The notes beneath the pieces are model-generated. The model was given only the letters and a program-made list of their open reading frames with translations, was not told the origin of the DNA and did no database searches. Shown piece by piece: positions 1 to 48,648 of a stretch of 48,648 bases of DNA. Position numbers and translations under genes: made by a program. Each line of letters opens with the position of its first letter. Position 1 is the first letter of the stretch. Origin of the DNA: Verrucomicrobiota bacterium (GTDB taxonomy: Bacteria > Verrucomicrobiota > Verrucomicrobiia > Opitutales > Seribacteraceae); the NCBI GenBank assembly GCA_028343845.1, contig JAOLZO010000018.1, forward strand, positions 1 through 48,648, in the 5' to 3' direction.

Positions 1-1
1 T

Positions 2-1357
2 ATTGGTAGTCTGGATCAGGCAGCTCTAAAAGATGCAGAGGTCATCGCCTTTCCTGGGGCAGAGGGCGCAGGCAAGTTCACCAAAGGAGGTCGGGGCGGA
101 GACGTCTATCACGTGACCACGCTCAAAGACTCGGGTCCCGGATCATTCAGGGAGGGCATCGAATCGATCGAGGGACCGCGAACCATCGTATTTGATCTCA
201 GCGGCACGATCCGGCTGAAAAAGGATATCAAGATCAAGGACGTGTCTTACCTGACCATTGCCGGGCAGACGGCACCCGACAAAGGAATCACCTTTGCGGA
301 CCGAAACATTAGGTTTGAAAACTGTAGTCATATCATCGCCCGGTATTTTCGCATCCGCCTGGGTGATGAAAACAAGTCGGATGGAACGAGCCCGGATTGC
401 ATCACGATCGAATACAGCAACCACGTCATGCTCGATCATCTTTCCTTGAGCTGGGGCATTGACGGAAACGGTGATTTCCGGGGACTCAAAAATTCGACCC
501 TCCAGTGGCTGATCTTTAGCGAAGCTCTTCACGACAGCATCCATGGAAAAGGCCCGCATGCAATGTGCACCTCCTTTCGGGACAACGCGGGGTTTGCGAC
601 CTTGCATCACAACGTCTTCGCAACCAGCCGGAACCGGCACCCTTCCACTGCAGGCGGATCCCAAGTCATGGAGTTTGCCAACAACCTGAATTACAATTGG
701 AGCGGTTGCCACAACCTATCGGGCGAGCAATACAACCTGCTCAACAATTACTACAAAGCTGGTCCCATGAAGGGAGACAGGCTTCCCATTCGCTATAAGT
801 CAAAGGCTCTGAAGCCCGTATCCCGCGGGTACTTTTTCGGGAATCACTTTGAGGGTTTGCCTGAAGAATACAATCAAGACAACTACGCGGCCATGAACTT
901 CGAATCTTCGGGGACGGACGGAAAATACAAAGGCACCACCCGGGGATTTTTCGAGGCAATAGAACGCTTTGACGCAGGCAAGTACAAGTTGACTCACATT
1001 GAAACGGCTCAAGAGGCCTACGAGTCCTGCCTCAAGCAAAGTGGTTGTTCGCTGGTGCGTGATTCCGTAGACGAACGGCTGATCGAAAGTATTCGAAACA
1101 ATGCAGGGAAAGTGATTGATTCCCAGGACGAAGTCGCAGGCTGGGATAGGTATCCATCCGTTGCGAGACCGCCTGATTTCGATACCGATCGGGACGGCAT
1201 GCCCGATGAATGGGAAAGGACGTCGGGCTCGGACCCCAATGACCCGTCCGATGGAAACCAAGATCGTAACGACGACGGCTTCACCAATCTTGAGGATTAC
1301 CTAAACGGACTGACGCATGTACCACAGTTGAATTCTCTGGATAAAAACAAACCATGA
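2..1357 (+). CDS. Pectate lyase-like secreted polysaccharide lyase (5' end outside the window)
   Basis: The reading frame is already open at base 2, and the residues AFPGAEGAGKFTKGGRGGDV precede the first in-window GTG at 113, so the true start lies upstream of the window. AFPGAEG is the typical N-terminus of the mature enzyme in pectate lyases of the PL1-like right-handed beta-helix class, which cleave polygalacturonate by beta-elimination, usually with calcium. The visible part is 451 residues. Asn-rich strands and the HHNVFATSRNRHP segment fit the beta-helix active-site region. The last 55 residues (DTDRDGMPDEWE, then DRNDDGFTNLEDYLNG) are Asp-rich calcium-binding repeats of the thrombospondin type 3 or dockerin-like kind. 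The TGA stop overlaps the ATG of the next gene (ATGA at 1354-1357), so the lyase is probably translated together with the DUF1592 gene. Family call is firm; exact substrate is inferred. Confidence 0.9.
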   Translation: MGSLDQAALKDAEVIAFPGAEGAGKFTKGGRGGDVYHVTTLKDSGPGSFREGIESIEGPRTIVFDLSGTIRLKKDIKIKDVSYLTIAGQTAPDKGITFADRNIRFENCSHIIARYFRIRLGDENKSDGTSPDCITIEYSNHVMLDHLSLSWGIDGNGDFRGLKNSTLQWLIFSEALHDSIHGKGPHAMCTSFRDNAGFATLHHNVFATSRNRHPSTAGGSQVMEFANNLNYNWSGCHNLSGEQYNLLNNYYKAGPMKGDRLPIRYKSKALKPVSRGYFFGNHFEGLPEEYNQDNYAAMNFESSGTDGKYKGTTRGFFEAIERFDAGKYKLTHIETAQEAYESCLKQSGCSLVRDSVDERLIESIRNNAGKVIDSQDEVAGWDRYPSVARPPDFDTDRDGMPDEWERTSGSDPNDPSDGNQDRNDDGFTNLEDYLNGLTHVPQLNSLDKNKP

Positions 1358-4167
1358 GTTCTTGCAAACGAAACTTATGGGTGCTCCTTATTTCCTGGTG
1401 CCTGTGGATCAATGAATCTTTGGGAAACAAAGATCTGCGAGGCATGGAGTTGTTCGAAAACCACTGCTTCGATTGTCACAACGAGGACGTTAAAAAAGGA
1501 AACGTCAACATGGCCGAGTTGTTTGACGCCGGCTCTTTTGACGGAACCCTGATGTTCGAAAACCTCATTACGGCAAAGATGCCCCCCGAGAACAAGAAGC
1601 AACCGAACGCCGAGGAGAAGCGGGCCATGCTTGATTGGTTGGCGAAGCGCCAAGCAGACCACAAGCCCGCCCCCTACCGCAGAATCAGTCGCCATGAGTT
1701 TGTCCATTCGCTCAACGACCTGCTTGGAATCAAGCTCGACCTGACCGGGGAAATCCCGGACGACCGCGGTACTTTCGATTTCGATTCCGACCGCAGGATC
1801 AAACTGACCAAGGAAATGCTCGGATCCTATTTCCAAGTCGCCGATCGAATGCTTGAGTTCGCTTTACCCACCGAGGGCTTTGCCCCGGAGCGGATTTGGG
1901 TGACCAACAAAATCAAGGACAGCCACAAGACCTACAACATATACACCCGGCCATACAAGGAGGGCATTCTTTTCTCCTGGACCCGGGCGAACAACGGAAA
2001 CAGTTATTCCTTCTTCTACGACAACTTCGATCCGCCCGTCCCGGGTTGGTACGAACTCACCTTCGATGCCATGAAGATGGGAAGCTTCCCGGAGGATGTC
2101 AGCATAGAGGTCTTCGCCGGTAAATACTATTACGCCGACGACCGCCCTCAACCTCAGCGCCTTCTCGACGTGATCTCCCTCGACAACCGGGAAATGAAGT
2201 CACATACGATCAAAGTCTTCCTCCGTCCCGGGGAGAACGTCTCGGTGCACTGTTACTCGAAGCACAACTTCCGTCAAAGAAATGGGAACCAGGGTGCCTA
2301 TATCAAGCAGTTGAAGGCACGAGGCCCGATTCTCGAACAATGGCCCCCGGCTTCATACGCAAAGGTATTTGGGAACCTGCCCATCAAGGCACCGCCCCGG
2401 GAAGCCAGAGAAGTTTCCCCCTTGCAAACGAACCTTGAGGCCTTCGGTGGGAGCGTCACCGTGAGCAGTTTCCAAAAGGGAATGGAAAAGGAAAAGATGC
2501 TGGATGGTTCCAACCGGACCTTCTGGCATACACGATTCAAACCGACCCTGGCCAAGCCGCCGCACTACGTCATAATCGAAAACCCACAGGCCAAGGAAAT
2601 CGAGGGACTCAATTATGCCACCTGGTCGGGTGGAAATGGCAACGGACAGGTCGAGGCCTATGCCATTCACTTCTCGGACAACGGAAAAGACTGGGGCAAG
2701 CCCATCCGGACCGGACCGCTCGAAATCCGCTTGGCCAACGAGCAACCCATTCTCTTCCCTGAAAAAACCACCAAGCGCTTCATCAAGTTTCTCATCAACG
2801 ACGCCCATACCTTGGACGGCCGATCCCTTGCCTCCGTCGGCAAACTCGACGTCATCACCACCTTATCCAAGGAAGCAAGCAAGTCAAAGGTTGCGGTGTC
2901 CACGCGTTCCCCCGAAGGCCTCAAGCAAGTGATCAAGCGCTTCGCCGAGCGGGCCTTTTCCTCCGACTTAAGAGAAGAGGAACTTGCTCCTTATCATCAG
3001 CCTAGCCTCGTTGCCCTCAAAGAAGGAGAGAGTTTTGTCGAAGCGGCCAAGATCGGATTGAAGGCGGTCTTGTGCTCACACCGCTTCCTCATGGCTCCGG
3101 GCGAGCATGAAAACCAATCCTACGCCCGAGCGTCTGCACTGGCCCGGACTTTCTGGCTTTCGGTGCCCGATCAAGAGAGCCTGAAAATTTCCCAAGCGGA
3201 CAAACTTACCCTCAAGGACGTTCCCGCCCAAGTCGACCGCATGATCAAGGACCCGAAAAGCAAACGCATGATCCATTCCTTCTGCAACCAGTGGCTGGAT
3301 CTACGCTCGTTCGACCAGATTGCCCCTTCCCTCAAGCTCTACCCCCTCTACAATGATCTTTTGAATCACTACCTCCCCCTCGAAACGGAAGCCTACCTCG
3401 ATCACTTGCTTCGGGATAACCTGCCCATCGGACGCTTGATCGACTCCGACTTTTCCTTCCTCAACCAACGCCTCGCTCAGCATTACGGAATACCCGGCAT
3501 ATATGGCCAGAACCTGCGCAAGGTCTCTTTCGAGCCCAAGGTTCCGCGCGGTGGTTTGCTCACCATGGGAAGCGTGCTCAAGGTAACGGCCGACGGTTTC
3601 GATACTTCTCCCATTCTGCGCGGTGCCTGGATTTCCAAGAACATCGCCGGCAACACGCTTTCACCACCCCCGGAAGACGTCGAGGTGATCGAACCTGAGC
3701 ACGGCAAAGACGCCGCAACCCTCCGGGAGCAAATCGAAGAACACAAGAAAAGCCAGGCCTGCTACGCCTGTCACAAGAGCATCGACCCATACGGGTTTGC
3801 CCTGGAGAGCTTTGATGCAACCGGGCAATGGCGTGAACAATATCGAGTCAAGAAACCCCATAGGGCGACCTTTGTCTACAGGCCAAAAGGCTATTTTGAC
3901 CTGGTCGGGAAAGTGGACCCGTCGGGGGAGATCGCCCGGGAAAAGTTCTCGGATATTTTCGGCCTGAAGAAGATCCTTCTGTCCGACCACAAGAAGATCG
4001 CATACAACTTCGTTAAAAAATTCTTCGAATACGCCAACGGCTACAAGCCAAGCCTGAAAGAGCGCCTCGACCTCTTTGCCATGATCCCCCAAGAACCCGA
4101 ACAATGCCGTATGAAGGACTTGATCACGAAGACCTCGGTCTATTCAATGCAAAGCCACTCAGAATGA
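1354..4167 (+). CDS. DUF1592-family c-type cytochrome-like protein 1, with F5/8 type C-like insert
   Basis: A 937-residue exported protein. A signal peptide-like stretch (about 5-24) precedes a PSCyt1-type haem motif CFDCH at 38-42. DUF1587 follows (about 108-172, RRISRHEFVHSLNDLLG), then a middle region, DUF1595 (about 526-580), DUF1592 (about 590-725), DUF1588 (about 731-830, PRGGLLTMGSVLKVTADG, with a second CxxCH, CYACH, at 803-807) and DUF1585 at the C-terminus. Residues about 360-502 look like a discoidin/F5-8 type C (CBM32-like) module: SSFQKG, then MLDGSNRTFWHTRF, then a SDNGKDWG segment. The family is common in Planctomycetota and Verrucomicrobiota and has no proven reaction; two CxxCH motifs suggest up to two haems in the periplasm. 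It sits between a pectate lyase and a DUF1552 gene, overlapping both by four bases, which ties this copy to pectin or another uronate polymer (inference). Confidence 0.93.
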   Translation: MSSCKRNLWVLLISWCLWINESLGNKDLRGMELFENHCFDCHNEDVKKGNVNMAELFDAGSFDGTLMFENLITAKMPPENKKQPNAEEKRAMLDWLAKRQADHKPAPYRRISRHEFVHSLNDLLGIKLDLTGEIPDDRGTFDFDSDRRIKLTKEMLGSYFQVADRMLEFALPTEGFAPERIWVTNKIKDSHKTYNIYTRPYKEGILFSWTRANNGNSYSFFYDNFDPPVPGWYELTFDAMKMGSFPEDVSIEVFAGKYYYADDRPQPQRLLDVISLDNREMKSHTIKVFLRPGENVSVHCYSKHNFRQRNGNQGAYIKQLKARGPILEQWPPASYAKVFGNLPIKAPPREAREVSPLQTNLEAFGGSVTVSSFQKGMEKEKMLDGSNRTFWHTRFKPTLAKPPHYVIIENPQAKEIEGLNYATWSGGNGNGQVEAYAIHFSDNGKDWGKPIRTGPLEIRLANEQPILFPEKTTKRFIKFLINDAHTLDGRSLASVGKLDVITTLSKEASKSKVAVSTRSPEGLKQVIKRFAERAFSSDLREEELAPYHQPSLVALKEGESFVEAAKIGLKAVLCSHRFLMAPGEHENQSYARASALARTFWLSVPDQESLKISQADKLTLKDVPAQVDRMIKDPKSKRMIHSFCNQWLDLRSFDQIAPSLKLYPLYNDLLNHYLPLETEAYLDHLLRDNLPIGRLIDSDFSFLNQRLAQHYGIPGIYGQNLRKVSFEPKVPRGGLLTMGSVLKVTADGFDTSPILRGAWISKNIAGNTLSPPPEDVEVIEPEHGKDAATLREQIEEHKKSQACYACHKSIDPYGFALESFDATGQWREQYRVKKPHRATFVYRPKGYFDLVGKVDPSGEIAREKFSDIFGLKKILLSDHKKIAYNFVKKFFEYANGYKPSLKERLDLFAMIPQEPEQCRMKDLITKTSVYSMQSHSE

Positions 4168-5396
4168 ACGCCATAAGCAGAAAAGACTTTCTCAAGGCCG
4201 GAGCCGCTCTACCCCTCGCCCTGCAATCGCTTGACCTGCGGGCCGCCGCCCGGTCCAAGCCGGCAACCCCGCCCAAGCGGATCCTTTTCATCTGCAGTTG
4301 CCTCGGTTTCTACGAGCCCTACTTTTTCCCCAAGAAACGGGGTAACCTGGAGACCTCCGACTACCTCAAGGACATGAAGACCCTAAACAAGATGACGGTC
4401 TTCAACAACCTGTATCACCCGGGCATGGACACGAGCAACCACGACTCGGAGAAATCCTTTCTCACGGGAAGCCCGAGTCCGGAATCACCCACTTTCGTGA
4501 ACGGCATTTCACTTGATCAAGTTCTGGCCCGCGAAATGGGTGGAGACACCCGCTTCCCCTTCCTCAACTTCAGTATATATGACCGTGGTTGGGGAATCTC
4601 TTGGAACGACCGTGGCTCCCCCATCCCTCCCATGCACGACGAGTCGAAGATTTTCGAAAAGCTCTTCGAGAAAGAGGATCTTCAGGCCAAGAAGCGCCAA
4701 CTTAACAATGACCAAAACATCCTCGATTGCCTGCAGAGGGACATGGCTCGACTGCGCAAAAAGGGTTCTCAGCCAGGCAAGCTCGACAGCTACAAGGCTG
4801 CCATCCAAGAACTGGAAGCCCAACTTGCCCACGAGAAGTTCTGGCTGAACACCGAGAAGCCCAAAGTGGAGAAATCCCTCAGCGAAGACCCGGAGTTCGC
4901 TTTCTCGACCAAGATCCAAAATCTTTTCGAGCTCGCCAAGCTCGCTTTCCGGACCGACTCCACCCGGGTGATCACTCTGTCCATGGACTGGATCGACGGA
5001 GCCATCACGGTGCCCGGGGCCACCGGAGGCTGGCACACCCTCTCACATCATGGAGGCAAGGCCGAAAAAATCGAAAGCTTGAGCAAGATCGAGATCGACA
5101 CCCTCAAGCACTTCAACCGCTTTCTTTTCGAGATGGACCGGATTCAGGAAGGTGACGGCACCTTGCTCGACCACACAACCGTGGTGATGGGCAGTAATTT
5201 CGGAGACGCATCCAATCACACCTGCAACAATCTTCCCATGATCGTGGCCGGGGGCGGCTATCGTCACCAAGCCCATACCGTTCTCGAGAAACCGACGCAC
5301 CTCTGCAACCTTTACCTGGAGTTGCTTCACAAGCACAACATTGATGCGGGTGCGTTCGGAAGCAGCGTAGCAGACTTGGACCTGCTGAAGAGCTGA
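4164..5396 (+). CDS. DUF1552 (HXXSHH) family protein 1
   Basis: A 410-residue protein of the DUF1552 family, the regular partner of DUF1592 proteins. The start at 4164 is chosen because its ATG overlaps the upstream TGA (ATGA) and gives an N-terminus, SRKDFLKAGAALPLAL, like a Tat-type leader; the open frame runs back to 4104 but reads through the end of the upstream gene. The second arginine of the Tat pair is replaced by lysine (RK), unlike the other four copies here. The hallmark motif is present as HTLSHH at 291-296, followed by HTCNNLPMIVAGGGYRH near the C-terminus. Alternating charged segments between about 165 and 245 look helical. The family's activity is unknown. It ends the pectate lyase operon. 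Confidence 0.92.
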   Translation: MNAISRKDFLKAGAALPLALQSLDLRAAARSKPATPPKRILFICSCLGFYEPYFFPKKRGNLETSDYLKDMKTLNKMTVFNNLYHPGMDTSNHDSEKSFLTGSPSPESPTFVNGISLDQVLAREMGGDTRFPFLNFSIYDRGWGISWNDRGSPIPPMHDESKIFEKLFEKEDLQAKKRQLNNDQNILDCLQRDMARLRKKGSQPGKLDSYKAAIQELEAQLAHEKFWLNTEKPKVEKSLSEDPEFAFSTKIQNLFELAKLAFRTDSTRVITLSMDWIDGAITVPGATGGWHTLSHHGGKAEKIESLSKIEIDTLKHFNRFLFEMDRIQEGDGTLLDHTTVVMGSNFGDASNHTCNNLPMIVAGGGYRHQAHTVLEKPTHLCNLYLELLHKHNIDAGAFGSSVADLDLLKS

Positions 5397-5443
5397 TCAT
5401 AGGTATATCCGTAAGAAAACAAATTTCGTTACGCTAAGTATTC

Positions 5444-5983
5444 ATGGAACCTCCTACAAAAAAACTCATCTCAATCTTTTCTTCGGCAATTATGATGGTT
5501 GCTTTGGCTTGCCCTCTTTCAGCGGACGATAAGCCCGAACTGACCGAAGAAGTCCGAAACCGACTCGCAGCCTTGGTTGCGGCAAACGAGTACGTCGCCC
5601 TAGTCCAAATCAATGAAGGTGAGTTCACCGGAGCATGCATGGTGCACAACAAAGTCAAGGTCATGGCCCATCTCAAGGGGAAGCTAGGCACCACCGCTCT
5701 TTTCTCTTCAATCAACGCAGACGAAAACTCCCTTCCTCCGGTCATCGAGTCTCCCAAGAAAGCGTTACCAATACTGACTGCCGGCACCTACGTGCTCATC
5801 GTCAAAGGGCACGAAATCGTTCATTCGTTTCCCGGCATAAAGGTTCCTCTTTTTGGAAGAATCCTAAAACCAAAGCGGAGCTTCAACTACTTCATCAAGC
5901 ACAACGGAAAGACCCATTGCGCATGGCCCGTGGACTCCGCGGAAGCGAATTACCTCCGGAAGCTTGTAAAACAGAAGGTTTAG
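5444..5983 (+). CDS. Small secreted protein of unknown function
   Basis: A 179-residue protein with a clear signal peptide (KKLISIFSSAIMMVALACPLSA, cleavage likely before DDKPEL). The mature part begins with a helical stretch (ELTEEVRNRLAALVAANE) followed by alternating hydrophobic strands (YVALVQINEG, TYVLIVKGHEIVHSF). It has cysteines at CMVHN and THCAWP but no CxxC motif. I do not recognise the family. It follows the DUF1552 gene by 47 bases and precedes a sulfatase on the same strand, so it may belong to the same transcript. A longer ORF in another frame (from 5635) overlaps it, but that is only the open frame upstream of the sulfatase. Confidence 0.7.
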   Translation: MEPPTKKLISIFSSAIMMVALACPLSADDKPELTEEVRNRLAALVAANEYVALVQINEGEFTGACMVHNKVKVMAHLKGKLGTTALFSSINADENSLPPVIESPKKALPILTAGTYVLIVKGHEIVHSFPGIKVPLFGRILKPKRSFNYFIKHNGKTHCAWPVDSAEANYLRKLVKQKV

Positions 5984-6105
5984 GCACCTTAAGACTGCGG
6001 CGTTACCCCACAAGCATTTCGGATTTGGTCAATACGTCCCATGCCCTGAACCAGAAACTCAGAATGATGCCCCAATTGTTTGATACATCCCATTTTTTCA
6101 AAAGC

Positions 6106-7827
6106 ATGAAAACAAAACTTTATCATATTAAATTCTTTCACCTCATTGTTTTTCTCTTTGCCTTTGGTTACGCCAGTGGTTCCGACCGCCCCAATGTTCT
6201 GTTCATCGTGTCCGATGATCACGGATGGGGAGACTTGCCTTCGAACTGGAAGGAAACCGAGCTTCGTCTTCCCGTTTTGGATCAATTGGCCGCCCAAGGG
6301 GCGCGCTTTTCGAATTATCATACGGTTCCCCTTTGCGCCCCCTCGCGGGCTTGTATGTTCACTGGTCAATACTCAAGCGAGAATGGGATGTGGCGCGGCA
6401 ACAAGGGGATCAAACGCGACGTAAAAATGCTCTCCGAATATTTTTCCGAAGCAGGCTACGCCACGGGTTGCTACGGAAAATGGCATATGGGGTCAAACCC
6501 CGGAGGGCTCCCAAATGATCGAGGGTTTGACGAGTTTCGCGGATTCCTGAGCGGGACCCATGGCTATTGGGTGACCAAGCAAAGGAATAGGATTCTGCAT
6601 AACGGAGAACCCGATGATTCCGAAGGGCATACGACTGAATTGTTCACTCAATGGTCTGCAAACTTCATTCGGAAAAGCGTAGCCCAAAAAAAACCGTTTT
6701 TCTGCTACCTTGCCTACAATGCGGTACATGGCCCGATTCGCACCGACGAATCAAAACCTGCCTCCGCACCCAAAGAGTGGGTCGACAAGGCTCTTGCTCG
6801 CGGCGTCAGTTTCCTGCGTAGCGATTACGTCGCCATCCTCGAACACATGGATTACAACATAGGCAAACTCGTCGATCTAATCGACGAATTGAAAGTCTCG
6901 AACAACACCCTCGTCGTCTTCGTCAGCGACAACGGCGGATGTACGATGGAAGGCGATTTCGGAGGCAGATATCCCGGCAACAACGGTCCTTACACGGGAA
7001 GCAAGGCTACAACCTACCAGGGCGGATTGAGCGTCCCTTTCCTGATCAACTGGAAAGGCCGGGTGCAACAAGGAATGGTATCGGATGATCAAGTCATGCA
7101 CTGTGACGTATTTGCGACCTTGCTGGATGCCGCGGGAATTCCTCTTCCCGAAATGAATGGTCAAAACCCGATGCGTGGAATGTCTCTGCTTCCTCATATG
7201 AAATCCGGTGGCAAGCGACCCGTTCCAGAGCGGTCCATGATCTTCGAACTTTGGGGAAACATTGGCTTGCGGAAAGGAGACTACAAGCTCTGGGCCAATG
7301 TTGGCAGAGAATTCACTCCGGACTGGCCCGCATTGGTCAATAAGCTGAAGAACTCGGAACTTGCTCTCTTTGACCTGGGCAAAGATCCTTCCGAAAGCAA
7401 GGATCTCAGGGAGCAGCTTCCCGAAGTTTATGATAACTTGAAGCAGGAACTGATCGACCACTTTGCCAACGTCAACGCCGAGTACCCGACGAAGGAAACT
7501 CACCCGAAACTGTTTGCTCCCGAAAAGAAGGGCTCTGAAACTCCGAAAAAACAGGCGAAGGAGAGACCAAAACCATCGACGGATTCAAAGGCATCCGGTA
7601 CGCGAGGAGGCCGGAATAAGGCCTTTGCCGCGATCGATCAAAACGGGGACGGCAAGGTCACCAACGACGAGCTGGATGCCTGGTTTAAAAACAGGGCGGC
7701 GAAGAGTCCGGACAAATTCACCTACAAGCCAAGCCAGACCAAAGGAGCGCTCAAGAAACGTGACAAAAATGAAGACGGGACGCTGAGCTTGGAGGAATGG
7801 ATCAATGCATCGGAATCAAAAAAATAA
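6106..7827 (+). CDS. Secreted sulfatase with C-terminal EF-hand pair
   Basis: A 573-residue type I sulfatase that should remove sulfate esters from a glycan outside the cytoplasm. The start at 6106 is preferred because it gives a signal peptide (KLYHIKFFHLIVFLFAFGYASG) directly before RPNVLFIVSDDHGWGD; the frame is open back to 5635 but reads through the upstream gene. The formylglycine motif is CAPSR at 77-81. Other active-site elements are the metal-binding DDHG, GKWHMG, the His in YNAVHGP, SDNGG, and the Lys in the GSKATTYQGG region. After a Lys/Pro-rich linker (about 470-500) come two EF-hand loops, DQNGDGKVTNDE at 511-522 and DKNEDGTLSLEE at 553-564. The EF-hand tail is an addition to the usual sulfatase fold and may bind calcium for stability or surface attachment (inference). 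The sulfated substrate cannot be told from the sequence. Confidence 0.93.
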   Translation: MKTKLYHIKFFHLIVFLFAFGYASGSDRPNVLFIVSDDHGWGDLPSNWKETELRLPVLDQLAAQGARFSNYHTVPLCAPSRACMFTGQYSSENGMWRGNKGIKRDVKMLSEYFSEAGYATGCYGKWHMGSNPGGLPNDRGFDEFRGFLSGTHGYWVTKQRNRILHNGEPDDSEGHTTELFTQWSANFIRKSVAQKKPFFCYLAYNAVHGPIRTDESKPASAPKEWVDKALARGVSFLRSDYVAILEHMDYNIGKLVDLIDELKVSNNTLVVFVSDNGGCTMEGDFGGRYPGNNGPYTGSKATTYQGGLSVPFLINWKGRVQQGMVSDDQVMHCDVFATLLDAAGIPLPEMNGQNPMRGMSLLPHMKSGGKRPVPERSMIFELWGNIGLRKGDYKLWANVGREFTPDWPALVNKLKNSELALFDLGKDPSESKDLREQLPEVYDNLKQELIDHFANVNAEYPTKETHPKLFAPEKKGSETPKKQAKERPKPSTDSKASGTRGGRNKAFAAIDQNGDGKVTNDELDAWFKNRAAKSPDKFTYKPSQTKGALKKRDKNEDGTLSLEEWINASESKK

Positions 7828-7830
7828 ACC

Positions 7831-8088
7831 TTGAAGTTGCTTCGAAAAGCGTTCGTCGCCGCATTTATTTTGGCTGCTTCGGCAGGATACGCCGGGGAGA
7901 CTACGTTTTGGTATGAGGACAACAACGCAAGGAAGGCCGGTGGTTATCTCGCCGACATTAATTCCATCTGTAGCTCGATTTCAAGCTTTGCGAGGATGCC
8001 GGCATTCGTCGGACTGTCCGCGACATCTGATCAGGACTCAAGAGAATCACTCATTCGAAGGGATCATGCGAAGGAGTGCGGCAGGTGA
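7831..8088 (+). pseudogene. Possible truncated small secreted protein
   Basis: A TTG-started ORF three bases after the sulfatase stop. It encodes 85 residues opening with a convincing signal peptide (RKAFVAAFILAASAGYAG, then ETTFWYEDNNARKAGGYL). The last 14 codons overlap the 3' end of the minus-strand DUF3299 gene and look like shadow coding. The signal peptide argues it is or was a real gene; the short length and convergent overlap argue that only the 5' end survives. I do not recognise the family. Confidence 0.35.
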
Positions 8089-9720
8089 GGTTCCCCGAAG
8101 GAAGCGTACCTTGGAACTTCCTTCCTCGTGAGGAAAAAACCACTGAAAGGGATAATTTGGAATGGCGTTGGAGAACTCGAGTGCCGAGGTTTCGTCCTGC
8201 CAGCGAGTCTCTAACAAAAGACCTGCCGAGCCATCTGGAAATTGCCAGAGCGCCCAACGATCTCCGGCCCACTGGCCGGAAACGGTCATCACGACGTGCC
8301 CTGAATTTTCACTGGCAAGAAAAGGCATCAAACCGCCAGTCCCAAGTACGTCCGTAAAATCAGGAGGAGTTTTAGTGAGGTCGTCGGCAAAGTCGCCAGG
8401 GACAGGATCGCGTTTCCAGAGATCGGAATCCCGGTGCCAGAGCGGGCGGAAGAATTCGATTGTGGTTGTCGGTGGTCGGCCAAGAACCAAATTCTCAAGG
8501 GGTCCCGTCGAACCGACTTTGAAATTAACGAAGTACGGACCGACCTCACCGGGGAGCGTATACCAACGGTTCAGCAAATCGGTCCCTTGCATCCATTTTC
8601 CCAGAGGGACGAATTCATTGGGCGGTGGAGCGGAGAGGGATATCCCCAAAGCCCTGGCATAGCGACGCACGACGACGTTCCTGGTTCCCTGAAGGAGCGA
8701 TTCCTTGGCTCGACGGGCGTCGTCGCTTTCCTCCGAGGCATCGGTCTTGCCAGGGGCGAGCTTCGCCAAGCCCTGACGTATCAAGGCATCCGCAATGGCT
8801 CCGACCAACTCTAGACGGACATAGGGCTGATCGATTGGAACAGCATCGAGCAAAACGACCCGCTTTCCCGAACTGTCTGAAGCGGCGACTCGCTGAGCGA
8901 ATTCAAACCCCGCCAGGGCATCAATCCAATCGGCCTCTTCAGGAAGCACGCCGAGTAATTGAAAGGCTTGAGTCCGAGCGTCCCGACTCTCCTTTGGATA
9001 GGTCGCCTCCAATTCTCCTCGGACAAGCTGGGCAAAAGCCTCGACCGAAACGCGATCGACCTCGATAGAAGGGACAGGATTTCGACCCAAAATCTCAGCG
9101 ATTTCCCGAACCAGGTCAGCCGGGACTACTGGGGAGAGGGGTGCCGTCCCCTGTCCCGCCTGGTGTCCTGCAGGTGTTCCATGACCAGGCGCTCGCTTGG
9201 GGGCATCGCCTTTATGGGCGGTAACGACAGCATTCTCAATAGAGTAAATGAAGCCCTGCTCCTTCCCTTCATGAACACTTTCCGGCAAAGAGATCCGAAA
9301 GGTACCAGTTACGTAAGATGGTTCTTCGATAAAGGGATACGTCTGCTCAGGTTCATCATCCCTGCCTTGAGTTACGTAAACGACCTGCCTGAGGTTGGGT
9401 GGACTGCAAAAGTTGCACCCGACGTAACTCGGCACCATCTGGCAGCGAACCATGTCTTCCAAGCTGTCAAAGGGAGCCATAAAGCCGACCATGCTGACTC
9501 TTTGACCATTAAGCTTCTTTAGGGACTCGGGGAATTCGAGCGTCATGTCGATAAGATCGACCGGACGTGCTTCGCCGAGCAGAGGAAAACCAATCACGGG
9601 CAGAGATTCGGATGGGGCTTTGGTGTTTGTCGTATTCCCCTCTACTTCGAATTCTTTATGAGGAGCGTTGTCACAACCGAATAGAATAAGAAGTACGAAA
9701 AATGTAGTTAGCGCTTTCAT
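8047..9720 (-). CDS. DUF3299-containing lipoprotein (zrgD-like position)
   Basis: A 557-residue lipoprotein. The ATG at 9720 is preferred over a TTG two codons upstream; it gives a short leader ending in a lipobox (LILFGCDN). Residues about 35-165 match the DUF3299 pattern: RVSMVGFMAPF, then VPSYVGCNFCSPPNLRQVVYV with a C-x-x-C pair, then SYVTGTFRI. A His/Gly/Pro-rich linker (APGHGTPAGHQAG) follows, and then about 350 residues I cannot assign, ending in FQWFFPHEEG. DUF3299 proteins occur next to LolD/FtsX-type ABC genes in metal-linked operons such as zrgABCDE of Vibrio cholerae. Here it is the last gene of a four-gene minus-strand operon, 23 bases after the permease. A metal-handling role is inferred from this context; the long C-terminal extension is unusual for the domain. 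Confidence 0.8.
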   Translation of the reverse strand: MKALTTFFVLLILFGCDNAPHKEFEVEGNTTNTKAPSESLPVIGFPLLGEARPVDLIDMTLEFPESLKKLNGQRVSMVGFMAPFDSLEDMVRCQMVPSYVGCNFCSPPNLRQVVYVTQGRDDEPEQTYPFIEEPSYVTGTFRISLPESVHEGKEQGFIYSIENAVVTAHKGDAPKRAPGHGTPAGHQAGQGTAPLSPVVPADLVREIAEILGRNPVPSIEVDRVSVEAFAQLVRGELEATYPKESRDARTQAFQLLGVLPEEADWIDALAGFEFAQRVAASDSSGKRVVLLDAVPIDQPYVRLELVGAIADALIRQGLAKLAPGKTDASEESDDARRAKESLLQGTRNVVVRRYARALGISLSAPPPNEFVPLGKWMQGTDLLNRWYTLPGEVGPYFVNFKVGSTGPLENLVLGRPPTTTIEFFRPLWHRDSDLWKRDPVPGDFADDLTKTPPDFTDVLGTGGLMPFLASENSGHVVMTVSGQWAGDRWALWQFPDGSAGLLLETRWQDETSALEFSNAIPNYPFQWFFPHEEGSSKVRFLRGTSPAALLRMIPSNE

Positions 9721-9743
9721 AAGCAAAAGGGCAGAAAATTGTT

Positions 9744-10988
9744 TTAGTCGGTAAGGTGAAGGTCGTCAATGGGTGTGCGCCGGTAGCAGGATATCGAAGG
9801 GAAAAATGAGGACAAGGAACCACAAAGACCCATTATTCCAAGAGCAACCAACTCCGCAGAAGGCATGCGCCATGGGTCAAGAACCAATCCAGTGGCATCC
9901 CTGAACGGACCGGCAGAGAGAGCAAGTCCTCCGTGGCCTATAAGTAACCCCAAAAGAATTCCGCCCCCGGTAAGGAGTAATCCTTCGGCAAAGACAAGGG
10001 ATGCGACTTCTCCCCTCAGAGCTCCGAGACTACGAAGAATTGCGATGTCTCGTCGTCGTCGTTCGGCAGCCTGATAAAGCGTTACGAGGACTGTAAGGCA
10101 GGAGACTGCCACGACTGCGGCAGCAACAAACAGGAGAGCCCGCTGGACAGGGCCGATGATTCCCCGTTGGAAACGAAGAATCTCGTTAATCGGAACCGCG
10201 GCGATACCATCAGTTTCTTTCCGGACCTCGTCCGCCATCCAAAGACGCAAGCCAGGCGTCTTGAGCCTGATTAGAATCGCGGTGGCCTCCCGTTCCTTTC
10301 GACCTTCAAGCAGAGCCGAACCCTGAATGGAGGCGTGAAGCCGGTCCTCAGTCTCGTGGATTTCCCAAACCGATGCGAGAGTACCGAAAATAGCCCGATC
10401 CTGTGCCGTTCCAGTAGGAGCGAGAATACCACTGACTCGGTAAGGAAAATCACGATGCACTTCGGCTCCGGGGACCTCTACGAGCCCATGGGTACCGAAA
10501 AAAGAATCCCCCACCCCAAGCCCGCTTGAAGAGGCGACCTGGCTTCCCAGCACGACTTCGAATCGGTCTTTGAATTCCTGCCCATCTGCAAACCTGAAGA
10601 AGGGCTCGCCATTCCGGTCAGGCAGGTCGAAAAAGTGCGACTCGGTACCAACAATACGATAACCGGAATAATTATCCCCGAGTCCAATGGGCGCTGCCCA
10701 GAGAATTCGGGAATCGCGCTTCATCCGCTCGTAAACGGAATAAGGCAAGTTCCCAGTCGGGGAGTCTAAATGATAGACGCTGGAAAGCACAAGTTGGAGA
10801 GGGCTTCCCTTGCCTCCCGCTACCAAGTCGTAGAGTCCCGCATCTCTCGAAAGAGCTCGCTCGGACTCGTGGCGCAGAGCAAGAACCGCACAGACAAGAG
10901 CCACTCCAAGTGCAATACCGGCAACTGTAAGTAAAGAAACCAGCCAACGGAACCTCAAATAGCGCCAAGCCATTGCGAGAAAGCTCAT
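9744..10988 (-). CDS. ABC transporter permease, FtsX/LolC-like
   Basis: A 414-residue inner-membrane permease. The start at 10988 is chosen because its ATG overlaps the stop of the ATPase gene (ATGA on the minus strand). Topology fits the FtsX/MacB/LolC type: one N-terminal membrane segment (WLVSLLTVAGIALGVALVCAVLAL), a large periplasmic domain of about 240 residues, then three C-terminal membrane segments (ALLFVAAAVVAVSCLTVLVT; FAEGLLLTGGGILLGLLIG; VALGIMGLCGSL). The RRRDIAILRSLGALR stretch after the second segment is the usual coupling region. Such permeases act in lipoprotein release, efflux or metal-linked systems rather than classic solute import. It works with the adjacent ATPase. Confidence 0.9.
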   Translation of the reverse strand: MSFLAMAWRYLRFRWLVSLLTVAGIALGVALVCAVLALRHESERALSRDAGLYDLVAGGKGSPLQLVLSSVYHLDSPTGNLPYSVYERMKRDSRILWAAPIGLGDNYSGYRIVGTESHFFDLPDRNGEPFFRFADGQEFKDRFEVVLGSQVASSSGLGVGDSFFGTHGLVEVPGAEVHRDFPYRVSGILAPTGTAQDRAIFGTLASVWEIHETEDRLHASIQGSALLEGRKEREATAILIRLKTPGLRLWMADEVRKETDGIAAVPINEILRFQRGIIGPVQRALLFVAAAVVAVSCLTVLVTLYQAAERRRRDIAILRSLGALRGEVASLVFAEGLLLTGGGILLGLLIGHGGLALSAGPFRDATGLVLDPWRMPSAELVALGIMGLCGSLSSFFPSISCYRRTPIDDLHLTD

Positions 10989-11686
10989 TTGGGCGGTCCC
11001 CCCGGAGCGGTTGCCTTCATGCCAGATTGGACAAGCCCTGAACAATCAAAGGACCGCGGTAATTTCGAGGCGAGGCTTAAGTCATGAGTGACCATAAGGA
11101 GGGTACGCCCATCCTCTTCAGCAACCTTGCAAAGCAGTTCGAAAATCTCCTTTCCGGTATCCGGATCCAGGGAGCCGGTCGGCTCGTCGGCAAGCAGGAT
11201 AGAGGCACCCCCGGCTATAGCTCGGGCGATAGCTACGCGTTGTCGTTCTCCAACCGAAAGCTGATCAGGTCTGGAATGAAGACGATCGCCCAATCCAACC
11301 CGATGGAGGACTTCAGTTGCCTGCTTAAAGACATTCGAACGCTTGCGACTGCCAAACCGCAGCCCAATGGAAACATTCTCAATTGCGGTGAACGGAGCGA
11401 GGAGATGGAAGGTTTGGAACACCATTCCACAATGGGCACCCCGATGCTTGTCGAGCTGTGCGGGCCTCAAGGTAGCAAGGTCAACACCGGCCACCGTCAC
11501 CTCGCCAATATCGGTGCGGCGCAAGCCAGCGACGAGATTCAGCAGGGTGCTCTTTCCGCAACCGCTCGGTCCAGTCAAAGCGACTGCTTCTCCGGCTACG
11601 ACCTCGAAGGAAGGGAGATCAAATTGGACGGAGGAAGTCCCACCCTCCTTTCCAAGGCGCAGGGAAACCTTGTTCAATCGGATCAT
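10985..11686 (-). CDS. ABC transporter ATP-binding protein, LolD/MacB-like
   Basis: A 233-residue nucleotide-binding subunit. The ATG at 11686 is preferred: it gives the usual opening MIRLNKVSLRLG, while the open frame back to 11758 would overlap the upstream gene. Walker A is GPSGCGKS (39-46), the Q-loop lies in MVFQTFHLL, the ABC signature is LSVGERQR, Walker B is ILLADEPTG, and the switch His is in MVTHDLS. Size and sequence fit the LolD/MacB/FtsE class, which pairs with FtsX-type permeases. It lies 10 bases after the lipoprotein gene and overlaps the permease by four bases, so the ABC pair is co-translated. Confidence 0.94.
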   Translation of the reverse strand: MIRLNKVSLRLGKEGGTSSVQFDLPSFEVVAGEAVALTGPSGCGKSTLLNLVAGLRRTDIGEVTVAGVDLATLRPAQLDKHRGAHCGMVFQTFHLLAPFTAIENVSIGLRFGSRKRSNVFKQATEVLHRVGLGDRLHSRPDQLSVGERQRVAIARAIAGGASILLADEPTGSLDPDTGKEIFELLCKVAEEDGRTLLMVTHDLSLASKLPRSFDCSGLVQSGMKATAPGGPPK

Positions 11687-11696
11687 CAAAAAGTGA

Positions 11697-12563
11697 CTAT
11701 TCGGCTTTTTCGCGATGAACGTGCGGACGAAGAACGAACAATCCGGTTGTTGCTCCATCGAAGCTTAGCTCTGCCTTGGCTGCAAAATCCGCTCCCATCA
11801 ACCAGGATGCGTCAACCCCCGTATCAGCAGGAAATACGAAGTAGTCCGTGGTTTCCTCGAAAATGGTGGACTCCCCAGACTCGTCCTCGTTGCGCTCGCG
11901 GTCTCGCACCGCAAGGGTGACCGTCTTGCCCTCGCCGGGAAAGGCCAAGGTCAGGTTGGCATCAAGAGGAAGCCTCCACGGCTCACCCCCACGGCCTCCG
12001 TGCTTGAGCCAGACTTCCAAATCACCGGCGTCGTCATGAAGCTTGATCTCGATGGTGCCCGTCTGTTTGCCCTCATTGTCGAAAACGGGGAAGATAAACC
12101 CACTGTTCGGCCCCTCGTTTGCGTGGATATGGGGCATCCCGGCGGCTTCGATCAATTTCGCTATGACCGGGTGCAATCCAAGCACTAGATCAGCCAGAGA
12201 ATCGTCATCCAGCCCTTCCTTCTCAAGACCGACGATGAGGTTTTTTAGATCTCCCAAAATCAATTCGACTTCTTTTCGATCGGCTACGTTGGAGGGAACG
12301 CTGGCGTTCTTAACGGCTTTACCTGCCTCAAGAAGGTCCGGAAGAAATTCGCGAACGGCAGGCAAATCCTCCACTCGGACATAACCATCAGCCCGAAAGG
12401 CAACATCATCAAAGCGAGTGATTTCTGGCCAGGAAACCTCATCCTCGGTCGATTCCTCAACACCGCGTTCGCAGGAAGCAAAGAAACAGGCGAAAATCAG
12501 GAAGAAAGAATACTGAAACTTCGTACCAAACAAGGCGGGGATCTTATTGCAAGTCATTTGCAT
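11697..12563 (-). CDS. Lipoprotein with His-containing beta domain (zrgA-like position)
   Basis: About 288 residues. Possible starts are a GTG at 12575 and ATGs at 12563 and 12557; either ATG gives a short leader (FSFFLIF-like core, read as YSFFLIFACFFASC) ending in a lipobox. The mature part has a helical region (about 45-135, DLPAVREFLPDLLEAGKAV) and a beta-rich domain beginning at GMPHIHANEG, with a conserved-looking core LHDDAGDLEVWLKHGGRGG, an acidic RNEDESGE stretch, and a final PHVH. The HIH, KHGG and PHVH histidines could bind a metal. It is not clearly DUF2796 (ZrgA), but it occupies the same first position in a lipoprotein-ATPase-permease-DUF3299 operon. A periplasmic metal-binding role is inferred; the family itself I cannot name. 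Confidence 0.72.
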   Translation of the reverse strand: MQMTCNKIPALFGTKFQYSFFLIFACFFASCERGVEESTEDEVSWPEITRFDDVAFRADGYVRVEDLPAVREFLPDLLEAGKAVKNASVPSNVADRKEVELILGDLKNLIVGLEKEGLDDDSLADLVLGLHPVIAKLIEAAGMPHIHANEGPNSGFIFPVFDNEGKQTGTIEIKLHDDAGDLEVWLKHGGRGGEPWRLPLDANLTLAFPGEGKTVTLAVRDRERNEDESGESTIFEETTDYFVFPADTGVDASWLMGADFAAKAELSFDGATTGLFVLRPHVHREKAE

Positions 12564-12620
12564 TAAGCATTGCACTTATGCCATGTATGGTCAATTGTAT
12601 TTAGTCCTTTTAGACATGTA
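12544..12620. promoter_or_regulatory. Divergent promoter region with TTGCA half-sites
   Basis: The short gap between the minus-strand metal operon and the plus-strand FAD oxidoreductase must hold both promoters. It contains an inverted repeat TGCAA-N5-TTGCA (12548-12562) and another TTGCA at about 12570-12574, overlapping the possible starts of the lipoprotein gene. Neither a Zur box nor an ArsR box could be recognised by eye. The repeat may be an operator shared by the two divergent transcripts. Confidence 0.35.
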
Positions 12621-13824
12621 TTTTACAACTAAAAACAAACACGTGGGAACTAATCGGGCAAGCGTTCTCATCGTTGGGGCCGGTCCGGCAGGATTAGGCG
12701 TAGCCATTGCATTGAAGAAAGCCGGCATTGAGGACATGCTTATCATCGACGCTCGGGAAATCGGCGCATCCTTTCTTAATTGGCCTCGGCAGATGTCCTT
12801 GCTGACACCTTCCTTCCATTCCAATTCCTTCGGTCTGACCGATCTTAATTCGATCGATCCCGAGACCTCGCCTGCCGATTTCTTACGTACCCAGCATCCC
12901 ACTGGAATCCAATACGCAAAGTACCTGCGGGCGGTAGCCGAATATCATAAATTACCCGTACGGACAGGCATTCGGGTCAGTGCGTTGAATAAACAAGACG
13001 ACCAATTCATCGCGTCCACTAATAAGGGAGAGTTCTACGCCGATACCGTGATTTGGGCGAGCGGTCAGTTCTTCACCCCCCGCGATCATGCTTTCCCGGG
13101 AGCGGATCTTGCCCTGCATTCTTCGAAAGTCCACAATTGGAATGATCTTGAAGGGGATGACTTCAGTGTCATCGGGGGTTACGAAAGCGGAGTTGACGCA
13201 GCGTTAAACCTCGTCGATCTAGGGAAATCGGTATGTCTGCATTCAAGAGGAGAGCCGTGGTCATCCGACCACCCCGATCCTTCCCGCTCTCTAAGTCCAC
13301 GGACATTGGATCGCCTCCGGGAAGTTCTCCAATCCCCTGAGAAGACCAAGAATCTCAATCTTTACAAAAACTCAGACATCGTCAAAATTGAAGAAAACAA
13401 GGGATGGTGGATACTCTTGGATCAGGATGAGATTCCGTCTGTTTCCCATACCCGCCCCATCCTTGCCAATGGGTTTCAGTCCGGGCTTGGTCTAGTAGAA
13501 TCACTCTTCGAGCAAGATGAGAACGATCTTCCCGTTTTTACCGAGGAGGCGGATGAGTCTTCGATTACCCCTGGACTGTTCTACTCTGGACCTGCTCTGG
13601 TTCATCGCAATTCCTTGTTTTGCTTCATCTACAAGTTTCGAGCCCGCTTTGGTGTCATTGCCCATGAGATCGCCACCCGTTTAGGGATGCCGAAAGTCGA
13701 CGAAAAACTCATGTCTTACCTGAAGGCCGGGTTCATGAATACCGACCTTGAATGTTGTACCGAGTGCGAGTGCGCCATCACACCTGCCGACGCAGCGCCC
13801 GAGCCAAAGGCTTTCTCTCCATGA
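12616..13824 (+). CDS. FAD/NAD(P)-binding oxidoreductase with C-terminal cysteine-rich tail
   Basis: A 402-residue flavoprotein. The ATG at 12616 is taken as the start because it sits shortly before the first Rossmann motif, VLIVGAGPAGLG (GxGxxG at 21-26); in-frame starts at 12583 and 12547 are also possible. The conserved SFLNWPRQMSLLTPSFHSNSF segment and a second dinucleotide motif, VIGGYESGVDAAL (about 190), fit the large family of NAD(P)/FAD oxidoreductases that includes YpdA-like, CzcO-like and ArsO-like proteins. The C-terminus carries ECCTECECA, four cysteines in six residues, which could bind a soft metal or metalloid. It overlaps the transporter gene by four bases (ATGA at 13821-13824). 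Together they suggest thiol-linked handling of arsenic or another toxic anion; this is inferred from context only. Confidence 0.82.
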   Translation: MYFTTKNKHVGTNRASVLIVGAGPAGLGVAIALKKAGIEDMLIIDAREIGASFLNWPRQMSLLTPSFHSNSFGLTDLNSIDPETSPADFLRTQHPTGIQYAKYLRAVAEYHKLPVRTGIRVSALNKQDDQFIASTNKGEFYADTVIWASGQFFTPRDHAFPGADLALHSSKVHNWNDLEGDDFSVIGGYESGVDAALNLVDLGKSVCLHSRGEPWSSDHPDPSRSLSPRTLDRLREVLQSPEKTKNLNLYKNSDIVKIEENKGWWILLDQDEIPSVSHTRPILANGFQSGLGLVESLFEQDENDLPVFTEEADESSITPGLFYSGPALVHRNSLFCFIYKFRARFGVIAHEIATRLGMPKVDEKLMSYLKAGFMNTDLECCTECECAITPADAAPEPKAFSP

Positions 13825-14810
13825 ACGGAAGCGGGAACACCACTACGCTCCTTCTTCCTTTTGCAATCATTCTTGGACTTGTCATCGGGCATTTCCTCCC
13901 CACCGCCGGTGAGACACTTGATGCCTTCATTGATCCTTTAGTGCTGGGTCTCCTAGCCCTGCTGTTTTTCGAGGTCCGTTTCGCTCCCCTTCGCGAAGCC
14001 TCACGCCACCTTGGCTTTCTATCGATTGCTTGGGTAACCAACTTCATCCTCATCCCCATTCTCGGATGGGGTATCGCCTCGCTTTTTTTCGGTCAGGAAC
14101 CGGCCCTCTTTGCCGGCTTGTTGCTTTACTTTCTCTTTCCATGTACGGATTGGTTTCTCGCCTTCACCCGTATCGCAAAAGGAGACGTCGCCTTAGGTTC
14201 CGTTCTGATTCCGATCAACCTCATTTCCCAACTCCTGCTCTTTCCCATCTACCTCTCTCTTTTCATCGGCTTGCAGACGACCTTTGACCTGCTCGGAATG
14301 TGGGGAACCTTGGTTCGATGGTTTCTCTTCCCCTTCCTTGGGGCGATGCTCCTCCGACGCATTCTCTCAAAAGCTTTGCCGACTGCTCGCTTTGAGCGCG
14401 TTACCAACCTTCCGGGTTCTATCGTTCCATGGCTGCTTTCTGCCCTGGTGCTTTGCATTTTTTCCAGTCATGCCTCTCAATTGACCGCGCACCCTGGTGC
14501 CTTTCCCTTGATCCTACTGGCGGTCTTCCTTTTTTTCGTGCTAACCTGGATATTGGGTCAACTGCTTGCATTACGCTTCCGTCTCGCTCAACCGCAGCGC
14601 GTCCTTTTGGCCATGACCACAACCGCCCGCAACTCGCCATTGATGCTAGGGCTTGCAACCATCGCCCTTCCGAACCAACCTCTCGTCTATGCTGCCCTGA
14701 TCATCGGAATGCTCGTCGAATTCCCGCACCTCACGATCATTTCCCGCCTTCTTTTGAGAAAAGACACACGAATAAAGACCTCTCCAAGCAACCCAATAAC
14801 TAGCATCTAA
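13821..14810 (+). CDS. ACR3/BASS-family membrane transporter (arsenite-type exporter candidate)
   Basis: A 329-residue integral membrane protein with about ten hydrophobic segments. The start at 13821 overlaps the oxidoreductase stop (ATGA); the frame is open back to 13752 inside the upstream gene. The sequence fits the bile acid:sodium symporter/ACR3 fold: PFAIILGLVIGHFLP at the N-terminus, then LYFLFPCTDWFLAFTRIAKGDVALG, where the Cys in PCTDW matches the position of the conserved cysteine in ACR3 arsenite exporters, and a late MTTTARNSPLMLGLATIALP segment like the conserved BASS asparagine region. Arsenite export is plausible, but other BASS substrates are possible. No arsR or arsC gene is visible nearby. 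Confidence 0.8.
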   Translation: MNGSGNTTTLLLPFAIILGLVIGHFLPTAGETLDAFIDPLVLGLLALLFFEVRFAPLREASRHLGFLSIAWVTNFILIPILGWGIASLFFGQEPALFAGLLLYFLFPCTDWFLAFTRIAKGDVALGSVLIPINLISQLLLFPIYLSLFIGLQTTFDLLGMWGTLVRWFLFPFLGAMLLRRILSKALPTARFERVTNLPGSIVPWLLSALVLCIFSSHASQLTAHPGAFPLILLAVFLFFVLTWILGQLLALRFRLAQPQRVLLAMTTTARNSPLMLGLATIALPNQPLVYAALIIGMLVEFPHLTIISRLLLRKDTRIKTSPSNPITSI

Positions 14811-14979
14811 ATCTATTATGCCTGACAGCCATCTAGCGCAGAACCCGATGCTCTTGAGAGAAAAGGTGCCCAGTCCCCTCAACTGCAAATTTTTTCTCTA
14901 TTGATTCTATAATTAATACTTCACAATCGAGAATGCTTTTTTTAATACATGTATGTCACCCTTACCTAAACCCAAACTT
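14811..14979. other. Intergenic region before the ThuA gene
   Basis: This 169-base gap holds no gene that I can support. An agagaaaa / ttttctct pair (about 14854-14903) could form a weak long-loop stem after the transporter gene. An AT-rich stretch (TATAATTAAT at about 14908-14918) may hold the ThuA promoter. Confidence 0.4.
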
Positions 14980-15831
14980 ATGAAACAACTATCGCGCACT
15001 CTTCTCTTCACCGCACTTGTAGCCTTTGCTTTTTCTTCTTTCGCCTTTGCCGCGAACAAGAAAGTCGTCTTCCTCGCCGACCGGGGTAAAAACTCCAAGA
15101 CCCATGCCCACGAGAGCGGAAACGAACTTCTCGCCAAGGCTCTCGAAGAGAGCAAACTCGGTTTCGAAACCTCTCTGCACAAGGGCTGGCCGACCGATGC
15201 CAAGGCATTCGATGGCGCTGATTGCGTAGTCATCTTTTGCAACGGTGGCAAGGGTCACCTCGTAATGAAGCACCTCGACCAGTTCGAAAAGCTCATCAAC
15301 AAGGGCGTCGGTTTTGTTTTCATGCACTATGCCGTGGAGGTGCCAATCGGACGCTCCGGTGACCTGATGCTCAAAGCCATGGGTGGCTATTTCGAGACTC
15401 ATTGGTCGGTCAACCCCCACTGGACGGCCGAGGTTAAGTCGCTTCCTAAGCACCCAATCACCCGCGGAGTGAAGCCTTTCACTCAAAAAGACGAGTGGTA
15501 CTACCACATGCGCTTTCAGCCGGACATGAAGGGAGTTACACCCATCATCTCGGCTCATCCTCCGAAAAGCACCATGGACCGCAAGGATGGTCCTCACTCC
15601 AATAACCCGCACGTACGCAAATCAATGGCGGCCGGAGAAATCCAACACATCGGTTGGGCTTATGAGCGCCCCGATGGCAAAAGCCGTGGGTTCGGAACTA
15701 CGGGAGGACACTACCACGAGACTTGGGGAAGCGATGATTGGCGCACACTTATCCTCAATGCAATCGCCTGGACGTCCGGAGTCGAAGTCCCCAAGAAAGG
15801 CGTGCCATCGAAAGCGGTAGCGATCAAGTAG
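14980..15831 (+). CDS. Secreted ThuA-domain protein
   Basis: A 283-residue exported protein. The ATG at 14980 is preferred over 14953 because it starts a clean signal peptide (KQLSRTLLFTALVAFAFSSFAFA, then ANKKVVF). The mature part matches the ThuA-like fold, related to class I glutamine amidotransferases and often found with sugar-processing enzymes in this phylum group: VVFLADRG, ADCVVIFCNGGKGH, GVGFVFMHYAVEVP, HPITRGVKPF, DEWYYHMRF and a C-terminal GGHYHETWG. Reactions of ThuA proteins are mostly unproven; a role in trehalose or other sugar utilisation is known only by genetics. It seems to start its own transcript. Confidence 0.87.
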   Translation: MKQLSRTLLFTALVAFAFSSFAFAANKKVVFLADRGKNSKTHAHESGNELLAKALEESKLGFETSLHKGWPTDAKAFDGADCVVIFCNGGKGHLVMKHLDQFEKLINKGVGFVFMHYAVEVPIGRSGDLMLKAMGGYFETHWSVNPHWTAEVKSLPKHPITRGVKPFTQKDEWYYHMRFQPDMKGVTPIISAHPPKSTMDRKDGPHSNNPHVRKSMAAGEIQHIGWAYERPDGKSRGFGTTGGHYHETWGSDDWRTLILNAIAWTSGVEVPKKGVPSKAVAIK

Positions 15832-15994
15832 CTTTGCCCTCGCATCGACCCATCAACTTTTTCAGGAAACGCTTATCCGCGGAACGGAATGGGCCGCTAC
15901 CGGAAAAGTCACTTTCCCTCCGATCACTGACGCTGAGCTACCCGTTGAACAAGCGGTCTATCGAGACGTCAAGGACATCAAGCCCCTGAAATAA
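15821..15994 (+). pseudogene. C-terminal remnant of a second ThuA-like protein
   Basis: Right after the ThuA gene, in another frame, an open stretch without a start codon encodes ETLIRGTEWAATGKVTFP, then ITDAELPVEQAVYRDVKD, ending in IKPLK and TAA at 15992-15994. The RGTEWAATG core resembles the C-terminal end of ThuA-type proteins, where the upstream gene has NAIAWTSG. It looks like the last 45 residues of a former paralogue whose front part was lost, or a frame-shifted tail. It is not translated from a start codon of its own. Confidence 0.5.
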
Positions 15995-16013
15995 CGAACC
16001 TGTCAAAGTCTTC

Positions 16014-16649
16014 TTAGAGAGACTTCGCCTTGATATTCTTTACCAGAACAATGCTTCCGGGGTCATGGGCTTGAAGTCCGATGGTCCCAGTTGAAAGCTT
16101 TCTCTTTCCTTTGACTTCCTTGCCTTCCTCGTAGACCACCACGGTTTTGCCGTCTACCTTGGTTTCGACGCGGTGGCCCTTCACGATGATCTCATAATGA
16201 AACCATTCGTTGTCCTTGGCCGGAGCCTTTAGATTCTTCTTTACGATGTACACGCTTCCCGTTTTCACCGGATCCTTTTGGGTCTGATTGATCTGCGCTT
16301 CGTGTCCGACCGGCCAGCCCTTGTCCTGATATTGGGTGTGGAAAAAGATTCCACCGTTGGATCCCGGCTTGGTCATCACGTCGGCCTTGAAATGAAAATC
16401 TTTCATCTCCTTGCCCTTGCCCGTGTAATAGACCATCGAGGGCTTGCCGTGGCACTTGATCGAACCGTCCTTTACGGAAATGCTGTCCGGGTTCCACTTG
16501 TCGACTTTCCAATCGGTCAGGTCCTTACCATTGAACAAAAGTTTCCAACCATCCGCTTTTTCGGATTTGGACAAAGCGTTATCGCCAGCCGTTAGCACGG
16601 TGGCAAAAGAGAAAAGGGCGAGAAGAACGGTAGGGAATAATTTTTTCAT
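16014..16649 (-). CDS. Secreted DUF1080 (3-keto-disaccharide hydrolase-like) protein, 211 aa
   Basis: The ATG at 16649 starts a signal peptide (KKLFPTVLLALFSFATVLTAG); the open frame back to 16667 is less likely. The mature part is a concanavalin A-like jelly roll of the DUF1080/3-keto-disaccharide hydrolase family: WKLLFNGKDLTDWKV near the start, then DFHFKADVMTKPGSNGGIFF, GWPVGHEAQINQTQ and a final GTIGLQAHDPGSIVLVKNI. Some family members hydrolyse 3-keto-glycosides after oxidation of a sugar at C3; most are untested. It faces away from the SASA esterase gene and shares the 16650-16783 region with it. Confidence 0.88.
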   Translation of the reverse strand: MKKLFPTVLLALFSFATVLTAGDNALSKSEKADGWKLLFNGKDLTDWKVDKWNPDSISVKDGSIKCHGKPSMVYYTGKGKEMKDFHFKADVMTKPGSNGGIFFHTQYQDKGWPVGHEAQINQTQKDPVKTGSVYIVKKNLKAPAKDNEWFHYEIIVKGHRVETKVDGKTVVVYEEGKEVKGKRKLSTGTIGLQAHDPGSIVLVKNIKAKSL

Positions 16650-16747
16650 CCGAAACGGATATTCCAACTATCAAAGAAAAGCAACTGCCCTATTTGCGAT
16701 TTCCATTTTCAATGAGGAAGGGTAATCTTTGGAAGTTCTATTCTCTT

Positions 16748-16766
16748 TTAACAAACGTTTGGTTAA
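16748..16766. promoter_or_regulatory. Palindromic operator-like site upstream of the SASA esterase gene
   Basis: TTAAC-AAACGTTT-GGTTAA is a near-perfect 19-base inverted repeat around an AAACGTTT centre, broken by one extra base. It ends 17 bases before the ATG at 16784. The central CG within an AT-rich palindrome is the usual form of LacI-family operators, so repression of the esterase gene by a sugar-responsive regulator is plausible. No such regulator is encoded in the window. Confidence 0.45.
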
Positions 16767-16783
16767 CTTTCATCACCATAAAA

Positions 16784-17539
16784 ATGAAAACAATAACTCT
16801 ACTGACGTTCTCGCTCACTTTTTTTGCTTCAGCGGAAAGCGATTCTGAGAAACCCGTTCATCTCTTTGTCCTATCCGGCCAATCGAATATGGCGGGTATG
16901 AATCCGGAGACTGGGTTCATGACAGAGGCAAAGAAACTTTTTAAGGATGAAAAGGTCGTTTATATCAAAGTGGCAAAAGGTGGTCAGCCCATATGCAGGT
17001 GGCTCGAAGAATGGCAGGATATTGCCAAAAAGAATGGGCTTGAGAAGAATCACATAAAGAGGATTCACAGGGGTGGGAAGGTTGAGTTTTATCGACCGAT
17101 TCTCGATCATTACAAAGAGATGGTGAAGAAACATCCTAAGTTCGAGTCAGTCAATTTTTGCTGGATGCAGGGAGAACGCGATGCCAGCGGAGGAGCGGAT
17201 GCTGCATACAAAGATGCCTTGAAGCTATTGATTACCCATCTTCGCCGTGATCTGAAGCGACCCGATATGAATGTTGTCATTGGTCGCATAAGTGATGCCG
17301 CTCTAGACAGATCGAGTTGGTTGGCAGTACGAAAAGCTCAATGTGAAATTGCCGATGAAGACCCGCGAGGTGCCTGGGTGGATGTGGATGATCTTAATGA
17401 TCGAGAAAAGGATGGGAAGATCATCAACGCAGTTCATTACAAACGACCCGAGGGCTATGTCGTACTAGGGGAACGCTTCGCCCGCCAGGGGTATGCTCTG
17501 ATCAAGGGGAAGAAACCTGCGAAAAACGGCCGGCCATAG
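16784..17539 (+). CDS. Secreted SASA-family carbohydrate esterase (sialate O-acetylesterase-like)
   Basis: A 251-residue exported esterase. The ATG at 16784 is chosen because it opens a signal peptide (KTITLLTFSLTFFASAES); the open frame back to 16694 has no leader. The nucleophile motif is LSGQSNMAG with Ser34, followed by the oxyanion-region WMQGERDA and a catalytic His likely in NAVHYKRPEGY. This is the DUF303/SASA family, including CE6-type acetylxylan esterases and sialate O-acetylesterases; it should remove O-acetyl groups from glycans outside the cytoplasm. Its codons look more AT-rich than those of its neighbours. Which acetylated sugar it acts on is open. Confidence 0.88.
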   Translation: MKTITLLTFSLTFFASAESDSEKPVHLFVLSGQSNMAGMNPETGFMTEAKKLFKDEKVVYIKVAKGGQPICRWLEEWQDIAKKNGLEKNHIKRIHRGGKVEFYRPILDHYKEMVKKHPKFESVNFCWMQGERDASGGADAAYKDALKLLITHLRRDLKRPDMNVVIGRISDAALDRSSWLAVRKAQCEIADEDPRGAWVDVDDLNDREKDGKIINAVHYKRPEGYVVLGERFARQGYALIKGKKPAKNGRP

Positions 17540-17736
17540 TCCAGTTTTACCCCCAAGGATTCAGCCAGGGCTGGTGAATGAAGATGCCTACCAGTCGCCC
17601 GCGGATTAGTATGATGAAACATTTAACAATTCTTGGTGCGACCGGTTAACGGAGCATTAGCCCGTATTCTCTTTTTCCAAGACACTAAATGTGTTCTTGT
17701 ATCTCGAAATTGTAAGATTAGTCTCGGGACTGACGT
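17540..17736. other. Intergenic region with a dxr-like micro-ORF
   Basis: This 197-base gap precedes DUF1592 protein 2. It holds a 12-codon ORF at 17611-17649 (MMKHLTILGATG, then TAA) that resembles the first residues of Dxr-type Rossmann proteins, and the following bases (AGCATT) could continue the motif out of frame. It may be a gene remnant or chance. No terminator hairpin is evident. Confidence 0.35.
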
Positions 17737-20700
17737 ATGAATGGTGTGTTTACTTTTGGTTTTCTCCCTTTTTGTCTGACTCGATGTCTGCTTACAGCCT
17801 ACTTGAGCATGGCTGCATGCTTTCTCTCACATCTATCCGCAGAAATACCAAAGAATCTCGATTTATTCTTCGAGAACCACTGCATGGACTGTCATGATGA
17901 CGAGGAAGCAGAAGGCGGCTTGAATCTTCTTTCGTTGGGATGGAATCCAGCGGACTCCCACAACGAAAGCATCTGGGTAAAGATTCATGACCGGGTAAAG
18001 TCCAAGGAAATGCCGCCTCCAAAGAAGAGCCGACTGAGCGATACCGCGCGGCAGAGAGCATTGGATGATTTGGCAGCGGAAATCATCCGGGCTCAGGACG
18101 CGAAAGCGGGAAAGTACGGTCGCTCCGTATCCCGCCGGGTCAATCGATTTGAGTATGAAAACATTCTTCGCGATTTACTCCATGATCCCTACCTGAAAAT
18201 TGCGGATCGCATACCGCTGGATGGCGAAGTGCATGGTTTTGCCAAAGTGGGCACTGCACTCGATGTTTCGCATGTCCAGATCGATGCCTACCTAGACGTT
18301 GCGGAGTTTGCTCTTCGCCGGGCTCTTGATTTCCCGGAAACCAAACCTGAATCCACCACTCGTCGCTTTTACGCAAGGGAACAGGGAAGAATGTGGGCAG
18401 GAGGCGGCAATGGTGCTTGGACGCGGTTCTCACTGGCGCTTGACGGTCTGGAAATCAACGACAAGGCGTCGTTTGTCAAACGAGGACTCTACCTTGAGAA
18501 AAAACCTCCATCAATCGGTATTATTGTCGACGACACAGATGCGGAGTCCCTCGGACCATGGAGAAAGTCCAATGTCCGTTCGAACCATGTGGGGAAGCAT
18601 TACCTGGCAACTGCAAAGAACAAGGGCCCCCACGAAATAACATGGAAGACCGTGTTGCCTAAACCCGGTACATACGAAGTGCGGGTAAGTTTTGGTGGAG
18701 GAGAAAGTCTGAGTAAGGCTGCCCCTTATACCGTTCATCAAGCCACGGGAGAAACCCGTCTCCTTATTGATCAGTCAGCCAAGCCAACCATTGACAACCT
18801 GTGGTTTCCGCTCGGTCGGTTTAGCTTTGGCGAAAAGGAATCGGCTCCCGTACCGGCTAAGATCTCGTTAACTGACAAGGGAACCGAAGGCTATCTCATC
18901 GCCGACGCCATTCAGTTTGTGCATGTGGATGACCTAGGAAAGAAAACCGTTGAAGTACCTGACCTTGAGGAAGCCTCCACCGCTATTTTCCGTGGGGCGT
19001 ACACTCCGTTTTACTACGGATTTGATAAATACAAAGCCCCCGTACGAGGCGACTACCGCATTCGCCTGAAAGCGCGTTCCGTCCTTCGTCAAACGGACTA
19101 CGTCGACTGGGAAGGGGAGAAAAAACCGCGCTTCTATCCAAATCTCGTTCTCGATGCTTCGCGGCGCTATCCCACTCCGGTGAACGATCGGATTTTCCCC
19201 GGAAAGCGCAGCGAACCGGTGAAGGTCTATTCATCGACGCTCGATGAACCCAACACTCAGAATTCGTTGCCTATCGGCACCTTCGAGGCTCCTCCGAATG
19301 CGCCCGAGATCTTCGAACTGGAAGCTTTCATGGAAAAAGGCGCCATGGTGAAACTCGATTGCATGCGCCTGCCCTCCCCCATGGTACCTGCCATGCCCCA
19401 CACGATTAAGAAAGGTCCGGACGGCTTCCCCGGAGTCGCTTTTCATTGGTTGGAGGTGGAAGGTCCGCTTGTGGAGGAATGGCCCCCCGCCTCCTATCGC
19501 TCCCTGTTCGGAGACCTGCCTTTCAAAAAAGAGGGGGGTAAGATTCAGGTAATTCCAGAGAACCAATCGAAGGATGCCCGAAAACTTTTGTCCGACTTCA
19601 TGAACAAGGCCTACCGTCGGCCAATCACTAATACGGAATTTGAAAGATTCCACCAATATGCCACAGGGCTTCTGGATGAGGTGTCGTTCACCGAAGCGAT
19701 GATCGCGACCTTCTCCGCCGTACTCGCTTCGCCTGAGTTTCTGTTCCAATGCAGTCAGCCCGGTAAACTGGATGATTTCGCTCTGGCGGAGCGTCTCTCC
19801 TTCTTCCTCGGTGAGTCGCTTCCGGATAAAAGCCTACGCGCCTTGGCCCGCGACGGATCGCTGAGAAAGCCCGAAAACCTCGAGCGACAGGTCGACCGGT
19901 TGATCGAGAAGCCTGATTTCGATCGTTTCGTAAAGGAGTTTCTCAACGCGTGGCTCCAGCTCGATGAGATCAACGACACCGATCCCGACCGTGAACTCTA
20001 TCCGGAGTATGCAGGCGATTGGTGGTTGGTGAATTCCATGATTAAGGAAAGTCAGCTCTTTTTCGCCGATCTGGTCGTAAACAATCGACCCGCTTCAGGG
20101 TTGATCGATTCGGACTACACCTTCCTCGACGAACGCCTCGCCCGGCATTATGGAGTCGACGGTCTGCAGGGCCCTGCCTTCAAACGCACCAAACTCCCAC
20201 CACAAAGCCCCTATGGGGGCATTCTGACGCAAGCCTCCGTGCTCAAAGTAACGGCCAATGGTACGGTCACCTCCCCCGTCTTGAGAGGGGTCTACGTATT
20301 GGAACGTCTACTTGGCTATCATCCGTCGCCCCCCCCGCCTTCCGTTCCCGCCGTGGAGCCTGACATCCGGGGGGCAGTCACCATTCGGGAATTACTGGCC
20401 AAACATCGTGAGGATCCAAGTTGCGCGAGTTGCCACGCAAAGATCGACCCGCCCGGTTTTGCCCTCGAGAGCTTCGACGTAATGGGGCGTTGGCGGGACA
20501 ACTACCGTTCACTCGGCGAAGGGTCAAAACGCATCGCAGGCCTTGGCCGGAGCGGCAATGAGTTTGTCCACTATGTCGGTTCAGCGGTCGATGCATCGGG
20601 TCGACTGCACAAAGGAGAAGCCTTTGACGGGATCACCGAATTCAAGAAATTGCTTCTACAGGACAAGGAAGTCATCGCCCGGAACTTGGTTCATCAACTG

Positions 20701-20844
20701 ATAGTTTATGCTACGGGCTCGCCTGTTTCGTTCTCGGATCGTGATGAGGTGGCTGCGATTCTGAAAAAAACGAAGGCCTCGGATTACGGGGTTCGCAGTA
20801 TCATTCACGCCATCGTGCAAAGCCCGCTTTTTGTAAGAAAATGA
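17737..20844 (+). CDS. DUF1592-family c-type cytochrome-like protein 2, with golvesin-like insert
   Basis: A 1035-residue exported protein. The ATG at 17737 gives a hydrophobic leader (FGFLPFCLTRCLLTAYLSMAA) before the haem motif CMDCH at 49-53. Domains in order: PSCyt1, DUF1587 (VSRRVNRFEYENILRDLL, about 128-200), a long middle region, DUF1595 (about 620-665), DUF1592 (AERLSFFLGESLPDKSL onward, about 687-800), DUF1588 (PYGGILTQASVLKVTANG, about 825-925, with CASCH at 896-900) and DUF1585. Residues about 260-400 resemble the golvesin C-terminal/Xly carbohydrate-binding-like domain: GTYEVRVSFGGGES, APYTVHQATGETRLLIDQ, then TEGYLIADAIQFV. That insert is absent from the other four copies. The gene overlaps DUF1552 protein 2 by four bases (ATGA at 20841). 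Confidence 0.92.
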   Translation: MNGVFTFGFLPFCLTRCLLTAYLSMAACFLSHLSAEIPKNLDLFFENHCMDCHDDEEAEGGLNLLSLGWNPADSHNESIWVKIHDRVKSKEMPPPKKSRLSDTARQRALDDLAAEIIRAQDAKAGKYGRSVSRRVNRFEYENILRDLLHDPYLKIADRIPLDGEVHGFAKVGTALDVSHVQIDAYLDVAEFALRRALDFPETKPESTTRRFYAREQGRMWAGGGNGAWTRFSLALDGLEINDKASFVKRGLYLEKKPPSIGIIVDDTDAESLGPWRKSNVRSNHVGKHYLATAKNKGPHEITWKTVLPKPGTYEVRVSFGGGESLSKAAPYTVHQATGETRLLIDQSAKPTIDNLWFPLGRFSFGEKESAPVPAKISLTDKGTEGYLIADAIQFVHVDDLGKKTVEVPDLEEASTAIFRGAYTPFYYGFDKYKAPVRGDYRIRLKARSVLRQTDYVDWEGEKKPRFYPNLVLDASRRYPTPVNDRIFPGKRSEPVKVYSSTLDEPNTQNSLPIGTFEAPPNAPEIFELEAFMEKGAMVKLDCMRLPSPMVPAMPHTIKKGPDGFPGVAFHWLEVEGPLVEEWPPASYRSLFGDLPFKKEGGKIQVIPENQSKDARKLLSDFMNKAYRRPITNTEFERFHQYATGLLDEVSFTEAMIATFSAVLASPEFLFQCSQPGKLDDFALAERLSFFLGESLPDKSLRALARDGSLRKPENLERQVDRLIEKPDFDRFVKEFLNAWLQLDEINDTDPDRELYPEYAGDWWLVNSMIKESQLFFADLVVNNRPASGLIDSDYTFLDERLARHYGVDGLQGPAFKRTKLPPQSPYGGILTQASVLKVTANGTVTSPVLRGVYVLERLLGYHPSPPPPSVPAVEPDIRGAVTIRELLAKHREDPSCASCHAKIDPPGFALESFDVMGRWRDNYRSLGEGSKRIAGLGRSGNEFVHYVGSAVDASGRLHKGEAFDGITEFKKLLLQDKEVIARNLVHQLIVYATGSPVSFSDRDEVAAILKKTKASDYGVRSIIHAIVQSPLFVRK

Positions 20845-22100
20845 TCATGAAAACAGACCGTAGAACTTTCCTTCGCGCCGCGGGCATAAGCCTTGGTCTC
20901 CCCATGCTTGAATCATTCGGCGCTGCCTCAGGGCAGCCATCTCCTCGTCGCATGATTGCGATCAACCAGGACTTGGGCTTCATTCCCAAATTGTTTTTCC
21001 CAAATGGGGAGGGCCGTAATTATGAGCTTTCAAGCTACTTGGAGAAGATCGCGGATCACCGGGACCAGTTCACCGTCTTCAGTGGCTTATCCCATCCGGG
21101 CGTAGACGGCGGGCATCGGGCCGACAAGTCCTTCCTAACCGCGGCTCCTCATCCAGGCCGAGCCAGTTTTCGAAATACCATTTCACTCGACCAACTCATT
21201 GCCAACGAGGTCGGGCATGAAACTAGATTTCGCTCCTTTTCTCTTTCTATTAATGACTCAAGAAGTCTGTCTTACACGCAGGCAGGTGTAGAGATTCCTA
21301 CCATCAAGAGTGCTTCCGAACTTTACAAAAAAATGTTTTTGCAAGGTGATGAGAAGGCTATGCGAGCACAAGTGGAACGCCTTAAGCGCAGGGGAAGTAT
21401 TCTTGATGTGGTTATGGGCCAAAGCAAGGATCTCAATAAACGGATTACGGCCACCGATCGGGAGCGAATTGATCAATATGAAACAGCGGTTCGCAGTTTG
21501 GAACTACGATTGAGTGAAGCACAGGCCTGGGAAACACTACCCAAGCCAAAGGTTGATGTGGAGATGCCTGACTATCCCTCTGATAAGCAGCAGTTTTTTG
21601 AGATGATCCGTATGATGAACGATATGTCCCGACTCGCTCTACAGACTGACTCCACCCGAGTGATAACCCTGTTTCTGGGTAGTGTGCGCACGCCAGGGGT
21701 CGACTTTGGTGATGGACGAACCATTGGCGGATATCACAATATTTCTCACCACGGTAAAGATGAAGCCAAACTGAAACAGCTAGCCGAAATTGAGATCGGC
21801 CAAATGGAATTGCTCAACGAATTGTTGCAAGGTCTCAACGAGGTTGAGGAGACCAACGGTACTCTGCTGGATAACACCATGGTGCTCTATGGGTGCCACA
21901 TGGGGGATGCAAATATTCACAACAATAAAAACCTGCCCGTTCTTTTAGCGGGAGGAGGTTTTAAGCACGGGCAGCACCTTGCCTTCAATTCAGACAATAA
22001 CGCACCACTGGCCAATCTGTATGTCAATATGCTGGAAAACATGGGTCTTGATCAATCAAAGTTTGCCAGCAGCACCGGCACCCTCACCGGTCTGAGTTAA
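20841..22100 (+). CDS. DUF1552 (HXXSHH) family protein 2
   Basis: A 419-residue protein with a Tat-type leader, TDRRTFLRAAGISLGLPML. The ATG at 20841 overlaps the DUF1592 stop; an ATG two codons later (20847) is equally good. The hallmark motif is HNISHH at 299-304, followed by HMGDANIHNNKNLPVLLAGG and KHGQHLAF near the end. A DSTRVITLFLG stretch precedes the motif, as in all five copies. It is the second gene of an operon that continues, after a 36-base gap, with two enolase-superfamily genes. Confidence 0.92.
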   Translation: MIMKTDRRTFLRAAGISLGLPMLESFGAASGQPSPRRMIAINQDLGFIPKLFFPNGEGRNYELSSYLEKIADHRDQFTVFSGLSHPGVDGGHRADKSFLTAAPHPGRASFRNTISLDQLIANEVGHETRFRSFSLSINDSRSLSYTQAGVEIPTIKSASELYKKMFLQGDEKAMRAQVERLKRRGSILDVVMGQSKDLNKRITATDRERIDQYETAVRSLELRLSEAQAWETLPKPKVDVEMPDYPSDKQQFFEMIRMMNDMSRLALQTDSTRVITLFLGSVRTPGVDFGDGRTIGGYHNISHHGKDEAKLKQLAEIEIGQMELLNELLQGLNEVEETNGTLLDNTMVLYGCHMGDANIHNNKNLPVLLAGGGFKHGQHLAFNSDNNAPLANLYVNMLENMGLDQSKFASSTGTLTGLS

Positions 22101-22136
22101 GCAAAAAGGCAAGTAAATGAGGTCAGCGTGCTTCAG

Positions 22137-23507
22137 ATGAAAGCATCCTGTAGAAAGGGGTCTATCAAAAATACAAGAACAGGTTGGCGGTTTCAGTTGG
22201 TCATGGCGGCGATCCCCGCACTAGCGATCCTGAACCTGCCGGAAGCCCGCGCAGAATCCGAGTCGGACAAAATCGTGGCGGTGGACCTATTGACTGTGAA
22301 AGAACCGAAGACGGAAACCGAGTCGAGATTGAGGGTTATTCGATTGACGACGCGGGACGGTTCCATGGGTTATGGGGACTACCTTGAATTCGGTCTTCCA
22401 GCCCAAGAAGAGGAAGAGACGCTGGCACGATTGGTGAACCGATACGGTGAACAGGGATATAAGCTCAACATCTTTCTGACCGACCCGTCCATGCGGGCTG
22501 TTGGCGAGGGGCATACGGTCATCGGTCAGACTGCCAATTACCTACTTCATGCGAAGACGCGCTACTGGCCCGGGCGTGCATTGTATCACCGAGAAGGCTT
22601 TGGGCGGATGTGGCAGGGCCCCGGAAAATCAGGACTGGTCATTGCCTTGCAGGCTGCCTTGCTCGACCTTACAACGGATAAAGGTACCAGCCAGGTACGG
22701 CTCTGCCCTTCGATCCGAATGGACCGGGAAGCTAAAGGTAAGCGTCGTCTGAGTACCCCTGCTGAAATGCAGCATACGGTGGCATCGCTTAAGAACGCGG
22801 GCTTTACCGCGGTCCGGCTGGAGCTGGCCGGAGCCTTGGATGATGAAATGAAGGCACGCGGAGAATGTATTCCCTACCGGTACCCGCAGGAGGTTCTTAG
22901 TCATATCAGCAGTCTGGTATCGGCGTCGAAAGAAGCCGGCGGTACCGAGATGGATGTCGTCGTCGCCGCCAATATGAACCTGAGCACGGATGGCATGACC
23001 TACCTTGCCCTGCGTTGCCAAAGGAACGGAGTGAGCCTGCTCGAAAACCCCATGGCCCTTCGGCACTTACCCGAACAGGCCGAGGCCCGCAAGGAGTTCA
23101 CCCAATCCCTCGGTTTTGGCGGAGACTACCACACGCTCGAAGACTTCGCTCAGGGTATCAAAAAGCAAGTTGGTACCGTTCTGTCGCCGGACGCCGGACG
23201 CATAGGAGGAGTGATGATGCTCGCCCGGACGGCCGACCTTGCAAAGGAAGCCAAATTGAAAGTGGCTCCCATTGTACAGGGAGGACCACTTTCCTTGCTG
23301 ACAGTCGCACGGTCACTCTCAAGGCGCAAAGAGGTGTTGTGGGTTACTTCCTCTTATCAAGAGGAATGGCTAAAGGAGGACGGGGTTCTCAAGCGACCCT
23401 TGAAGATGGAAAAAGGGTCGTTGATTTCAAAGTCGTGTGAGATTGATGAAACGAAGTTTCAGGTAAAGCGAATCGCTCAGCTAGAAACAAAGAACAAGGA
23501 CAAGTAA
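22137..23507 (+). CDS. Exported enolase-superfamily protein with degenerate active site
   Basis: A 456-residue protein. The ATG at 22137 is preferred over a GTG at 22128; a long N-terminal region ending in VMAAIPALAILNLPEARAES looks like a signal peptide. The body has the mandelate racemase/muconate lactonizing barrel: GPGKSGLVIALQAALLDLTTDKG in the capping region and SPDAGRIGGVMMLARTADLAKE late in the barrel. The usual catalytic set is altered: the first metal-ligand Asp position reads AANMN, the second strand keeps Glu in LLENPM, the third has Asp in FGGDYHT, and the Lys-rich strand reads AVRLEL. It may be inactive or have a changed reaction. It overlaps the next gene by one base (TAATG), so a heteromer with the active-looking paralogue is possible. 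Confidence 0.75.
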   Translation: MKASCRKGSIKNTRTGWRFQLVMAAIPALAILNLPEARAESESDKIVAVDLLTVKEPKTETESRLRVIRLTTRDGSMGYGDYLEFGLPAQEEEETLARLVNRYGEQGYKLNIFLTDPSMRAVGEGHTVIGQTANYLLHAKTRYWPGRALYHREGFGRMWQGPGKSGLVIALQAALLDLTTDKGTSQVRLCPSIRMDREAKGKRRLSTPAEMQHTVASLKNAGFTAVRLELAGALDDEMKARGECIPYRYPQEVLSHISSLVSASKEAGGTEMDVVVAANMNLSTDGMTYLALRCQRNGVSLLENPMALRHLPEQAEARKEFTQSLGFGGDYHTLEDFAQGIKKQVGTVLSPDAGRIGGVMMLARTADLAKEAKLKVAPIVQGGPLSLLTVARSLSRRKEVLWVTSSYQEEWLKEDGVLKRPLKMEKGSLISKSCEIDETKFQVKRIAQLETKNKDK

Positions 23508-24784
23508 TGGAGTATCAAGAAATGAAACACTCAGCCAATCGTCGAAACTTTCTCAAGCAGGCTACCTTGGGGATCGGAACCCTTGCGGGACTGCCGTCGC
23601 TTGATCTCCCATTGTTTGGTGCAGACTTGGGTAGCCGTATCAAGACGGTGGAGTTGCTCCTATTGAAACAGAATCGCGAGCAGCGGCACGTACTGAAAAT
23701 AATTTCCGACACAGGGGTTGCTGGGTATGCGGATTTTCCGGATCTCGACTATGCCCCGGCACTGGGTGGTGTCGCGAAGAAGCATTTGATTGGAGCCAAT
23801 CCCTTTGCGGTGGAGGCCATCTGGTCAACCATGCGCCGGGTTGGTGTTCTCTGTTCGCATCGTACCGCCGTGGATTATGCCCTCTGGGACCTGCTCGGCA
23901 AGGAAACGGGCAAGCCCGTCTACGAACTGCTTGGCGGCCCGGTGCGGGAACGGATTCGCGTCTACTACTATGGCAAACCTCCCAAACAGCAGCTGGAAAA
24001 CGAAGACGCCTGGCGCACCCTCGGCCGAGAACTGGCCAAGAAACCCGGTGCGGTCGTGAAGGTCGATCCCTGGTTGGTCTACGAACGATTTGGCGACAGA
24101 AAAGTCTGGGAGGATACGGTCTATGAGGCTGGAGGGAAAATGCCGACCGAGAAGAACATCGCCTATAACGAAATGGTCTTCCGTTGCCTTCGCGAAGGGG
24201 CTGGCGACAAAGTGGACCTGATCCACGGCGGCCACGGCCAGTGCTCCGCCGAAGGCGCCATCGCGACCTGCAAGCCGCTCGAACAATATGATCTGCTCTG
24301 GATCGAAGAGCCGACCTCGCCCACTGCCAGCATGGATGAAATGGCTAAAGTGGCCGCGGCCACCACGGTTCCCATTGCGACTGGAGAAAACCTTCAGGGC
24401 CTCGAAGATTTTACCCGCCTGATCGACAAGCGGGCCGCGTCGATTCTTAATCTGCCGCCACCCAATGTCGGGGGGCTCACCGAAGCCCGAAAAATCGCCA
24501 CCTTGGCCGAATTGCGGGGCATCCAAATTGCGCCGCATTTCTTTTCCTATGGCCCGTTAACCTGGGTCGCCATGGCCAACTTTTGTATGGCCACACCCAA
24601 TGTGTTGATTCTGGAAGCGAATACCTTGCGAGAAAATCCGACTGGCCCCAAGGGGCTCAACCGGAACCAGTTTTTCAAAGAACCGATCCAATTCGACGGC
24701 TACTACTTCAAGCCTTCCGGCAAACCGGGATTAGGGTACGAATACGATGAGAAATTCGTCGTGAGCCGGAAAAAGTTGGCGTAG
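23507..24784 (+). CDS. Tat-exported mandelate racemase/enolase-superfamily dehydratase
   Basis: A 425-residue protein (420 if it starts at 23522). The N-terminus NRRNFLKQATLGIGTLAGL is a Tat leader, unusual for this mostly cytoplasmic family. The catalytic set looks complete: KVD with Lys185, the metal ligands Asp237 (VDLIHGGHGQ), Glu267/268 (LLWIEEPT) and Glu294 (PIATGENL), and His344 (IAPHFF). The pattern is closest to the D-galactonate/gluconate dehydratase group, which dehydrates sugar acids to 2-keto-3-deoxy acids. Placed behind a DUF1592/DUF1552 pair, it suggests an acidic sugar formed in the periplasm as substrate (inference). The exact sugar is unknown. Confidence 0.85.
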   Translation: MEYQEMKHSANRRNFLKQATLGIGTLAGLPSLDLPLFGADLGSRIKTVELLLLKQNREQRHVLKIISDTGVAGYADFPDLDYAPALGGVAKKHLIGANPFAVEAIWSTMRRVGVLCSHRTAVDYALWDLLGKETGKPVYELLGGPVRERIRVYYYGKPPKQQLENEDAWRTLGRELAKKPGAVVKVDPWLVYERFGDRKVWEDTVYEAGGKMPTEKNIAYNEMVFRCLREGAGDKVDLIHGGHGQCSAEGAIATCKPLEQYDLLWIEEPTSPTASMDEMAKVAAATTVPIATGENLQGLEDFTRLIDKRAASILNLPPPNVGGLTEARKIATLAELRGIQIAPHFFSYGPLTWVAMANFCMATPNVLILEANTLRENPTGPKGLNRNQFFKEPIQFDGYYFKPSGKPGLGYEYDEKFVVSRKKLA

Positions 24785-24806
24785 GCAGAAGTATGGTACG
24801 AATACT

Positions 24807-25148
24807 TTGGTGAAACCATATCTTCCGTTCACGATCTTGTGTCTGCTGTTCTTGGGTTGCGCCGGGAGCCCCACAACCGTCATCAGTCCTTATTCATGGG
24901 ATGCCCCATACTGGAAGGCTGAAAACTATGAGAGCAAAGATCCGGAAAGCGTGATTGTCACCGAAGGAGATCTTGTAAAAGACTACAAAGAAGTGGCCAG
25001 GATTTATACCGCAGGAGTACCCAAGGATAAGGAGGAAGCGTTTAGTCTGATGAGAAGTAGGCTTTCTGAATTCGGAGCCGATGCCGTGATCAAAGTTCGG
25101 AAAAAGAAAAATAAGAATTTCGAAGGGATCGTTGTCCTTTTCGAATAG
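24807..25148 (+). CDS. Small lipoprotein of unknown function
   Basis: A 112-113 residue protein starting at TTG 24807 or GTG 24810; no ATG is available in frame. The leader ends in a good lipobox (LLFLGCAG). The mature part has a central EGDLVKDYKEVARIYT strand-helix and a C-terminal LSEFGADAVIKVRKKK, loosely like the YbjQ-type or other small GADAVI-containing envelope lipoproteins. It ends two bases before the convergent sulfatase gene. No function can be assigned. Confidence 0.65.
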   Translation: MVKPYLPFTILCLLFLGCAGSPTTVISPYSWDAPYWKAENYESKDPESVIVTEGDLVKDYKEVARIYTAGVPKDKEEAFSLMRSRLSEFGADAVIKVRKKKNKNFEGIVVLFE

Positions 25149-25150
25149 AG

Positions 25151-26506
25151 TTACTTCTTGGTTTTCTTCTTAATTGGTTTGTTCGGGGCTTCTTCTTTGG
25201 GCAACCACTTTTTGAACCGGCTCAGGTCTGAAACTGCGGCCAGGTTCTTCCATTCGTAGGGATCCTTTTTGTGGTCATAGTATTCCTCGGATCCGTCGGC
25301 ATATCGAATGTACCTTTCGGTTGCCGTCCGCACGGAATGATTTCCTCTTCCGTGCGTAGTGATGGCGGGGTGTTTCCATTTAGATTTCGGGTTTCGTAAG
25401 AGAGCAGAGATGTCGTGACCGCTCACATGGTCAGGTTTTTTAACTCCTGTCAGCGAACATAGAGTTGGGTAAATGCTCATGGTGTCGACAGGTTGACTGC
25501 ATCTCGTTCCCGGCTTGGTAACGCCCGGAGCCACCCAAATCATCGGAATGCGGGTAGTTTCCTCCCAGAGGGCAAATTTTCTCCAATGCTGTTTTTCGCC
25601 AAGTGACCACCCGTGATCGCTCCAGAAAACGATGATGGTATTTTTTCGGTCGGGGCTTTTTTCGAAGGCATCGAGGATTCTGCCCACGTTCATGTCGGTG
25701 TAGGCGCAGGTGGCGAGGTAAGATTGGATCGCTGCTTTCCAGCGCCCGCTTTTCAAAAACTTGGCATGGTCTGCCTGTGGATTGGCCATTTTAATTCCGG
25801 CCGGAGGAATGTCATCGAGATCATCTTCGATATGAGGCGGAAGCTTAATTTTATCGAGGGGGAAATCCTCGTAATATTTGCGGGGAGCCACAAAGGCGAG
25901 GTGTGGCTTGTAGAGCCCGCAGGCGATGAAGTAGGGCTTTTTACGCCTCTTGGAAAGTCGTTCCACGCAGTAATCAACCGAATGCCAGTCCACAATGTCT
26001 TCATCCTTTAAATCCGGGAAGGTTTTCTCAACGTGGTAACCGTCGTACTTGTCGACTCCCGGACCGTTCCCGGACAATTTGCCTTTATTCATGTAATCAC
26101 TCCACTCCTCGTTCAACACATCCATTTGGTGGTAAATCTTACCAGCCCCGGAAACATAGTATCCGGCTTGTAAAAACTGGGCGGACAATCCCTCTCCGGG
26201 TTTTTGGTATTTCCGCCAAGCGTGTCCGTTTTTGTAACATCCGCTTACCCATGGGCGCCGGCCACTCATGAGAGCGCAACGCGAAGGTTCGCAGGCAGGG
26301 ACAGCCGTGTGTGCGTTGGTAAAGGTGATGCCCATGGAAGCCAAACGATCGATATTCGGTGTTTTGGCCTGTGGGTTGCGACCCAGGTGACTCACCCAGT
26401 GGTTCAGGTCATCGACCGCAATAAAGAGAACGTTGGGCCGATCGTCGGCAGAGACGATGCAGGTGGTTAAGAAGGCAAAAAAGAGAGTCAGGAAGTGTCG
26501 TTTCAT
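25151..26506 (-). CDS. Secreted sulfatase, iduronate-2-sulfatase-like
   Basis: A 451-residue sulfatase. The ATG at 26506 starts a signal peptide (KRHFLTLFFAFLTTCIVSA) directly before RPNVLFIAVDDLNHWV; the open frame back to 26602 has no leader. The formylglycine motif is CEPSR at 72-76. Other key elements are VDDLN for metal binding, GAGKIYHQ in place of GKWHLG, ACGLYKPHLAF, and SDHGWSLGEKQHWRKFALWEE, all typical of the iduronate-2-sulfatase-like group. A uronate-linked sulfate is a plausible target (inference). The Lys-rich end (KPIKKKTKK) is odd. It is divergent from the next sulfatase gene. Confidence 0.92.
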   Translation of the reverse strand: MKRHFLTLFFAFLTTCIVSADDRPNVLFIAVDDLNHWVSHLGRNPQAKTPNIDRLASMGITFTNAHTAVPACEPSRCALMSGRRPWVSGCYKNGHAWRKYQKPGEGLSAQFLQAGYYVSGAGKIYHQMDVLNEEWSDYMNKGKLSGNGPGVDKYDGYHVEKTFPDLKDEDIVDWHSVDYCVERLSKRRKKPYFIACGLYKPHLAFVAPRKYYEDFPLDKIKLPPHIEDDLDDIPPAGIKMANPQADHAKFLKSGRWKAAIQSYLATCAYTDMNVGRILDAFEKSPDRKNTIIVFWSDHGWSLGEKQHWRKFALWEETTRIPMIWVAPGVTKPGTRCSQPVDTMSIYPTLCSLTGVKKPDHVSGHDISALLRNPKSKWKHPAITTHGRGNHSVRTATERYIRYADGSEEYYDHKKDPYEWKNLAAVSDLSRFKKWLPKEEAPNKPIKKKTKK

Positions 26507-26595
26507 AGTGAATGTTTTTCCAAGGGCCGTTTCGTTCATGCACGGCTCGCCAAGCAGGTAAGTAAAAGTATGAAATTCAATCGTCTGGGGAATGA

Positions 26596-26620
26596 CTTGC
26601 ATGGCAAGATTAAATTAATC
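26596..26620. promoter_or_regulatory. Two adjacent palindromes between divergent sulfatase genes
   Basis: CTTGC-ATG-GCAAG (26596-26608) is followed directly by GATTAA-A-TTAATC (26608-26620). Both are perfect short inverted repeats and lie about midway in the 207-base region between the starts of the two divergent sulfatase genes. They may be operators that control both genes. Confidence 0.4.
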
Positions 26621-26713
26621 ATCTTCTCGGTACGTGTTTCTCGATCTTTCGAAAATCCTTCTAAACCTTAGATCAGCTCTTTGTTTGCACCGCACCAAAG
26701 CCTTTCCTCTCTT

Positions 26714-28111
26714 ATGAACCTGACGCTTCGATCATTCCTTCCCGCTCTTCTTTTTGCCGCCACTTGTTTAGGAACTATTGGAAAGCCCAACCTGGTGGTC
26801 TTCATCTCCGACGACCTGGGTCGCCTGGACACTTCCATTCACGGATCGAAGGACGTTCGGACGCCCACCATGGATCTTCTTGCCACCCGCGGCATGACCT
26901 TCGACGACGCCTATGTCGCCTCGCCATCCTGTTGCCCGAGCCGCTTCTCCTTGCTCACCGGCTTGATGCCGGCCCGTCACGGAGCTCACCCCAACCACAG
27001 CCAAGTCAAGCCAGGCACCAAGTTTCTAATGCCCATACTCAAGAACATGGGATATCACATCGCTTCCTTCGGCAAGGTTGCGCATGGCAACAGGGACTTC
27101 GAAGGCATGGACTTCAACAATCCCAAACGAACGGGCATGTCCGTGGAGGTGGAAAAGTATTTCGGCAAGACCAAGATCGAGGGTCCCGTTTGCCTGCTGG
27201 TCGGGGATCGCCGGCCCCACGTCGAATGGACCAAGGAAATGAACTACGACCCCAAGAAGGTGACCTTGCCTCCTTTCTTTATCGATACCAAGGAGACCCG
27301 CGAGCACTGGGCCCGTTACCTGACCGACATAGAAGGCATGGACGAGGAAATGGGCCGGGTCCTGAAATTCGCCAAGAAGAAGTTCGGAGATAATTTCATC
27401 TTTTTGTTCACCAGCGATCACGGTGGACAATGGCCCTTCGGCAAATGGAACCTCTACGACTATGGTACGCGGGTCCCTTTGCAGGTCTACTGGCCCGGCA
27501 AGATCAAGGCGGGCCTCCGGACCAATGCCATGGTCAGCTGGGTGGACATTCTTCCTACTCTGATCGACTTGGCTGGCGGAAAGGTTCCGAAGGGCATCGA
27601 TGGTCAATCCTTCGCCCCGGTTCTGCTTGGAAAAAAGAAAGTTCATCGCGACAAGATCTTCACCACCAATACGGGCGACAAGGAAATGAACGTCTTCCCC
27701 ATCCGAAGCGTCCGCATGGGCAAGTACAAGTATATCCATAACCTAACCCCCGATGCCTATCACACCAACCATTCCGACCGCTTGCGCTCGGACGGACGTG
27801 GAGCGTACTGGCACTCTTGGTACAAGGCCGCCAAGACCGATCCTAAGGCCGCGGCCATCGTGAAGAGATACCATGTCCGTCCCGAGTTCGAGCTATTCGA
27901 CTTGGAAAAAGACCCGAACGAACTCAAGAACCTGACCGACCACCCCAAGCACAAGGCCAAGTTGGCCGAACTAAAAACCGAGTTGAAGAAATGGACCACC
28001 GCGCAAGGTGACGACCTCAAACCTCATCAAGCCCCCTACCCGACTTCCGCACCGATCCCCGAGATCAACCGTCAGCCCAAGAAAAAGAAACCGAAACCAC
28101 ACTCAAAGTGA
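26714..28111 (+). CDS. Secreted sulfatase, heparan N-sulfatase (sulfamidase)-like
   Basis: A 465-residue sulfatase. The ATG at 26714 gives a signal peptide (NLTLRSFLPALLFAATCLG) shortly before KPNLVVFISDDLGRLD. The formylglycine motif is CCPSR at 73-77, with the first Cys as the modified residue. GKVAHG replaces GKWHLG, and the active-site SDHGGQWPFGKWNLYDYG and RPHVEW segments fit the sulfamidase (SGSH)-like group, which acts on N-sulfo-glucosamine in animals but has broader use in bacteria. The C-terminus is a Pro/Lys-rich tail (QPKKKKPKPHSK). The ORF is open upstream to 26681. Confidence 0.92.
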   Translation: MNLTLRSFLPALLFAATCLGTIGKPNLVVFISDDLGRLDTSIHGSKDVRTPTMDLLATRGMTFDDAYVASPSCCPSRFSLLTGLMPARHGAHPNHSQVKPGTKFLMPILKNMGYHIASFGKVAHGNRDFEGMDFNNPKRTGMSVEVEKYFGKTKIEGPVCLLVGDRRPHVEWTKEMNYDPKKVTLPPFFIDTKETREHWARYLTDIEGMDEEMGRVLKFAKKKFGDNFIFLFTSDHGGQWPFGKWNLYDYGTRVPLQVYWPGKIKAGLRTNAMVSWVDILPTLIDLAGGKVPKGIDGQSFAPVLLGKKKVHRDKIFTTNTGDKEMNVFPIRSVRMGKYKYIHNLTPDAYHTNHSDRLRSDGRGAYWHSWYKAAKTDPKAAAIVKRYHVRPEFELFDLEKDPNELKNLTDHPKHKAKLAELKTELKKWTTAQGDDLKPHQAPYPTSAPIPEINRQPKKKKPKPHSK

Positions 28112-28129
28112 GAGGCCGCCGAGGCCCCG

Positions 28130-30865
28130 TCACTTTACGATGGAACGGGGGATCTGGCCGTGTTTGCGGGCCCGCATTTCCGCAAGAATAAGCCGGTTGA
28201 TCAGGAGGTCCCGCTCGTGAGCCCCTTCAGCCAGCGCTCGGAGCACCTTATCTTTCAACTCAGCATTATATTCCGTGAACATGAGCAGCGGGTGTATGCG
28301 AACCCCTCCGATTCCATCGACGGGGTCTACGTTCGGATGCTTGGAGGCCCGGGGAAGAGGCCTCCATTGGTTGTATTTCGGCAGCACCATCTCGTTGAAA
28401 GTACGGGCTAGATCACCCATCCGTTTGGGAGTCATGATGTGCCTATAACGCTGAGACTCGTAGTGCATGTAGAACGACTTCATCGTAAAGTTCATGTGTG
28501 CGCGGTCTTCACCACGCACCTGGCCTTTTCCACGCGGCGTGTTGGTATCATAATCCTTGGCCATCGGGTTCACGCAATTAGGTTGGTATCCCCAAGCGCG
28601 GTACCACTTGTCCGGTTCCTTCAGGTACTGTCCGTCATGACCGGGAGCATAGAACTGGAAGGTATTGAACCAACTCTTGAGGATCTTCTCGGCACAGGCA
28701 TCGATCGCCTTGGCAGAAGTTTCGTCGCCAAAGGTCTCGGCCGCCCGAGCCGCAAATCCGGCGCAGGAAGTTGCGGCCACGAAACGATTGATTCCCGCAC
28801 GCCGTTCTTTCGGGATGGGCGTGGGATTCGTCTGCAAGAAGACCGTCATCGCTTCTTCGTCTTTAACCGCACGCCGTGCCTGCTCCCAAGCTTCCCGTTC
28901 CAATAGGTACCGATCGTTATCCTTGTGGAACGCCTTGTAATTCTCCCAGATGAATTCGGTCTGAAAATTGAACAGCTTATGGTCCTTGTAGTCGGTGTAG
29001 TTTAGGGCCAGTTCTCGGACGTAACGTTCAGCCCGTTGACGATAGGTTGCCCCGAGCCTGCATGGATCGCCATCGGGAACGATCTCGTTCCAGATCTCGG
29101 GATAAAGGGAGATGCAGTAAGCCGCTAGGGAAGGCGTGATCATGCGTGCATTGGCCGCATCGCTAGTGTGCGAAATCTCATTGCGGACGTACTCATGCCG
29201 GGCATTGAAGTACTTGCCGTCTTGATCCGCCTCCGATTGGAAGCCTCCCTCGGGGAATACGCAGAAGTCATGCAGGTTAAGGTAGCGTTGGTACGATCCG
29301 CCGAACCGGACGCCATACTTGGTTCCGTTCACCTCGAATCCGTTGCGCATAAGGATGGCCGGGTCCGCAATGCGGAGCAGATGATCCAGAACCTCTTGGC
29401 GACGGGTGATCAGGAAGATCCTGGCCGGTATGGCCCAATCCGGAAGGGAGAAAATGGGGTCCGCCCGGGTACCGAACCCATGGGCGTTGTAGCCGGCGAC
29501 GTAGCCCGCCAGCGCTTCGCTCTCGGTATTAGACAGGGGCTTGCTCAGGTCGGTCGACAAGACATCGGCCAAGGCCTTCGGATCTTTGGTTCGCGTACCG
29601 GGAAATCCGGGCGTATTGGGGCGTCCATGGGGATGGCGGGGCGCAGGAACAAAAGCTCTTAGCTCAGCTAGGTCAGCCGCCTTTAGCCTGCCTTTGCGAA
29701 ACTGGCTGATCAGCGATTTCCCTCGGGCAAAAAGGCTGAGCTTCGAAGCCTTTCCCAACCCGCTGATGACAAAGCTTCCCTTGCGCCCGCAGGCAAACCA
29801 TTCGATACGATCGCCGGTTCGCGCTATGAGGATCGTTTCGGGCCCGAGATCCTTTGAGACCCGGGCTGTGTACATCATGTAATCGGGGGTGCGGAAGGGA
29901 TTAATGGCGCTCCCGTCGTCGCGCTTTTTGTTGCGGTTTCCATGGCGCCCCAGAACGAATAACTGACCATCCACGGCAAAACCTGCATACGCCCTTGGAT
30001 CAATGATGCTAAGGGTCAGAGCCGCCGCATCTCCAGCTGCCAACGTCAACCCTTCGAGATCGTAGAGAGTATAGCCGGCATTGTCCTTGGGGATGAATTG
30101 AGCCAGTGCAGAAAACGCAGCCCCACTGTTTTCCAGCGAGCCCGCCTCGGGTGCCGGTTTGCGGTAACGGAAATCCTTATAGCCTCGAATGACGAAACGA
30201 TGGTTTCCCTCGGTATCCAAGGTCTCTACCAGCGGTAGGTGCCGCGCGATCGCCTCCGCGCCAGTTCGACGGGTTGGTGAAATTTGAATGGACGCATTGT
30301 CCAGGAGGTTCCGGCCCCGGTAGCGGGCGGTTAGACCGATGCGTTTTCCGACGTGGGGATGACCTTTCTCGACGGAGAAGGTAAGGGTCTGTCGAAACAG
30401 TTCGTCGCTGCGTGCCGTGTATTGGGCGGTGCCCAAGGGCAGCCGCCGGTCCTTGTCGATCGCATACACGTCGAGGTAGTACATAGCCTCCCCGCCGTTG
30501 CCGTTCTGGGCGATGAGCGAAACCTGGTACTGCTTGCCCGACTCAATCGCAACCGCGCTTTCCGTAGTTGCGTTGATGTAGCCATCGCTGCTGATTTGCA
30601 GCAGGCGCTGGTTGTTCGAGCGGTCCAGCAGGGAAGCGACCGGATGGCTCTCCCAGCCGCCGGCGCTGCGAAACTGCCGGGACTGGCCGAGTCGTTCGAA
30701 TACTGGTCCGGAAGGAATCACCTGAGCCCGGGCATCCTTGCGCCCTCCAATGCTCCACCCTTCGAAATTTCCGGATTCGAAACCGGGGTTGGGAAAATCC
30801 TGAGCCGCAAGGTGTACGACGGCCAGCAACCATATAGACAACCAACCCGCACTCGAACGATTCAT
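28130..30865 (-). CDS. Large secreted protein of unknown family, possible toroid-type lyase or hydrolase
   Basis: A 911-residue protein with a signal peptide (AGWLSIWLLAVVHLAAQ). The first 190 residues look like a carbohydrate-binding beta-sandwich: FPNPGFESGNFEGW, ESGKQYQVSLIAQNGNGGEA, RGRNLLDNASIQI. A second beta-rich part (about 215-390) contains YTLYDLEGLTLAAGD and TPDYMMYTARVSKDLGPE. The C-terminal half is mainly helical, with aromatic-rich segments such as YLNLHDFCVFPEGGFQSE, HEYVRNEISHTSD and FQTEFIWENYKAFHKD, as in alpha/alpha-toroid polysaccharide lyases. I cannot place it in a named family. It lies between two groups of sulfatase and DUF1080 genes and ends 18 bases from the convergent sulfatase gene, so a role in glycan cleavage is likely but inferred. 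Confidence 0.8.
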   Translation of the reverse strand: MNRSSAGWLSIWLLAVVHLAAQDFPNPGFESGNFEGWSIGGRKDARAQVIPSGPVFERLGQSRQFRSAGGWESHPVASLLDRSNNQRLLQISSDGYINATTESAVAIESGKQYQVSLIAQNGNGGEAMYYLDVYAIDKDRRLPLGTAQYTARSDELFRQTLTFSVEKGHPHVGKRIGLTARYRGRNLLDNASIQISPTRRTGAEAIARHLPLVETLDTEGNHRFVIRGYKDFRYRKPAPEAGSLENSGAAFSALAQFIPKDNAGYTLYDLEGLTLAAGDAAALTLSIIDPRAYAGFAVDGQLFVLGRHGNRNKKRDDGSAINPFRTPDYMMYTARVSKDLGPETILIARTGDRIEWFACGRKGSFVISGLGKASKLSLFARGKSLISQFRKGRLKAADLAELRAFVPAPRHPHGRPNTPGFPGTRTKDPKALADVLSTDLSKPLSNTESEALAGYVAGYNAHGFGTRADPIFSLPDWAIPARIFLITRRQEVLDHLLRIADPAILMRNGFEVNGTKYGVRFGGSYQRYLNLHDFCVFPEGGFQSEADQDGKYFNARHEYVRNEISHTSDAANARMITPSLAAYCISLYPEIWNEIVPDGDPCRLGATYRQRAERYVRELALNYTDYKDHKLFNFQTEFIWENYKAFHKDNDRYLLEREAWEQARRAVKDEEAMTVFLQTNPTPIPKERRAGINRFVAATSCAGFAARAAETFGDETSAKAIDACAEKILKSWFNTFQFYAPGHDGQYLKEPDKWYRAWGYQPNCVNPMAKDYDTNTPRGKGQVRGEDRAHMNFTMKSFYMHYESQRYRHIMTPKRMGDLARTFNEMVLPKYNQWRPLPRASKHPNVDPVDGIGGVRIHPLLMFTEYNAELKDKVLRALAEGAHERDLLINRLILAEMRARKHGQIPRSIVK

Positions 30866-30942
30866 TCAGTACTTGGAGAGTCGGAAGATCTTCTAAGCTT
30901 TTGCCGACCGTAACTTTTAGCTTTGGCCGGAAAACCTATTTC

Positions 30943-31710
30943 TCAGCGAGGTTTTCCACCAGAAAGTTTCTTAAGCTCCACCTTGCGGAACTCCACCGGG
31001 TGGCTTTCCGACTGCAAAGAAATGGTACCGCCCTCAAGCAGGGTTCCGTCGTCCAATTGAGGCTTCGTGTATTCCATGACCGTTTCACCATTGACGATAT
31101 GCTTGATCGACTTGCTTCCCCGCACCTCGATCTCAACCGTAACCCACTGGTCCCCGTGGTAAGTCTTGCTCTTGCTGCTTAGGCAGTGGCGCTTGAGCAA
31201 TTTTTTGTTCATCACGACGTCCGTACCCGGTGTGCATAGGTTAGCCGTGGTTCGCTTGCCCTCCCCTTTCCCGCCCAAAAGCTGAACTTCGATGGAGTCG
31301 GGAAAGTCCTGCCCCTTGTCCATGCTCTCGGGTGTTTGGCCGTGAATCATGACCCCACTGTTTCGGAAAGCCCATCCGGGGCCACCGGCTACCTGATCGC
31401 CTAGGAAACGATACTCGACCCGGATGACGTAGTGGGAGAAAGGTGATTTGTAAAAGATATGGCCAAAAGTCTCATCGAATTTCTCGTACTTGTCGTAGGA
31501 TACCCGGATTACCCCGTCCTTCACGGAAAACGTATCGTTGTGGTTGATCCCCGCCTCATGACCGCGGATCTTGATGGTCCAGTCGGACAAATCCTTGCCA
31601 TTGAACAGTTGTATCCACTCGCCATCTTTCTTGGCCGCATGGCCGAAGGATACGAGAAGGAGAAGACCGGCGACTGCTGAGCCGCATTTTGCAATATGTT
31701 TTGTGATCAT
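30943..31710 (-). CDS. Secreted DUF1080 (3-keto-disaccharide hydrolase-like) protein, 255 aa
   Basis: The protein opens with a signal peptide (CGSAVAGLLLLVSFGHA) and then shows the DUF1080 pattern: EWIQLFNGKDLSDWTIK, FSVKDGVIRVSYDKY, VIRVEYRFLGDQV, NSGVMIHGQ and a late GTISLQSESHPVEFRKVEL. It is about 40 residues longer than the DUF1080 protein at 16014-16649 and only distantly similar to it. The fold is a concanavalin A-like jelly roll acting on sugars in the periplasm or outside. It lies 77 bases upstream of the start of the large unknown gene, in the same direction, so the two may be co-transcribed. Confidence 0.88.
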   Translation of the reverse strand: MITKHIAKCGSAVAGLLLLVSFGHAAKKDGEWIQLFNGKDLSDWTIKIRGHEAGINHNDTFSVKDGVIRVSYDKYEKFDETFGHIFYKSPFSHYVIRVEYRFLGDQVAGGPGWAFRNSGVMIHGQTPESMDKGQDFPDSIEVQLLGGKGEGKRTTANLCTPGTDVVMNKKLLKRHCLSSKSKTYHGDQWVTVEIEVRGSKSIKHIVNGETVMEYTKPQLDDGTLLEGGTISLQSESHPVEFRKVELKKLSGGKPR

Positions 31711-31737
31711 AGTAAAAATTTAGGTATTACTCCCTCT

Positions 31738-31980
31738 TCAGCAGCAACTGCAACCGCCACCGCTGGGTTTGGATTTGGGCATGTTGGAGAGAGTGGACTC
31801 GTCGGGCTTTGGCTCCTCGCGCGAAATGAGCCGACGGACGGGAGCGAAGGGAGGAGTTTCCCCCATACGATGCTGGGCAAGGGAACATAAATCGCCCCAA
31901 GTCGTCAAAGTCTCTTTGATGCTATGGCTCACGGTAACGGTTTCGCCGTTGGCGTCGCAGTGGTAGTCGTATGTGATCAT
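31738..31980 (-). CDS. Small FmdB-like protein with altered zinc ribbon and CSCC tail
   Basis: An 80-residue protein. The opening MITYDYHCDANGETVTVSHS and the later APVRRLIS follow the outline of the FmdB-family zinc ribbon (a YxYxC start, a middle knuckle, then VRRLIS). However, the CxxC pairs are missing: only one Cys remains at each knuckle (YHCDAN; GDLCSLAQH). The C-terminus is GGGCSCC, as in many FmdB-like proteins with a Cys tail. It starts 27 bases upstream of the DUF1080 gene on the same strand. A role in metal binding or regulation is possible. Confidence 0.6.
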   Translation of the reverse strand: MITYDYHCDANGETVTVSHSIKETLTTWGDLCSLAQHRMGETPPFAPVRRLISREEPKPDESTLSNMPKSKPSGGGCSCC

Positions 31981-32145
31981 GATTTGTATTGATGAAGTTA
32001 AAAAGGTAAGAAAATTGATACTAAGCTCACATCCAAATGACTAGCCTAAAGTAAGCAAAGGCAGGCAAATCATTTCAGGCTTCCGATTGAATAAACTAAA
32101 CTTTTAAAACCGTAAGGATGGAAATGTTGGAGACGTCACCATATT
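31981..32145. other. Divergent intergenic region
   Basis: This AT-rich 165-base region lies between the small FmdB-like gene (minus) and a secreted protein gene (plus). It should carry both promoters. I see no strong inverted repeat or RNA gene. Confidence 0.4.
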
Positions 32146-32814
32146 ATGAATCACACTAAGAAATTTTACTTCCCGCTCTTTTTGATCTTTTCATTGGGTC
32201 TTTTTGCAGAAGATCCAACCTTCAAATCCGAACTTTTCAAGTCAGGGAAGCTGATTTATTCCGATGATTTTAATGGTGCTATAAACAAAGAGTTCTGGGG
32301 GCAACCCAAAGGGAAGAAGATCGAAGATGGCAAATTGATTATCGGACCGCTTTTCAAATCCAAGGAGGAAGCGATGAAAGCCCTTAAACGAGATCATCAT
32401 CTCGGGCTCGAACCGGTTGCCCACATCAATCGCATACCTGAGAAATTCGTCATGCATTTGCGCTACCAGTTTGCCAAGCCGGAGCTTACCCCTGGGCGTC
32501 CATCCTTTCAAATCGGACACCATATGATTAACCTCGGAATCGTAAAGGAAGGGGGGCACCGGGTAAAACTTCCCGATGGACCCTCCTTCTCCGAGCCCGA
32601 ATCCGAAATGGCATTAAACAAATGGATCGACCTGGTGATGGAATATGAGCTGGGAAAGATCCGGGTCGTGGTAAACGGCAAGGGGAAAACCTACGAGCAT
32701 GAAAAGGTTACGATCATAAACCCAAAGGCCAACGGGAAGCACAGGTTAACCTTCAAGGGCGGTCCGGAATGCAAAATCCTTTTTGATTCAGTCCGGCTTT
32801 GGGATTGCGAGTAG
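32146..32814 (+). CDS. Small secreted protein, possibly concanavalin-like
   Basis: A 222-residue protein with a signal peptide (KKFYFPLFLIFSLGLFAE). The mature part is beta-rich, with LIYSDDFNGAINKEFWGQ near the start, KFVMHLRYQFAKPE, WIDLVMEYELGKIRVVVNGK and a final CKILFDSVRLWDC. The layout, including a DDF(N)G-type opening and late MEYELGKIRVVVNG strands, recalls the DUF1080/LamG-type jelly roll, but the NGKDLSDW hallmark is absent. It precedes DUF1592 protein 3 by 70 bases on the same strand. Function unknown. Confidence 0.7.
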   Translation: MNHTKKFYFPLFLIFSLGLFAEDPTFKSELFKSGKLIYSDDFNGAINKEFWGQPKGKKIEDGKLIIGPLFKSKEEAMKALKRDHHLGLEPVAHINRIPEKFVMHLRYQFAKPELTPGRPSFQIGHHMINLGIVKEGGHRVKLPDGPSFSEPESEMALNKWIDLVMEYELGKIRVVVNGKGKTYEHEKVTIINPKANGKHRLTFKGGPECKILFDSVRLWDCE

Positions 32815-32884
32815 GATAAAAGCCACACCACCCCCACCATTTTCTTCACTCCCTTTATCTTTTTCTTGATTTGGTCACGAGCGT

Positions 32885-35458
32885 ATGATCGGATTTCTAA
32901 CTGAATTCATGGATTTTCCTTATCTAACCCGAGGCCCGCTTGTTGTTATCATTCTTTTCCTAGGTGGTTTTTTCTCCAATCTGGTTCATGCAGTGGAGCC
33001 AGTGGGAACTCCGAGTCCTGATCTCGACGGTTGGAAATCCACCGCACAACCCTTCATAGCCAAGCATTGTGTTGCCTGCCACGGTTCGGAAAAACAGAAG
33101 GGTGGCTTGAACCTTGAAGAATTTGACGGAGATATTCTCGATCTGACGAAGGCTGGTATCTGGCACGAGATTGTCGATGTTCTCAATGCGGGTGAGATGC
33201 CACCGGAAAAGGAGCCTCGTCCTCCGGCTAAAGAGCTTGTGATGGTGGTTGATTGGATTAGTGGTGAGCTGATCAAAGCGGAGCAACTCGCCCGTGCCAA
33301 AGGACCGGGCCTCAGCCTACGCCGTCTGACCAATCAGGAATACCGTAACACGGTTCGCGATCTGGTGGGACATCCCTTCGATCCCGCCATGCGTTTCCTC
33401 GATGATACGGAGCTTCATGGCTTCGACAACGTGGCCGAAAACCTTGAGCTCTCTACCCTTCATCTGCATCAATACCTAAACGCGGCCGAGCGCATCGTCG
33501 ACAAGATGCTCACAGTCCCGGAAAAACCTCCTGTTCGTCAGCATTGGTACATCGAGCCGATTCTTGCTACGCCCACTTCACCGTTGGTTAAAATCGATGG
33601 AGCCTGGCACGATGGTTTGCGAGGTAAGGACATGAGCAAGGTTAAGCCAGGCAGGATCAAGCTTCCCCCCAAACCACTTGGTCATGTCGACCCCGGGGTA
33701 CCGGGGCTTACCGGTCTGGTCCGAGGGAACATAGAGATTCCTAATGGTTTTCAGCCTTACCGAATGGTGGAGATGACCTCCGGCAAACCGGTTGTTTACG
33801 ACGGGTTCGGGGATATCCGTTTCTACGGCATGCAGCTTAGGGACAATTTTCAGCGCCTGGGTTTCCGATGGTTTGCTCACGATGAGGGCCGGTATCGGGT
33901 AACTCTGCACGTTGACGGCTTCAAGGAAGTCGAAGGCCGCGCTCCCGCGATACGGGTACTTCAGGAACCGGGTTCCGAGGTCCTCGGTGAATACGAGATG
34001 CCGGTGGGAGTAGCCCGCAAGATTAGTTTCGATCTCGTCATTGATGACGTGCATTACCTGATGCGCACCAGCGGAAACCGGTATTGGGGCATGCGCCTGT
34101 ACATGGAGCGTGGGATTCGTCCGGAGAGAATCGAGATCGAGGGTCCGCTCAATGAAACCTGGCCACCGCCTCATGATTTTGTCCGTTCGATGGGGGGAAA
34201 CCAGGATAAGATCGCTGGTGCCTTGAGGGATTTTGCAAGCCGTGCCTGGCGTCGCCCCCTTAAGTCCGGCGAATTGGAGGAGTTGGTTTCTCTCTATCAA
34301 AAACAACGCGCCCACACGAAAAACTTCCGGGAGGCACTCCGGGTTCCTTTGGTTTCGATTTTAAGCTCCCCTCATTTTCTCTGTCGGGTCGAGCACCGCA
34401 CGAAAAGTAAAGGTTTGGAACAGGTCAATGCCCACGAACTGGCAAACCGGTTGTCCTACTTTCTCTGGCGCTCCATGCCGGATGATCTTTTACGGGCGGC
34501 TGCGGACGACGGAAGCTTGCTCAAGAAGGATGTCCTGAAAGAACAGGTGGACCGTATGCTTTCCGATCCGGCAATCAGCACCTTCTGCGAGACTTTCCCG
34601 GCCCGCTGGTTGGGAGTGGAAAAAGTCATGAGCGTCGACGTTGACCCTCTTATGTTTCCATGGGTCACCTGGGGTTTGCGCAAGGACATGCTTGAGGAAA
34701 CCCGCCAAGTGTTTACCGAGATCTTACGGAAGAACTCTTCATGCCTGGAGCTTATCGACAGTGACTGGACTTTTCTAAACAGCCGGCTTGCCCGTCACTA
34801 TGATCTGCCTGAATTAAAGGGTGATCATATGCGCCGCGTATCCCTGCCTGCCGGCTCGGATAGAGGAGGGATTCTTGCCCACGGGAGCATCCTCACCATA
34901 ACCTCCAATGGAATGCGGCCCTTACCCATTACCCGTGGCGCATTTGTGCTGGAAAACATTCTCGCCAGTCCGACCCCGCCACCCCCGCCGAACGTTACGC
35001 CACTGGAGGAAGTCGAGCAACCCCGGCCCAACGCAACCACCCGCGAAATGCTGGAACTTCATCGAAGTGATCCCACTTGCATTTCCTGCCACCAGAAGAT
35101 TGATCCCATCGGTTTTTCTCTTGAGGGCTATGATGCGGTGGGGCGTCTTCGCACTCACGAACATATTCTAGTCGATGAAAAGCTGGTGCAAACCCATCCT
35201 GTGGATACTTTGGGTCGTCTGCCCGGAGGATCTCCTTTCGAAGGAATGCCCGGTCTGAAGCAGGTCATTCTCAATGAAGCGCAAAAATTCCGTCGCTGTC
35301 TCGTGGAAAAACTGCTGACCTATGCACTCGACCGGGAAGTCAATTTTACCGACGAACCGCTCATTCAGGAGTTAAGCGAAGAGATGTCCACCCATGACGA
35401 CCGTATGAATAGCCTGATACATGCCCTGGTGGGTAGCGAAACCTTTCAATCCAAGTAA
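32885..35458 (+). CDS. DUF1592-family c-type cytochrome-like protein 3
   Basis: An 857-residue exported protein, the shortest of the set. Starts at 32885 and 32909 are both possible; each gives a hydrophobic leader (PLVVIILFLGGFFSNLVHA). The haem motif is CVACH at 62-66. DUF1587 follows (LRRLTNQEYRNTVRDLVGHP), then a middle region with a plain beta segment (GRYRVTLHVDGFKEVEG), DUF1595, DUF1592 (ANRLSYFLWRSMPDDLLRAA), DUF1588 (RGGILAHGSILTITSNG, with CISCH at 732-736) and DUF1585 (CLVEKLLTYALDREVNF). No extra carbohydrate-binding module is visible. It is followed by its DUF1552 partner after 25 bases instead of an overlap. Confidence 0.92.
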   Translation: MIGFLTEFMDFPYLTRGPLVVIILFLGGFFSNLVHAVEPVGTPSPDLDGWKSTAQPFIAKHCVACHGSEKQKGGLNLEEFDGDILDLTKAGIWHEIVDVLNAGEMPPEKEPRPPAKELVMVVDWISGELIKAEQLARAKGPGLSLRRLTNQEYRNTVRDLVGHPFDPAMRFLDDTELHGFDNVAENLELSTLHLHQYLNAAERIVDKMLTVPEKPPVRQHWYIEPILATPTSPLVKIDGAWHDGLRGKDMSKVKPGRIKLPPKPLGHVDPGVPGLTGLVRGNIEIPNGFQPYRMVEMTSGKPVVYDGFGDIRFYGMQLRDNFQRLGFRWFAHDEGRYRVTLHVDGFKEVEGRAPAIRVLQEPGSEVLGEYEMPVGVARKISFDLVIDDVHYLMRTSGNRYWGMRLYMERGIRPERIEIEGPLNETWPPPHDFVRSMGGNQDKIAGALRDFASRAWRRPLKSGELEELVSLYQKQRAHTKNFREALRVPLVSILSSPHFLCRVEHRTKSKGLEQVNAHELANRLSYFLWRSMPDDLLRAAADDGSLLKKDVLKEQVDRMLSDPAISTFCETFPARWLGVEKVMSVDVDPLMFPWVTWGLRKDMLEETRQVFTEILRKNSSCLELIDSDWTFLNSRLARHYDLPELKGDHMRRVSLPAGSDRGGILAHGSILTITSNGMRPLPITRGAFVLENILASPTPPPPPNVTPLEEVEQPRPNATTREMLELHRSDPTCISCHQKIDPIGFSLEGYDAVGRLRTHEHILVDEKLVQTHPVDTLGRLPGGSPFEGMPGLKQVILNEAQKFRRCLVEKLLTYALDREVNFTDEPLIQELSEEMSTHDDRMNSLIHALVGSETFQSK

Positions 35459-35483
35459 GACAAGAAACGACGTGCCCAAAACC

Positions 35484-36803
35484 ATGATCAATCGACGAAC
35501 CTTTCTCCGAGGAGCCTGCACGGTCCTTCCTCTCCCCTTCATCGAAGCTTCCCTGCCTGGCGCCGCTCGCCCCGAAGACGGGGTGCCTGGCCGGATGATT
35601 ACGATCTTCAATCCCCATGGTCCGGCCAATGAGTCCTGGTTCCCGAAGGAATATGGCTCCGGTTTCAAACTGTCCCCTACCCTTCAGTCCCTGGAGCGTC
35701 ATCGCAAGGAGCTCACGGTTTTCTCCGGTTTGTGTCATCCCCAATATCCAGCCAATGCTGGTCACTCCATTGCCAGCCGGATGCTCACCGGTGTGGTGGG
35801 AGACCCGAAATTGGAAACCAACTATGCGTCCCCGATCAAAAGCATTTCGATGGACCAGATCGCGGCAAACAGTATTGGCCAGGATACCCGGTTTCCGTCT
35901 TTGCAGGTTTCCTGTCAGGAGGGTTCCGGGGTGCCGGGACGGAGTGTGACGATGAGCTTTAACGCCAATGGTGTGGCCCTGCCTTCCATTCGGAGCCCCC
36001 TTGACTTGTTTAATCGTTTGTTTGTGCCAGAGGATTCAAAAAGTGCATCTGCGGCCAAGCAACGCCACGCGGCCCGAACCAGTGTTCTCGACACCGTGCT
36101 TGGTCAGATGAAATCCCTCGAGAAGAACCTCGGACACGAGGACCGGCAACGCATCGCCGACTACCAGGATTCGGTGCGTCAGGTCGAACAACAGTTGCAA
36201 CGAGACTACGCTTGGTCGAAGAAGGACAAGCCTGCCATTTCGAGTGAAGGGCTTGAACTGGAACCGAAAACCCGTACCGACTGGGTTCATACCATGAACG
36301 ACATCATGGTGCTGGCCATGAGGACTGATTCCACCCGGGTGCTCTCCATGATGAACGGGGTCGAAGTCGACTTGTACAAATGGACTGATTGTGGCGTCAA
36401 TAAACACCACCATGGTTTGCAACACCACAATGGAAATCAAAACAACCTCTCCGACTTGCAAAAGGTCGATGCCCATAAGATTACTTCCCTTTCGCGCTTC
36501 TGCGACAAACTGGCCGAGGTGGACGTACCGGGTGGCAACTTGCTGGAACACACCATGATCTGGTACGGGCATGGCATGAACAACGGCAGTGGATTTAAAA
36601 ATGGGCGCGGGGCTCATGGCACCCGTGATCAAGCGCACCTCTTACTCGGAGGAAGTAAGCTTGGTTTAAACCACGGAGAACATCGAAAATACACCTCAAG
36701 CGAAACTCCCCTATGCTCTCTTTGGGTGAGCATGTTGAACGCTCTGGGGTGTCCAGTTGAAAAGTTTGCCGATGGAGAGGGACCCCTTTCCGGAATCTCT
36801 TGA
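35484..36803 (+). CDS. DUF1552 (HXXSHH) family protein 3, with variant motif
   Basis: A 439-residue protein. The ATG at 35484 is chosen because it opens a Tat leader (INRRTFLRGACTVLPLPF); the frame is open back to 35421 inside the upstream gene. The hallmark motif reads HGLQHH at 310-315 (Ser to Gln), preceded by two further histidines (KHHHGLQHH). The usual DSTRVLSMMNG stretch precedes it, and the C-terminal part is longer and includes GHGMNNGSGFKNGRGAHG. It is followed after 86 bases by the double sulfatase gene. Confidence 0.92.
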   Translation: MINRRTFLRGACTVLPLPFIEASLPGAARPEDGVPGRMITIFNPHGPANESWFPKEYGSGFKLSPTLQSLERHRKELTVFSGLCHPQYPANAGHSIASRMLTGVVGDPKLETNYASPIKSISMDQIAANSIGQDTRFPSLQVSCQEGSGVPGRSVTMSFNANGVALPSIRSPLDLFNRLFVPEDSKSASAAKQRHAARTSVLDTVLGQMKSLEKNLGHEDRQRIADYQDSVRQVEQQLQRDYAWSKKDKPAISSEGLELEPKTRTDWVHTMNDIMVLAMRTDSTRVLSMMNGVEVDLYKWTDCGVNKHHHGLQHHNGNQNNLSDLQKVDAHKITSLSRFCDKLAEVDVPGGNLLEHTMIWYGHGMNNGSGFKNGRGAHGTRDQAHLLLGGSKLGLNHGEHRKYTSSETPLCSLWVSMLNALGCPVEKFADGEGPLSGIS

Positions 36804-36828
36804 TTAGGCATTAATTGCTCAAAAACAT

Positions 36829-36844
36829 TCCATCGAGCGATGGA
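36829..36844. promoter_or_regulatory. Perfect inverted repeat upstream of the double sulfatase gene
   Basis: TCCATCG-AG-CGATGGA is a perfect seven-base inverted repeat with a two-base centre, 46 bases before the ATG at 36890. There is no T-run behind it, so a terminator is unlikely; an operator is more plausible. Confidence 0.4.
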
Positions 36845-36889
36845 GGGCATGTCTTCTAGGATTAGAAAATTCAGGCAATCAATAAATTT

Positions 36890-39706
36890 ATGAAATTTAA
36901 AATGATACTTCTTGCTGCGGTATGTGGCATCATGGCATCTGCCGAGGAGAAGAAACCCAACGTCATCCTGATCTACACGGATGATCATGGATACACGGAC
37001 CTGGGCCTCTTCGGGATCGATAAACATGTTGATACGCCGGTTATGGATAAGCTTGCCAGTGGCGGAGCGTTGATGAAAGCCGGTTACAGTTCGGCTCCGC
37101 AATGCGTGCCTTCGCGAGCCGGATTGATGATTGGGAGAATACAAAATGAGTTCGCTTTTCCCCATAACCAGAGCGATGCAGGTGAGGGCAGCGGTCGTAT
37201 GCCCCGTATTTATCCGAAAGGTACGGATAGGGCCGGCAAACCAGTTCTTACCATAGCGGACCGACTGAAAAAGCTAGGTTATCTAACGGGCTTCTCCGGC
37301 AAGTGGCACCTAGGCCCGTCGAACAACTCTAACCCAAAGCACGATCCACGGGCTCGTGGCTTTGAGTACTACTGGACTGGCTCGATGGAAAGCGGTTCAA
37401 CCAACCTCACTCTCGATGGCAAGACTGTGGAGCATCAGGACAGGAAAGGCTTACCCGAAGGCATCGCCAATCGGGTAATCCTTCAGGGCAAGTACGGCGA
37501 ATCTTTTATCGACTTTAGCCAGGCTGGAGATAAGCCGTTCTTTCTCTACCTGCCTCTCTATGCTCCGCACATCCCTCTGATCAAAAAGTCGGACCCGTAT
37601 TACCAAAAATTCCCCAAGCTCGATTATCCGCATTATGATAATTGGAGAGATGACCGCAGAAGGATGGGTCTGGCACTGATCAAATCCATCGACGACGCGG
37701 TGGGAGGGGTTATGACCAAGCTACAAGAGCACGGTATTGAAGAGAACACGATGGTTCTCTTCGCCAGCGATAACGGGGCCCCAAGTAAAATGGGCAGGGA
37801 CGACCCGGGACTGCCCGGAGGTCCCCCCGGCACAAGAGGAGGAGTCTGGAACGGATCGAACAACGTGCCCATGCGCGGCGAGAAAGGCAGCCTGTTCGAA
37901 GGAGGGATTCGGGTGCCCATGTTTGCGTACTGGAAAGGTAAAATTATTCCCGGCACGGTCATTCAAGAGATGGTGACCACGCTCGATCTCACCGCGACAA
38001 CCCTCAAGGCCGGAGGCGGAGTGATCCCTGAAGAGTTTGACGGCGTGGATTTGCTTCCTCGGTTGACCGGGAAAGCCTCCAAAATTAAAAGGCCGGAACC
38101 TATGTTCTGGGAGTTCTGGCACACTCAGGTAGTCCGTATTGGTGATTGGAAACTATGGCGGTCCACTCAGCAGGAGATGTTGTTTAATTTAGCCAAAGAC
38201 CCCTATGAGATAAACAATCGTATTCAATCTGATGCAAAGGTCGCTGAACGGTTGCGAAAAAAGTTGGATCAATGGTCTGTGACTTTGCCACGACTCAATA
38301 AATCAGACCGGGATGCCAGTGAGGTGTTTGCCTGGCCTCTTGAGGGTACACCCGCGGGCACCAAGCCGGACCCACGCTACCTCCTGCCTTACGCGGATCC
38401 GAAGCCCGCACCCTACCCCGCTGCGATCAAGAAAGCAGAAAAGCCCAAGCAAGCCAACATCCTCATCATCTTCACCGATGATCAGGGCTATGCCGATCTG
38501 GGATGTTTCGGGAGTAAGGAAAATCAGACACCGGTCCTCGATAACCTGGCCAGGGAAGGAACCAAATTTACCTCTTTTTATGCTCAGCCGGTTTGTGGGC
38601 CATCACGCTCCGCTCTACTGACCGGTCGCTATCCTGCCCGCAGCAAAGGCTGGTCGATGCCCGCATCGGAAATTACCTTTGCCGAGATGCTCAAAGAGGT
38701 CGGCTACCAGACCGCCTGTGTCGGCAAGTGGGATGTTTCGAATCGAAAGGCGATTGTCGACCGGATGCCCAATGCACAGGGGTTTGATTATTATTTCGGT
38801 GCACTTGGCGCGAACGACAGCGGGAAATCGGTTTTACACAACAATAATGACCTTGTTGGAACAACCGACGACATGGCTGGGCTTACCCGACTCTACACCG
38901 ATAAGGCGATTGATTATCTGGTCAATCAACGTGATTCCCAAAAACCTTTCCTCCTCTACCTTTCTCATACGATGATGCACACCATTATCGACGCCTCCCC
39001 AAAGTTTAAGGAGAAAACGGGGGATAACCTTTACCGTGCCGTAGTCGAGGAGTTTGATTATGAAACCGGCCGTCTGCTCGATACGCTTGATGAGCTTGGT
39101 TTGAAAGAAAACACCCTGGTTATCTTCACCACCGATAACGGTCCCTGGAATCAACCGAAGTATTATGAAAACAAAAAGGGGCACCCCAAGAATTCGATTT
39201 TCTGGGGCGATGCCGGACCTTTGCGTGATGGAAAAGCATCGATTTACGAAGGCGGTATCCGTGTGCCCTGTATCATGCGTTGGCCCGGAAAAATAGCGGC
39301 AGGAAAAACGAATGACGGGCTCATGGCCACCATCGATTTTTTGCCGACCTTTGCCGCCCTGACCGGAGCAAAGATTCCCGATGACCGGACCATCGATGGG
39401 GTCAATCAATTGGATTTTATTTTGGGTAAATCCAAGACAGCCCGTTCATCCTACCTTTATAACCCGGGTTCTGCATCGGTGCAGACAAGGATCCTTCAAG
39501 GCAATGCAATTCGGGAAGGGGACTGGAAACTGATCTCTCCATTGAAAGTTGGCTGGTTCCTGGAAGACGCAGGCTCGGGTGAATGGGAGCTATACAATTT
39601 AAAAGAGGATATTGGAGAGACCACCAACCTCGCGGACAAGTACCCGAAAAAGGTGAAACGGCTCCAAGCCTTGCTCAAATCAAGCGAGGCAAAATTAACC
39701 AAATAG
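36890..39706 (+). CDS. Secreted double sulfatase (two fused sulfatase domains)
   Basis: A 938-residue protein with a signal peptide (KFKMILLAAVCGIMASA) and two complete sulfatase-like domains in one chain. Domain 1 (about 24-505) has PNVILIYTDDHGYTDLG, formylglycine motif CVPSR at 72-76, GKWHLG, YAPHIPL, SDNGAP and the Lys in RGEKGSLFEGGIRVP. A Pro/Lys linker follows. Domain 2 (about 523-938) has NILIIFTDDQGYADLG, CGPSR at 569-573, TDNGPWNQ and GKASIYEGGIRVP, but the usual GKWHLG reads GKWDVSN, so an active-site His is replaced by Asp. Each domain alone would be a normal A-type sulfatase. Two domains could remove sulfates at different positions of one substrate, or domain 2 may have shifted activity or only bind. 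No frameshift is present; the fusion is in a single open frame. Confidence 0.93.
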   Translation: MKFKMILLAAVCGIMASAEEKKPNVILIYTDDHGYTDLGLFGIDKHVDTPVMDKLASGGALMKAGYSSAPQCVPSRAGLMIGRIQNEFAFPHNQSDAGEGSGRMPRIYPKGTDRAGKPVLTIADRLKKLGYLTGFSGKWHLGPSNNSNPKHDPRARGFEYYWTGSMESGSTNLTLDGKTVEHQDRKGLPEGIANRVILQGKYGESFIDFSQAGDKPFFLYLPLYAPHIPLIKKSDPYYQKFPKLDYPHYDNWRDDRRRMGLALIKSIDDAVGGVMTKLQEHGIEENTMVLFASDNGAPSKMGRDDPGLPGGPPGTRGGVWNGSNNVPMRGEKGSLFEGGIRVPMFAYWKGKIIPGTVIQEMVTTLDLTATTLKAGGGVIPEEFDGVDLLPRLTGKASKIKRPEPMFWEFWHTQVVRIGDWKLWRSTQQEMLFNLAKDPYEINNRIQSDAKVAERLRKKLDQWSVTLPRLNKSDRDASEVFAWPLEGTPAGTKPDPRYLLPYADPKPAPYPAAIKKAEKPKQANILIIFTDDQGYADLGCFGSKENQTPVLDNLAREGTKFTSFYAQPVCGPSRSALLTGRYPARSKGWSMPASEITFAEMLKEVGYQTACVGKWDVSNRKAIVDRMPNAQGFDYYFGALGANDSGKSVLHNNNDLVGTTDDMAGLTRLYTDKAIDYLVNQRDSQKPFLLYLSHTMMHTIIDASPKFKEKTGDNLYRAVVEEFDYETGRLLDTLDELGLKENTLVIFTTDNGPWNQPKYYENKKGHPKNSIFWGDAGPLRDGKASIYEGGIRVPCIMRWPGKIAAGKTNDGLMATIDFLPTFAALTGAKIPDDRTIDGVNQLDFILGKSKTARSSYLYNPGSASVQTRILQGNAIREGDWKLISPLKVGWFLEDAGSGEWELYNLKEDIGETTNLADKYPKKVKRLQALLKSSEAKLTK

Positions 39707-39728
39707 GGATGTAAAGATCCCAATCAAG

Positions 39729-39743
39729 AAGACATTTGATATT
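39729..39743 (+). promoter_or_regulatory. 15-base motif shared with the upstream region of DUF1552 protein 5
   Basis: AAGACATTTGATATT occurs here and, identically, at 43729-43743, 35 and 29 bases before the respective DUF1552 start codons. A TATAAT follows at 39748-39753 in this copy. The shared position suggests a promoter or operator element kept when the gene pair was duplicated. Confidence 0.45.
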
Positions 39744-39778
39744 GGTTTATAATTGTTTAGCATAAAGAAGTTAAATCT

Positions 39779-41065
39779 ATGAGTTTCAATCGCCGTACTT
39801 TTCTTCGTGGAGCAGGAGCCTGCATCGCTTTGCCTGCGTTGGAATCGTTCGGCTTGCCGCGACTCGCCTCCGGAGCTTCAACTGCGACAACCGCCGCCAT
39901 CACCAACGCGCCGGTCAAGCGACTCGTTACGATCGGCACTTACCTGGGCTTTCACACACCGAGTTGGTTCCCCAAGGAAACCGGAGCGGACTACCGAATT
40001 TCAGAAGTATTGGAACCGTTGGAGGACCTGCGCTCGGACTTTTCTCTCTTTTCCGGGCTCGATCACCGCGCTTCCAATGGTCACAAGAATTGGAGTAACT
40101 TTCTTACCGGCAAGGCAACGTCCGGCATTTCCATGGATCAGATCGTGGCCAACGGAATTGGTCATCAATCCCGATTCGCTTCGCTTCAAGTAACCTGCGG
40201 TTCCGGAGGAGAAGGGCGTATGAGTTTTACCAAAGAAGGCATCAGTCTTCCCTCGATCGGACGACCCAGTGTGCTTTTCAACAAGCTCTTCAGTTCGGAT
40301 GCGGACAAGGCCCGTATGGATTACGTTCTTTCGAGTAACCGCAGCGCGCTCGACCTCGTTCTCGACGAAGCCCGCTCTCTCAAGAGGCAAGTAAGCTCCC
40401 GCGACGCGGAGAAGCTCGACGAATACTTTTCTTCGGTCCGAGACGTCGAACGGAAGGTGCAGAAGCAACGCCAATGGCTCGAAGTCCCAACCCCGAAGGT
40501 GGACTTCAAACTACCCGACTACGACCCAGTCGCTCCCGATCTTTCTCTTGAATGCGAAGCCATCATGTACGACCTCATGGCCCTGGCGCTGGAAACCGAT
40601 TCCACCCGTGTCCTTTCGTTTCTCGTTCCGGGACAGGGGCAGGTCTTTACGATCGACGGGGAAAAGCTGAGCGCCGGTTATCACGGCCTTTCTCATCATG
40701 GAAATGATCCGGATAAAATTGCCGAATTCAATCAGGTCGGCAAGAAGCAGGTCGCCAACTTCGGTCGTTTCCTGAGCGTCCTCAATCAAAAGAAAGATGC
40801 CCAAGGTCGTCCCTTGCTCGACACCACTGCAGTTTTTTACGGAAGCGGCATGGGCAACGCCAACACACACAATAATAGCCGCCTGCCCGCGTTGCTCGCC
40901 GGAGGCGGTTACCGGCACGGAGCTCATCATGCGATCGATCGCGGGAACGAGACGAAGGCAACTCCTTTGCTCGGTGACCTTTTCCTCTCCATCATGGAAT
41001 CCATGGGCGTCGGGCAGGAGCGTTTCGTGAAAGCGTCGCGCAACATGAACGACTACCTCCTCTAA
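39779..41065 (+). CDS. DUF1552 (HXXSHH) family protein 4
   Basis: A 428-residue protein with a Tat leader (FNRRTFLRGAGACIALPALE). The hallmark motif is HGLSHH at 302-307, followed by SGMGNANTHNNSRLPALLAGG and HGAHHAI. LETDSTRVLSFLVPG precedes the motif. The leader is very close in protein sequence to that of DUF1552 protein 5 (ALPALES shared), which points to duplication of this gene pair. In contrast to pairs 1-3 this DUF1552 gene comes before its DUF1592 partner, 12 bases upstream. Confidence 0.92.
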   Translation: MSFNRRTFLRGAGACIALPALESFGLPRLASGASTATTAAITNAPVKRLVTIGTYLGFHTPSWFPKETGADYRISEVLEPLEDLRSDFSLFSGLDHRASNGHKNWSNFLTGKATSGISMDQIVANGIGHQSRFASLQVTCGSGGEGRMSFTKEGISLPSIGRPSVLFNKLFSSDADKARMDYVLSSNRSALDLVLDEARSLKRQVSSRDAEKLDEYFSSVRDVERKVQKQRQWLEVPTPKVDFKLPDYDPVAPDLSLECEAIMYDLMALALETDSTRVLSFLVPGQGQVFTIDGEKLSAGYHGLSHHGNDPDKIAEFNQVGKKQVANFGRFLSVLNQKKDAQGRPLLDTTAVFYGSGMGNANTHNNSRLPALLAGGGYRHGAHHAIDRGNETKATPLLGDLFLSIMESMGVGQERFVKASRNMNDYLL

Positions 41066-41077
41066 CTCTTCGGCCAG

Positions 41078-43678
41078 ATGAAGGTTTACCCTTTGGCTGT
41101 GACGTTTCTTTTGAGTTTTACCGCTGCTCTGGGGAAAGTCAGCGAGCTTCCCGAACAAGTGGACAACTTTCTCGGCACCTATTGCCTGGACTGCCATGAT
41201 GCGGACACGAGGAAAGGGGAAGTTAGCCTCGACCTTCTCGAGATCGATTGGACTGATCCCCACTCAGCCAAAACCTGGGGCAAGGTTTTTGAAGTTCTGC
41301 AAAGTGGGGAGATGCCCCCCGAAAAAAAGAAGCAACCTTCGGACAAGGAGGTTCATGGAATATCGAGCTGGCTGAGTCAGGTACTTCTTGAAAACGACAA
41401 ACCGGGCGGCACCGTCCTGCGACGCCTCGGCAAGGAGGAATACGAAAATTCCGTCTCCAGTCTCCTCAAAATCCCTTTCACCGTACCACGGAGTTTCCCC
41501 ACCGATCTCGTATCTCACGGCTTTGACAACCACGGAGAGGAGCTCGTACTTTCTCCGCCGCTCATGGCCCAATATCTTGAGATCGCCACAGCTGCGGCCG
41601 ATAGCGTTCTTCCTCCCCCGACAGGAAGGCGCAACGTCAAGAAGGATACGGTCGACATCCGGCCCGGTGAGTTCACCCTGAACTTTACCACTGGGCACAT
41701 CGTGGACGGCGTTTTGCGCATGGTCACTTCGAGCGATCCGCTGGCCCGCGGTTCGGTCTGGCCCAACCGCTTCGAAGCAAGAACGGCAGGCGTCTATCAA
41801 GTCAAGGTCGACCTCTCTTACTTCAAGCCGGTGGAAAACCACATCCCGGAGGTCCATCTGCTCTCTCGACGCTCCGACGGCAGCAACTTCGCCCGGGCCA
41901 GTGGACTAACCAAACTGGCTGAGTTCAAAGTACCAGAAGCGAAGGCCTCATCTTTCGTCGCCGAAGTCGAACTGCAACGCGGCGAGACCATCGTGATTCA
42001 TTATGAGAATGCCCCGCTTAGCAGTGACCAAGGCAAAGGTCGGTCCAAACATATCGGACGAATCTCAGAACAATTGCTCGACCTCTTCCGGGATGATCAC
42101 GAACTCGGAGCCGCCTGGATGAAAGCCGGTTACAAGCGCAGCGACCGGGGATGGAGCTGGTTGGAGAGAATCGAAGCGATCCGCGAAAAGGGAGGCTTGG
42201 ACGTCGAGGGCTTTGATCCCGAGAATCCTAAAGTAAAAAAGTTCGCTGAAGGGATGTCCCGCCAGGCGGTCAGTCTTGTCGAGACCATGTGCTGCTACCT
42301 ATTCGAAAAGGGTCCCGGTATCGACGTTCACCACATGTCCGTGACCGGGCCGATCCGACTCATCGAAGACGACGAAGAGATCGCCCGGCAAAAAATCACC
42401 GAACGATTCATGGGCAAGCGCCAAGACCGCAACGACCGCGAGTATGCCGCAGCGATTCTCAAGCCGCTCATCGATTCCGCCTTCCGCCGCCCCGCAACCG
42501 AAGAGCAGGTCGAGAAATACCTGCAAGTCGTTCTCCGGCACAAGGCAGAGGGGCATCGCTTCGAGGACGGCATCCATCTTGCGCTTCGAGCTTTGCTATG
42601 TTCACCCAACTTTCTTTACCGCGGTCATCGCCAAGGTCAGCTCGACGAGCATGACCTCGCAACAAGACTCTCCTTCTTTTTGACCAACTGCCCTCCCGAC
42701 GCTTCCCTGCAAAAAGCCGCCGCCTCAGGGAAGCTATCCAACCCCAAGGATCTCGAATTTCACACCCGTCGCCTGCTCAAACATACCCGCGTGAAGAATT
42801 TCCTCTCATCCTTCACCGGGCAATGGCTCGACCTTCGTTTGCTCCCCGAGATCATGCCCGACAGCCGTTTGCTCAATTGGAACGAGAAAGATCTGGCCGC
42901 CATCATCACGGAAACCGAACTTTTCGTAGCTGAAATCCTTCGGGAAAATCATCCGATCGAAACCTTTATTGATCCGGCTTTCACCTATCTGAACAAGCGA
43001 AACGCGAAGCTCTACGAAATCAAATTTCCAAACTCGGAAAAAATGAAACGAGTCGACCTCAAAAAGGGAGGACGCCATGGCGGAATCCTTGGTCAGGCCA
43101 GCGTGATGATGGCTACGGCCAACGGGGTCGATACCCAGCCCGTTTTGCGAGGAGTTTGGTTGCTCGAGAACGTCTTGGGCGATCCAGTCCCGGAACCGCC
43201 TCCCGACGTCCCTGCGGTGGAACCGGACACCATGGGGGCAAAGTCGATTCGGGAACTCTTGCAAAAGCACAACTCCGACGCCAGTTGCGCCGGTTGCCAT
43301 AAAAAGATCGATCCGCCCGGGTTCGCCCTCGAGAATTTCGATCCGGTCGGCCGTTGGCGCGACCACTATCCGGTCTACGAAAAAGTGGGAGACAAAGTCA
43401 TCCGCAAGGATGGCCTGCCCGTCGATGCGACCGGTACAATGAAGGACGGTACGATTCTCAACGACGTCACGGACCTCAAGCGCTACCTTGTCGAGAACGT
43501 TGATATTTTCGGGAATTGTCTCGCTGAGAAACTGCTTGTTTATGCCACCGGCCGCGATCTTGGTTTTGGTGACCGGCGGGAAGTGGAGAAAATCGTGAAA
43601 AAAGTACGACAAGACGGAAATGGATTTCAGGATCTGATCGTCGCGCTTGTTTTGAGCGAATCGTTTCGTACCAAATAA
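41078..43678 (+). CDS. DUF1592-family c-type cytochrome-like protein 4
   Basis: An 866-residue exported protein with a signal peptide (KVYPLAVTFLLSFTAALGKV) and haem motif CLDCH at 36-40 (CHDADTRKGEV). DUF1587 follows (LRRLGKEEYENSVSSLL), then a middle region with a beta-sandwich part (AGVYQVKVDLSYFKPVEN; GETIVIHYENAPL), DUF1595 (LIDSAFRRPATEEQVEKYLQ), DUF1592 (ATRLSFFLTNCPPDASLQ), DUF1588 (HGGILGQASVMMATANG, with CAGCH at 737-741) and DUF1585 (CLAEKLLVYATGRDLGF). It lies between two DUF1552 genes; the short 12-base gap upstream ties it to protein 4. Confidence 0.92.
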   Translation: MKVYPLAVTFLLSFTAALGKVSELPEQVDNFLGTYCLDCHDADTRKGEVSLDLLEIDWTDPHSAKTWGKVFEVLQSGEMPPEKKKQPSDKEVHGISSWLSQVLLENDKPGGTVLRRLGKEEYENSVSSLLKIPFTVPRSFPTDLVSHGFDNHGEELVLSPPLMAQYLEIATAAADSVLPPPTGRRNVKKDTVDIRPGEFTLNFTTGHIVDGVLRMVTSSDPLARGSVWPNRFEARTAGVYQVKVDLSYFKPVENHIPEVHLLSRRSDGSNFARASGLTKLAEFKVPEAKASSFVAEVELQRGETIVIHYENAPLSSDQGKGRSKHIGRISEQLLDLFRDDHELGAAWMKAGYKRSDRGWSWLERIEAIREKGGLDVEGFDPENPKVKKFAEGMSRQAVSLVETMCCYLFEKGPGIDVHHMSVTGPIRLIEDDEEIARQKITERFMGKRQDRNDREYAAAILKPLIDSAFRRPATEEQVEKYLQVVLRHKAEGHRFEDGIHLALRALLCSPNFLYRGHRQGQLDEHDLATRLSFFLTNCPPDASLQKAAASGKLSNPKDLEFHTRRLLKHTRVKNFLSSFTGQWLDLRLLPEIMPDSRLLNWNEKDLAAIITETELFVAEILRENHPIETFIDPAFTYLNKRNAKLYEIKFPNSEKMKRVDLKKGGRHGGILGQASVMMATANGVDTQPVLRGVWLLENVLGDPVPEPPPDVPAVEPDTMGAKSIRELLQKHNSDASCAGCHKKIDPPGFALENFDPVGRWRDHYPVYEKVGDKVIRKDGLPVDATGTMKDGTILNDVTDLKRYLVENVDIFGNCLAEKLLVYATGRDLGFGDRREVEKIVKKVRQDGNGFQDLIVALVLSESFRTK

Positions 43679-43728
43679 CCTCAGGAATGACTCCGTTCTG
43701 CAAATTTTTTGTAAGGAAACGTAAGCTA

Positions 43729-43743
43729 AAGACATTTGATATT
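43729..43743 (+). promoter_or_regulatory. Second copy of the 15-base motif AAGACATTTGATATT
   Basis: Identical over 15 bases to 39729-39743 and placed 29 bases before the start of DUF1552 protein 5. The flanks differ, so the motif is kept beyond general similarity of the two leader regions. It is a candidate regulatory site for pairs 4 and 5. Confidence 0.45.
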
Positions 43744-43772
43744 ACCAGCTCATCTTCTATTATTGATTTCCA

Positions 43773-45065
43773 ATGCATATGAACTTCAATCGACGAACCT
43801 TTCTACGCGGGACGGGTGCTCTCATCGCCCTACCCGCCCTCGAATCCATCGGTTTCCGCCGTTTTGCATCCGCGGCCACGAAAGCATCGGTTGCCATCCC
43901 CAAACGGGCGGTCTTCATGGGGATCGGCTTCGGAGTGACCAGGCAAACTTGGTATCCCGACCAAAAAGACACGGGTGCAAAGTACCAATTGTCCGAGGGC
44001 CTTAGCCCATTGGCCAGGCACAAGAAGGATTTTACCATCGTACAGGGATGTGCCAACAACTACTCCAATGAGGCCCATTGGGGCAGTACCTTTTGGCTGA
44101 CCGGGGCAAACCGTTATTCGGTCCCCGGACAAAATATGGCCAACAGCATATCTGCGGATCAGGTCGTCGCCGAGCAACTCGGCAAGGATACACGTTTTAC
44201 ATCGATTCAACTCGATAGCTCCGATGGAAACCAATCCGGTCATGGACCTGGTGAATCTCTGGCGTGGGACAAGCGCGGTAAACCGATTGCCGGATACAAT
44301 GACCCGCTGAAAACTTTTCATAAGCTTTTTTCCGCTGAAGATTTGCCCCTCGAGCAAAGACAGGCAGCCATTGATGAAAAGAGAAGCGTATTGGATGCGG
44401 TGTTGACCGAGGCAAACCGCGTTCAGCGTGGCCTGTCCAGAAACGACAACAATAAGTTGGACGAGTACTTTCAAGGTATACGGGACATTGAAACCCGTCT
44501 CGGCAAAGATGAAGACTGGTTGGATAAGCCAAAGCCCAAGGCACCTCTCGATGAACCACCTGTCGGGCTCAAGGGACGGGAAGAAATTGAGATGATGCAC
44601 AACCTGATTGTGGCCGCATTGCAAACCGACAGCACCCGGGCACTGACATACCGCATGCCCGGTCAATCCCTGCTCAGGAGTATGGATGTGAAGCATAGTT
44701 CTCACAATGTCAGTCACTACTCTCCAGGCGAAAGGATGGATGCATCCAAGGCCCGTGACCAAATGCACAGCACTCTGCTTGCCGGGTTCATGGACAAATT
44801 AAAAGCCACCAAAGAGGCGGATGGCACCAGTCTGTTTGATCATACCTCACTCGCGTTTGGATCGAATATCAGCAGTATTCACTATCTTGTTAATTGCCCG
44901 ACCATTCTTGCGGGAGGAGGGGCCAACCTCAAACTGGGCGAGCATATGGTTCTTCCCAAGGATACCCCGCTTTGCAATGTTTGGCTGACCATGCTGCAAG
45001 GAATGGGGATCGATGCCGAGCGCCATGGTGACAGTACCGGTATCATCAAAGAACTGCAGGCGTGA
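43773..45065 (+). CDS. DUF1552 (HXXSHH) family protein 5, with variant motif
   Basis: A 430-residue protein; starts at 43773 and 43779 are both possible and both keep the Tat leader (NFNRRTFLRGTGALIALPALE). The hallmark motif reads HNVSHY at 311-316: the last His is replaced by Tyr. LQTDSTRALTYRMPG precedes it. The usual His/Asn-rich NxHNNxxLP segment is replaced by SSIHYLVNCPTILAGGG, so this copy is the most changed of the five. Its TGA overlaps the GTG of the next gene (GTGA at 45062-45065). Confidence 0.9.
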   Translation: MHMNFNRRTFLRGTGALIALPALESIGFRRFASAATKASVAIPKRAVFMGIGFGVTRQTWYPDQKDTGAKYQLSEGLSPLARHKKDFTIVQGCANNYSNEAHWGSTFWLTGANRYSVPGQNMANSISADQVVAEQLGKDTRFTSIQLDSSDGNQSGHGPGESLAWDKRGKPIAGYNDPLKTFHKLFSAEDLPLEQRQAAIDEKRSVLDAVLTEANRVQRGLSRNDNNKLDEYFQGIRDIETRLGKDEDWLDKPKPKAPLDEPPVGLKGREEIEMMHNLIVAALQTDSTRALTYRMPGQSLLRSMDVKHSSHNVSHYSPGERMDASKARDQMHSTLLAGFMDKLKATKEADGTSLFDHTSLAFGSNISSIHYLVNCPTILAGGGANLKLGEHMVLPKDTPLCNVWLTMLQGMGIDAERHGDSTGIIKELQA

Positions 45066-48000
45066 GTAAAAAGCGACCTTTCTTTTTGGCCGGGTTTACT
45101 TTGGCCATCAACACTCTTTTCGGTGCAGAACCCAAGGCCATCGTGCCGGAAAAGCATCTCGATCTGCTTGATACCTACTGCATGGATTGTCATGATGCGG
45201 ATACGCAGAAAGGAAAGGTCAACCTGGAAGACTTGCCCTTGGAGGTCGACACTCTTCAGCATGCGGAACTTTGGCAAAAAGTTCTGGACGTGTTGAATTC
45301 TGGAGAAATGCCACCGGAAAAAAAGCGCCAACCCGAGAGCGTGGCCAAGGCGGACTTTCTGGAGGATCTGGCCAAGACCATGGTGCTTGCCCGTAAAAAA
45401 CTGTCCGACTCAGCTGGACAGATCACCATGCGCCGACTCAACCGGCGGGAGTATCAAAATACGATGAAGTCCCTGACCGGGGTTAGCCTGAACGTTGATT
45501 CCCTCCCTGCTGATGGCGGATCGGGAACCTTCGATACCGTGGGGGCTTCCCAATATATTTCCAGCGATCAATTCGAGCAGTACCTGGAACTGGGTCGGAC
45601 TGCGATTGATGAGGCTTTTGCCCGGCACGCGAGCCTAGATAAAAAGGTCCTGACTTTTCGGGTGGAACCGGAAAAAACGGTTAATGTGATGAGTGCGAAT
45701 TGGATGAAGCGACTTGAGGAAAACCATCAGCGTTACCTTGGCTGGAAGGCGGGTGTCGACAAGGCTGCCTTGGCTCCAGAGAATCAGCAAGCGCTCGAAC
45801 AGATTCGCAAGAAGTACAACCTCACTGATTTGACCACTAGTATAAGGCTCTATCAAAATGCAGATCTTCTTAAGGGTGTACCCGATGCAAAGAATTTTGG
45901 ATTTAAGGATTCCAATGATGCAGAGTTCTCTTTCCGGGGTGGTTATGACCGCATGTATGCCTACCAGAAACACTATGCCGAACTTCCCCTCAGCGACCGT
46001 GGCACTTACCTGAAGCTCGGTTGGGGATTTCAACGGATTGTTATCTCACCGCCTGCGGACAAGCTAGCCCCTGGAGAGTACAAACTCAGGATACGGGCCG
46101 GGTCAGTGATAGGTTCTGATCCTAACCGCCATTACATTCAGATCGGATACCCACAGAGAAACAATGATGTTCCGGCTGGCTTTGCCGGCAAGCCAATCAG
46201 CGGACACCAGGTAAACGGAACCACTGAGAATCCCGAAATTATTGAAACGATTGTCAAAATCGGATCGGGCAATCCCAATGAGTTTGCCATTCAGGAACGC
46301 CAGCCCGAAGACCGCGATACATACAGGAAGCAATTCTACCGCATTAAGAAGGAAAATGGTTATGGGTATCCCCCAGCCGTCTGGATAGACTGGGCTGAGC
46401 TCGAAGGCCCGATCAAAGATAAACAGATAATTGAGTCATCGATCAGTCGAGTTGAGCCCGAAAAAACAATCAATCCGGCTAATGAGAAAATCATCAAAAA
46501 AGCGGAAGCAGCACAGGACCGTTTTAAACAGTGGAAAAAAGGTGTGGATGAGGCAGCCAAGTCTCCTGAAAATCAGGCGATCATTGCTGAGATTCGAAAG
46601 AAGGATCGCCTGATTGATCACCCTAATCGCTTTTACATTTTTGCCGAGCATTTCAAGGATGTTCCCAATCCCAAAGATTTCGGGTTTTTAGATTTTCAAA
46701 AAGCGGCTGCATCCGATCCTTCGAGATCCAGAAACCTTGCCTTGCACAAACACTATGCGAGCCTGCCTCATCGTGATACCGGTACCTATCTTAAACTTAC
46801 CCACGGAACCGGACGGGTAATCGTTCCACGAAAAAAGAAGGACTTGCAACCGGGCAACTACGTCGTGCGGGTTCGGGTGGGTGCAGTCAAAGGAACCCCT
46901 GCATCGCGTCGATTTATTGAAGTTGGATACCCCCAGCGGGATATTGATTCAAGGGATTGGGGATTGAAAGGTAAACCCATCGGAGTGCGCCAGGTTACTG
47001 GAACGATTGAGGCGCCGCAGATCATTGAATTCCCCATTGAGTTGCGTCCGGGCATGCCCAAGGAATTTGCGGTGCAGGAAAAACAACTTAACACTGGAAA
47101 TTTAAAAGTGCTTTGGGACGACCATAACAGGCTCGTGAAGCAGAACGGGTACGGGCATCCCCCGGCAATCTGGGTCGATTGGGTGGAACTCGAAGGGCCT
47201 ATTGATCCGAATCGACCAAAGATATGGAAGCACCGCCGTGAAGTTGAGCATTACGCCACCGCCCAAGTTAAGAAAAAATACGAGAACTACTACAAAGCTG
47301 GATATGAAGCGGGCAAAGCATTTCTCAAGGACGGAATTGCAAGACCGGCAGTAGGAGTAAAGGACAAGGAAGAGGCCAACTTCCGCATTATTCGCTACGA
47401 GAGGGAAGCTCCTTCACAATTGCGCTACCTGAATGATCCCCTGACCAAGAGCGGTTCCTTGCTCGGCGTGTTCGACCGTAACGGAAATTTAAACAGTGAG
47501 GAAATTATTGAATTAAGCCTGGATCCTTCAGGAGCAAAGAAAAAGTCAAAGCCATTGCCTATGGGCAAATATCGCTTTCGTTTCCGCATGGGGTCCGTCG
47601 AGGGCACTTCTCCGGACCGTCATTTTGCGGTGTTGGGGGCGGTAAATCAAGGAGTAGATCGGAATGTGGGTGGTGATGGCTTCAGCTTGTTGGAAACTTT
47701 TCAAATTACCGGAACTACCAATGCCCCGCAGATTTTCGAAGCCACCGTCGAATTGACCCTCAATGGTTCACGCAAGTTTTCTCTTCGCGAGAAGAGCAAC
47801 CTCAAGGCAGACACCTTGCGGGGCAAGAGGGAGATATACAAAAACGGCATGGCCGCGCCACCGGCTCTCTGGGTTGACTGGGTGGAGTGGGAAGGTCCTT
47901 TGCAGGATGCCGCTCAGGAAGGCGAGCTGGTTAGCATTTTGCAAAACAACCTGCAAGGATCCGTGGGTACGGAAGAGAAAAGAGCCCGGGCCATTTTTAA

Positions 48001-48648
48001 GCGCTTTTGCGTGGAAGCCTTTCGCCAGATTGATCCGGACCCCATGTTTATCGATCAATTGGTCGGTTTATATAATAAAAGGGTGACCGCTGGTGATTCT
48101 TTCGACGTGGCTATCCGTACGCCTCTCAGTGTCATCCTTGCCTCCCCCGGTTTTCTTTATCTCGATGAGCCGAATATTGAGGGATCCAAGCGTCCGCTCA
48201 ATGACCGGGAATTAGCGGTTCGCCTCGCTTATTTCCTTTGGAGTTCTCCCCCGGATGCTCGGCTCTTTGCATTGGCCAAGAAGAATGAACTGAGTAAGCC
48301 CGCCACTCTGCGTGCGGAAGTGGACCGCATGATTGCCGACCCCAGATCCGAGGAATTCGTGGCCGGATTTGTCCACCAGTGGTTGCATATGGAGAGGTTG
48401 GACTTCTTTCAGTTTGATACCAAATTGCACCGTGAGTTTGACGAGAGTGTTCGGGCTTCTGCCCGGAAGGAAGTATACGAATCATTTGCCCTTTTGTTGC
48501 GTGATCAGGAGGGTGGACGTCTTGGGAAATTGTTGAAGAGTGATTACGTTATGATCAATGGCCTGCTCGGTACCTATTATGGAATTGATGGAGTAAATGG
48601 TGATCATTTCCGCAAGGTTTCCTTACCCCCTGATTCTCCTAGAGGAGG
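45062..48648 (+). CDS. DUF1592-family c-type cytochrome-like protein 5, with triplicated insert (3' end outside the window)
   Basis: At least 1195 residues; the gene runs off the window. The start is a GTG at 45062 that overlaps the DUF1552 stop. A signal peptide (RPFFLAGFTLAINTLFGAE) precedes haem motif CMDCH at 40-44, then DUF1587 (MRRLNRREYQNTMKSLTG). Three copies of a beta-rich module follow at residues 200-450, 463-713 and 725-946. DUF1595 comes next (RFCVEAFRQIDPDPMFI, ILASPGFLYL), then DUF1592 (AVRLAYFLWSSPPDARLFAL), and the window ends at the start of DUF1588 (SPRGG). The module seems to be the normal middle domain of large DUF1592 proteins, here present three times. No stop or frameshift was met in the visible frame. 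Confidence 0.9.
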   Translation, partial: MSKKRPFFLAGFTLAINTLFGAEPKAIVPEKHLDLLDTYCMDCHDADTQKGKVNLEDLPLEVDTLQHAELWQKVLDVLNSGEMPPEKKRQPESVAKADFLEDLAKTMVLARKKLSDSAGQITMRRLNRREYQNTMKSLTGVSLNVDSLPADGGSGTFDTVGASQYISSDQFEQYLELGRTAIDEAFARHASLDKKVLTFRVEPEKTVNVMSANWMKRLEENHQRYLGWKAGVDKAALAPENQQALEQIRKKYNLTDLTTSIRLYQNADLLKGVPDAKNFGFKDSNDAEFSFRGGYDRMYAYQKHYAELPLSDRGTYLKLGWGFQRIVISPPADKLAPGEYKLRIRAGSVIGSDPNRHYIQIGYPQRNNDVPAGFAGKPISGHQVNGTTENPEIIETIVKIGSGNPNEFAIQERQPEDRDTYRKQFYRIKKENGYGYPPAVWIDWAELEGPIKDKQIIESSISRVEPEKTINPANEKIIKKAEAAQDRFKQWKKGVDEAAKSPENQAIIAEIRKKDRLIDHPNRFYIFAEHFKDVPNPKDFGFLDFQKAAASDPSRSRNLALHKHYASLPHRDTGTYLKLTHGTGRVIVPRKKKDLQPGNYVVRVRVGAVKGTPASRRFIEVGYPQRDIDSRDWGLKGKPIGVRQVTGTIEAPQIIEFPIELRPGMPKEFAVQEKQLNTGNLKVLWDDHNRLVKQNGYGHPPAIWVDWVELEGPIDPNRPKIWKHRREVEHYATAQVKKKYENYYKAGYEAGKAFLKDGIARPAVGVKDKEEANFRIIRYEREAPSQLRYLNDPLTKSGSLLGVFDRNGNLNSEEIIELSLDPSGAKKKSKPLPMGKYRFRFRMGSVEGTSPDRHFAVLGAVNQGVDRNVGGDGFSLLETFQITGTTNAPQIFEATVELTLNGSRKFSLREKSNLKADTLRGKREIYKNGMAAPPALWVDWVEWEGPLQDAAQEGELVSILQNNLQGSVGTEEKRARAIFKRFCVEAFRQIDPDPMFIDQLVGLYNKRVTAGDSFDVAIRTPLSVILASPGFLYLDEPNIEGSKRPLNDRELAVRLAYFLWSSPPDARLFALAKKNELSKPATLRAEVDRMIADPRSEEFVAGFVHQWLHMERLDFFQFDTKLHREFDESVRASARKEVYESFALLLRDQEGGRLGKLLKSDYVMINGLLGTYYGIDGVNGDHFRKVSLPPDSPRG
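45659..46411 (+). repeat. Module repeat 1 in DUF1592 protein 5
   Basis: 251 codons beginning RVEPEKTVN and ending WIDWAELEGP. Landmarks are GVDKAALAPENQQ, KHYAELPLSDRGTYLKL, APGEYKLRIRAGSV and IQIGYPQR. Exactly the same length as repeat 2. Confidence 0.8.
46448..47200 (+). repeat. Module repeat 2 in DUF1592 protein 5
   Basis: 251 codons beginning RVEPEKTIN and ending WVDWVELEGP. Landmarks match repeat 1 in order: GVDEAAKSPENQA, KHYASLPHRDTGTYLKL, QPGNYVVRVRVGAV, IEVGYPQR. Confidence 0.8.
47234..47899 (+). repeat. Module repeat 3 in DUF1592 protein 5 (shorter, diverged)
   Basis: 222 codons ending WVDWVEWEGP. The RVEPEK opening and the KHYA segment are lost, but PMGKYRFRFRMGSVEGTSPDRHF and the ETFQITGTTNAPQIFE part align with the second half of repeats 1 and 2. 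Confidence 0.7.

Follow-up and report, generated by a model that had tools for sequence, protein, structure and literature searches.

Genes of the PSCyt3/PSD type were reportedly found in Verrucomicrobia and Planctomycetes by Studholme in 2004, and to our knowledge no reaction is known for any member of the DUF1592/DUF1552 families. The passages on such genes in He et al. 2017 (PMC5615132) describe PSCyt3/PSD genes that adjoin a family of unknown genes and lie in the vicinity of sulfatases and pectin-lyase-like genes. Sister-family domains occur 41 times each in Rhodopirellula baltica, according to a portion of PMC2754498. A further described protein, Cbp2D, is needed for growth on insoluble cellulose in Cellvibrio, as stated in an excerpt of PMC12542752, and excerpts of PMC8981238 present a Cbp2D domain map that includes DUF1587 and an X183 domain that by itself can donate electrons to bacterial LPMOs.

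Five gene pairs on one contig

The window, meaning the whole stretch of DNA analysed here, is an entire contig of 48,648 bases (Verrucomicrobiota, JAOLZO010000018.1) in which no tRNA was found. The five DUF1592/DUF1552 pairs proposed for it were borne out as open reading frames at the coordinates given below, all on the forward strand, and Pfam confirms the families, with DUF1552 (HXXSHH) assigned in all five partner proteins and PSD4/DUF1592 joined by PSD3, PSD5, PSCyt3 and PSD2 in the four complete copies (in pair 1, PSD2 at 24.1 vs 25.8 bits and PSCyt1 at 19.7 vs 22 lie under the Pfam cut-off).

As anticipated, pair 1 is overlapped by a pectate lyase gene (2..1357; top PDB match 9buj at E 1.8e-45, NCBIfam PelZ far under cut-off), whose stop overlaps the pair 1 start and whose 5' end is missing at the contig start, so that export is not visible. 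The DUF1592 protein of this pair (1354..4167; CFDCH and CYACH) carries a discoidin-like F5/8 type C insert (2455..2814, residues 368-487, Pfam E 9.6e-12), and its DUF1552 partner, assigned from Pfam and translation (4104..5396), has a likely true start at 4164 (MNAISRKDFLK), judged from the reading frame, which would overlap the DUF1592 stop by 4 bases. An EF-hand sulfatase with the motif CAPSR follows (5635..7827), its true start probably internal because 5444-5983 is another plausible gene. Pair 2 lies downstream of a SASA-type carbohydrate esterase (16694..17539, Pfam E 1e-22) and comprises a DUF1592 protein (17737..20844; CMDCH and CASCH) with a Golvesin_C insert (18520..18921, residues 262-395, Pfam E 1.3e-20) and a DUF1552 protein whose gene overlaps it by 4 bases (20841..22100). 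The dehydratase-like enzymes expected after it are two Pfam-assigned enolase-superfamily proteins, one (MR_MLE_C, 22128..23507) with a leader that reads as Sec-like and the other (23507..24784) galactonate dehydratase-like, although under the NCBIfam cut-offs, with the Tat-type leader NRRNFLK.

Pair 3, of which both proteins were modelled, consists of a DUF1592 protein (32885..35458; CVACH and CISCH) and a DUF1552 protein (35421..36803, likely start 35484). The insert of the former (33812..34144, model residues about 310-420) is a predicted CBM6-like beta-sandwich; a Foldseek match to 5fui (prob 1.00, TMt 0.43, E 3.6e-3) was assigned to it by inference from the match length and the strands of the model. 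The double sulfatase predicted to follow (36890..39706, 938 aa) indeed has two sulfatase domains with a CxPSR motif in both, CVPSR and CGPSR. Pairs 4 and 5 follow one another in the order 1552-1592-1552-1592, uninterrupted by any enzyme gene, and both of their DUF1552 proteins (39779..41065 and 43773..45065) have the Tat-type leader FNRRTFLRG. The DUF1592 protein of pair 4 (41078..43678) contains CLDCH and CAGCH, and that of pair 5 (45062..48646; CMDCH), with an insert enlarged to 794 aa in which repeated blocks are seen in the translation, is truncated at its 3' end because the contig ends there. Neither the 911-aa protein nor 32146-32814 had a match in PDB searches.

Each pair had been proposed to sit beside a different exported glycan enzyme. 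Apart from the matter of export, this stood for pairs 1-3, whose neighbours are the lyase and EF-hand sulfatase, the SASA esterase and two enolase-superfamily proteins, and the double sulfatase, respectively. Up to the point where the contig and the assembled sequence stop, pairs 4 and 5 show no such enzyme belonging to either of them.

Properties of the paired proteins

We aligned 90 DUF1552 homologues, including 85 of the 89 locus DUF1552 frames, and 94 DUF1592 homologues, including 90 of the 100 locus frames (95 passed 80% coverage and five more were removed by hand); both sets therefore favour complete genes. The N-terminal CxxCH claimed for DUF1592 is present in all five window copies and a second in all four complete ones. 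Exactly two, at conserved columns, occur in 93 of the 94 aligned homologues, which supports a c-type cytochrome character of the family, and 18 of the 23 own-genome genes have two, the remaining five being cut at contig ends. The MPP methionine, a likely ligand, is found in 94/94 rows, a conservation that is partly circular because the locus-fetching pattern itself contained MPP; it is kept in 10/10 rows outside pattern-found places and in 19/23 own-genome genes. His726 is constant in the 94 rows and is Ala in Pseudoalteromonas. The genome encodes a cytochrome c assembly protein and TatC. Carbohydrate-binding-like modules sit in a single variable slot of the DUF1592 proteins. In a PDB fold search nothing matched the core of the pair 3 model at E<=0.001 (PI3K rows in this search were dismissed at TM about 0.1), and PDB sequence searches with 5-sequence DUF1552 and DUF1592 profiles gave nothing relevant.

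The Tat-type leaders ascribed to DUF1552 held for four of the five window copies, in which RR lies near the N-terminus, and pair 1 reads SRKDFLK, with RK at that place; by motif reading, 89 of the 90 aligned homologues have an RR leader. The pair 3 DUF1552 model (pLDDT 88.1, pTM 0.87) predicts an alkaline-phosphatase/sulfatase fold: its 11 PDB fold matches at E<=0.001 comprise seven sulfatases, one entry titled alkaline-phosphatase superfamily, two LtaP and one phosphodiesterase, the best being 1p49 (E 1.2e-6). With TM of only 0.3-0.44 to phosphatase-fold entries, the assignment is therefore at fold level only. A viral fold library returned nothing at E<=0.001, the best entry being a phage DUF1501 protein (E 6.4e-3). 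Direct profile comparison with sulfatases was weak (prob 41, E 2.7e-4, 40 columns), and the route through DUF1501 gave prob 97.7 and E 1.7e-12 for DUF1552-DUF1501 and 95.4 and 1.8e-8 for DUF1501-sulfatases, against 3.8 for an unrelated control.

Within this predicted fold, the formylglycine cysteine is absent at the nucleophile helix of the 90 aligned members. A CxPxR/SxPxR string occurs in 12 of them, at offsets 32-41, 163, 169 or 251 and never near residue 94 in the GHxxxxxxLTG helix (numbering per window:35484-36800), and with the motif not in place we rejected an active S1 sulfatase. Residue 364 is mostly N or G (52 and 27 of 90), while three proteobacterial copies have E, D and E there; in the direct profile comparison it aligns with the Asp that is invariant in sulfatases and serves as a metal ligand. 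The alignment contains columns of conserved His and Asp, candidate ligands for a two-metal site. His310 and His314 are kept in 90/90 aligned members, 21/21 own-genome copies and 4/4 plasmid copies tested, and His378 in 90/90, 17/21 and 4/4, the remaining four own-genome copies having a His one residue before that position. Other candidate ligands vary among the 21 own-genome copies (His400 in 12, Asp282 in 15, Glu235 in 18), and His94 and His400 are missing from some plasmid copies.

Pairing, neighbourhoods and redox context

A near-obligate pairing of the two families is supported by 95 of 106 PSD4 matches (15 genomes) that have a DUF1552 match no more than 3.5 kb away, 94 of them on the same strand, a count from which one sub-cut-off DUF1552 match of 103 was omitted. 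The genome itself has 23 PSD4 and 21 PSD1 matches, a PSD4 count that is unusual against 1-10 in 12 congeners. Partner distances correlate (Mantel r 0.90 for 17 own-genome pairs, falling to 0.71 for the core without the two most divergent pairs; 0.91 for 67 foreign pairs), and by these sequence distances the partners are inherited together. Gene order was rejected as a phylogenetic marker: DUF1592 comes first in 10 of the 17 own-genome pairs, and distances are similar for same and different order.

An enrichment check on the neighbours, set beforehand as a refutation test, gave a divided result. With pair units defined as elements joined within 3.5 kb, so that the window contributes 3 of 21, a sulfatase lies within 5 kb of 17 of the 21 own-genome units (26.7% expected, P 3e-7). 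No enrichment was found at this distance in two relatives (G010 and G018, sizes rounded), with 4 of 12 units in a congener (22.4% expected, P 0.27) and, in the relative from a different family of the order, 3 of 10 (32.1% expected, P 0.67). After split pieces were joined and sub-cut-off rows dropped, 83/87, 78/81 and 119/125 sulfatase matches were used in the three genomes. By gene, sulfatases make up 26 of 104 near genes and 8 of 163 controls in the own genome (Fisher 2.6e-6), both sets coming from length-based gene calling and being clustered rather than independent; one control gene of 164 was dropped as a giant frame (L096), control contigs L097, L098 and L115 look masked, and L108 ends in a DUF1592 fragment. 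In a broader sample of foreign loci (118 randomly chosen genes out of 277 neighbours closer than 2 kb; far set 147/157; genes over 1500 aa excluded; each tally listing its 25 commonest families), the families that occurred at least twice did not include sulfatase. The glycan-type ones among them were 3-keto-disaccharide hydrolase (2) and Laminin_G_3 (2), and the sulfatase-modifying-factor-like FGE-sulfatase reached 3. Tuning to the adjacent enzyme is therefore no general rule, and we rejected glycan-enzyme enrichment as a general property of the pairs.

A redox context was also found. A Pseudoalteromonas DUF1592 protein has its core fused to three CBM26 modules, a glucose/sorbosone dehydrogenase domain and a cytochrome that matches X183 of Cbp2D (PDB 7b21) at E 1.8e-7, and a DUF1552 gene then adjoins; in Sphingobium herbicidovorans, genes for cytochrome c' and b561 come after the pair. 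These cases support the proposed redox setting, and the inserts together with the Cbp2D kinship support the link to carbohydrate. In PDB searches, neither the profile of the DUF1592 alignment nor the pair 3 cytochrome had a 7b21 match at E<=1, and the Cbp2D link therefore rests on the one Pseudoalteromonas protein.

Possible functions and known systems

We favour, at a probability of roughly 45%, the reading that each pair is an extracytoplasmic redox unit. Sequence or model shows for DUF1592 a leader, two CxxCH and a slot in which modules are exchanged, and for DUF1552 a Tat-type leader, a predicted alkaline-phosphatase/sulfatase fold without the sulfatase nucleophile, and the retention of His310, His314 and also His378, the last of these nearly always in register; the two proteins are co-inherited. 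The insert would dock the unit on its substrate, often a glycan, the DUF1592 haems would relay electrons, and the histidine-rich DUF1552 pocket may hold a metal at which the substrate would be oxidised. Electrons could flow either way, from substrate to respiratory chain or, as with cellobiose dehydrogenase and LPMO, from a donor to the metal site. Against the reading, the enzymes of alkaline-phosphatase fold known to us catalyse hydrolysis or transfer rather than redox reactions.

Four other explanations were weighed. The predicted fold and the homology to DUF1501, and via DUF1501 to sulfatases, would also suit a role of DUF1552 as an alkaline-phosphatase-superfamily enzyme that hydrolyses or transfers esters at a metal site of unusual kind, with DUF1592 as the partner for docking and for haem-sensing or anchoring, and the acidic residue 364 of the three proteobacterial copies fits such non-redox chemistry. 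We regard it as unlikely, with that residue mostly altered among the 90 members, no formylglycine motif in place, and co-inheritance with a two-haem protein and redox neighbours hard to explain. Ranked just after it is a 3-keto-glycoside pathway, in which the pair, as LacABC does, would oxidise C3 of sugars, and PF06439 proteins encoded nearby would hydrolyse the 3-keto product. LacABC with DUF1080 is a pattern described in part of PMC9007349, such a hydrolase directly follows DUF1552 in Planctomyces SH-PL62, and 3-keto-disaccharide hydrolases make up 6 of 104 own-genome neighbours and do not rank among the 25 commonest families in the one control or the other; yet Fisher P is 0.06 with the control at its upper bound of 2/163, the family reaches only 2 of 118 foreign neighbours, and no GMC-type dehydrogenase was seen among the scanned window genes or annotated in two Sphingobium stretches.

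It seems more improbable still that the two-haem protein only delivers electrons to another oxidative enzyme, such as an LPMO, with DUF1552 as a structural subunit or pseudoenzyme. The lost sulfatase nucleophile agrees with this, as does the capacity of Cbp2D X183 alone to serve as LPMO electron donor (in the relevant part of PMC8981238), but no LPMO family match was found among the scanned window genes, and two histidines are kept in every DUF1552 copy examined, which argues against a pure scaffold. Least probable of the four is the original prediction, a modular system in the periplasm whose pairs would each act on the fragments that the neighbouring glycan enzyme sets free. The operon-like placement of pairs 1-3 beside the lyase, dehydratase-like proteins and sulfatase, and the excess of sulfatases among own-genome near genes over controls, speak for it; against it, no enrichment was seen in G010 or G018 and no sulfatase among the repeated foreign families, pairs 4 and 5 lack an enzyme of their own, and Sphingobium pairs lie among non-glycan genes. 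A general rule by which each pair serves its neighbouring enzyme finds no support here. These neighbourhood statistics are a warning against inferring function from the adjacent enzyme in a single genome.

A close relative of the pair is the DUF1549/DUF1553 (PSCyt2-PSD1) and DUF1501 system, which belongs to different Pfam families. The N-terminal cytochrome of DUF1549/DUF1553 is homologous to that of DUF1592 (prob 97.7), two CxxCH occur in 14 of 16, and the partner DUF1501, on which RR leaders are visible, is homologous to DUF1552. The cores are weakly similar (prob 38.5 over the whole core and 48 for each of two parts, against 0.1 for a reversed control), a likeness of sequence that is suggestive, not proven. 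From the partner homology, common cytochrome and weak core likeness together, both systems are therefore probably one machine in two versions. A wider proposal, which we hold to be unlikely, makes them two branches of one extracytoplasmic redox machine in which an alkaline-phosphatase/sulfatase fold turned His-ligated metal oxidoreductase is served by a substrate-docked multi-haem cytochrome, with Cbp2D as a proteobacterial branch; if it is true, no earlier redox enzyme with that fold is known to us. Cbp2D (Cellvibrio japonicus) and TERTU_2913/3803 (Teredinibacter) are X183-X132 redox proteins that combine a c-type cytochrome with carbohydrate-binding modules, as here; Cbp2D has DUF1587 and a second CxxCH domain, in the same order as the window copies, and from part of PMC8981238 we infer that the PSD core is equivalent to X132. 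It differs in being proposed to act with a YceI-type protein, Cbp2E.

S1 sulfatases and the alkaline-phosphatase superfamily resemble DUF1552 in its predicted fold, whereas DUF1552 lacks the formylglycine cysteine, is altered at the aligned metal-ligand position and has conserved histidines instead. The LacABC lactose 3-dehydrogenase with DUF1080 hydrolases is alike in periplasmic sugar oxidation and PF06439 neighbours, but no GMC FAD dehydrogenase subunit was found among the scanned window proteins and other parts differ. The paired families are numerous in this group, and the predicted fold, the kinship and the Cbp2D bridge lead to specific questions of which metal, which partner and which substrate; the evidence points to a testable extracytoplasmic redox function for the gene pair. 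The cassette in the relevant passages of He et al. (PMC5615132) has the same domains, pairing and fused carbohydrate-binding modules, with sulfatases and pectin-lyase-like genes nearby, and those passages predict a periplasmic or cytoplasmic location and give no fold or mechanism. The cassette itself is already known, and what is added here is the predicted DUF1552 fold, the kinship with the DUF1501 system, the co-inheritance of the partners, the variable module slot, the Cbp2D bridge and the limits of the enrichment.

Five gene pairs and their surroundings

All five DUF1592/DUF1552 pairs of the original prediction were recovered in the window (pairs 1 to 5 at 1354-5396, 17737-22100, 32885-36803, 39779-43678 and 43773-48648), with both families found by Pfam in every pair, an N-terminal CxxCH in each of the five DUF1592 copies and a second CxxCH in the four complete ones; the DUF1592 gene of pair 5 (copy 5) is cut by the contig end because the window is the entire contig C18 of the genome, G000. 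The Tat-type leaders of DUF1552 contain RR in four of the five copies, that of pair 1 reading SRKDFLK. That each pair lies beside a different enzyme is true for three of the five, pairs 4 and 5 lacking one of their own within the contig. A pectate lyase gene overlaps pair 1 by four bases (PDB 9buj match, E 1.8e-45), the sugar-acid dehydratase-like enzymes after pair 2 are two enolase-superfamily proteins, both with export-type leaders, and the double sulfatase after pair 3 is one protein with two sulfatase domains, CxPSR being retained in both. Immediately downstream of pair 2, 23507-24784 encodes a galactonate dehydratase-like protein of the enolase superfamily with a Tat-type leader, which, judged from its sequence, seems to be an exported sugar-acid dehydratase-like enzyme.

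Elsewhere in the window, the frames at 5444-5983 and 5635-7827 overlap, so placed that the listed start of an EF-hand sulfatase (5635-7827) falls within another plausible exported-protein gene; its true start is probably further downstream. A 911-aa protein (28130-30865) had neither a Pfam family nor a PDB sequence match. The minus-strand group at 8047-12575, comprising a DUF3299 protein, a MacB/FtsX permease, an ABC ATPase-like frame recognized by reading and one further protein, is unconnected with the pairs.

The predicted enrichment of CAZymes or sulfatases near the pairs was borne out for sulfatases in G000, but not in the congener G010 or in G018, a genome from another family of the same order. 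Of the G000 genes lying up to 5 kb from a pair, 26 of 104 were sulfatases, versus 8 of 163 control genes (Fisher 2.6e-6), and 17 of 21 pair units had a sulfatase within 5 kb (26.7% expected, P 3e-7). No sulfatase enrichment near pair units was detected in G010 (4/12 versus 22.4% expected, P 0.27) or G018 (3/10 versus 32.1% expected, P 0.67). In loci from other genomes, 118 neighbours up to 2 kb away were scanned: DUF1501 (6), AhpC/TSA (5), redoxin (4) and two leucine-rich-repeat families (4 each) were commonest, FGE-sulfatase occurred three times and 3-keto-disaccharide hydrolase twice, and sulfatase was absent from the families with two or more occurrences; an HMM built from the window sulfatases found sulfatases in 11 of 80 loci at E<=1e-20. 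As the enrichment in G000 was not matched in G010, G018 or these foreign loci, the window's glycan link is real in G000 and is no general rule for the family. Separately, one open frame of >6,400 codons lies near the start of contig C2 of G000 (L096:643-19998).

Pairing and the DUF1592 protein

In the 15 genomes where matches occurred, DUF1552 lay no more than 3.5 kb from 95 of 106 PSD4 matches; 94 of the 95 shared its strand, with either gene first (59 and 35), and 9 of 102 DUF1552 matches were unpaired (a count omitting one row below cut-off). In foreign loci, DUF1552 was found within 600 bases of 42 of the 60 DUF1592 genes flanked by at least 2.5 kb on each side, some DUF1552 being missed by gene calling. 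Partner distances correlated across 17 pairs within G000 (r 0.90), which is not attributable to species history because all come from one genome, and across 67 foreign pairs (r 0.91), where species history can contribute; r was 0.71 for the C-terminal core once the two most divergent G000 pairs were removed. The pair is an inherited cassette. G000 holds 23 PSD4 and 22 DUF1552 matches, and its 12 congeners hold 1-10 and 1-11 each. Although G000 is estimated to be only 64% complete, its PSD4 count exceeds that of every congener (G001-G012), and this abundance is a lineage-specific expansion.

Exactly two CxxCH, both in conserved columns, occurred in 93 of 94 aligned DUF1592 rows (4 from the window and 90 from 80 loci), and 18 of the 23 G000 genes had two CxxCH, the remaining five being cut at contig ends. 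The Met of an MPP motif was present in 94/94 rows, but the pattern used to fetch loci itself included MPP; it was also present in 10/10 rows located elsewhere than the pattern hits and in 19 of 23 G000 genes, with one full-length divergent copy lacking it. This Met is a likely haem ligand. G000 also encodes a cytochrome c assembly protein and TatC.

The segment that separates PSD3 from PSD5 is a variable slot, 170-431 residues long in the aligned proteins and 794 residues long in copy 5. Pfam scanning of 95 insert regions and 15 full-length G000 proteins identified CBM60 (4), Golvesin_C (3), Laminin_G_3 (2), PA14 (1) and F5/8 type C (1) modules. The pair 3 insert had no Pfam family and is a predicted beta-sandwich with CBM6 domains among its Foldseek matches (5fui, E 3.6e-3); the whole pair 3 DUF1592 model (mean pLDDT 82) gave zero PDB fold matches at E<=0.001. 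In copy 5 (45062-48646), the insert of about 800 residues contains repeated blocks KHYAxLP...GTYLKL...GYPQR, as if a module had been duplicated in place.

DUF1552 and the proposed redox unit

The model of the pair 3 DUF1552 protein (35484-36800; pLDDT 88.1, pTM 0.87) had 11 PDB fold matches at E<=0.001 with TM-scores of 0.3-0.44: seven sulfatase chains, one titled alkaline-phosphatase superfamily, two LtaP chains and one glycerophosphoethanolamine phosphodiesterase. Profile comparisons agree, linking DUF1552 with DUF1501 (prob 97.7, E 1.7e-12, 309 columns) and DUF1501 with sulfatases (prob 95.4, E 1.8e-8); the direct comparison of DUF1552 with sulfatases gave only prob 41 (E 2.7e-4, 40 columns), and an unrelated control profile 3.8. 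The aligned rows have no formylglycine motif at the expected site. What they do conserve, in 90/90 rows, is His310, His314, His378, Asp124, Asp282 and Glu235 (pair 3 numbering), with His94 and His400 in 83/90. The 21 G000 copies, most of them outside the aligned set, vary more: His310 and His314 were kept in 21/21, Asp124 and His94 in the 20/20 reaching those positions, His378 in 17/21 (the other four having His one residue earlier), Glu235 in 18/21, Asp282 in 15/21 and His400 in 12/21. His310, His314, His378 and Asp124 were also kept in 4/4 plasmid-borne copies, three of them proteobacterial. From this conservation, we infer a putative metal site. Four divergent G000 copies (L082:6662-8065, L083:6707-8104, L092:1709-3028 and L082:1-801) have HxxGH instead of HxxSH and the shifted His378, and are possibly a separate subfamily.

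The best reading of the pair is an extracytoplasmic redox unit. The DUF1592 cytochrome would dock on a presumed substrate and carry electrons through putative haems, either away from the substrate or towards the metal site, and DUF1552, as a presumed interaction partner, histidine-rich and of predicted sulfatase fold, would hold a candidate metal where chemistry occurs. Alternatively, DUF1552 may be hydrolytic, or the pair may act in a 3-keto-glycoside pathway or deliver electrons to another enzyme.

Related systems

Earlier work has already described both families, reporting that they occur as pairs and that sulfatases and pectin-lyase-like genes lie close by (PMC5615132). The sister system, PSCyt2-PSD1 with DUF1501, is represented in G000 by 21 PSD1 and 26 DUF1501 matches, and of 16 PSD1 proteins examined, 14 had two CxxCH and 2 had one. 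In profile comparisons, the PSD1 N-terminal cytochrome is a homologue of the DUF1592 one (prob 97.7; 99.1 when the cytochrome was compared by itself), and the DUF1592 core has two segments that align with PSCyt2/PSD1 in matching order (prob 48.6 and 48.3, E 1.8e-4; whole core 38.5, reversed control 0.1, unrelated profiles 0.2-0.6), making kinship of the cores only suggestive. Taken with the DUF1552-DUF1501 match, both partners therefore look related across the two systems.

Sixteen plasmid records had a DUF1592 match, and in all five inspected (one planctomycete) DUF1552 follows immediately, four by Pfam and Novosphingobium by HMM. The DUF1592 protein of Sphingobium herbicidovorans is shorter and lacks both the insert and the first cytochrome. 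Downstream of its gene come DUF1552, cytochrome c' and cytochrome b561 and, more distantly, oxygenase-type genes; the stretch has zero annotated glycan enzymes. Comparison outside PVC bacteria thus reduces the constant unit to DUF1552 and the PSD core with PSCyt3, the insert and the first cytochrome being additional parts. In Planctomyces SH-PL62 (L158:3209-8659), two separate genes, PSCyt1-DUF1587 and DUF1592-PSCyt3, together correspond to the DUF1592 protein, and DUF1552 and a 3-keto-disaccharide hydrolase come after them.

Our search of mostly open-access literature found no paper joining X183/X132 with DUF1592, DUF1588, PSCyt or DUF1552, nor, among the DUF1501 papers examined, one joining DUF1501 with 'alkaline phosphatase superfamily'. 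In published work, the domain map of Cbp2D shows DUF1587 together with X132, a further domain bearing CxxCH (PMC8981238), growth on insoluble cellulose needs Cbp2D (PMC12542752), and CBM2 proteins in a straw-degrading metasecretome have as best hit a Cellvibrio protein named as DUF1592 (PMC6004670). The 2157-residue Pseudoalteromonas DUF1592 protein, from one of the five plasmid records inspected, combines three CBM26 stretches, a glucose/sorbosone dehydrogenase domain, a cytochrome and the PSD core, and its cytochrome matches PDB entries 8q1v (E 2.5e-8) and 7b21 (E 1.8e-7), the latter being the X183 domain of Cbp2D.
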